From an uncultured Candidatus Saccharibacteria bacterium (lineage in GTDB: Bacteria > Patescibacteriota > Saccharimonadia > Saccharimonadales > Saccharimonadaceae), in NCBI GenBank assembly GCA_947570505.1, contig CANOTH010000011.1, forward strand, positions 1 through 33,395: a DNA stretch of 33,395 bases, in the 5' to 3' direction. Positions within the stretch are counted from its first letter, which is position 1. Each line of letters starts with the position of its first letter. This document shows, in pieces, positions 1 through 33,395 of the stretch. The position numbers and the translations under genes were made by a program. Under the pieces are notes generated by a model. That model made no database searches. It was not told where the DNA came from and saw only the letters and a list, made by a program, of their open reading frames with translations.

Positions 1-402
1 CTCAGTGGTAACTTCCATCCCTTAGGACATATACTATACTCTACGTTGGTGTTTTATCTTTTCTTCAAAAGAATTTTGAAGAAAAGCCGATTATAACCAC
101 AAGCGGAATGAGAATGCGCAACGGCACGTAACAGATATAATTATTCCTAAATACCATCATAAATGATAAATGAAACAAATACAACAGTCTCTTATACATT
201 TATGATAAAATGACTATTGTAGACCGACGGTCTACTGGGACCCAAAGGGGCTATTTTGAGGTTTTGGCTCCAGCTCCCGGCGGCTCTCTGTTTTTATCAA
301 GATCGTGAAGTCGCCCTCCATCTGTTCCAAAGAGAACTACAGAGGCTAGCATGAAAGATAATTAAAGTTTTCTGTCATATAAGTGCTCGGTGCGTGTTCG
401 GA
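1..402. other. Non-coding stretch with hairpins
   Basis: No credible gene is visible. There is a 13-bp perfect hairpin at 58-86 (arms 58-70 and 74-86, 3-nt loop) and a 7-bp hairpin at 219-235 (GTAGACC/GGTCTAC). The GC-rich part around 236-350 could be structured, but I do not recognise an RNA family in it. The first cassette starts at 403. Confidence 0.5.
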
Positions 403-613
403 CTTCGTCCGTAGCGGGAATGTCAGCTTAAACAACGGCTCACTGAGGGACTTGGGCGACATTGGCTACAAGTGGTCACGCAGTGCTGTAGCTTACTCTT
501 CTGCGACCTCGGCTAGCTCTTACTGGTTTGGGTTTAGTACCTCAGGGTCTCGCCCGTCATACGGCCCGGACCGTCGTTGGATCGCTTTCCCCGTCCGCTG
601 TTTGGTATACTAG
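403..613 (+). repeat. Cassette 1: orphan FISUMP/DGR-like variable module
   Basis: This is a 211-bp module running from TTCGTCCGTAGCGG to GTCCGCTGTTTGGTATAC plus TAG. It translates without stops as FVRSG...GPDRRW..FPVRCLVY. The framework (VRSG, L-R, W-S-R, AYSSATSA, PS-GP, RW, FPVRCLV) matches the C-terminal part of FISUMP-type, C-type-lectin-like domains. An in-frame ATG lies at 383, but it has no Shine-Dalgarno sequence and the upstream residues are not shared with other copies, so I regard the copy as silent. It belongs to the AYSSATSA subgroup together with the copies at 20641, 21053 and 32738. A long imperfect hairpin follows at 632-750. Confidence 0.85.
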
Positions 614-1037
614 TTGGATGATGAGTATTATGTTTGAGTAGGAGAAGACAGGCAGGGGGAAAGGGAGAAGAAGGGGGAGTGAAAGAGGGGGACACAAAAC
701 AAGAAACCCTAACTCCAGCCTGGACTGCCTGGATTCTCCGTTGCTCAAACCTCAAGAAAGAAAAGAGTAAATAAAAAAGAAGCGGTTTGGAACTCGTCAT
801 AGAAATATGGCGAGTCCTTTTCTTTCGACTCCTCTAGTTTCGCGTCAAAATTAGAACATATCAAAAAGCCTGAGTGGCTAGCTGTATGATGGCGGACATT
901 CAAAAATCTCGCGGTGAGAGTGCCGATCTTTTTCTACCTAGTTCTTCGCCTAAGGGCGAAGAATAGTTGAACTTGTAATGACATTACAAGTTCAAACCCA
1001 ACACAACAGAGGTGAAACTAATGCTCATTCAACTTTA
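614..1037. other. Intergenic region between cassettes 1 and 2
   Basis: No gene is seen. Besides the cassette-1 hairpin it holds a terminator-like stem at 789-817 followed by TTTTCTTT, a 9-bp hairpin at 942-963 (TTCTTCGCC/GGCGAAGAA) and a perfect 14-bp palindrome at 967-995 (TTGAACTTGTAATG and its complement around one base). Confidence 0.5.
632..750. repeat. Long imperfect inverted repeat after cassette 1
   Basis: The arms GTTTGAG and GGAGAA (632-646) pair with TTCTCC and CTCAAAC (734-750). An inner pair CAGGCAG/CTGCCTG continues the stem. The loop is purine-rich (poly-G/A). It begins about 18 nt after the cassette stop, a position comparable to the hairpins behind three other cassettes. Confidence 0.6.
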
Positions 1038-1256
1038 TTCGTCCGTAGCGGAGCCATTGGTCTATATTATGGTTCTCTGAGAGCATCTGGATACAATAGT
1101 CAAAATTGGTCTGGAACAGCCGCTAATTACGGAATGGGTACTTGGGCTGCTGCAGCTTACAACCTCGACTTTGGTCCGTCAAGTGTTAACTCGTCACATG
1201 GCCCAGATCTTCGTTGGAACGGTTTCCCCGTCCGCTGTTTGGTAATACTAGTATAG
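1038..1256 (+). repeat. Cassette 2: orphan FISUMP/DGR-like variable module
   Basis: It starts TTCGTCCGTAGCGG and ends GTCCGCTGTTTGGTAATACTAG. One extra base in the end motif shifts the last codons, giving ..VRCLVILV and a TAG at 1254. The frame is open throughout and belongs to the G-TWAA-AY subgroup. An ATG at 978 lies inside the palindrome at 967-995 and would add 20 residues not found in other copies. There is no clear RBS, so I treat the copy as silent. A 22-bp perfect inverted repeat begins 1 nt after the stop. Confidence 0.85.
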
Positions 1257-1257
1257 T

Positions 1258-1374
1258 GCTTCTTTAGTTCCTATTCTGTGAGAGACTAAAAGAAACTAGC
1301 AGTGGATCATTATTACTCTACTGCTCCACTTACCTTCCATAACGAGTCTCGAACAGAATAGGAACTAAAGAAGC
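1258..1374. repeat. Hairpin with 22-bp perfect arms after cassette 2
   Basis: Arms 1258-1279 and 1353-1374 are exact reverse complements (GCTTCTTTAGTTCCTATTCTGT on the left, written here as 22 bases: GCTTCTTTAG then TTCCTATTCTGT). Inside the loop are secondary stems, GAGACT/AGTCTC and AGCAGT/ACTGCT. It could act as a bidirectional terminator between cassette 2 and gyrA, or as the cruciform found downstream of DGR variable repeats. The arms are not similar in sequence to the hairpins after other cassettes; only the architecture is shared. Confidence 0.85.
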
Positions 1375-1381
1375 TTATGAG

Positions 1382-1403
1382 TAGTATTAGGAAGACAGCG
1401 GAC
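1382..1403 (-). repeat. Inverted copy of the cassette end motif, 2 nt past gyrA
   Basis: On the minus strand this reads GTCCGCTGT, five bases, then TAATACTA. The end of cassette 2 is GTCCGCTGT, TTGG, TAATACTA. It sits 2 nt downstream of the gyrA stop, inverted relative to cassette 2, so that the hairpin 1258-1374 is flanked by inverted copies of the motif. Confidence 0.55.
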
Positions 1404-1405
1404 CC

Positions 1406-3934
1406 CTACTCCTCATCATCCCCTGGCAACACTACTCCGAGCGATGCCACCGCATCCCCATCATTCATTCGCATAATCCTCACACCTTGGGCAGCACGCC
1501 CCAAAGTCGGAATCTCCTTCACCGCTACCCGAATCGCAATTCCCTTAGTCGACATCAGAATAATCTCTTTAGCAGCCGGATCAAGAGTGTGCACCGCAAT
1601 AATCGGCCCAGTCTTTTCTGTCACACTAGCCACTCTAATACCGACACCACCTCGTTTGTGTGCTGGGAAATTCTCCGCCAGAGTCGCCTTGCCATAACCA
1701 TTCGCCGACATCACTAACAGCTTCTGGCCACGATCACGAATCACATCCATACCCACAATTTCGTCCTTCGGACGCAACCTAATACCACGCACACCTTTAG
1801 CACTTCGCCCCATGCTACGCACATCTTGCTCATTGAACCGCATAGCCTGCCCAGCTGAAGTCGAAATCACAATATCATTACCACCAGTAGTCTCCTGAAT
1901 CCACTTCAACTCATCACCTTCATCTAGCTTCACTGCAATCATGCCATTAGTACGCAAGTTCAAGAACTCCTTCACCGCCGTCTTCTTAATCGTACCCTTC
2001 TTAGTCGTCATAAACAAATATCCGTCTACATTCTCACCCTGCTTGATAATCGCCGTCACCTTCTCATCTGGATGCATATTCAACAAGTTCACTGCCGCAG
2101 TACCCTTAGCTACCATCGAAGCCTGCGGCACTTCATAAGCTTTCAGTCTAAAAATCCGACCCTGATTGGTAAAGAATAACAAATAATCATGCGAATTCGC
2201 CGTCACAATCTGAGCAATTACATCCTCATCCTTAGTAGTCATACCCTTACGACCCTTACCACCCCTATTCTGCCGTTTAAAGTCGCCCTGTAGTACCCGT
2301 TTCATATAATTCTCAGTCGTCAGCAAAATCACACTTTCCTCATCTGGAATCAGTTCTTCCTCAGAGAACTTCCCTACCTCGTGATTGATAATCTTGCTCT
2401 TACGCTCATCGCCATATTTTTCCTTCATGGCTAAGAGCTCTTCCTTGACTACTCGTAGCACCTCTTCTTCACTAGCCAAAATCTTCTCGTATTCCGCAAT
2501 CTGCGCGAGTAGCTCCTTCAGTTCCTCTTCAATCTTATCGCGTTCTAGACCTTGCAACCTCCTCAGCTGCATTGCCAAAATCGCTGCCGCCTGAATCTCC
2601 GAAAGACCAAACCGCTCCATCAACCGCTTATCAGCATCATCATAGCTCTCACGAATCGTCTTGATCACTTCATCAATATTATCCAGTGCTATCTTCAACC
2701 CCTCTAAGATATGCGCGCGCTCCTTGGCCTTTCTCAGCTCATACTCAGTCCTTCTTCTGACCACCTTTTGCCGGTGCTTAATAAACTCCGCCAAAATTTC
2801 TTTCAAACCCAAAATCCTTGGCTGCACCCCATCAACCAGCGCCAACATATTATAATGGAAAGTCGTCTGCAAACCTGTCATCCGATACAATTGGTTCAAA
2901 ATCTTCTTCGGAAAGGCATCTTTCTTCAGCTCTACCACTACCCGAATCTTACCCCGAGCGCTCTCATCGCGCGCATCCGCAATATGATCCAGCTTCTTAT
3001 TTAAGACCAGTTCTCTGACCTTCTCAATAAACCCCTCTTTGCTCATCCCATATGGTACTTCAGTAATCACAATCTGATAACGACCATTTTTCTTCTCTTC
3101 AATCCCAGCCACTGCCCGAATCGTTACACTACCCTTACCCGTAGCATAAGCTTGGCGCATCGGCGCACCACCATAAACTTCCGCCCCAGTGGGAAAATCC
3201 GGACCTTTTACGTGCTGCATTAAACCATCGAGACTAATCGTCGGATCCTCAATCTGAGCCACCGTCGCATCAATCACCTCTGACAAATTATGGGGTGGGA
3301 TGTTAGTTGCCATACCCACGGCAATCCCCATCTGACCATTCAACAAAATATTTGGCACTGCCGCAGGCAAAACCACCGGTTCTTGCTCACTACCATCGAA
3401 ATTGTCTCGAAAATCCACTGTTTCCTTCTCAATGTCAGTGAGCAATTCCGCACCCACCTTGTCCATCCGTGCCTCAGTATACCTTGATGCAGCCGGATCA
3501 TCACCATCCATTGAGCCAAAGTTACCCTGCCCCTCCACCAGAGTATAACGCATCTTCCAAGGCTGGGCTAAATTCACCATTGCATCATAGATCGAACTAT
3601 CACCATGCGGATGATACTTACCCATCACCTCACCCACAATCCTCGCCGACTTCACCGTCGCATGAGGAGCCTTCCAGCCATTTTTGTTCATAGCATACAA
3701 AATCCGCCGATTCACTGGCTTCAGACCATCCCGCACATCTGGCAGAGCCCGGTCAATAATCACTGACATTGAATAACGCAAGAAGTAGCTCTCCATCGTA
3801 CTCTCGACGGCTCGCTGCTCAATACCATCCACAATCTGGCCTTCTAGCTCCACCCCATCCACACTGGCATCTTTCTCTACTTTCTCATTCAATTCTTCCG
3901 GCCTCACCTTACTGTCCTCATCACTACTTGCCAT
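1406..3934 (-). CDS. gyrA: DNA gyrase subunit A
   Basis: This is the breakage-reunion subunit of DNA gyrase, which introduces negative supercoils as an A2B2 complex with GyrB. It is 842 aa, near the family norm. The first ~40 residues are an acidic extension. The quinolone-pocket segment [10 protein letters not shown] lies at about 108-117, with Ser113 and Asp117 at the positions of E. coli Ser83 and Asp87. The catalytic tyrosine is Tyr152 in [10 protein letters not shown] coiled-coil tower (about 430-530) follows, then the C-terminal beta-pinwheel with a GyrA box QNRGGKG at 555-561, which favours GyrA over ParC. The start has a GAGGAG Shine-Dalgarno. It lies 20 nt downstream of gyrB and is presumably co-transcribed. 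Confidence 0.97.
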
Positions 3935-3954
3935 ACAATCTCCTCTCTCTTACC

Positions 3955-5955
3955 CTAAAAGTCTAGCTCATCCAAATCAACCGTCGCCGCCCCCGCCTGG
4001 ATAAAGTTCTTCCTTAAATCTACTTGATCGCCCATGAGCTTCGTAAATACTGCATCGGCCTTCTCTGCATCATTAATATGCACCTGTACTAAAATCCGAT
4101 TCTCAGGATCCATTGTCGTCTCCCAAAGTTGCTTCGCATCCATTTCGCCCAAACCTTTGAACCGATTCTGCGCCGTATATCCAGCCTGCTTAAACCTCTC
4201 CTGATTCTCATCAATCTTCGTGCCAGCTGCCCGTCGTTCCTCAATCTTCTCACTCAGCTTCTTCTCTAGCGCCACTTCATCATAAACATAATCAATCTTG
4301 CGATTACTACCAGTTCCCTTCGTCAGCCCGAACAATGGCGGCTTCGCCAAATAAACATGTCCCGCCTTGATTACCTCCGGCATATACCTAAAGAAGAACG
4401 TCATGAGCAAAGTCGCAATATGTAAGCCATCAACATCCGCATCCGTCATGAAAATCACTTTGTGATACCTCAAACCACTAATGTCAAACTGATCACCAAT
4501 CCCTACCCCGAGACCTTTAATCAAGCTCACCAGTTCCTGATTAGCTAACATCTTATCCAGCCTTGCTCGCTCAGTATTCAACACCTTACCGCGGAGCGGT
4601 AAAATCGCCTGAATCTTCGGATTCCGACCCTCCTTCGCACTACCAGCCGCTGAATTACCCTCTACAATAAACAGCTCGCATTCCGTACGATCGCGGCTCG
4701 AGCAATCCGCTAGCTTACTCGGCAAATTCAACCCCTCAAAGGCCCCCTTGCGAATCACATTATCCCGTGCCGCCCGCGCCGCCTTGCGTGCCCGCGCCGC
4801 TAGAGTTGCCTTACCTACAATTTTCTTAGCTACCGCTGGGTTCTCCTCTAGATAATAGGCAAAATACTCGCTCATCACCTTATCAACATAACCCCGCACC
4901 TCTGGGTTACCGAGCTTGTTCTTCGTCTGACCTTCAAACTGCGGATCCGGTAGTTTCACCAAAATCACCGCCGTCAAACCTTCCTTAATATCATCACCGG
5001 TCAGATTCGGCTCTTTCTCTTTGAGTAAACCGTTCTTCCGTGCATAATCATTCACCACCCGCGTCATCGCCGTTCGAAAGCCAATCACATGCATACCGCC
5101 ATCCGGTGTCAACACATTATTCGCAAAAGGCTTAATCGTCTCTGCATAGCTATCATTATACTGCAAAGCCACTTCAACTTCTGAGTCTTCAATCCCCTTC
5201 TCCACATAGAAGATATCATCAGCCAACACTTCTTTGCCTTCATTTAGCTTACGCACGTAACTGCGAATACCACCCTCGAAATAAAATGCCTCTCTATCGC
5301 CCGTCCGCTCGTCCTTGACCGTAATCAGAATTCCCTTGGTCAGATAAGCCTGATGCCGAGCATAGCTCACCACCCAATTATAATCAAAATCCGTCGTCTC
5401 CTTAAAAATCGTCGCATCCGGATAAAATGTAATCGAAGTCCCTGTGCCCTTCGTATCCCCTACAATCTTCAAGCCATCACCAACCGTCTTACCACCATTC
5501 TCAAACTCCACCCGGTGCAACTTACCATTCTTGCGTACTTCAGCGACCATCTTGGTACTTAGTGCATTCACTACACTTGACCCCACCCCATGTAGACCCG
5601 AAGACACCTTATAGCCACCCCCACCAAACTTACCACCAGCATTCAAGACTGTTAGCACCGTCTCAAGTGTCGACTTCCCGGTCTTCGGATGCAAATCCAC
5701 CGGAATCCCCCGCCCGTTATCATCTACCCTGATACCACCATCTACCAGAATCGTGATATCTACCCGGGTACAGAACCCAGCAATGGCCTCGTCTATAGAG
5801 TTGTCAGCAATTTCCTTCAACAGATGATGTAAACCATCAAAACCAGTACTACCAATATACATGCCCGGACGAATCCGTACATGCTCAAGACCTTCTAGAA
5901 CCTGAATTTGTGAACTATCATATTCGTGCCCATCACTTGTTTGTTTTGCTGACAT
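3955..5955 (-). CDS. gyrB: DNA gyrase subunit B
   Basis: This is the ATPase subunit of gyrase, 666 aa, the short GyrB type without the large insertion of enterobacterial GyrB. The GHKL ATPase motifs are visible: EIADNSIDEA (Glu48, Asn52), DNGRGIP, and a glycine-rich lid ending in SSGLHGVGSSVVNAL. The TOPRIM domain has EGNSAAGSAKEGR and MTDADVDGLHI, and the C-terminal Toprim-associated part has RFKGLGEMD. It is first in the gyrB-gyrA pair. On the minus strand upstream, a -10-like TACAAT (5988-5993) is followed at once by AATGTAGAGGTAAT, a 14-mer also found after the thrS -10 box. Confidence 0.97.
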   Translation of the reverse strand: MSAKQTSDGHEYDSSQIQVLEGLEHVRIRPGMYIGSTGFDGLHHLLKEIADNSIDEAIAGFCTRVDITILVDGGIRVDDNGRGIPVDLHPKTGKSTLETVLTVLNAGGKFGGGGYKVSSGLHGVGSSVVNALSTKMVAEVRKNGKLHRVEFENGGKTVGDGLKIVGDTKGTGTSITFYPDATIFKETTDFDYNWVVSYARHQAYLTKGILITVKDERTGDREAFYFEGGIRSYVRKLNEGKEVLADDIFYVEKGIEDSEVEVALQYNDSYAETIKPFANNVLTPDGGMHVIGFRTAMTRVVNDYARKNGLLKEKEPNLTGDDIKEGLTAVILVKLPDPQFEGQTKNKLGNPEVRGYVDKVMSEYFAYYLEENPAVAKKIVGKATLAARARKAARAARDNVIRKGAFEGLNLPSKLADCSSRDRTECELFIVEGNSAAGSAKEGRNPKIQAILPLRGKVLNTERARLDKMLANQELVSLIKGLGVGIGDQFDISGLRYHKVIFMTDADVDGLHIATLLMTFFFRYMPEVIKAGHVYLAKPPLFGLTKGTGSNRKIDYVYDEVALEKKLSEKIEERRAAGTKIDENQERFKQAGYTAQNRFKGLGEMDAKQLWETTMDPENRILVQVHINDAEKADAVFTKLMGDQVDLRKNFIQAGAATVDLDELDF

Positions 5956-5987
5956 CCTGATGTACCTCTGCTTTACATTACCTCTAC

Positions 5988-5993
5988 ATTGTA
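5988..5993 (-). promoter_or_regulatory. -10 box of gyrB
   Basis: The minus strand reads GAGGTACAATGTAGAGG. TACAAT is the likely -10, about 33 nt before the gyrB start, and AGAGG/CAGG near the start can serve as RBS. Confidence 0.5.
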
Positions 5994-6018
5994 CCTCAGA
6001 TCATATCTAAAATCAAGC

Positions 6019-6222
6019 TTATTTGCTGAATAAATCGCTATGGGTACCCGTTTCCACCAGCACAATCACCAGCCCCGCCACACAGACCGCCACCACCGCC
6101 ACAATTACCCCAATAATCTTGCGGTTACTCTTGGCCGCCTTTTGTAGCTTCTGCTCGGTTTCCATCGTCACCTCGGCTAGCAGCGCTCTCGCTTCGGCTT
6201 CGCTCAACTGTTTCTTGCTCAT
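6019..6222 (-). CDS. Small single-pass membrane protein, unknown
   Basis: About 67 aa. Residues 1-35 are charged and helical (rich in Glu, Lys, Ala); a strongly hydrophobic Ile/Val/Ala segment of about 20 residues follows, then a short tail (TGTHSDLFSK). This looks like an N-in, C-out single-pass protein. I see no family signature. I chose the ATG at 6222; a GTG one codon earlier (6225) is equally possible, since GAGGAG lies 6 nt before the GTG and 9 nt before the ATG. It sits between gyrB and the T4SS-type ATPase on the same strand. Confidence 0.7.
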   Translation of the reverse strand: MSKKQLSEAEARALLAEVTMETEQKLQKAAKSNRKIIGVIVAVVAVCVAGLVIVLVETGTHSDLFSK

Positions 6223-6313
6223 CACCTTGCACTCCTCATTCCACTTTCTCTAGACTTTCAAATATATAATTTCCATTCGCGTCCTTCACAAATGTTCATA
6301 TTTTCTTCCTCTT

Positions 6314-9079
6314 CTACCTCACCTTAAACACCGCTTCTTTTGGTTCCTCGGCATCTGCCGCCTCTGCGACTTCTTGTGTAGCCTCTTTACCAGCCTCTTC
6401 CTTCACCTCTGTATCCGGCGCCACAGGCTCTTCAGAGCTCACAGGAGCCAGTTCTGTCGGCGCCGAGCTAATTTGCTCACGTTTTTTCTTCCAGGCCTCC
6501 AGGAAGCCTCCAGCTGACCTCTGCGGTGAATTCGCCACTTTCGTTGCCTCCGCAACTGGCTGTTTTACTGTGCTTTCTCCTCCAGCCGCCTTCTCCGGCG
6601 CATTTATGGCACTTTGCGTTTTTTCGGCTGTCTTCCAGCGCTCCTTAATCTCTCGCTCCACCTCGGCCCTCGTACGACCATATTTCGTCGCCGTATAAGT
6701 CTTCATACTTTCTAAGAGCTGCGCATTTGACTCGCCCATCGGCGGTAACAGCTTCATCGTAAAAGGCGCACTGGGCACATTGTACATCATCACCGTCGCA
6801 ATCGCCTGGAAATTCCCCTGCTTATGCAAATCTTCAGCATTAAACACTGGTGAAAAGGCCTTTTCCATCAGTTCCGCATCCGTCACCCCCAGCCTGCCCG
6901 ACATAATCGTACCACAGTTCCCCAGAATCCCCTCGCGAATCTTATCTGTCAGCTGGGTCATAAACTGATTCGCCAAGAACAAATTCAATCTATATTTCCT
7001 CGCCTCACTCAAGATACTCTCAAAGCTCTCCGTAGCAAAATTCTGAAACTCATCCACAAACAAGCAGAAATCTCGCCGCTCATCCTCGGAAATATCCGCC
7101 CGGCTCATCGCCGCCTGCTGGAATTTCATCACCAAGATCATACCCAGCAAATTCGCATTAATATCCCCCAGCTTACCCTTCGACAGATTTACTAGGAAAA
7201 TCTTCCCCTGATCCATCATCGCACGCACATTGAAGCCACTCTTCTTCTGGCCCAAAATATTTCGCATAATTGTATTGCTGAGGAATGGTCCCCACTTTGA
7301 AGAAAACCACGTAATCACCTCACCGGCATCATTACTCTTTTGACTGGCTGGAAACTCCTTCGTCCAATAATCATACACTGCCTTATCCTTCACATACTTC
7401 AGCTTGCTCTTCACAAACTCTGGATCAGTAAAACACTGCGGAATATCAATAAAAGTCGCCCCGTTAGGATCGCTCATTAGTAAGAGGGCGGCATTGCGAA
7501 ACATATGCTGCCCTCTCGGACCAAAGAACCCCTGATTATTTGGGTCAAATAGGCTCGTCAGCATACTAATCCCCTCTTGCACAATGAAATCCTTCTGGTC
7601 ATCCGTAGTAAATTCAAACATATTCATCCCAATCGGATGCTCAATATCCGCCGGCTCAAAATACACTATATCATCAATCCGATCCTCCGGTACTTTGCTC
7701 AGCAGCAACTCCACCGCATCGCCGTGCGGATCAATAAAAGCAAATCCGCGCCCCTCACACATATCCTGATAGGCTACATTGGTCAGCAAAATCGACTTAC
7801 CCATACCCGTCGAGCCAATTACGTAAGTATGGCGCCGACGGTCATTCTCGCTCAGCCTAATCTGTTTCTGCACCCCACGAAACTCATTCACACCCAGCAG
7901 CACCCCATCTTCCACTAATTTCGCTGGTCCATCTACCTGCTTGATCGCCTGGCGCTCCACCTGCGAAGTCGGAATCGCATTCTGCGCTGGCAAATGAAAA
8001 ATCGAGGCCAGCTCCACACTATTTAGGATATTCCCATCCACTTTTTGCGGGAACATCCGAAAAATATAATCCACCGCCAGTTTCCGCGGGTCTTTCAATA
8101 TATTATATTGAAAACCATTATAATTTTGCGATTCAAACTGCGAAAAAGCCGCCACCAAGCTCGACAACATCGCCTCCGACCGCTCCTTAGCATTCGAGCT
8201 CGCAACCACCCGCACCAAAGTCTCAAAACCTGGATATTTAGTTTTGTGTTCAATTGCCGCAATTTCTTCTTGCTGCAAGTTTGATAAACTTTTTTGTTCA
8301 GACTCCAAACCTTCATGTGCTTCTGGTGGATGAATAAAAGCCTGAACAAAATCTTTAATCAACATACCGATTTCGTACAGAACCTTCCGCCCACTATCAT
8401 GCGTCTTCACTCCATCCTTGATATTTTTAACTTTCTCCGTCGCCGCCTTGGTCCATTCACCATTCGTCGGTCGGAATAATAATTGTAGCGCCAAACCTTC
8501 ACCTGGTTTCGTTACCGACATCGCATTCAAAATCGCCAGACTCGCATCGCGCTGGGTATCTTCGTAAGTGCTGATCGGGTAGACAAATTCCTTCTTCAAG
8601 GTCATTTCCCCACCCGCAATCTGCTCAGTTGTCACTTCTGGGGCAAAAATACTGTCTTGCTCAATCTCTTCCAATCGCGCCGAAGGGTAAGCCGAAATAA
8701 TTGCCTGCTTTACCGTCTCGGTAATCACCGTTGGTACCACTGCATAATATTTAATCAGCCCATTCACTGCCACAATCTCAAAAGCCAGATGCCGCTGACC
8801 ATAGACTTTGCTCTTAAAACCTTTGGTCAAGGTCGAAGCGATAATCGAATACATTACTTGCGCTTGGCTCAGAGCTTCATTCGTCACATCACGTTCATCA
8901 CGTCCACCGCCTTGAATATCATCCGTCGACGGAGGTAAATGAATTAACATTGGCACCATTTTGAGACCGCGCTCATAATTCTTCGCCTTGCGCTGTCGAT
9001 TCATATGCCGCGACCACACCAACCCTGCCGCCACCACTACAGCCAAGACTATCAGAATACCAATTAACCAACTAGGCAT
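6314..9079 (-). CDS. VirD4/TraG-like type IV secretion ATPase
   Basis: 921 aa. An N-terminal membrane helix (about residues 3-23) is followed by a basic patch, then a ~390-residue domain of the kind found in front of CPR T4SS-type ATPases. The motor domain has Walker A GSTGMGKS (422-429), followed by FIDPHGD, and Walker B LFVDEFQNF with Asp676-Glu677. The downstream ARKYRLNLFLANQF is typical of TraG/TraD/VirD4 and HerA-like pumps. The last ~110 residues are a low-complexity Ala/Glu/Lys/Pro tail. Its role is probably to move DNA or protein at the membrane. Its ATG overlaps the stop of the upstream gene (TAATG), so translation is likely coupled. No other Mpf components occur in the window. Confidence 0.85.
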   Translation of the reverse strand: MPSWLIGILIVLAVVVAAGLVWSRHMNRQRKAKNYERGLKMVPMLIHLPPSTDDIQGGGRDERDVTNEALSQAQVMYSIIASTLTKGFKSKVYGQRHLAFEIVAVNGLIKYYAVVPTVITETVKQAIISAYPSARLEEIEQDSIFAPEVTTEQIAGGEMTLKKEFVYPISTYEDTQRDASLAILNAMSVTKPGEGLALQLLFRPTNGEWTKAATEKVKNIKDGVKTHDSGRKVLYEIGMLIKDFVQAFIHPPEAHEGLESEQKSLSNLQQEEIAAIEHKTKYPGFETLVRVVASSNAKERSEAMLSSLVAAFSQFESQNYNGFQYNILKDPRKLAVDYIFRMFPQKVDGNILNSVELASIFHLPAQNAIPTSQVERQAIKQVDGPAKLVEDGVLLGVNEFRGVQKQIRLSENDRRRHTYVIGSTGMGKSILLTNVAYQDMCEGRGFAFIDPHGDAVELLLSKVPEDRIDDIVYFEPADIEHPIGMNMFEFTTDDQKDFIVQEGISMLTSLFDPNNQGFFGPRGQHMFRNAALLLMSDPNGATFIDIPQCFTDPEFVKSKLKYVKDKAVYDYWTKEFPASQKSNDAGEVITWFSSKWGPFLSNTIMRNILGQKKSGFNVRAMMDQGKIFLVNLSKGKLGDINANLLGMILVMKFQQAAMSRADISEDERRDFCLFVDEFQNFATESFESILSEARKYRLNLFLANQFMTQLTDKIREGILGNCGTIMSGRLGVTDAELMEKAFSPVFNAEDLHKQGNFQAIATVMMYNVPSAPFTMKLLPPMGESNAQLLESMKTYTATKYGRTRAEVEREIKERWKTAEKTQSAINAPEKAAGGESTVKQPVAEATKVANSPQRSAGGFLEAWKKKREQISSAPTELAPVSSEEPVAPDTEVKEEAGKEATQEVAEAADAEEPKEAVFKVR

Positions 9080-9597
9080 TAATTACGTTCTCCCAACTTA
9101 CGACCAAATATACCACGAGCTTTTTCTGCTCCTTGATTATAAACCTTCACCAAATCCGCTGGCCGAAACTTCGGTTGATTAACTATTTTGTTCACTACTG
9201 GCATCATGGCCTGACTCAGCTCCTCCTGACTCCTCGCCATCACCTTCACTGTCAGTGGATCACCCATCCCCATCTCCGCCTGCAAATCTGCCTGGTCTTC
9301 AGCCAAACGTTCAGCTGCTTGCAGTTCCGACTCCACCCCTACATACTTCTCCGCATGTTCAATCTGATCTTCATCTCGGGCCAGTTCTTTATTTGCCTCC
9401 ATTTCCATGCCCACGAGCTCCGTGGTGCTAAAAATCGCCGACCCACCTAACTGCTGAGCTGACGAACCCATCGCTGCCCCCTTATCACCACCTACCTTCT
9501 CTACCTCATTTAATGGGGTAGTCGCCCGATCAATCTCTTCCGTAAATGCTTTTGCATCCACCGGCATGTTTCCACGATTAGCTGACCTATTATCCAT
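9079..9597 (-). CDS. Hypothetical cytoplasmic protein coupled to the VirD4-like ATPase
   Basis: 172 aa, hydrophilic and acidic, with no signal or membrane segment. The middle (about 75-125) is helix-forming and Glu/Ala/Gln-rich, probably coiled-coil. I do not recognise a family. It shares one base with the following ATPase gene (TAATG), which suggests a partner or adaptor of that ATPase. Upstream, TGTTAAAAT is an extended -10-like box 8 nt before the ATG, so the transcript may be leaderless. Confidence 0.75.
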   Translation of the reverse strand: MDNRSANRGNMPVDAKAFTEEIDRATTPLNEVEKVGGDKGAAMGSSAQQLGGSAIFSTTELVGMEMEANKELARDEDQIEHAEKYVGVESELQAAERLAEDQADLQAEMGMGDPLTVKVMARSQEELSQAMMPVVNKIVNQPKFRPADLVKVYNQGAEKARGIFGRKLGERN

Positions 9598-9616
9598 ATG
9601 CTTATTTTAACATATT

Positions 9617-9958
9617 TTAGCGCTTACTGACCCAAAAACAAGCTAACAATACAAAGCCTGCAGTCAACAAAACCATCGCCAGGCTCATTGAACCTAGCGA
9701 CTGTGCCAGCAACAACATAATCGGCCCAAAAGCTATGATAGCCGCATAAACATAAGTACGTTTACCCTTTTGTCCACCTGATAGACGCGTAAAAATTTTC
9801 ACCACCCCCACAGCAATCCCAAAAATCAATATATAAAATGTTGTAAAAAATACCAAAACCCCGAGCGGACCAATGCCCGCCGGGGTCGTAAAGTACAACA
9901 TCGCCAGCAGAATCACTGCTGCGATCAAACTCATTACCGGAACCAGATGCTTTGGCAT
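9617..9958 (-). CDS. Four-helix membrane protein, unknown
   Basis: 113 aa with four predicted membrane helices (about 8-25, 29-52, 70-88, 91-109) and a basic loop (GGQKGKR) between helices 2 and 3. No family is recognised. It lies 19 nt upstream of the 172-aa gene, so it may form an operon with the T4SS-type ATPase. The minus strand reads TGATATAAT, then GAGGGT and ATG: an extended -10 box ending only about 7 nt before the start, so the mRNA is probably leaderless or nearly so. Confidence 0.75.
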   Translation of the reverse strand: MPKHLVPVMSLIAAVILLAMLYFTTPAGIGPLGVLVFFTTFYILIFGIAVGVVKIFTRLSGGQKGKRTYVYAAIIAFGPIMLLLAQSLGSMSLAMVLLTAGFVLLACFWVSKR

Positions 9959-10114
9959 ACCCTCATTATATCATACCGCCTATGCCTTCCTTGGCACTTT
10001 TCCGCTTCTCCGTCCACCTGTCACTGCTTTTCCCCTCGAGACACTGTCAATCTGAAAAACTGAACAAAACCTTTACTGCATCCCTAATTTTAACCCCCAC
10101 ACCTCTGATTCTAC

Positions 10115-10930
10115 AAGAAAAGGATAGATACACCCGAGTCCCGCCCACCGCAGTACCTTTGCTACTTCGGGTGCGAGCACCCTAATGTACCTATCCTAGG
10201 CGAGAATGGGTCAGTTATCTGGCGCTTAAACATTGTTACTTTGGGCCACAACTAAAGCCCATTCTCTATTTTGTTTGACCGCTCCACATCTAGTGGGGCA
10301 TATGTCTGATTGATTCAATTCCCTGTTATCTTATCGTCAATGTGCTAACAGTGAATCTCCTCAATGCGCTCGCGTTTTTGTTTTTTGTAGGTTTTGGACT
10401 AATAATAGGTCACCACCACTCTATTACTATGACATAGAATGATTTAGACTACCGGAATTAACTTAGGATCTGTCTTTCTAAGTTTACCGCTATTATCGTC
10501 ACCTAAACGGTTGCCCGACGTGATATCATGGTATCAATTTTGCTCCCTAGGAGCCTAAAGGCTACCAAATAATACTCTCGTACTATGGCAGTCTTCCGGT
10601 TCCATCGGGGCGATCGTGACGGCAAATCCCTGAGAACTCGCCACCAAAAGTGTTCCATAAAGGACGACTTTGCAGCCAGTTCCACATTCCTGCATCGGGA
10701 GCAGTAGGATGGCTTGACGATCGCCCGGGTAGAAGTCAATGGGGGATTGCCCCCATCTCCTTCCCAAGGTCGCTTGCTTTATTTGTCCCCTTCCTGAGCC
10801 AAAGTCTTACATTCCCTAACGAGAATCGCTTCTAACTATCAAAGAGGAATACCACTTGGCAATTCCGCAAGCTGTAGGTAACTCCTAGGAGTGTAATTTA
10901 TGACTAGAAATTACCTTTTCGCCCGTGGAA
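10115..10930 (-). ncRNA. Putative large structured RNA, ~0.8 kb, unidentified
   Basis: No credible coding frame is present, but perfect stems are dense. There is a 10-bp long-range stem GGGCGATCGT (10608-10617) with 10717-10726, a 7-bp hairpin at 10739-10756, AGGAGTCCT-type stems at 10880-10913, and a GAGAATGGG/CCCATTCTC pair (10202-10267). The 3' end on the minus strand is closed by AGGATAGGTAC pairing with GTATCTATCCT (10121-10131 with about 10186-10196), followed by TTTTCTT. One pair there is G-U only if read on the minus strand, which together with the T-tract sets the orientation. The 5' end is not defined and I found no convincing promoter. It is not RNase P RNA or tmRNA, which are both found elsewhere in the window. 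Confidence 0.55.
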
Positions 10931-11062
10931 TTAACATAATTGCGCTTGCGCATTTTTATATTGTTAATCTGCTTTTTTGTTGTCCGTGTTTGTGTGTTTG
11001 CTTGGACTGTCCTTAGAATATCACACTTATGTTTATATTTCAATAGTTTTTTACAAAAATCC

Positions 11063-11079
11063 GTTGTGATTATTACAAC
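11063..11079. promoter_or_regulatory. Palindrome GTTGT-N7-ACAAC
   Basis: A perfect 5-bp inverted repeat with a 7-nt spacer. A second one with the same geometry occurs 56 bp away. Together they could be operators, but no adjacent coding gene identifies the target. Confidence 0.4.
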
Positions 11080-11118
11080 ATACGCAATTTTGTATCTGTA
11101 AAGTTGCCTAGAAATACT

Positions 11119-11135
11119 GTTGTATTTTCTACAAC
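11119..11135. promoter_or_regulatory. Second palindrome GTTGT-N7-ACAAC
   Basis: Reads GTTGTA-TTTTC-TACAAC; same arms and length as the palindrome at 11063-11079. The surrounding 10931-11227 is AT-rich and holds no gene. A TATAAT on the plus strand at 11193-11198 could be a -10 box for a short transcript ending at the hairpin 11228-11262. Confidence 0.4.
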
Positions 11136-11227
11136 AATCACCTTTGTTCCCCTTTAGTTCATATCACAGAACAAAAAAGACCCCTTTCGAGGTATAATTC
11201 CTAGATATTTGACCCTTTCAGGCAAGA

Positions 11228-11262
11228 AAAAGACCGGTAACTGCGAGGAAAACCGGTCTTTT
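11228..11262 (-). terminator. Intrinsic terminator, probably of ssrA
   Basis: An 11-bp perfect stem AAAAGACCGGT (11228-11238) with 11252-11262. On the minus strand it ends in a run of five T, the better tail, about 250 nt downstream of the mature tmRNA 3' end. It could also work on the plus strand. The 11263-11508 stretch holds no recognisable gene. Confidence 0.6.
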
Positions 11263-11508
11263 GTAGAGTGTGGAGTTAATTTTTTGGACTATGTTTATTT
11301 TTGGTTCCTGAATAAATTTTGTATTCAAGAACTATCTCTATTATATGGCTTGACAGTGCTTAAGTCAACTACTTTTTGTACAAAAATTTTATGATTTTTT
11401 ATAGAGTTTTCCACAAGTAAATTGCGACTAATTTTTAGCTCACATTATGTATGATTCACTAGCATTCCAACAAAAAAATGACCCACACAGGCCACATAAA
11501 ACAATACA

Positions 11509-11864
11509 TGGTGGAGCTGCCGGATACTGCCTCCGGGTCCGAAAAATCTTCATGACACCATTCTACACGCATAGTTATTTGTTTCGTCAGCTTAACCCCA
11601 CAGCTGCAAATAACAAAACTGTGAGAGCTCTAATCAAAATTGTCGAGTTCGGAATGATTACTTCCCTCACCGTAGCATCGTAATCTAATAATCCGCAGCC
11701 TACGATACATCAGCCTTGGACCAGCTTAAATAATTAAATCTTAAGCAAATGCAGGTGCGTAAAGCACATGCTTAGTAGTGTTCTTTGCACTTATTAGTAA
11801 TACTTACGGTATTAATCGACGTGCCTGATGTCTGTTAATAATCCGTCTAAGCTTTGTCAGCCCC
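11509..11864 (-). ncRNA. ssrA: tmRNA
   Basis: This is the ribosome-rescue RNA, 356 nt. On the minus strand the 5' end is GGGGCTGACAAAGC..AGACGG and the 3' end is CAGCTCCACCA, so GGGGCTG pairs with CAGCTCC as in canonical tmRNA and the CCA is encoded. The tag frame starts at GCA (11788) and stops at TAA (11741); it encodes AKNTTKHVLYAPAFA, with a small hydrophobic end suited to proteolysis. The 3' segment (GCGTGTAG..TTTTTCGGAC) aligns well with known tmRNAs. The T arm is unusual: stem CCGGA/TCCGG encloses GGCAGTA instead of a TTCRA-type loop. A plus-strand frame (11447-11683) across this RNA is spurious. Confidence 0.93.
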
Positions 11865-11874
11865 AACTACCCCA

Positions 11875-11902
11875 ATTATACTACAACTCACCGCAAACAC
11901 AA
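11875..11902 (-). promoter_or_regulatory. Promoter of ssrA
   Basis: On the minus strand TTGTGT (11897-11902) is followed after 16 nt by TATAAT (11875-11880). The tmRNA 5' end lies 10 nt beyond the -10 box. Confidence 0.7.
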
Positions 11903-11920
11903 GAGGTAATAACTGTTAAT

Positions 11921-11943
11921 GTTGTAGAAAATAATCTAACAGA
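11921..11943 (+). repeat. 23-bp element, copy 1 (GTTGT-N2-AAAA..CAGA)
   Basis: First of six 23-bp copies sharing GTTGT, two variable bases, AAAA, then a semi-conserved tail ending in C-A-G-A. This one is between ssrA and comM. It is in register with the comM reading frame although upstream of its start codon, and an in-frame TAG (12023) separates them. Confidence 0.75.
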
Positions 11944-11956
11944 TTCAGACTATGCC

Positions 11957-11979
11957 GTTGTAGAAAAAACTTATACAGA
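11957..11979 (+). repeat. 23-bp element, copy 2, overlapping the comM promoter
   Basis: Reads GTTGTAG-AAAA-AACTTATACAGA. It is directly followed by TATAAT (11980-11985), so TTGTAG in the element sits 16 nt upstream of the -10 box and may be the -35 region of comM. It is 36 bp from copy 1 and in the same frame. Confidence 0.75.
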
Positions 11980-11985
11980 TATAAT
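11980..11985 (+). promoter_or_regulatory. -10 box of comM
   Basis: TATAAT, 49 nt before the comM ATG, with TTGTAG of the repeat element as a possible -35 at 16-nt spacing. Confidence 0.5.
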
Positions 11986-12034
11986 AATCAGTCTAGGGGT
12001 TGCAAAAATCGCTCACATCAGCTAGGCTTAGCGC

Positions 12035-13738
12035 ATGATTGCAAAAGTTTACTCCGCCATCCCTTATGGCTATGATGGCCACATCGTAGAAGTTGAAGGC
12101 GACTCCAATCGAGGTCTACCCACCTTCAATATCGTTGGTATGGCTAATAAGACAATTAGCGAAGCTAAGGAACGAGTGCGCTCTGCCATCGCCAATTCTG
12201 ACCTCTGTTTCCCCACCCGCAAAGTCACTATTAACCTAGCTCCAGCCGAGCTAGCCAAAGATGGCACACATCTCGATCTTCCAATCGCCCTAGCTGTTCT
12301 TTTGCTCTCAGGGCAACTCCTGGAGCCTGACATAGTAGATCGACTCTTTATCGGCGAACTATCACTCAGCGGCCAGCTGCGACCTGTTCGTGGCATTATC
12401 AACGTTGTAGAAGCCGCTCTGGACAAGGGGTACCATGAAGTCTATGTTCCCTATCAAAACCTCCGCCAAGCTAGTCTCATCCAAGGTATTAAAATCATTG
12501 GGGTAAAAAATCTCCGTGATCTCGTACTCCATCTTCAAGGGCTGAAGACAATATGTAATGATTTGAACACTATTTTTCCAGATTCTCATAATTCTAGTAC
12601 TCAAAATCCCCTCGTCTCTGTTGTACAAAAAACTTGTACTGGGGTAGCAGCATCAAGCGAACAAAACGTTGTCAAAAATAATTGTACAGATAGTCAGGCC
12701 GAAACAACGAGTGATGTAAAAATTACTCAAACAGAAGAAAACATGAATGTTGTGAAAAATACCACAACAGATCCAGAAGAAGACTATACTCTAGACCAAA
12801 TTATTGGTCAACCACTTGCCAAACGCGCCCTCGTCATTGCCGTCGCCGGCCATCACAACCTCTTACTCTATGGGCCTCCCGGATCAGGCAAAACCCTTTT
12901 AGCAAAAACCGCTTGCAATCTGCTCCCTAGCCCCACCAAACAGGAACAAATTGAAATGACTAAGATTCATTCCCTCTTCGGTGACCCCAATCAAATCATC
13001 AACCGCAAACCCTTCCGTGCTCCTCATCACACCGCAAGCGCCAGTGCTATTCTGGGAGGCGGACCTCACGTAACCCCGGGTGAAATCTCCCTCGCTCATC
13101 ATGGCATTCTCTTTCTTGATGAAATCCCTGAATTTCATCGCAATGTTTTAGAAGCCCTACGTCAACCCCTTGAAGACGGCACTATTAACATTTCTCGAGC
13201 TAACAAACATGTAGTCTACCCCGCTAACTTCATGCTTATCGCCACTATGAACCCCTGCCCCTGTGGCTACTTTGGAGATCCCGGCCACGAGTGCCAATGT
13301 TCTGCTGCTCAAATTGAGAAATATCATCAAAAAATTTCTGGTCCCATCTTGGATCGCATCGACATGATCTTATCGGTGAAAAATTTACCCCAGTCGCAAC
13401 TTATTACCACAAATATAACTTCTCTGCCAAATTATACAGAACATAATGTTGTAAAAAATAATATATCAGAAGCCATTCAGAGACAGTTCCGGCGCTACAA
13501 ACAAGAAACTTATAACGGTGATTTGAGCTCTACGGCTACACAACAACACCTTACTCTAGATGAAACCACTAGAAACATATGTCTTTTGGCTGCCGAAAAG
13601 CTCAATCTCTCAGCTCGAGGCTATTTCAAAATGCTCAAAGTAGCCCGTACCATCGCTGACCTCGAAAACTCCAATCAGATTACAAGTGCACATATCGCTG
13701 AAGCTCTCAGTTTTAGGCAAAACTTCACCCTCAATTAA
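12035..13738 (+). CDS. comM: YifB/ComM family Mg-chelatase-like AAA+ ATPase
   Basis: 567 aa. ComM is a hexameric helicase that drives branch migration when transformed DNA recombines. The N-terminal domain (1-170; NIVGMANKTISEAKERVRSA, INLAPAEL, KDGTHLDLPIAL) is typical of the family, then comes the AAA+ core: Walker A GPPGSGKT (about 278-285), PFRAPHHTAS, Walker B ILFLDEIPEF, and MNPCPCGYFGDP. The C-terminal region ends in a typical ARTIADLE helix bundle. It is about 60 residues longer than E. coli YifB because of a linker (about 178-255) containing three copies of a V-V-x-(K/N)-x-x-T-D repeat. A fourth copy lies near residue 472. Each copy is one 23-bp DNA element. Natural competence is reported for Saccharibacteria. 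Confidence 0.93.
   Translation: MIAKVYSAIPYGYDGHIVEVEGDSNRGLPTFNIVGMANKTISEAKERVRSAIANSDLCFPTRKVTINLAPAELAKDGTHLDLPIALAVLLLSGQLLEPDIVDRLFIGELSLSGQLRPVRGIINVVEAALDKGYHEVYVPYQNLRQASLIQGIKIIGVKNLRDLVLHLQGLKTICNDLNTIFPDSHNSSTQNPLVSVVQKTCTGVAASSEQNVVKNNCTDSQAETTSDVKITQTEENMNVVKNTTTDPEEDYTLDQIIGQPLAKRALVIAVAGHHNLLLYGPPGSGKTLLAKTACNLLPSPTKQEQIEMTKIHSLFGDPNQIINRKPFRAPHHTASASAILGGGPHVTPGEISLAHHGILFLDEIPEFHRNVLEALRQPLEDGTINISRANKHVVYPANFMLIATMNPCPCGYFGDPGHECQCSAAQIEKYHQKISGPILDRIDMILSVKNLPQSQLITTNITSLPNYTEHNVVKNNISEAIQRQFRRYKQETYNGDLSSTATQQHLTLDETTRNICLLAAEKLNLSARGYFKMLKVARTIADLENSNQITSAHIAEALSFRQNFTLN
12620..12642 (+). repeat. 23-bp element, copy 3, inside comM
   Basis: GTTGTAC-AAAA-AACTTGTACTGG, encoding VVQKTCTG at residues 196-203. 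The most divergent tail of the six copies (CTGG instead of CAGA). Confidence 0.75.
12668..12690 (+). repeat. 23-bp element, copy 4, inside comM
   Basis: GTTGTCA-AAAA-TAATTGTACAGA, encoding VVKNNCTD from residue 212; 48 bp after copy 3. Confidence 0.8.
12749..12771 (+). repeat. 23-bp element, copy 5, inside comM
   Basis: GTTGTGA-AAAA-TACCACAACAGA, encoding VVKNTTTD from residue 239. The first 20 bp form a perfect inverted repeat, GTTGTG-N8-CACAAC. Confidence 0.8.
13448..13470 (+). repeat. 23-bp element, copy 6, inside comM
   Basis: GTTGTAA-AAAA-TAATATATCAGA, encoding VVKNNISE from residue 472, in the linker between the AAA+ core and the C-terminal helices. Confidence 0.78.
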
Positions 13739-13774
13739 TCACCAAAATCCCTTGTTTTACTCAGAAAAGTTTGC

Positions 13775-13783
13775 TATAATTAG
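13775..13783 (+). promoter_or_regulatory. Extended -10 promoter of infC
   Basis: TGCTATAAT stands about 30 nt before the infC start, just downstream of the comM stop, so infC has its own promoter. Confidence 0.65.
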
Positions 13784-13814
13784 ACAAGTTCAACTAAGCG
13801 AAAGGAAGCTAACT

Positions 13815-14339
13815 ATTAGTAAACCAACCAGAACGAAACTCAACGGCGAGATCCGTTACCCTTCTGTCCGTGTCATCGGTACTAATGGTGAGCAGCTTGG
13901 CATCATGTCTAGTCGTGATGCACAAATGATCGCTCGAGAACAAGGGGTAGATTTAGTTGAAATATCGCCTAATGCTGACCCGCCTGTTGTCAAAGTCATT
14001 GATTGGGGCAAATATCAGTACCAAAAGATGAAAGAGGAGGCTAAAAATCGCAAAAAAGCTCGCGAAAAACAATCTGAGCTTAAGACTATGAAGATTGGTC
14101 TCAAAATCAGCGACAACGATTTGAACATTAAAGTCCGCAAGATTAAAAGTTTCTTGGAAGACGGCGACCGCGTAAAGATCATGGTGATTTTCCGAGGTCG
14201 TGAAATGGCGCATAAAGAAATTGGTCAAGAAATGGTTGATAAAGTTATTCAACGCATTTCCGAAGAAACTGAAATCGTTACCGAGGGCAAACCTCAATTC
14301 GCCGGACGCAATTTGTCTATTAGTATCCGTCGTAAGTAA
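13815..14339 (+). CDS. infC: Translation initiation factor IF-3 (ATT start)
   Basis: IF-3 keeps the 30S subunit free and proofreads initiator tRNA pairing. From the ATT at 13815 the protein is 174 aa (ISKPTRTKLNGEIRY..), the usual size. The N domain has GEQLGIMSSRDAQMIAREQGVDLVEISPNADPPVVKVIDWGKY; the C domain has the typical KEIKL-equivalent (LKTMKIGLKISDNDLNIKVRKIKSFLEDGDRVKIMVIFRGREMAH, described here by its key residues only). An in-frame ATG at 13686 would lie inside comM and upstream of the infC promoter, so it is unlikely. The Shine-Dalgarno AAGGAAG precedes the ATT. A non-AUG start is the classical basis of IF-3 autoregulation. rpmI and rplT follow. Confidence 0.93.
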   Translation: MSKPTRTKLNGEIRYPSVRVIGTNGEQLGIMSSRDAQMIAREQGVDLVEISPNADPPVVKVIDWGKYQYQKMKEEAKNRKKAREKQSELKTMKIGLKISDNDLNIKVRKIKSFLEDGDRVKIMVIFRGREMAHKEIGQEMVDKVIQRISEETEIVTEGKPQFAGRNLSISIRRK

Positions 14340-14440
14340 ATTTACTACGGTTTGATAATAGAATTACCAGATTGGGTACAGAAGAAGTAATTTCCTACTT
14401 CCATGGCTCCCTGGTCGCACTTTCCGAATATCAACCCGTA

Positions 14441-14467
14441 TTGGCACTAACATAATTAAAGTGCTAA
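14441..14467 (+). promoter_or_regulatory. CIRCE-like inverted repeat before rpmI
   Basis: TTGGCACTA-N9-AAGTGCTAA matches the CIRCE consensus (TTAGCACTC-N9-GAGTGCTAA), the HrcA heat-shock operator, at 15 of 18 arm positions with the exact 9-nt spacer. TATAAT (14468-14473) follows directly, so a bound repressor would cover a promoter driving rpmI-rplT-rpmB. Confidence 0.55.
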
Positions 14468-14473
14468 TATAAT
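14468..14473 (+). promoter_or_regulatory. -10 box of rpmI-rplT-rpmB
   Basis: TATAAT immediately after the CIRCE-like repeat, 18 nt before the rpmI start, with Shine-Dalgarno AAAGGAAA in between. Confidence 0.55.
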
Positions 14474-14491
14474 AATCTAAAGGAAACCGCT

Positions 14492-14686
14492 ATGCCAAAG
14501 TTAAAGACGCATAAAGGCACCGCTAAGCGCATCAAGATTACTGGTTCTGGTAAACTAGCTCGCGAGCGCGCCTATGGCAACCACATTCTTGCCAAAAAAT
14601 CCAAAGCCCGCAAGCGCAACATGAAAACTGCTGCCTTCGTGAATGGCAAAATTGCTAAAAACGTTAAAACTGCATTAGGAGTTTAA
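14492..14686 (+). CDS. rpmI: 50S ribosomal protein L35
   Basis: 64 aa and very basic, with the family opening MPKLKTHKGTAKRIKITGSGKL and a mid-part rich in Lys/Arg (ILAKKSKARKRN). The usual length is 64-66. It binds 23S rRNA in the large subunit. It is preceded by AAAGGAAA and lies between infC and rplT, the universal infC-rpmI-rplT order. A single base separates its stop from the rplT ATG. Confidence 0.96.
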   Translation: MPKLKTHKGTAKRIKITGSGKLARERAYGNHILAKKSKARKRNMKTAAFVNGKIAKNVKTALGV

Positions 14687-14687
14687 A

Positions 14688-15038
14688 ATGAGAGTAAAAC
14701 GCGGTGTGCCTGCACGGACCAAACACAAGAAAATTTTAGACTCTGCTAAAGGGATGCAACATTATCGCACCCGCAGTTACCGTCTAGCAAAACAAGGTGT
14801 GATCAAATCACTACGATATAGTTATCGCGATCGTCGTAACCGCAAACGTGATTTACGCGCACTTTGGATCACTCGCATCAATAATGCTTCGCGTGAGCTT
14901 GGTTTATCTTATTCTCAGCTCATGGCTGGTCTTAAGGCTAAAAATGTTAACATTGACCGCAAAATGCTCGCCGAGCTAGCCGTCAATCAGCCAAAAGCCT
15001 TTGAAGCAGTTGTTAATACTGTAAAGGAGACGAAATAA
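14688..15038 (+). CDS. rplT: 50S ribosomal protein L20
   Basis: 116 aa, the family norm. The sequence begins MRVKRGVPARTKHKKIL and contains the RSYRLAKQGVIKSLRYSYRDRRNRKRDLRALWITRINNA region (key residues Tyr-Arg-Arg-Arg), followed by the globular domain with LGLSYSQLMAGLK and DRKMLAELA. It is an early assembly protein of the 50S subunit and, in several bacteria, a translational repressor of its own operon. Its stop codon overlaps the rpmB start (TAATG), so the two are translationally coupled. Confidence 0.97.
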   Translation: MRVKRGVPARTKHKKILDSAKGMQHYRTRSYRLAKQGVIKSLRYSYRDRRNRKRDLRALWITRINNASRELGLSYSQLMAGLKAKNVNIDRKMLAELAVNQPKAFEAVVNTVKETK

Positions 15039-15229
15039 TGGCAGTCTGCGAAATTACTGGCAAGGGAAAAATGTACGGTCACAACGTATCATTCTCCCAA
15101 CACAAGACCCGCAAAGTCTTCAAGCCAAATATTCAGAAAAAGACCTTGATTGTAGATGGCAAAAAAATTAAGGTTAACGTTGCTACTTCTACTTTGAGAA
15201 CCCTCAAGAAAAAAGGCCTAATCAAGTAA
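15038..15229 (+). CDS. rpmB: 50S ribosomal protein L28
   Basis: 63 aa. It opens MAVCEITGKGKMYGHNVSFS with the family's G-N-x-V-S(F)S-x-x-K-T-R-R-like stretch (SQHKTRKVFKPN), and ends with STLRTLKKKGLIK. Length is typical. Its place behind rplT is not the usual rpmB-rpmG arrangement, but is consistent with streamlined CPR ribosomal operons. A strong terminator follows 17 nt later. Confidence 0.95.
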   Translation: MAVCEITGKGKMYGHNVSFSQHKTRKVFKPNIQKKTLIVDGKKIKVNVATSTLRTLKKKGLIK

Positions 15230-15246
15230 ATTGTTCAATTATTACC

Positions 15247-15274
15247 AAAAACCACCTCGCAAGAGGTGGTTTTT
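15247..15274. terminator. Bidirectional terminator between rpmB and rnpB
   Basis: ACCACCTC-GCAA-GAGGTGGT stem (15251-15270) flanked by AAAA and TTTT. It ends the rpmI-rplT-rpmB transcript on the plus strand and RNase P RNA on the minus strand. Confidence 0.85.
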
Positions 15275-15282
15275 GTGAGTCT

Positions 15283-15618
15283 TCAATAAGCCGGGTTCTG
15301 TAATTCCCCTTTAAAAGGAACTGACAATCATCTATCTAGGCCAAAAATTGCTCTTTGGCTCTAGCGGTGAGCATGCATCCTCGGGTCAAGGTGTCTAGCA
15401 TTCCTTGCAGCCGGTAGGGTTTGCCTCCACTATATGTCACCATACAGTGCTGTGGGCTCTTACCCCACTCTTTTCACTTTTGCCGAGCAAGCTCGGTAAC
15501 CTTGTTTCTGTGGTACTTTCCCTATCCTTACGAACGGTCGCCGTTAGCGACTACCGTACCCTGTGCTGCCCGGACTTTCCTCTTGGTAAACCAAGCGATT
15601 GTCTTTCAGGCTCCTCAT
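15283..15618 (-). ncRNA. rnpB: RNase P RNA, bacterial class A-like
   Basis: This is the catalytic RNA that matures tRNA 5' ends. On the minus strand it contains GAGGAAAGTCCGGGC near the 5' end (CR-I), the GGTAAGAGCCCAC element, AGAGTGGGG, the CR-V-side element ACAGAACCCGGCTTAT at the 3' end, and GGCTGCAAGG / GAGGCAAACCC. About 335 nt. Ends are estimated to within a few bases. It is transcribed away from the nearby tRNA genes' promoters but on the same strand. Confidence 0.95.
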
Positions 15619-15885
15619 AATGATAGCATGTTTTATCGCAAAAGTCTAATCATAATCAATTAGCTTGTAACTTAACGATCCAACATATATAATCAATGGC
15701 AGTCCTATCAAATTACGACCATGATGCAGGTTGGATGATAACTTCTTAACTCCTAAACAAGCAACTATCAATGCTGCTGCCTATCTAGTGTTTAACTTTA
15801 TTATAGCAATGGTAACCATCTATATATTATTCGTTACCGCCCGCACAGCATTAAATATGCACTGACGTGCGAAAAAACAAAAAAT
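15619..15885. other. Region upstream of rnpB; at most a tiny membrane ORF
   Basis: No firm gene. A TTG-started frame, 15731-15865 plus, would encode 44 aa with a hydrophobic middle (AAYLVFNFIIAMVTIYILFV), but there is no RBS and no homology I recognise; it may be a relic. Confidence 0.25.
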
Positions 15886-15898
15886 TAGTACCGACTGG
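15886..15898 (-). repeat. Partial duplicate of the tRNA-Met 3' end
   Basis: The 13 bases TAGTACCGACTGG equal 16004-16016 within tRNA-Met (acceptor 3' strand plus start of the T arm), 118 bp away. The spacer shares GATAACGAACC and AAAACTCCC with the spacer behind tRNA-Ser. Confidence 0.55.
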
Positions 15899-15975
15899 AA
15901 GGTCAATCCGCGCCGTCATGCTTCGCACCGGGCGGATAACGAACCAATGCGAACGGCACCAATCACCAATAAATA

Positions 15976-15993
15976 AAACTCCCAAAGGAGTTT
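15976..15993 (-). terminator. Terminator of tRNA-Met
   Basis: AAACTCC-N4-GGAGTTT hairpin followed on the minus strand by TTTATTTATT, 8 nt downstream of the encoded CCA. Confidence 0.6.
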
Positions 15994-16000
15994 CCTTTAT

Positions 16001-16077
16001 TGGTAGTACCGACTGGGATCGAACCAGTGACCTTGGGCTTATGAGTCCCACGCTCTAACCATCTGAGCTACGGTACC
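16001..16077 (-). tRNA. tRNA-Met (CAT), elongator type
   Basis: 77 nt with encoded CCA. The minus strand starts GGTACCGTAGCTCAG and ends GTTCGATCCCAGTCGGTACTACCA. The anticodon loop is CTCATAA. The body resembles elongator tRNA-Met (TAGCTCAG..GGTTAGAGC), and it lacks the GGG/CCC anticodon-stem pairs and 1-72 mismatch of initiators. A lysidine-modified Ile tRNA is a less likely alternative. Confidence 0.9.
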
Positions 16078-16105
16078 ACATTTGAAGGTTTCACAAAACA
16101 ACCTT

Positions 16106-16124
16106 CTGGCGGAAGGGACAGGAT
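16106..16124 (-). repeat. Partial duplicate of the tRNA-Ser 3' end
   Basis: The 19 bases CTGGCGGAAGGGACAGGAT are identical to 16231-16249, i.e. the CCA, discriminator, acceptor strand and part of the T arm of tRNA-Ser, 125 bp away. It looks like one side of an attachment-site pair or a tRNA fragment. Confidence 0.65.
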
Positions 16125-16231
16125 AATAATCTCACTCCGCTCGATAACGAACCTAGGTTCGCCTCCTGTTGTTGCTTTCCAAGCAACTTTTGTCTATGCG
16201 TGAGCTAAAGCCCACCATAGCCAAAACTCCC

Positions 16232-16318
16232 TGGCGGAAGGGACAGGATTCGAACCTGCGAAGCTACTAACTTGCCGGTTTTCAAGACCGGTGCCATCAA
16301 CCACTCGGCCACCCTTCC
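16232..16318 (-). tRNA. tRNA-Ser (TGA)
   Basis: 87 nt, with long variable arm and encoded CCA. The minus strand begins GGAAGGGTGGCCGAGTGG and ends GTTCGAATCCTGTCCCTTCC-G-CCA. The anticodon stem CCGGT/ACCGG encloses CTTGAAA. Confidence 0.95.
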
Positions 16319-16372
16319 GTGTCTAATTGTATCATATGCTATCTGCCCTGACAAGGCTCCATAAAAGAACAA

Positions 16373-17218
16373 TTACTCTGCAAATTGACGATCAATTGCC
16401 AAATTAGCCTGTGCATCCGCCCGAGTATTCTGCTCCCTTGTCACATGAATAAAGGCACAAGCCTCAAAATACTCCAACAAACGGTGTATATCATCTTGAA
16501 TTGGCAAAATATCCCGATTTTTGACTTTATAAATCCCATTCATCTGATTCACCAACATCAAATTATCACTCACAAAACGCACCGTCTTCAAACCCAACTC
16601 AATCGCTTGTTCACATCCTTCCTTCAAAGCATAGCACTCCGCGACCCTCGAAGTAGCAAACCCAATGAACTCACCGCCTTCCGCCAAAACCTGACCATTC
16701 TCCCCCACAATATAATAACCAATCCCAGAAGGACCAGGATTGCCTCGGCTACTACCATCAACGTAAACTGTCGCACTATTAGCCACCTCTTTATAATTAG
16801 TCCGCGAATGTACGTGCCCTTCCATACCTAACACAATCGCGCTGGCCTCATCCATCCGATAATTAGCCATGTCATCTGGATTTATAAATTTATAAGCTGT
16901 ATAACGATCTTTCGCTGTCATCTTAGTTGACTCATCCAACCGCACACTAAACACAATATACAAGTTGCTCAACTGGCTTGAACCTTGCGGCGCCATAAAA
17001 GTCACCACATCATGCAATTTCGTTTGAGCCGTCACCTCAATTCCTAAATATTCCTCCAATGTACGGTCCATAGCTTCTTCTGGCTGTTCACCAAACCTAA
17101 TCTTGCCCGTGGGCAACTCCCACATGGGCACCCCATCAACCCGTCCTTGAGACTTCTTCATAATCAAGACGTCTGCACCCCTCTGAATAATACCAACCAC
17201 CCTAATTCTTTGTTTCAT
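16373..17218 (-). CDS. Nudix-like domain fused to RNase HI-type domain
   Basis: 281 aa, two domains. Residues 1-140 are Nudix-like, but the Nudix box (G38..I60) is degraded: where R-E-U-x-E-E-x-G-U is expected it reads R-T-L-E-E-Y-L-G-I, losing two metal-binding Glu, so hydrolase activity is doubtful. Residues about 148-281 form a reverse-transcriptase-like/RNase HI fold with YVDGSSRGNPG (Asp154), Glu194, SDN (Asp218) and TRADAQANLA (Asp268); all four acidic catalytic residues are present. A role in RNA-DNA hybrid removal is inferred. The start has AAGGTGGAG in front. It is monocistronic, downstream of a structured stretch at 17355-17478. Confidence 0.85.
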   Translation of the reverse strand: MKQRIRVVGIIQRGADVLIMKKSQGRVDGVPMWELPTGKIRFGEQPEEAMDRTLEEYLGIEVTAQTKLHDVVTFMAPQGSSQLSNLYIVFSVRLDESTKMTAKDRYTAYKFINPDDMANYRMDEASAIVLGMEGHVHSRTNYKEVANSATVYVDGSSRGNPGPSGIGYYIVGENGQVLAEGGEFIGFATSRVAECYALKEGCEQAIELGLKTVRFVSDNLMLVNQMNGIYKVKNRDILPIQDDIHRLLEYFEACAFIHVTREQNTRADAQANLAIDRQFAE

Positions 17219-17354
17219 TCTCCACCTTATCTTTAAATTCTCAAGAGCACAGCAATAGTGAATTATTACAGAATAGGAAAACCACTAGCTACACATTAGC
17301 GCAACGACAAATCTTCCTCTCCCAACACAATAATCACCATTAATGTGCTCCTGG

Positions 17355-17478
17355 CCCTAGTAACGATGTTTTCCCTTGTGTATGTACAAGGTGGGTAAAA
17401 TCTTATGCGACATCTCCGCAGAGATGAGCCACGAAATCCCTAAACATGATTATTCAGGAAAATCATGCCGCCACTAGG
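17355..17478. ncRNA. Putative structured RNA of about 125 nt, family unknown
   Basis: A closing stem CCCTAGT (17355-17361) / ACTAGGG (17472-17478) encloses three perfect hairpins: CCTTGT/ACAAGG, CATCTC/GAGATG and CATGATT/AATCATG. The arrangement is cloverleaf-like but too big for a tRNA. The strand cannot be fixed because no G-U pair discriminates. On the minus strand it would be the leader of the Nudix-RNase H gene (start 17218). The rest of 17219-17542 shows nothing else. Confidence 0.4.
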
Positions 17479-17543
17479 GTTACCCCCATAATAGCATACT
17501 CTATCTTATTCAGCAACAATATAGAACCTCCACCCCAATATCC

Positions 17544-17765
17544 TTCGTCCGTAGCGGGCTTATACATCTTAACAATAGCGCCCTAAGAGACACTGGCGGT
17601 TATGGCGATAGCTGGTCAAACACCACTACGGTTTATGGGGCTGGTACCTGGGGCGCTAAAGCCTACTATCTCTATTTCGGCCCTGTGGATTCTACCGCAA
17701 ACACTAATTATGTCCGGTGGTTCGGTTTCCCCGTCCGCTGTTTGGTATACATAGTTAGCAATTGA
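17544..17765 (+). repeat. Cassette 3: orphan FISUMP/DGR-like variable module
   Basis: It starts TTCGTCCGTAGCGG and has the end motif GTCCGCTGTTTGGTATAC at about 17733-17750. The frame reads FVRSGLIHLNNSALRDTGG..WS..GTWGAKAYYLYFGP..VRWFGFPVRCLVY and runs a few codons past the usual stop. No start codon lies in frame nearby, so this copy cannot be expressed alone. It belongs to the GTW-A-AYYLYF subgroup. A hairpin follows at 17791-17901. Confidence 0.85.
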
Positions 17766-17790
17766 TATTAGCTAGCAGATGAGTGTTAGT

Positions 17791-17901
17791 GTATTTCTGC
17801 TACTACTTCTCGAAGTCATGACAGCTCGAAGGGCTGGAGCTAAGGCGCATCTTTAGATAAGCCTTGCTCCACCCGGACTGAGAAAGTAGTAGCAGGAATA
17901 C
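17791..17901. repeat. Long hairpin after cassette 3
   Basis: The arms 17791-17811 and 17880-17901 pair over about 20 bp with one mismatch and one bulge. The loop contains AGCTC/GAGCT and AAGGC/GCCTT substems and the string CTCCACCCGGACT, which also occurs at the end of the window (33383-33395) after cassette 10. Confidence 0.7.
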
Positions 17902-17916
17902 AAAAAACCATATTAC

Positions 17917-17952
17917 GAGCTAGGGCCATAAGTAGAGCTAGGGCCATAAGTA
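17917..17952. repeat. Tandem 18-bp duplication
   Basis: GAGCTAGGGCCATAAGTA occurs twice head to tail. It is non-coding, between the cassette-3 hairpin and the M50 protease gene end. Confidence 0.85.
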
Positions 17953-17953
17953 A

Positions 17954-17973
17954 TATATTAGGAAACAGCAGAC
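17954..17973 (-). repeat. Inverted copy of the cassette end motif past the M50 gene
   Basis: The minus strand reads GTCTGCTGTTTCCTAATATA, 17 of 20 positions like the end of cassette 2 (GTCCGCTGTTTGGTAATACT). It lies 5 nt downstream of the protease stop codon. Confidence 0.5.
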
Positions 17974-17978
17974 ACTCT

Positions 17979-18614
17979 CTAACGAACACCCACCAGCCAA
18001 TAAAACCCTTGCAAAATCGCGTCCATGGCTCCACCCATCACTACAGCAATAAAACTTGGCACCAGAATCACTAACATCATAACTATAATAATGCCAAAAG
18101 GCTCTACTTTTTGCATAAAATCCCGCACTGGATCCGGGGCGATAGCATACAAAACTCTTGAGCCATCTAATGGCGGAATAGGAATTAAATTAAACACCAT
18201 AAAACCTAAATTAACCGAAACAAAACTCATCAAAATCACTCCCCACTCCGTTCCACCAAACCATCCAGTAAAGTGACCTAGCAAAAAAGCTACAAGCGCC
18301 AACACGAAATTCATCGCCGGTCCAGCAATCGCCACCAAAGCCATCCCCCAAACTCCGTGTTTCAGATTACGTGAATCCACTGGCACTGGTTTCGCCCCTC
18401 CAAAAATCGGACCACCCGTCAAAAACAACACCATTGGTAAAGCGAAAGACAAAACCGGATCCAAATGTTTAAAAGGATTCAAAGTTAACCGCCCCTCTCG
18501 CTTTGCCGTATCATCACCTAGAGCATAAGCCGCCAAACCGTGTGCCAACTCATGCAAAATCATCGAAATCAAGACTATTACCAAAGTAATAACCATCGAC
18601 AAAACATAAGCCAT
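17979..18614 (-). CDS. M50 family (site-2-protease-like) membrane metalloprotease
   Basis: 211 aa with about six membrane helices. The zinc motif HELAHG (HExxH) lies in the first helix (about 21-26). The third ligand motif NLIPIPPLDGSRV lies near 142-154, as in M50B peptidases. There is no PDZ domain, so it is the compact type of YwhC/Rip-like proteases rather than RseP. It is expected to cleave substrates within the membrane. The gene is 15 nt downstream of the 154-aa gene and on the same strand, probably one operon. AGAGGAAGGG precedes the start. Confidence 0.88.
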   Translation of the reverse strand: MAYVLSMVITLVIVLISMILHELAHGLAAYALGDDTAKREGRLTLNPFKHLDPVLSFALPMVLFLTGGPIFGGAKPVPVDSRNLKHGVWGMALVAIAGPAMNFVLALVAFLLGHFTGWFGGTEWGVILMSFVSVNLGFMVFNLIPIPPLDGSRVLYAIAPDPVRDFMQKVEPFGIIIVMMLVILVPSFIAVVMGGAMDAILQGFYWLVGVR

Positions 18615-18629
18615 ACGAAATCCCTTCCT

Positions 18630-19094
18630 CTAAACCAAGGTCACTACTTCCAGAGCAGCCGGCAGCGCATCCTTACTCTTCACCTTCAGCTTCTTCTCAG
18701 TCCTTGCGGACAGCTTCAGTTCCGTCACCATTCCATCGACATTCCCCATCGCTACCACCAATTTTGGCTCAATCTCACGCACCGCCCGTACCGAACTCGT
18801 ACACAGGATATCTGCCACCCCTAACTCATCCAGAGAAATCGCTTCTTCAATACCACCGATAATACCCACCCGCACATTACCAATTGCCACATCATAAATT
18901 GTCTTCTGCTCACCCCCAGTCTTAACTGCAATTCCCCGAATAGCCGCTTCGCCGATCTCAAACTCACCTGGACCAATAATCTTCCCCACTTCTAGAGACG
19001 CATCAATCTCTTCTCTCGCCACATTAAATTTGATCGTCCGAGTTTTCGTCAAAATCGTAATTTCATCTGGGTCTTTACTCTCAATCTCAAACAT
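18630..19094 (-). CDS. Hypothetical protein, possibly degenerate metallo-beta-lactamase fold
   Basis: 154 aa, soluble, rich in beta-strand-like segments. GPGEFEIGEAAIRGI and a VRVGIIGGIEEAISLDELG..DILCTSS stretch recall CPR proteins related to the UlaG-like MBL group. The HxHxDH metal motif is absent, so catalysis is unlikely. This assignment is tentative. It has its own promoter on the minus strand, GAGTATAATAGG, about 19 nt before a strong RBS (GAGGAGGAAAGA), located at the end of the wHTH gene. Confidence 0.55.
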   Translation of the reverse strand: MFEIESKDPDEITILTKTRTIKFNVAREEIDASLEVGKIIGPGEFEIGEAAIRGIAVKTGGEQKTIYDVAIGNVRVGIIGGIEEAISLDELGVADILCTSSVRAVREIEPKLVVAMGNVDGMVTELKLSARTEKKLKVKSKDALPAALEVVTLV

Positions 19095-19121
19095 TCTTTC
19101 CTCCTCAGAACCTATTATACT

Positions 19122-19763
19122 CTAATTTGCCTGAATAATCCGCTCGGGATCATACAACTCCGCAAGTTCCATCTCCATCACCTCAGAAATAAACTTATCA
19201 CGAACACTTTTACGATATAAATAATCATCCCGACTCATAATTACATAATTCATCGGTCGACCCTGGCGCTTCTCCACTACTTCTGCCCAACGCGTCAACT
19301 TCTTTGTTCGATCATCACCAATTACTAACATATCAATCCCTTCCTGACCCGGCAACCGATTAGTTACAATCAAAGCACTTAAGTACCTCGTCACTGGTCT
19401 AATCGTCTCTTCCCAGTTGCTATTGCGGAACATCCGATTAATCTTCACCGGAGCAACCGTATTTACATTCACAGGCACAGCTACTTTATGTGGATTAAAA
19501 ATCTCTTGAAAAGCATGCGCATAAGGGCTCTTCATATTAGCAGAATAATATACTTTATTATCATATGTCTCGCTCTTGACAATATTTATACTCTCAAGAT
19601 TCATCAGCTCACGTCGCACAGAATTAATTTGTTCACCAATCACTCGCGTAATCTCACGCACATAATAAGATTTAGTCGTATTAGAAAAGAATAGCTCCAA
19701 CAACTTCGCCCGAGTCTTTGATCCGAACAATTTTTCAATAGGTGCGCTATCTTCCTTACTCAT
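19122..19763 (-). CDS. Winged-helix regulator with nucleotidyltransferase-like domain
   Basis: 213 aa. The N-terminal ~80 residues form a winged HTH (LFGSKTRAKLLELFF..SYYVREITRVIGEQINSVRRELMNLE, described by key residues). The C-terminal half has a GIDMLVIGDD-type strand reminiscent of minimal nucleotidyltransferase domains, here with a single clear acidic pair. Such wHTH-NTase proteins are common in CPR and archaea; the target is unknown. It overlaps the miaA stop by 8 nt, so it is translated from the miaA transcript. Confidence 0.7.
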   Translation of the reverse strand: MSKEDSAPIEKLFGSKTRAKLLELFFSNTTKSYYVREITRVIGEQINSVRRELMNLESINIVKSETYDNKVYYSANMKSPYAHAFQEIFNPHKVAVPVNVNTVAPVKINRMFRNSNWEETIRPVTRYLSALIVTNRLPGQEGIDMLVIGDDRTKKLTRWAEVVEKRQGRPMNYVIMSRDDYLYRKSVRDKFISEVMEMELAELYDPERIIQAN

Positions 19764-20514
19764 CTTGTATACATTTTAGCACATAGGGGCATACATCAGC
19801 AAGTGGCAACCAGTTAATATTTTTGTTCCGTTTGAACCATGTCAGTTGTCGCTTAGCTAAATGCCAATCGTCATATGCGAGCAATTCTTTTGCTCGCTCC
19901 AAACTTATTTCCCCTTGCAGATATCTCCAGGCAAACTGATAGATATTACTTTTCATCGCTTGAGTATTCCAATTATACAAACTTGCAGCCCTCTTGGTCT
20001 CTTCATAAAGCTTATCATTAAATAATTTATTCACCCGTAAAACAATGCGTTCGCGTAATTGTTCTGGAGTCCAATCTATGCCAATGAGCAAATAATTTGA
20101 ACATATCTCATTTCGGTCGCTCTGATCAAATTTTTTCTCTGCACTAAAACCGTAATCGTACACCAAAGCATCAATATAGAGTCCAGTGCCACCCACCACT
20201 ATCGATAAATTCCCTCTTGAACGAATTTCCGCAATCTTACCCTCGGCATACTTTTTCCAATCTGCCACCGTAAAGCGCTCGCCCGGCTCTACCAGATCAA
20301 TTCCCCAATGCGGCACACCAGCTTGCTCTTCCTTATTAGGCTTCGCTGTTCCAATATCTAAACCCTTAAAAATCGCTCTAGAATCAGCTGAAATAATCTC
20401 TGCACCACCATAACCACCAAGATGATTCTGGGTAATTTCTTGAGCAAGCTTAATTGACACCCCAGTTTTACCCGAAGCTGTTGGACCCAGAATTACTACT
20501 ACCATCTCTTTCAT
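19756..20514 (-). CDS. miaA: tRNA dimethylallyltransferase
   Basis: It prenylates A37 of tRNAs reading UNN codons. With the ATG at 20514 it is 252 aa, shorter than the usual ~300. The P-loop GPTASGKTGVS lies at residues 9-19, and ISADSRAIFKGLDIGTAKP is the substrate/metal segment; GGTGLYIDALVYDYG and the end DWHLAKRQLTWFKRN are typical. The insertion region is reduced. A frame start 35 codons earlier (20619) is upstream of the promoter. The minus strand reads TGTTATAATATAAAAATG, an extended -10 box only 6 nt before this ATG, implying a leaderless mRNA. Confidence 0.92.
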   Translation of the reverse strand: MKEMVVVILGPTASGKTGVSIKLAQEITQNHLGGYGGAEIISADSRAIFKGLDIGTAKPNKEEQAGVPHWGIDLVEPGERFTVADWKKYAEGKIAEIRSRGNLSIVVGGTGLYIDALVYDYGFSAEKKFDQSDRNEICSNYLLIGIDWTPEQLRERIVLRVNKLFNDKLYEETKRAASLYNWNTQAMKSNIYQFAWRYLQGEISLERAKELLAYDDWHLAKRQLTWFKRNKNINWLPLADVCPYVLKCIQDE

Positions 20515-20530
20515 TTTTATATTATAACAT

Positions 20531-20550
20531 AAAAAGTTGCAAACAACTTT
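20531..20550 (-). terminator. Terminator downstream of cassette 4
   Basis: AAAAGTTG-TTTG-CAACTTTT stem followed by T and then the miaA promoter on the minus strand. It would insulate miaA from transcription arriving through cassette 4. Confidence 0.6.
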
Positions 20551-20640
20551 TCCTCTAGCCAAATAGTATACTCTACTCCGTAGAGTTGTATACTTGCGCA
20601 GTCTCGGTAAAATCTGCAAGCAGCTTTTACACTCGCCTAC

Positions 20641-20850
20641 TTAGTATACCAAACAGCGGACGGGGAAACCGTACCAACGAAGGTCCGGGCCGTAGGACGG
20701 ATTAACGACGGAAGGATTAAAGTACAGCGGGTAGGCATTAGCCGAGGTAGCAGACGAGTAAGCAACACTCGAGCGCGACCAACCCCAGCCAGATTCACCA
20801 GAGCGCCGCAAAGCACCGTGGTCCAAGCGGACACCCCCGCTACGGACACT
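20641..20850 (-). repeat. Cassette 4: orphan FISUMP/DGR-like variable module, minus strand
   Basis: The only minus-strand full-length copy. It starts TGTCCGTAGCGG (first residue codon changed) and ends GTCCGCTGTTTGGTATAC-TAA at 20641. The frame reads VRSGGVRLDHGALRRSGESG..WSRSSVAYSSATSANAYPLYFNPS..GPDLRWYGFPVRCLVY. A downstream in-frame ATG gives a shorter frame; no RBS. It has unusually many C/G-rich codons (CGC, CTC, CCG) compared with the other copies. Confidence 0.87.
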
Positions 20851-21052
20851 GTCTTACTTGAGATGGATCCTCTGGCTAAAAGCTGACGGCAGTGTGGTTG
20901 ATGTATAGTATAGGAATTAGGTTATCAAAAATACAAAATTGATAACCTAAAATTTTCCTTATACCTCTGTTATGAGCGATAAGTGTGGCTATCATTTATT
21001 AAAAACTGTCAACATACACAGATCTGTTTTTTATCCTATTTCTGCTCCGAAA

Positions 21053-21168
21053 TTCGTCCGTAGCGGGCTCATTAGCCTTAACTACTATGCTTTGCGTTAT
21101 GCAAATACACACGGTGGAATATGGTCTAAATCGGCACATGGTTGTATATCATCTAGCTCAGCTACTGC
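21053..21168 (+). repeat. Cassette 5: truncated copy running into thrS
   Basis: It starts with the standard TTCGTCCGTAGCGGG. Similarity (FVRSGLISLNYYALR..G..WSKS...SSSAT) continues to about 21168 and then stops; the thrS 3' end (21162, opposite strand) begins there. The second half, including GFPVRCLV and the GC-rich end motif, is missing. A plus-strand frame continues into thrS antisense but is not meaningful. Confidence 0.7.
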
Positions 21169-22928
21169 TCCGCCCGACTCACCAGCCACCCCCGCAGCTC
21201 ATCCAATTTCATCTTTTCTTCCCCCTCCCGAGTGCGCACACTCACTTCACGAGCTACAGCGTCCTTCGGACCCACAATCAACACCACTGGAATCTTCATA
21301 TCCGTCGCCCGCTTGATCTTCTTCCCTAAGCTGTCATCCGTACGGTCGACTTCAAATCTTAGCTCATTATTCTTCACCGGCTCCTGCAATACTATCCCAG
21401 ATAATGCCTTCTCCACCTCTTTCACATAATCCTCAGCTTGATCATTCACAGTCAAAACCCTCACTTGCTCTGGTGCACACCACAACGGAAACCACCCGGC
21501 CGTATGTTCAATAAAGATACTCATAAAGCGCTCAATTGCCCCCAGCAAAGCACAGTGAATCATAATCGGAGTCTTTTTGCCACCATCTTTATCCGTATAC
21601 TCCAGCCCAAAACGCGCCGGCATTGCATAGTCTAACTGCACAGTAGCGAGCTGCCACTCCCTCCCGAGAGCATCCACCGCCATGAAATCCATCTTCGGAC
21701 CATACATCGCTGCCTCACCTATACCGATAAAATACTCCATCTCAAACTTTTTCGCCATCCGTTCAATTGCCGCTTGAGCCTTTTCCCACATCTGTTCATC
21801 GCCAATATAGCCATCACCATCATCCCGAAAACTTAACCTCAGAGTCAGCTTCATTCCCACTCTCTTGTACAAATCCTTAGCACTCTCAATCAGCTCGCCA
21901 AACACCCCTTCTACCTGGTCTTCAGTACAAAAAACGTGCGAGTCATCTTGAGTAATCGCCCGCACCCGTGACAAACCACCTAGTTCCCCTTTGCGTTCAT
22001 CACGATAAACCATCGTCGTCTCCAGGTACTTCACTGGCAACTCTTTATACGAACGCGGCACACTGGCAAAAATCTGGCTATGATGCGGACAGTTCACTGG
22101 CTTCAAAGCTAACTCATCCCCACTCTCGGAGCTCACAAACTTCAATAGCTCAGGAAACTTCTGATAATGCCCCGAAGTCTTATACAAATCCACCGTCGCA
22201 ATATGTGGAATACAAACCTTACGGTAACCACAACGCACCCGATATCCCTGCGCCAACTCATTCAACATATCCCTCAGAATCACCCCTCTAGGTGTAAACA
22301 AAGGCAAACCCGACCCCACCAAATCCGAGAAACAGAACAAATCCAACTCTTTCCCCAGCTTACGGTGATCACGTTTCTTGGCTTCTTCTTGCTGATCCAG
22401 ATATGCCTGCAACTCTTCCTCAGTATTAAAAGCCAAACCATAAATCCGAGTCAGCATCTCGCGCTTTTCATCACCGCGCCAATATGCCCCCGCCAATCGA
22501 TCTAACTTGAATGCCCCAATCTCCGACAAATCCTCCAAATGTGGACCCTTACAGAGATCCATAAACAACACTTCCCCGGTCTTCGGATCAACCAAATCAT
22601 AAAAACTAATTGTCTCACTCTCAGGCAATTCCTCAATTAGCTCTACCTTATACTTCTGACCTTTACTTTTGGCCCAGCTAAGAGCCTCCTCGCGTGAAAC
22701 CTCACGACGTACCATCTGGCAGCCTCGCGCGATAATTCCCCGCATCTTTTTCTCTATCTTCGCTAAATCGCTATCAGAAACTTTAGTCTCGCCAAAGTCA
22801 ATGTCATAATAAAATCCATTCTCAATCGCCGGACCAATCCCAAAAGTTGTAGTTGGATAAAGCTCCTGTACCGCAGCTGCCAAAACATGACTGAGGGTAT
22901 GACGCATTTTTTCTAATTGCTCTTCCAT
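21162..22928 (-). CDS. thrS: Threonine-tRNA ligase without TGS domain
   Basis: 588 aa; it charges tRNA-Thr. The usual ~60-residue N-terminal TGS domain is missing, and the protein starts in the editing domain (MRHTLSHVLAAAVQELYP, with the HTLSHVL zinc/editing motif). The class II core shows motif 1, motif 2 (YRDERKGELGGLSRVRAITQDDSHVF region), the zinc ligands in NCPHHSQIF, and motif 3 GAIERFMSIFIEH. The C-terminal anticodon-binding domain follows. The promoter on the minus strand is TGATATAAT (22976 region), followed by AATGTAGAGGTAAT as at gyrB. The 3' end abuts cassette 5. Confidence 0.96.
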   Translation of the reverse strand: MEEQLEKMRHTLSHVLAAAVQELYPTTTFGIGPAIENGFYYDIDFGETKVSDSDLAKIEKKMRGIIARGCQMVRREVSREEALSWAKSKGQKYKVELIEELPESETISFYDLVDPKTGEVLFMDLCKGPHLEDLSEIGAFKLDRLAGAYWRGDEKREMLTRIYGLAFNTEEELQAYLDQQEEAKKRDHRKLGKELDLFCFSDLVGSGLPLFTPRGVILRDMLNELAQGYRVRCGYRKVCIPHIATVDLYKTSGHYQKFPELLKFVSSESGDELALKPVNCPHHSQIFASVPRSYKELPVKYLETTMVYRDERKGELGGLSRVRAITQDDSHVFCTEDQVEGVFGELIESAKDLYKRVGMKLTLRLSFRDDGDGYIGDEQMWEKAQAAIERMAKKFEMEYFIGIGEAAMYGPKMDFMAVDALGREWQLATVQLDYAMPARFGLEYTDKDGGKKTPIMIHCALLGAIERFMSIFIEHTAGWFPLWCAPEQVRVLTVNDQAEDYVKEVEKALSGIVLQEPVKNNELRFEVDRTDDSLGKKIKRATDMKIPVVLIVGPKDAVAREVSVRTREGEEKMKLDELRGWLVSRAEQ

Positions 22929-22975
22929 AGCTTTATCCTTTCCTCTAGTGTATTACTAGAAATTATTACCTCTAC

Positions 22976-22981
22976 ATTATA
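22976..22981 (-). promoter_or_regulatory. -10 box of thrS (extended)
   Basis: The minus strand reads TGATATAATGTAGAGGTAAT; TATAAT with TG one base upstream, 48 nt before the ATG. The RBS AGAGGAAAGGA precedes the start. Confidence 0.65.
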
Positions 22982-22999
22982 TCACACCCTTACCTAAAA

Positions 23000-23028
23000 G
23001 AGAAAACTGACCAATCGTCAGTTTTCTC
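23000..23028 (-). terminator. Terminator between the YgjV-like gene and thrS
   Basis: A 12-bp stem GAGAAAACTGAC / GTCAGTTTTCTC followed by TTTT on the minus strand, 22 nt after the upstream gene's stop. Confidence 0.75.
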
Positions 23029-23050
23029 CTAAATTAATACTGACCAACGG

Positions 23051-23626
23051 TCATTTTTTTCGTCGACGAGATTTCTTTCTCTTCTCCGCCTGCAGCTCCC
23101 GTACATAGCCACTAATTGAGGTAATAAACATCACAGCTTCGCATACTACCCCAAAAATTGACTGCACAAATCCGTTGTAAGTCATCCAACAAAATGCCAC
23201 TGGTATACCAAGCAATTTGTAAATTTTTGTACTCTTCTGCCAAATGGAAATTTCATATAACACCGTCGCCGCCACTGACAACAAACTCAAAGGCCCGTCA
23301 TAAGTCAAAATCGTCACCACCAAAATCCCCGTTAGCACTACTGCGAGCACAACATAATCCCGCACATGTAATTTTGCTCGTTCTTTGGCACTATGCTTAT
23401 GTTCATCCCAAAGATAATAAAAATTCGCCAGCAAAATAATTATCGACATCGCCATTCCCAGATCTGCTCCTAAGAATATAAAGGCGATAATCCCACAGCT
23501 CATTGAGGCAATATCTAATAACACTACAGCTTTGCGATTCTTCGCCAAATACGACGCACCGAGCAAACCATACTCTACCACGGTAAAAATCTGCGACCAA
23601 ATGTATGACCAATCATGCCAATTCAT
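23051..23626 (-). CDS. YgjV-like inner membrane protein
   Basis: 191 aa with about six hydrophobic helices and a very basic C-terminal tail (Lys/Arg, the last ~15 residues). The opening (W..Q..G..E..LGASYLAKNRKAVVLLDIASMSCGIIAFIFLGA, summarised) and the later WQKSTKIYKLLGIPVAFCWMTYN segment resemble the YgjV family, whose function is unknown. It stands alone, upstream of thrS with a terminator between them. Confidence 0.65.
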   Translation of the reverse strand: MNWHDWSYIWSQIFTVVEYGLLGASYLAKNRKAVVLLDIASMSCGIIAFIFLGADLGMAMSIIILLANFYYLWDEHKHSAKERAKLHVRDYVVLAVVLTGILVVTILTYDGPLSLLSVAATVLYEISIWQKSTKIYKLLGIPVAFCWMTYNGFVQSIFGVVCEAVMFITSISGYVRELQAEKRKKSRRRKK

Positions 23627-23763
23627 TTATCTCTTCCCTTGCTTAATTTTTTTGTTCATCCTAATAAAATTATAGCACTAAGCTAAAAATGTTTATAGTT
23701 AAATAAATTATACAACTGATTTATGCTAGGATTCTCCAGATAAAAATCATGATTTTAAAAGTC

Positions 23764-23791
23764 TTGACAACACCACAATTACCATTATAAT
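23764..23791 (+). promoter_or_regulatory. Consensus promoter of the LPXTG protein gene
   Basis: TTGACA, 16 nt, TATAAT: perfect hexamers, the strongest promoter in the window. The leader is about 50 nt with RBS AAAGGAAAA. This fits an abundant surface protein. Confidence 0.85.
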
Positions 23792-23846
23792 TAAGCTTAA
23801 CAAGGTCATATAATATATCAACATAAAAACACAAAAAGGAAAATCT

Positions 23847-25136
23847 ATGAATATTTCCAAAAGTTTAATGGCAATCCTCTTAGTTGCCACTCTTATGATT
23901 GGAGCTACCAGCATCAATAATGCAGCCTATGCTGCCGAAACCCGTGTTGGCGCCGATATAGTTACGACGGCAGATCCTGAACCAAGCCCAGAAACCAATA
24001 CTACAGATGAAGAAACGGATGAAGTCACTAATTCTGCAGATTTAGCAACTACTAGTGGCGATGAGGTCACGAATGAACAAACTAAAGCCATTGCCCCGCC
24101 TATGCCAGATGCCCTCAAGGCTAATTATGCCACTGCCCTCAAATCCATCAGTAGTCTCAACAAAGTCGAAGCGGTCAGTGCCGCCATCAATGATGTTGCC
24201 ACCAAGATTCCCAAATTTAAAGATCTCGTCGAAATTGAATATGCCATCCATCAAGTTAAAGGTTTCGCTGCTATCATTGTCATGGGCGACAGCACTATCG
24301 ACCACGGAGCTGCAGAAGACCAAACTACTACTGGCCCGACACCAAACAAATGGACATTAATCGATGAAGGTGAATTTGCTAGGAACCAGCTTATTACTGC
24401 CCTAGCTACCCAAAACGGCACCCTAAACGAGTCCAAGCAAACCGAACTTCAAAGTAAGACTTTTCTAGAACTCATCAATCTTGGTAAAGCCGACAGTCGT
24501 TATGTCGTCATCGTGCCTCCAGAAACCGATACGGGAAAACAGGACAATCGAGAAATTAACAGTGATCATGATTTCAGCGCACTAGTCGATAGCTGTCAAT
24601 CTCTTTATGATGAGGGTGTAGCCACTCTTAACAAATTACTTCCTGTCGTCGGTGCATCAACCGTAGGCATTAATAGTATGAATGGAGAATCTCTTGCCTC
24701 CTTAGCTACTTCGGTAGGAGAATATGACAAATACGGCTTTTTTGCCGCCAATTACGTCAAATCTGCCGATCTCTATGCAGCCTCTACTGATCATTATTGG
24801 GAACTATTCCCTAGCTATATCAATGCCAACCTCGCTTGGTTCCAGAACCAAGGCAAAGAAGTTAGTAACTATAATACTGATACCCTCACCGTCGCTTACG
24901 GTCGTGTGGTTGCTGCCGCCAAAGCCATCAACCCCGAATTTAATGTTGATCTGAGCAAAGTAACTACATTAAAAACTCTACCCACCTTACCCAATACTGG
25001 CTCTCTGCAAGATGGCGATAATTCCGCTTCAGTAATTGCACTCGCCCTTGGCGGTATTGCTGCTACGGTTACTCTAGGTGGTCTTGGTCTTACTGTTAAA
25101 AGGTTCTGCTTCAGCCCGCTGAAACGACGTCGCTAA
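23847..25136 (+). CDS. Secreted, LPXTG-like cell-wall-anchored surface protein
   Basis: 429 aa. A signal peptide covers residues 1-30 (hydrophobic core, then AYAA). A Thr/Glu/Asp-rich linker follows, then a ~300-residue domain I do not recognise. The C-terminus has LPNTG at about 381-385, an Ala/Gly/Leu helix and KRRR, i.e. a sortase sorting signal. Anchoring to the wall or the membrane is inferred. A consensus promoter and a good RBS suggest strong expression. Cassette 6 starts 67 nt after its stop in the same orientation, but it is out of contact with this ORF. Confidence 0.82.
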   Translation: MNISKSLMAILLVATLMIGATSINNAAYAAETRVGADIVTTADPEPSPETNTTDEETDEVTNSADLATTSGDEVTNEQTKAIAPPMPDALKANYATALKSISSLNKVEAVSAAINDVATKIPKFKDLVEIEYAIHQVKGFAAIIVMGDSTIDHGAAEDQTTTGPTPNKWTLIDEGEFARNQLITALATQNGTLNESKQTELQSKTFLELINLGKADSRYVVIVPPETDTGKQDNREINSDHDFSALVDSCQSLYDEGVATLNKLLPVVGASTVGINSMNGESLASLATSVGEYDKYGFFAANYVKSADLYAASTDHYWELFPSYINANLAWFQNQGKEVSNYNTDTLTVAYGRVVAAAKAINPEFNVDLSKVTTLKTLPTLPNTGSLQDGDNSASVIALALGGIAATVTLGGLGLTVKRFCFSPLKRRR

Positions 25137-25203
25137 CAATTGCGGCCAAGCTAATCAAGGTGTAGTAGTATGCCAAAACTGCTACACCTTTAGTATGAAT
25201 ATT

Positions 25204-25413
25204 TTCGTCCGTAGCGGGCATGTCGCTCTCAATACCGGCGCTATGAGGAACTTCGGTGTCAATGGCTACGATTGGTCTCGTATTGCTACTGTTCACGGGG
25301 CTGGTACCTGGGCTGCTAGAGCTTACTACCTCTACTTCCATCCTTCAGGTGTTTACCCGTCCAATAACAGTGCTCGTTGGCTCGGTTTCCCCGTCCGCTG
25401 TTTGGTATACTAA
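25204..25413 (+). repeat. Cassette 6: orphan FISUMP/DGR-like variable module
   Basis: Full length, FVRSGHVALNTGAMRNFG..WSR..GAGTWAARAYYLYFHPSGVYPSNNSARWLGFPVRCLVY then TAA. An ATG (25195) three codons earlier has no RBS. Its last 96 bp (25320-25415) are identical to those of cassette 8 (29059-29154), while the first half differs strongly. Confidence 0.88.
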
Positions 25414-25436
25414 TTCATATTGTTGCTGTTTCATGA

Positions 25437-25451
25437 TAAGGACCAGCGGAC
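25437..25451 (-). repeat. Weak inverted copy of the cassette end motif
   Basis: The minus strand reads GTCCGCTGGTCCTT. Only the first 8 bases match firmly. It lies 24 nt after cassette 6, inverted to it. The remaining 25452-25546 contains nothing recognisable. Confidence 0.3.
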
Positions 25452-25546
25452 AAAAAACCGCTCTACAATCACAAAGTGACCATAAAACGGCTAGAACTAA
25501 CGATTTACAGGAGTCAAACAACTAAAACCATCCTAATAATTCATCG

Positions 25547-25623
25547 TGGTGGGTCGCGAGGGATTCGAACCCCCGACTTCCTCGGTGTAAACGAGACACT
25601 CTAGCCAACTGAGTTAGCGACCC
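25547..25623 (-). tRNA. tRNA-Val (TAC)
   Basis: 77 nt with encoded CCA. The minus strand starts GGGTCGCTAACTCAGTTGG and ends GTTCGAATCCCTCGCGACCCACCA. The anticodon loop is TTTACAC, stem CTCG/CGAG. Confidence 0.95.
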
Positions 25624-25688
25624 ATCTCACACCAATCATTATATCAAACTTTCACCTAAATTCAAACATTTTATCATCACCTCTTTAC

Positions 25689-25901
25689 TTCGTCCGTAGC
25701 GGGAATGTCGACTTGAACTTCGGTTCTCTGAGGAACTCCGGTAGAACTGGCAACGATTGGTCTCGCTCAGCCGTGGCTTATGGGATTGGTACCTGGGCAG
25801 CTAATGCTTACTACCTCGCATTTGATCTCTCGACTGTCTACCCGTCCTACGGCCCGTACGGTCGTTCCTACGGTTTCCCCGTCCGCTGTTTGGTATACTA
25901 A
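25689..25901 (+). repeat. Cassette 7: orphan FISUMP/DGR-like variable module
   Basis: Full length, FVRSGNVDLNFGSLRNSGRTGNDWSRSAVAYGIGTWAANAYYLAFDLSTVYPSYGPYGRSYGFPVRCLVY summarised by VRSG, WSRS, GTWAANAYYL, GPYGRSYGFPVRC; stop TAA. No start within reach. It sits between tRNA-Val and the rpsT promoter. Confidence 0.88.
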
Positions 25902-26008
25902 GTAGGCGATTAATACCTCCTAATCTACAGTTCTGCGAAATAAAATAAGTCAATTCAAGACTTTCTACAAAATCCCCATTTCCCCTCTTTACATTTTCAA
26001 AAAAATTC

Positions 26009-26015
26009 GGTATAA
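26009..26015 (+). promoter_or_regulatory. -10 box of rpsT
   Basis: GGTATAAT, 46 nt before the start, with RBS CGAGGAAA. Confidence 0.55.
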
Positions 26016-26060
26016 TCATCTAAAGTAAATCAATCATTAACTAACTTCGAGGAAATTTTA

Positions 26061-26306
26061 ATGCCGATTATTAAATCCGCAAAGAAAGCTGCGCGCCAAG
26101 CTGAAAAACGCACTGCTCACAACCAACAAATCAAAAAAGATATTAAAGCCGCTCTAAAAGCCTTCAAAGATAACCCAGTCGCCGAGAACATGGCCAAAAT
26201 TCAATCTGAATACGACAAAGCCGTCAAAAAAGGCTTACTCAAGAAAAATACCGCTTCTCGCCGCAAAGCTTCCCTGGCTAAGTTTGCAAAAGCCGCCAAA
26301 GCTTAA
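26061..26306 (+). CDS. rpsT: 30S ribosomal protein S20
   Basis: 81 aa, Lys/Ala-rich, all helical. It opens MPIIKSAKKAARQAEKRTAHN, with the family's KRxRQ-x5-N-like pattern, and ends with KKNTASRRKASLAK. It binds 16S rRNA. The convergent neighbour is holA, a common rpsT companion in bacterial genomes. A strong terminator follows at 26331. Confidence 0.95.
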   Translation: MPIIKSAKKAARQAEKRTAHNQQIKKDIKAALKAFKDNPVAENMAKIQSEYDKAVKKGLLKKNTASRRKASLAKFAKAAKA

Positions 26307-26330
26307 ATCGACGACCTAGAACACAGATCA

Positions 26331-26362
26331 ATTAGCAGTACTCATATACTGCTAATTTTTTA
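26331..26362. terminator. Terminator between rpsT and holA
   Basis: ATTAGCAGTA-N6-TACTGCTAAT stem with a run of six T on the plus strand; it reaches the holA stop codon. Confidence 0.85.
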
Positions 26363-26980
26363 GCGACCAAAATCTCCTGATACCTCCAGTAAAAAAGCTT
26401 TCACCAACAACCAAGGCTCAATCGTGGTAGTCTTCATCTGTAAGTCCAGCTCGGCTAGGCGCTTCAATAACTCCCTCTCCTTTACACCCTGTTTAGTGGC
26501 AAACTTTTTCAAGCCCTGCGTTACCATCAAGCCAAAGAACATATACGGATCTTGGCTCTCTTGAATTTTCTCCACCATCTCTATCGCTCGTTTACCATCA
26601 CTCATAGCTGTATCTAAAATCCCAAACACTAAATTTGCCTCTGGTGGTTTCCTCAGAGCGAATTCCTTTATCTCCACACCCTTAGATTTAAGATTCTTGT
26701 AACCTGCCGACCGCTTATCAATCTTCGCTTCCCAAATCACCACCTCATGATCCGTATCCGCATATTCAGCGACTTTTTCCCATACTGCAGTATTTTCACT
26801 CAAATCTTTAATCAATATCTGACGTTTCTCCGTCTCAAACAATGAAGTCCCCCGAAAAATACTTGGTAAATCTATAAGGGTCAAATTTTCTCCATCAAAT
26901 ACCTCATAATTCGCATTTAGAGCCCGTTTTAAGGCCTTCTCAGCTCCAACCCGATCTTCACCCACAAAAACCCTAAGCAT
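26360..26980 (-). CDS. holA: DNA polymerase III delta subunit-like protein
   Basis: 206 aa, much shorter than E. coli HolA (343). It opens LRVFVGEDRVGAEKALKRAL, the family's nucleotide-binding-like start, then has a FRGTSLFETEKRQILIKDL segment (SLF..R..V-type HolA motif) and a C-terminal helical domain with an LMVTQGLKKFA-like collar region. Its role would be loading the beta clamp. The assignment rests on those motifs and on the rpsT neighbourhood. It starts 6 nt after mutM and is probably co-transcribed with it. Confidence 0.72.
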   Translation of the reverse strand: MLRVFVGEDRVGAEKALKRALNANYEVFDGENLTLIDLPSIFRGTSLFETEKRQILIKDLSENTAVWEKVAEYADTDHEVVIWEAKIDKRSAGYKNLKSKGVEIKEFALRKPPEANLVFGILDTAMSDGKRAIEMVEKIQESQDPYMFFGLMVTQGLKKFATKQGVKERELLKRLAELDLQMKTTTIEPWLLVKAFLLEVSGDFGR

Positions 26981-26986
26981 AAGCTC

Positions 26987-27895
26987 CTAGGCCCTCTCCG
27001 TGCCTTCTGAGGGCATTTTCTGACAAGTCGGACAGACATGAGTCCCCCTTCCAGCACACCGCGTTTTTTCAATTACCGAGCCACACTTATAGCACTTCTT
27101 ACCTTCCCGACGAAAGACTTGAGCAAATTTTTCCAGGTAATCCCCCGTCGTACCATCTGGACGCACGTAGGTCGCCATCGTCGATCCCCCCGATTCGATC
27201 GCCGCAGTCATAATTTTACAAGCCCCCTCCAAGATCTTCGCCACCTGCTCCTCAGTCAAAGCCCCTGCCATTGTAGCTGGATGCACCCCAGCATAGAACA
27301 ATGATTCATCCGCATAAATATTACCGAGTCCAGCAATGTTTTTTTGATCCAATAACACTGCCTTGATAGGTGCGCGCGCATGCCGACGGCATTTTTCGAA
27401 CAATTCACCAGGCTGCATCTCCCAAGGCTCTTTGCCGAGCTGAGCAATAAATTTATCCAATTCCACCTCTGTTGTAGGTAGCACCTTTACAAAACCAAAT
27501 TTTCGCTGATCGTTAAAAAATAGTTTCCCGTCACTGAACACAAAAATTACTCGAGTCTGAGAATTGGGCAATTCTGACGTAAAATTCTTGCTAGGATGCC
27601 CCGCGGCGAACTGGTTCTCTGTTTCTACAGATACTGTCTGTTCACTTAGACTTGCTCCCCTCCAAATTAGCTGCCCCGTCATTCTCAGATGAATCATCAA
27701 GGTAAAACCATTATCCAGATCTATTAACAAGGCTTTACCTCTGCGCCTTAGACCAATTGCCCTAGCCTCATTAACATCGGCCTCTGCTCCCTGAAATCCC
27801 TTATCTGACTTGACTTCAACCTGAACAATTTTTTTGTTCAAAATAAACGGCTTTAACCCTCTTTTTACAGTTTCTACCTCTGGTAACTCTGGCAT
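26987..27895 (-). CDS. mutM: Formamidopyrimidine-DNA glycosylase
   Basis: 302 aa. It excises oxidised purines and nicks DNA. The N-terminus MPELPEVETVKRGL supplies the catalytic Pro2 and Glu3, and RRRGKALLIDL has the conserved lysine near residue 57. The H2TH region shows NIAGLGNIYADE. The zinc finger is CYKCGSVIEK..C..C near the C-terminus. A ~20-residue insertion lies around 85-110. The minus strand reads TGATATAATGAGGGT, 3 nt, ATG, so the transcript starts at or within a few bases of the start codon. holA follows. Confidence 0.96.
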   Translation of the reverse strand: MPELPEVETVKRGLKPFILNKKIVQVEVKSDKGFQGAEADVNEARAIGLRRRGKALLIDLDNGFTLMIHLRMTGQLIWRGASLSEQTVSVETENQFAAGHPSKNFTSELPNSQTRVIFVFSDGKLFFNDQRKFGFVKVLPTTEVELDKFIAQLGKEPWEMQPGELFEKCRRHARAPIKAVLLDQKNIAGLGNIYADESLFYAGVHPATMAGALTEEQVAKILEGACKIMTAAIESGGSTMATYVRPDGTTGDYLEKFAQVFRREGKKCYKCGSVIEKTRCAGRGTHVCPTCQKMPSEGTERA

Positions 27896-27930
27896 AATAC
27901 CCTCATTATATCACACCTCTCAATCTATGC

Positions 27931-27936
27931 TATAAT
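27931..27936 (+). promoter_or_regulatory. -10 box directly before the GDPD-like gene
   Basis: TGCTATAAT, extended -10. The ATG at 27937 touches the box, whereas the ATG at 27943 is where transcription should begin, which argues for the second start and a leaderless mRNA. Confidence 0.7.
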
Positions 27937-27942
27937 ATGACT

Positions 27943-28860
27943 ATGAATGTCAAAACCAACAAAATCATTCTTCCTATCAGTATCAGCATAATCACATTGG
28001 CTCTTCTAGGTGGAATCTTTTATTTCGCTTCCAAGGCTCCCTGGATAAAAGCTCCAGAAAGCAGCACATCAGAAGAAATAGAAGATAGTAACGTACGTAA
28101 CTTCGACTACTCTTGGACTACAAATCCATACATCGCCCATGCCTTTGGGGGAATTTTAGGAGATACCTATACTAATTCTTATGAAGCTTTTTTGCTCAAT
28201 TATCAGCTCGGACACCGAGTCTTTGAGGTAGATTTTTTCATAACAAATGATGGTAAAACCGTCCTCGCACATGACGACGGGCACTGGCAAACCAATGCTA
28301 CTCTCCAAGCTGACGGTTACGTTCCGATTGATACTTCAAAATCCAGCGAATTCACTTATGATAATTTTATGTCTTCCCTGTGGTACGGCAAATATCACCC
28401 TGTCAACCTAGAAGAGCTATTTAAGCTAATGCAAAATTATCCGGATATCTATATCGTTACCGATACAAAATACACTGACAAGCAACACGTTCAAGACCAA
28501 TTTAGCGCCTTCTTGGAATCCGCAAAAAACATTGATAGCACCCTACTTGATCGTTTCGTAGTGCAAATCTATCATCCACAAATGTTGGATTGGGTCATGG
28601 AAGTCTACCCCTGGAGGTCCATCATCTACACTCTCTATGCCAATCCAAACTGGACCACAGAAAATGTTATCGAATTCTCTCAAAGTTCTGGTGTTAAATT
28701 CATTACTATTCCCAGCACTAGTCTCACCCCAGATAATATCAGCTCTTGGGAAGCTCAGGGTATCAAAATTGCTGTTCATACCATTAATAATTATGCCGAA
28801 GCTCAAAGATTTCACGGTCTGGGTGTATCCAATATCTACACTGATTTCCTAATCCCTTAA
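27943..28860 (+). CDS. Membrane-anchored glycerophosphodiester phosphodiesterase-like protein
   Basis: 305 aa from the ATG at 27943. A short basic start is followed by one membrane helix (about 7-28); the rest lies outside. The GDPD/PLC-type barrel is recognisable from NSYEAF, the metal motif EVDFFITNDGKTVLAHDD and later TDTKY and IYTLY/VKFITI strands. The first motif is HAFGG where HRG is usual, so the substrate may differ. Hydrolysis of glycerophosphodiesters from host or own lipids is possible. It is divergent from mutM. The stop lies 82 nt before cassette 8. Confidence 0.78.
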   Translation: MNVKTNKIILPISISIITLALLGGIFYFASKAPWIKAPESSTSEEIEDSNVRNFDYSWTTNPYIAHAFGGILGDTYTNSYEAFLLNYQLGHRVFEVDFFITNDGKTVLAHDDGHWQTNATLQADGYVPIDTSKSSEFTYDNFMSSLWYGKYHPVNLEELFKLMQNYPDIYIVTDTKYTDKQHVQDQFSAFLESAKNIDSTLLDRFVVQIYHPQMLDWVMEVYPWRSIIYTLYANPNWTTENVIEFSQSSGVKFITIPSTSLTPDNISSWEAQGIKIAVHTINNYAEAQRFHGLGVSNIYTDFLIP

Positions 28861-28942
28861 GCTAGCACCTATCTTGTGAAGAAAACTATCAATAGCACCA
28901 CCCTATTGCACCACAAGTTGGAGTCATCCCGCAAGTGTATAC

Positions 28943-29152
28943 TTCGTCCGTAGCGGGGGCATCGATCTTACTAATAGCGCTCTGAGGTCCTTCGGCATCA
29001 ATGGCCACGGTTGGTCTCATATCGCTACAGCTTACGGTACTGGCACCTGGAATGCTAAAGCTTACTACCTCTACTTCCATCCTTCAGGTGTTTACCCGTC
29101 CAATAACAGTGCTCGTTGGCTCGGTTTCCCCGTCCGCTGTTTGGTATACTAA
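28943..29152 (+). repeat. Cassette 8: orphan FISUMP/DGR-like variable module
   Basis: Full length, FVRSGGIDLTNSALRSFG..GWSH..GTGTWNAKAYYLYFHPSGVYPSNNSARWLGFPVRCLVY then TAA. No start codon is available. The 96 bp from 29059 are identical to cassette 6 although the first 115 bp are not. Confidence 0.88.
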
Positions 29153-29462
29153 TTAGAAATTAGTTAAAAGGCCAACCTAGCTTGACATTCACCTAAACTT
29201 TGATAAGCTTAAGTTATAAGGTTTTTTGAGTTGTCGTGAGACAACTCATTTTTTGACTATAATAGTAATCTTAACTATAATGATCAATTTCTTCAAAAGC
29301 TTCATCATAGCAAACCCTCCTTTCCCCACCAGTCGAAGGCGGAAGCCAAAAAGACTCTCTACACTCAGAAAAGATATCAAGCTAGCATTAGCCTAGTTCC
29401 TAGAGCAGCAAAAATCTCACAATTTTTGCAAGCATAATTGTGATATTTTAGTGATTTCACTG
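29153..29462. other. Intergenic region after cassette 8
   Basis: No gene. It holds a terminator-like 8-bp hairpin at 29228-29250 (GAGTTGTC/GACAACTC) with T6 on each side, two TATAAT-like boxes (about 29260 and 29276), and an AT-rich inverted repeat at about 29409-29450 (TCACAAT/ATTGTGA). Confidence 0.55.
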
Positions 29463-29485
29463 ACTAGTATTACCAAGCAGCGGAC
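29463..29485 (-). repeat. Inverted copy of the cassette end motif past polA
   Basis: On the minus strand this reads GTCCGCTGCTTGG then TAATACTAGT, one mismatch in 23 to the end of cassette 2. It lies 7 nt downstream of the polA stop. No cassette body is attached. Confidence 0.8.
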
Positions 29486-29492
29486 ATAGACC

Positions 29493-31961
29493 CTACAACT
29501 CTCCCCAATTCTTCCCCACTGACACATCCACCGCTAGCTTCACGGGCAATTCTGGCGCAACCGCTTCCATCTCCCGTTTCAAAATCTGCCCCACTTCATC
29601 TGCTAAATCTTCTTTGCACTCCACAATCACCGAATCATGCACCTGCATCACCATCTCAGTTCCTTGCGGCAAAACCCTGTCTAGTGTAATCATTGCCCGC
29701 TTCATCAAATCCGCCTCTGTTCCCTGGATTGGCATATTCTGCGCCGCCCTCTCCGCCGCTGTCCGAACAATAAAATTACTCGATTTCACATCCGGAGTTG
29801 GCCGCCGGCGACCAAACAAAGTCTCCACATAGCCCCTCTCTCTAGCTTCTTCCAAAATCCCCCCCAGATAATCCTTGATCGGTCTCCTCAGTTCAAAATA
29901 GTGCTCAATGAAGTCTTTCGCCTCATAATATTGCATATCCGCCGCCTCAGCCAACCCCCGAATACTCATACCATAGAGAATACCAAAATTAATCACCTTG
30001 GCTGCACGGCGCTGAGCCTTAGACACTTCCTCCATTGGCACCCCAAAAGCCTCTGAAGCAGTCTTCGTATGAATATCCACATCGTTATTAAAATCTTCAA
30101 TCAAATCTTGATCACCCGCAAGAGCCGCAGCCAGCCTCAATTCAAACTGCGAATAATCCGCGCTCACCAATACTTTACCTTCATCCGCCACGAACCCTTC
30201 ACGAATCCGCCTCCCCACCTCTGTTCGCACGGGGATATTTTGCAAATTCGGATTCGTCGAAGACAATCTCCCCGTCGCCGTCACATCTTGATTAAAAGTA
30301 GTATGCACTCGCCCATGAGTATCTGCTAGCTCTGGCAAAGGCGCAATATAGGTCGAAAGCAGCTTCGCCGCCTCACGATACTCCTTGATCGCCTTAATAA
30401 TCGGATGTTGGTCCTGCAACTTGTCCAATTCTTTAATCCCAGTCGAATACCCCCGCGCCGTCTTCTTAATTCCCTTAGTCGAAAGTGCCAACTTATTAAA
30501 CAACACGTCAGCCAGCTGCACCGGCGAATTTACATTAAACTCCGTGCCCGCCAACTCCCAGACTGTCCGCTCCTTCCCCGCCACTTCGCGCTCAAACTCC
30601 ACCTTCAAACGAGCAAAATACCCCCGATCAATCAACATCCCCCGCTTCTCCATCTTATAGAGTACCGGTATCAAAGGTAAATCAAACTCGCGATACACTA
30701 TATAAAGCTCCGTGCGCTTAGCGAACTCTGTCTTCTGCACCTCATAGGCTAAACACTCATCGCTTCGATCCACTTCCCTCATCAAAGGATTCAGCAAAAA
30801 TGCCGCCTGCCCCAAATCCCAATACTTTGTCCTCGTCAAAATCTGCTCCGCTACTTTCGCATTCTTGTGCATCAAATCTTTCACATTCCAACTCACCAAA
30901 GTCCCATCTGGTAATTCCCGTACAATCTCCAAAGTTTGCTGTCCATAATCTACCACTGGTGTTTTTATGCGCTTATGGCTCTTTGCCGACCCCCTAGCGG
31001 CCTTTTGCTTCCGAACCGCTGTGTCATGGCTATCCAAATCTTCTAAGCCTTCTAGACCCTCCTGCGTACCTCTAGCGGCATTTTCGCTAGCTTGTTCCTT
31101 TTGTACAGCCTTGAACTTGCGAATCAAGCTCCGAAATTCCAACTTCTCTAGTGCCGCTACAATACGATTTTGATTAATTTCGAGATCTGGCAAATCCTCT
31201 AACCTCACCGGTGCATCCGTCATAATCTTCGCAAGCTGATAAGACATCTTGGCACTCTCTTCCCCAGCAATCAATTTCTTCTGTACTGCGCCCGTAATCT
31301 CATCAATATGCTTATAAACCCCATCTACCGTACCATAAGCATTTAGTAGCTTCACCGCCGTTTTTTCACCAATTCCCGGCACCCCTGGAATATTATCCGA
31401 AGCATCACCCTTCAAAGCCTTCAAATCCAAAAATTGCGATTTTTTAATCCCATATTTCGCCTCTACCGCCGCCACGTCTAGCTCTTCAAGCTGTGTAAAG
31501 CCCTTCAAGATTCGGTACATTCTAGTATTGTCATCCACAATCTGCAACATATCGAGATCAGAAGAGACGATAAAAGTATCATAGTCACCTTCGTCATCCG
31601 CCTGCAAAGCCAAAGTTCCAATAATATCATCCGCCTCGTAATCCGCACACTCCACAAAATCCCAACCTAAGGCCTTCACTAAATCCTCTAAATATGGAAT
31701 TTGCGCATAGAAATCATCCCCAGGCTTCGTGCGCCCAGCCTTATAATCCGCATAAATTTTTCGCCGTTTCGAAACCGAGCTCTTCGCATCCCAAGCTACC
31801 ACCACCTTCGTTGGATCCAACTGTCGCACAATTTCCATCGCAATCGCCGCAAAACCATAAATCCCCCCAGTTGGCACACCTTCACTAGTGGCTAATGCCC
31901 CCATCGCATAATACCCACGATAAAAGACCGATTTTCCATCAATAATTACTAAGCGCTTCAT
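29493..31961 (-). CDS. polA: DNA polymerase I
   Basis: 822 aa from the ATG at 31961. The 5'-3' exonuclease domain comes first (IDGKSVFYRGYYA; ADYEADDIIGTL; DASDNIPGVPGIGEKTA). The middle ~150 residues lie where the 3'-5' exonuclease should be but lack the DxE and following acidic residues, so proofreading is probably absent. The polymerase domain has DYSQFELR (Asp602), the O helix RRAAKVINFGILYG, and QVHDS (Asp776). An ATG 36 nt upstream (31997) is upstream of the promoter. The minus strand reads TGGTATAATGAGGATATG, a -10 box ending 6 nt before the ATG: probably leaderless. Confidence 0.96.
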   Translation of the reverse strand: MKRLVIIDGKSVFYRGYYAMGALATSEGVPTGGIYGFAAIAMEIVRQLDPTKVVVAWDAKSSVSKRRKIYADYKAGRTKPGDDFYAQIPYLEDLVKALGWDFVECADYEADDIIGTLALQADDEGDYDTFIVSSDLDMLQIVDDNTRMYRILKGFTQLEELDVAAVEAKYGIKKSQFLDLKALKGDASDNIPGVPGIGEKTAVKLLNAYGTVDGVYKHIDEITGAVQKKLIAGEESAKMSYQLAKIMTDAPVRLEDLPDLEINQNRIVAALEKLEFRSLIRKFKAVQKEQASENAARGTQEGLEGLEDLDSHDTAVRKQKAARGSAKSHKRIKTPVVDYGQQTLEIVRELPDGTLVSWNVKDLMHKNAKVAEQILTRTKYWDLGQAAFLLNPLMREVDRSDECLAYEVQKTEFAKRTELYIVYREFDLPLIPVLYKMEKRGMLIDRGYFARLKVEFEREVAGKERTVWELAGTEFNVNSPVQLADVLFNKLALSTKGIKKTARGYSTGIKELDKLQDQHPIIKAIKEYREAAKLLSTYIAPLPELADTHGRVHTTFNQDVTATGRLSSTNPNLQNIPVRTEVGRRIREGFVADEGKVLVSADYSQFELRLAAALAGDQDLIEDFNNDVDIHTKTASEAFGVPMEEVSKAQRRAAKVINFGILYGMSIRGLAEAADMQYYEAKDFIEHYFELRRPIKDYLGGILEEARERGYVETLFGRRRPTPDVKSSNFIVRTAAERAAQNMPIQGTEADLMKRAMITLDRVLPQGTEMVMQVHDSVIVECKEDLADEVGQILKREMEAVAPELPVKLAVDVSVGKNWGEL

Positions 31962-32002
31962 ATCCTCATTATACCATCTCCCTAACCACGACCACAAATA
32001 TA

Positions 32003-32022
32003 GTTTGTTCGGTTTTTACAAC
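32003..32022 (-). promoter_or_regulatory. Weak GTTGT element near polA/kinase
   Basis: The minus strand reads GTTGTAAAAACCGAACAAAC, which matches the start of the comM-associated element (GTTGT-N2-AAA) but not its tail. It is in the divergent intergenic region. Confidence 0.3.
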
Positions 32023-32068
32023 ATACTACTGTACTATCGACAACTAACCAGGCCAGCTTTTACTATGT

Positions 32069-32074
32069 TATAAT
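32069..32074 (+). promoter_or_regulatory. Extended -10 box of the kinase gene
   Basis: TGTTATAAT, 7 nt before the ATG at 32082, so transcription probably starts at the start codon. Confidence 0.65.
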
Positions 32075-32081
32075 TAAACAT

Positions 32082-32648
32082 ATGAAAACTCGAGACGTAA
32101 AAATCATAGCAATTGTTGGCATGAGCGGCAGCGGCAAATCAGTTGTAGTCGACTACCTAACAGAACATGGCTTCCCCAAAGTCTACTTCGGAGGCATGAT
32201 TTATAAAGAAATGGAAAAACGCGGCATTGAATATAGCCCTGATAACGAACGCGAATTCCGCGAGATGATTCGTAATACCGAAGGCAAAGATTGGGTCGTC
32301 CGACAGGCCATTGCCGAGACCAAAGATTTAATTGAAGCCGGGCAAAAGCGCATTATCCTTGATGGAGTGTACTCTTGGACCGAATATAAAGCCCTCAAGC
32401 ACGAATTCCCTGGAGAATTAACCTTTTTGGCTGTCGTCACTCCAAAAGCCCTGCGCTACGAACGAGTTGCCAACCGCCCCGAGCGCCCCTTTGATGGCCA
32501 AAAAATCCGCGAGCGCGATTATAGCGAAATCGAGAATCTCGAAAAAGGCGCCCCTATTGCCATGGCCGACTACTATGTTTTGAACGATGGCGCAATCGCA
32601 GATCTGCAGAATCAAGTCGCTAAAATCCTCAAGGAGATCAATTTCTAA
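32082..32648 (+). CDS. P-loop kinase, dephospho-CoA/nucleoside-monophosphate kinase-like
   Basis: 188 aa. The Walker A GMSGSGKS lies at 13-20. YFGGMIYKEMEKRGI is reminiscent of NMP-kinase substrate-binding helices, IILDGVYSWTEY is a Walker-B-like DGVYS element as in dephospho-CoA kinase/AK6-type proteins, and RVANRPERPFDG is a lid-like basic segment. The substrate cannot be assigned; it could be dephospho-CoA or a nucleotide. It is divergent from polA. Cassettes 9 and 10 follow 89 nt after the stop. Confidence 0.75.
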   Translation: MKTRDVKIIAIVGMSGSGKSVVVDYLTEHGFPKVYFGGMIYKEMEKRGIEYSPDNEREFREMIRNTEGKDWVVRQAIAETKDLIEAGQKRIILDGVYSWTEYKALKHEFPGELTFLAVVTPKALRYERVANRPERPFDGQKIRERDYSEIENLEKGAPIAMADYYVLNDGAIADLQNQVAKILKEINF

Positions 32649-32737
32649 AGCTGGAGAGTTTAGCTACCAAGCCGCCTGTTGGGATTATTATCGTCGCTAT
32701 CTAGAAACATTACCTTAATTTAATCCAACATATACTC

Positions 32738-32947
32738 TTCGTCCGTAGCGGGTACATTGCGTTGGATTATGGCTCCCTCAGAGATAATGGTAGACGCGGT
32801 GATGAATGGTCTTCAGTAAGTACGACCTACTCATCTAACTTTCGGGCTCTAGCATACAACCTATTATTCACTGATTTAGGTATTTTCCCATCTGACGGCC
32901 CGCTCAATCGTTGGGGTGGTTTCCCCGTCCGCTGTTTGGTATACTAG
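32738..32947 (+). repeat. Cassette 9: orphan FISUMP/DGR-like variable module
   Basis: Full length, FVRSGYIALDYGSLRDNG..EWSSVSTTYSSN..AYNLLFTDLGIFPSDGPLNRWGGFPVRCLVY, stop TAG. There is an internal ATG but none before the conserved start. It is separated from cassette 10 by only 7 nt and has no hairpin of its own. Confidence 0.88.
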
Positions 32948-32954
32948 TTTAGGC

Positions 32955-33164
32955 TTCGTCCGTAGCGGACACATTACTCTATACAACGGAGCTTTGTGGT
33001 CATTCGGCTTCGTTGGCGACGGCTGGTCTAGAACGGCAGCTAGTTATGGAGGGAGTGGTTCCTGGGATGCTATAGCTTACTACCTCAATGCAACTACATC
33101 CAGTGTTGAAGCAGCCGTTCACTACGTTCGTTGGCTTGGTCTCCCCGTCCGCTGTTTGGTATAG
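32955..33164 (+). repeat. Cassette 10: orphan FISUMP/DGR-like variable module
   Basis: Full length, FVRSGHITLYNGALWSFG..GWSRTAASYGGSGSWDAIAYYLNATTSSVEAAVHYVRWLGLPVRCLV. The end motif has a change that makes the stop come one codon early (GTATAG). It is in tandem behind cassette 9. An ATG upstream lies inside cassette 9 in another frame. Confidence 0.88.
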
Positions 33165-33183
33165 CTAGTTATATGTATCAGCC

Positions 33184-33360
33184 TTCGTTGTTATTACTAA
33201 CTATTGTAGGATATAAAAGTGTTGAGCCAGAGGGCTAGTTTCTAATTTTAGCAAAAGTCAGCACGGTCACGTCCGGGGAACTTTTGCGTCCGTCAGGAAA
33301 ATTAGCAACTAGCCCTCTGCGCGAAGCACTCATCCTACAATAGTTAGTAATAAAAACGAA
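33184..33360. repeat. Very long hairpin after cassette 10
   Basis: Outer arms of 29 bp with one mismatch (33184-33212 with 33332-33360; 22 bp perfect in the core). The inner sequence pairs further: CAGAGGGCTAGTT/AACTAGCCCTCTG, CTAATTTT/AAAATTAG, AAAAGT/ACTTTT. It starts 19 nt after the cassette stop. The window ends at 33395 with CTCCACCCGGACT, a string also present in the loop of the hairpin after cassette 3. Confidence 0.85.
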
Positions 33361-33395
33361 TGATAGATTCGCTTGCAAGAGGCTCCACCCGGACT

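Follow-up and report, generated by a model that had tools for sequence, protein, structure and literature searches.

DGRs invent binding variants, each overwriting the previous one, and silent archives store variants. Shufflon and integron cassettes are exchangeable segments with conserved ends, as are the cassettes described here, and the G4 of Neisseria pilE offers a parallel to the G4-like run found in this study. In the available sections of PMC4891356, PMC7517822 and PMC10907252, DGRs of the BPP-1 type combine a reverse transcriptase (RT), a template (TR), a variable repeat (VR), adenine-specific changes and a C-type-lectin-like target, with TR and VR diverging beyond their 3′ ends, and the present system, with its putatively lectin-like tip, resembles them in these respects. 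The same sections of the three sources place remote DGR targets in Treponema denticola and cyanobacteria, where they are perhaps diversified in trans; the remote VRs of T. denticola sit in genes, number two to seven per isolate and are occasionally truncated. As far as these sections go, described remote VRs thus lie in genes, whereas here the open frame upstream exceeds 91 codons in a single copy of 120, and five stand-alone TRs and identical VRs at unrelated sites also set this system apart from described DGRs. In the archives of Borrelia (vls/vlsE) and Neisseria (pilS/pilE), as their partly available descriptions present them and as in our case, one full-length gene is accompanied by many incomplete copies with conserved ends, and a silent copy repeats the gene's variable segment exactly. 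The available part of PMC3585125 gives 15 silent vls cassettes for Borrelia strain B31. The vls cassettes lie in contiguous arrays, whereas the more than 100 cassettes found here are dispersed and, unlike vls and pilS, those near a template carry a retroelement mutation signature.

We analysed a stretch of 33,395 nucleotides (the window) from an uncultured Candidatus Saccharibacteria bacterium, for which a preliminary description had listed ten modules with common ends. All ten are present. The start motif TTCGTCCGTAGCGG occurs in nine exact copies in the window (0.04 by chance), and the end motif in nine copies at up to three mismatches, seven of them exact (0.01 by chance). The features are as follows, with C numbers denoting contigs of this assembly.

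404..607, plus strand: cassette 1 (VR), from GTCCGTAGCGG to CTGTTTGGTA; nearest TR, on C9, at 26 mismatches, 11 at A
611..691, plus strand: downstream flank repeat beginning TAGTTGGATGATGAGTATTATG, which recurs on C28
1038..1244, plus strand: cassette 2 (VR), end variant GGTAATACTAGT; nearest TR at 57 mismatches, 19 at A
17544..17747, plus strand: cassette 3 (VR); nearest TR at 68 mismatches, 18 at A
20647..20847, minus strand: cassette 4 (VR), 5′ edge AGTGTCCGTAGCGG; C1 TR at 30 mismatches, 17 at A
21053..21169, plus strand: cassette 5 (VR), truncated, covering model positions 1-117
25204..25407, plus strand: cassette 6 (VR); C15 TR at 24 mismatches, 14 at A
25689..25895, plus strand: cassette 7 (VR); C2 TR at 44 mismatches, 14 at A
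28943..29146, plus strand: cassette 8 (VR); C15 TR at 31 mismatches, 14 at A
32738..32941, plus strand: cassette 9 (VR), in tandem with cassette 10; nearest TR at 69 mismatches, 19 at A
32955..33161, plus strand: cassette 10 (VR), end variant GGTATAGCTAGTT; nearest TR at 58 mismatches, 23 at A

Several details of the preliminary description required adjustment. The first copy begins one base later than listed, at 404 instead of 403, and the core common to all ten is GTCCGTAGCGG, because the minus-strand copy (20847-20647) begins AGTGTCCGTAGCGG. The end is shared by most copies, but after GGTA the 1038 copy reads ..GGTAATA and the 32955 copy ..GGTATAG. All ten frames are indeed open and in the same frame, the 21053 copy being truncated. 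The cassettes lie between long ORFs, as claimed, with one exception: the truncated copy (21053-21169) runs 8 bases into the 3′ end of the ORF at 21162-22928. The statement that sequence outside the ends is unrelated does not hold throughout. At C28:3782, a different cassette is enclosed by the flanking sequence of the 404 copy (165 bp on the upstream side, 143 bp on the downstream side); a copy on C16 has 234 bp of downstream sequence in common with the 32955 copy; and a repeated inverted-repeat element follows the 1038 copy. Cassettes 6 and 8 form a mosaic in which the final 71 interior bp of cassette 6 are identical to cassette 8. The first ~30 bp of the 611..691 flank also close the contigs that carry a full-length gene (C27) and a fragment of it (C24). 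This flank, which begins like that behind the gene, contains the G4-like run at 655-691, a further likeness to the vls/pilS type, for which G4 DNA is treated in the available part of PMC3585125.

The fetched parts of the 1.23 Mb genome hold 133 cassette copies, the window's ten among them; 120 are full length, and the 13 partial matches were not used for reading frames. The genome-wide search with both motifs that had been proposed returned 95 exact copies of the start motif and 128 of the end motif at up to two mismatches, with no match to the reversed-pattern control in either case. The 5′ core is exact in 114 of the 120 full copies and the 3′ word CCCGTCCGCTGTTTGGTA in 104, with TRs making up five of the other 16. 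Internal stops are absent from 119/120 full copies, the one stop-bearing copy lying on C23. Cassette length is a multiple of three in 114/115, and stop-bearing VRs number 0/110 against 77.9/110 expected if an equal number of changes fell randomly, in a count that leaves out the five copies without an exact end word, the C23 copy among them. A location mostly at the 3′ ends of genes, true of the window, does not extend to the genome, where the nearest ORF on the 5′ side (ORFs of at least 120 aa) shares the strand of the cassette in 58 of 120 cases and lies on the other strand in 51, the remaining 11 having none in the stretch. By a crude ORF list, 20/120 cassettes share more than 60 bp with an ORF; most of the ORFs concerned are made up of cassette sequence, the full-length gene accounts for one, and three lie at L046 (one) and L063 (two).

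Five copies are TRs, which stand alone, are rich in asparagine codons, continue differently from the VRs on the 3′ side and have in common a 3′ tail absent from other copies. This tail, CGCGGTTCGGTGCCGATC, comes after CCCGTCCGC in five copies, and the 17-base word GCGGTTCGGTGCCGATC occurs five times genome-wide at up to one mismatch, precisely in the five TRs. In three genomes, VRs near a TR differ from it ~4-7 times more frequently at A than at other bases. For the 24 of 115 VRs within 35 mismatches of a TR in this genome, the rates are 0.36 at A, 0.10 at C, 0.083 at G and 0.071 at T. The other two genomes, G042 and G096, represented by 49 and 27 VRs in fetched stretches (81 and 66 genome-wide), give 0.434 at A versus 0.090 for the rest (29/49 VRs within 60 mismatches) and 0.502 versus 0.074 (17/27 VRs within 60 mismatches), respectively. 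In all three, the bias drops once more diverged VRs are included: the values at A, C, G and T are 0.419, 0.333, 0.299 and 0.250 for all 115 VRs here, 0.454, 0.201, 0.218 and 0.144 for all 49 in G042, and 0.499, 0.207, 0.170 and 0.168 for all 27 in G096. The two VRs nearest the G042 TR are less biased (8/12 and 9/18 differences at A), and non-A changes in close VRs run at ~5-12%, more than we would expect of a classical DGR. A DGR origin of the 53/115 VRs that lie more than 60 mismatches from every TR rests on likeness, because they show little adenine excess at that distance. A hairpin signal at the 3′ ends of 107 VRs was not found with RNA parameters, the mean fold energy being -8.44 against -8.27 and -7.96 for controls. 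Judged by sequence, the cassettes near a TR are DGR variable repeats with identifiable templates; the preliminary description had mentioned DGRs as background only.

The DGR-lineage RT signature is [LIV]GNxxSQ in place of QGxxxSP. The RT on C3 carries VIGNLTSQLLSN and YVDD, as does that of G042 (both read by eye). It matches Pfam RVT_1 at 38.3 bits, the PDB entry most similar to it in sequence is 8ub7 (328-aa reverse transcriptase, E 7.8e-21), which we take to be the BPP-1 DGR enzyme, and its best NCBIfam match is a group II intron RT model at 67 of 300 bits, far under cut-off. Its motifs and best PDB relative point to the DGR lineage for the C3 RT. A TR lies ~340-370 bp downstream of the same RT type in G042 and G096, and no TR was found beside the RT of this genome within C3:1-9000. 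A conserved 331/358-aa protein, for which Pfam gives no family above cut-off, adjoins the RT here and in G042. A weak Avd match occurs solely at a separate DGR on C22, whose RT was dropped as a candidate writer of the cassettes, because its own TR and VR are both of another type (VRAVAAL end); it may act in trans.

Cassettes are also abundant among relatives, with 34-121 in each of eight species of the same genus; the whole-genome counts for the studied genome and for G171 are to be read as at least the numbers given. The bins of G042 and G096, with 1% contamination, show the same cassette pattern, and internal stops are absent from their full cassettes fetched (0/50 and 0/28). In G096, 18 of 69 matches have a stop in the matched stretch, which often begins before the cassette. 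The target gene of G042, on its C20, has a VR at its 3′ end, with the contig end falling inside the VR, and G096 has further full-length family genes on its C27 and C37 with tips unmatched by the cassette profile. The TR tail was not found within one mismatch in G171, G172 and G013, all of which have many cassettes, whereas a close RT is present yet cassettes are few in G040 (6), G014 (5) and G057 (1).

The full-length gene ending in the module that the preliminary description had proposed looking for is present at C27:13105-14934 and encodes 609 aa, the only full-length member among six family matches in this genome; a gene fragment lies on C24. Its FISUMP label proved weak, as TIGR02145 gives the adhesin 34.5 bits where 41.65 is the cut-off, and the one scanned cassette matches no Pfam or NCBIfam family. 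The tip of the C27 gene and a silent cassette on C19 agree at every position for 212 bp, the identity stops at the cassette edges, and both copies coexist in one assembly. A second version of the gene, on a contig outside this assembly, has the same 522-aa N-terminal part (P0001 versus P0002) and another tip, the two tips sharing 33/71 residues. Each tip matches a start-less cassette at 66/66 residues. The C2 copy that matches the second tip sits after 32 bp of gene-like sequence, and a clean silent copy on C3 reaches 64/66 because one inserted C shifts its final bases. Four copies share 32-157 bp of the gene's upstream sequence, and all four have a twin at up to 12 mismatches, compared with 18 of the 111 other VRs; this comparison was chosen post hoc and used a hand-made list, and one twin lies at 12 mismatches. 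The window's 404 copy and C28:3782 have the same flanks around different cassettes. G173:C19 (open frame 612), at one stage a candidate for a cassette-bearing full-length gene, was dropped, as re-inspection found no such gene. The proposal of exchange with an adhesin elsewhere in the genome thus gains support, as both stored tips suggest.

The adenine signature near the TRs, together with two gene versions that each have a stored tip, indicates that the copies likely serve as a library of tips. We therefore favour, with a probability of roughly 0.7, the reading that DGR variable repeats without a gene in front form a silent library, and that a predicted surface adhesin has its C-terminal tip switched when whole cassettes are copied from this library between conserved ends. 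We found no description of such an archive in the literature searched. The C3 RT would copy template RNA with errors at adenine, the cDNA would overwrite or add VRs at matching ends, and the more distant VRs would derive from lost templates. The full-length gene, presumably expressed, would receive stored cassettes through DNA-level copying that introduces no mutations; its putatively C-type-lectin-like tip would bind a partner cell or surface, and switching would change binding. Both the direction from library to gene and the enzyme of the unmutated copying are ones that we infer.

The cassettes could instead be dead-end by-products: the DGR would have a single true target, and the VR of that target, or cDNA made from a template, would also land in intergenic sites without function, the twins being outward copies of the gene tip. 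We consider this unlikely. RT, templates and one target do make up an ordinary DGR set, no silent copy has a convincing start, and the copying between gene and cassettes could have run outward; however, random change would break most frames, yet 119/120 copies are stop-free, the cassette edges are almost invariant, two archived tips stand on two versions of one gene, and the eight other species have their 34-121 copies. It is quite improbable that a site-specific recombinase or transposase acts on the ends, as in integrons or shufflons, with the DGR merely adding mutations. Such mobility would suit the exact edges of twins, the placing of some cassettes in tandem or head to head, with CCGCTACGGAC/GTCCGTAGCGG as a palindromic core, and the inverted-repeat elements that adjoin some of them. 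However, the conserved ends measure just 11 and 18 bases and lie within the VR itself, and spread is also seen for the templates, whose 3′ end differs, points that argue weakly against it.

That the cassettes are translated mini-genes and not a silent store is highly improbable. Their frames are open and a few have an in-frame ATG or GTG immediately 5′, but the upstream open frame is at most 91 codons in 119/120, and the upstream sequence of 105 copies (leaving out 15/120 that lack the anchor word or reach the end of a stretch) has no common start or ribosome site, with weak AC at -2,-1 only, as the preliminary description had maintained in finding no convincing start or ribosome-binding site. 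A strain mixture or misassembly that makes one VR locus appear as many is close to negligible in our view: the assembly is a fragmented bin of 72 contigs with 6.47% contamination, and several contigs end at cassettes, but ten cassettes stand on one 33-kb contig with different genes between them, and the two bins with 1% contamination give the same picture.

Within the silent-library reading, we lean cautiously towards a two-stage, write-then-store arrangement: the DGR would write mutated tips into its target and also into more than 100 silent sites, and the one full-length adhesin could take up any of the banked tips by a second process that adds no mutations. Surveys limited to VRs beside the RT would miss such cassettes, and the authors of PMC8144416 state, in its available part, that their own survey sees only VRs beside the RT. 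If the reading is true, a genome of about one megabase would combine random invention by reverse transcription with an inherited memory of its earlier tips, and the purpose of many Patescibacteria DGRs becomes testable. A DGR and an archive in one genome would explain how a tiny bacterium comes to have a large, reusable set of binding tips.

The common ends ascribed to the cassettes in the preliminary description hold genome-wide. Each of the two end motifs is present in nine copies in the window, against chance expectations of 0.04 (start) and 0.01 (end), and a search of the genome with both motifs returned 95 start and 128 end matches in 1.23 Mb, with 0 for the reversed pattern. Using a profile from the window copies, we identified 133 cassette copies, 120 of them full length, in 59 fetched stretches and the window. 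The 5′ edge, GTCCGTAGCGG, is exact in 114/120 full copies and the 3′ edge, CCCGTCCGCTGTTTGGTA, in 104/120, with five of the remaining 16 being template repeats (TRs). Outside the unit, the 105 copies compared have a weak AC alone on the left and a loose xxCTAGTT on the right. The open frame is likewise retained, running from FVRSG to FPVRCLVY without internal stop in 119/120 full copies. A full-length gene with the same module had also been predicted; one was found (C27:13105-14934), and its tip is shared exactly with a silent cassette. In three stretches (L042, L058 and L076), cassette pairs lie head-to-head with a palindromic CCGCTACGGAC-GTCCGTAGCGG core shared or nearly so and spacers of 0 to roughly 14 bp. 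Other features of the window are as follows.

655-691: G4-like run GGGGGAAAGGGAGAAGAAGGGGGAGTGAAAGAGGGGG, ~48 bp downstream of cassette 404; also on C28 (L083 2428)
~870-928: repeated element ending CTCGCGGTGAGAGTGCCGATC, resembling the TR tail, following no cassette here; also at C3:1-55
~1257-1376: MITE-like inverted-repeat element GCTTCTTTAGTTCCTATTCTGT ... ACAGAATAGGAACTAAAGAAGC, immediately 3′ of cassette 1038
11509-11864: tmRNA gene (Rfam), a housekeeping RNA between cassettes
15272-15614: RNase P RNA gene (Rfam), likewise

The TRs are five asparagine-codon-rich copies with a divergent 3′ continuation, located on contigs C1, C2, C6, C9 and C15, in which the end CCCGTCCGC is followed by a short spacer and then CGCGGTTCGGTGCCGATC. 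Allowing ≤1 mismatch, the five matches to this tail word in this genome are exactly those at the five TRs; among relatives, G042, G096 and G039 have one match each, G173 two and G170 seven, and 10 of the 16 genomes searched have none. A cassette-like frame precedes it at all eight places examined of the 12 in relatives. In G042 and G096, whose reverse transcriptases (RTs) are 72 and 76% identical to the C3 RT of this genome, a tailed cassette lies just downstream of the RT. In RNA folds of seven TRs (L035, L039, L054, L059, L066, L158 and L161), the tail GCGG is predicted to pair with CCGC (CCGT in G042) at the repeat end in all seven. Three G042 cassettes have another common 3′ continuation, CCACG[CT]TCCTGACGTCGCTGACAGAAGCTCG (L143 1215 +, L144 4272 + and L149 793 -), and contig C3, which holds the RT, starts within a copy of the CTCGCGGTGAGAGTGCCGATC-ending element.

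The defining signature of a diversity-generating retroelement (DGR) is adenine-specific change from the template. For variable repeats (VRs) near a TR in this genome, G042 and G096, differences pile up at template adenines. The 12 closest VRs of G042 have 8/12, 9/18, 17/21, 15/23, 20/24, 19/25, 21/26, 21/26, 22/27, 15/29, 21/29 and 21/30 differences at A, and the five closest of G096 have 18/21, 16/21, 20/22, 17/24 and 19/25. Pooling VRs ≤60 mismatches from a TR, the rate at A exceeds that at other bases 4.8-fold (G042) and 6.8-fold (G096); in this genome, 24 VRs ≤35 mismatches from a TR give 0.36 at A versus 0.07-0.10 at other bases. The signal weakens in farther VRs of this genome, where 53/115 are separated from every TR by >60 mismatches. 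L043-1736, itself a VR, resembles the template of two others, with 9/9 and 12/15 differences at its adenines, a pattern that likely reflects a lost template or a VR acting as template.

The cassettes have kept their frames rather than decayed. If the observed number of changes fell at random, stops would be expected in 77.9 of 110 VRs, and 4.9 stop-bearing VRs would be expected from adenine changes alone; none of the 110 has one, and one of the five VRs outside this count does. Cassette length is a multiple of three in 114/115, and full cassettes of G042 (0/50) and G096 (0/28) are free of internal stops. Such stop-free frames suggest that silent cassettes either undergo regular testing as part of the full-length gene or were written recently from templates that do.

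Among 16 genomes picked mostly for close RT, profile matches at E 1e-8 number at least 124 in this genome, at least 121 in G171, 81 in G042, 66 in G096, 62 in G173, 55 in G013, 54 each in G039 and G170, and 34 in G172 (the contigs of G096 and G171 come from uncultured Candidatus Saccharibacteria MAGs). Few were found in G040 (6), G014 (5), G053 (4), G049 (2), G057 (1) and G163 (1), and none at this threshold in G046. The RT family is more widespread than the cassettes, present in 94/174 genus genomes at E 1e-20. Directly upstream of the RT is a conserved 331/358-aa gene (L032 2420-3415 minus; L106 428-1504), which has no Pfam family above cut-off and is a candidate accessory factor for retrohoming. 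A small ORF adjoining the DGR RT on C3 (L094 619-1011) matches a CdiA C-terminal domain (PF18451, 41.7 bits). This genome also holds a second, separate DGR (L031, C22:12120-15860). Its RT contains GNLTSQ, it has a TR of its own that is rich in asparagine and ends NVVRAVAAL, and a nearby Lcl_C-like target carries the matching VR; there is also a weak match to Avd.

G4-like runs play a role in pilE switching. The run in the cassette-404 flank, one of four distinct such runs in 314 kb scanned, is by this analogy a possible lead for cassette switching. The flank is common in full to cassette 404 and C28, and its first ~30 bp also form the ends of the contigs that carry the full-length gene and its fragment. 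The inverted-repeat element also lies behind cassettes on several contigs, often at the cassette CTAG.

Remote DGR targets are known; in the available text of the reports, those of T. denticola are two to seven genes, a few of them truncated, 76 in a cyanobacterial survey all lie near 3′ ends of genes, and Thiohalocapsa has incomplete DGR loci possibly diversified in trans (PMC4891356 / PMC7517822 / PMC10907252 group). Whereas the targets of T. denticola and cyanobacteria are in genes, the cassettes here are start-less. The largest DGR survey states, in its available text, that VRs away from the RT are beyond its detection (PMC8144416). The part of the literature searched yielded no description of numerous start-less VRs, of template sets standing alone, or of a DGR linked to a silent archive.

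The templates, the adenine signature of nearer VRs, the near-invariant ends, the intact frames, the one full gene and the exact sharing of its tip are directly supported. In the mechanism we propose, the RT would be able to write each of the five templates into every site that has matching ends, because these ends are common to all templates. A second, unmutated copying step would carry cassettes between sites and the gene, as two identical VRs are not expected from the DGR step alone, in which new bases are drawn at adenines each round. According to the available text of two studies, 8 bp of identity is enough to complete homing in BPP-1 (PMC3240598) and reporter editing is independent of RecA (PMC12875486); in light of this, cassette ends this short could serve either route, DGR or unmutated copying.
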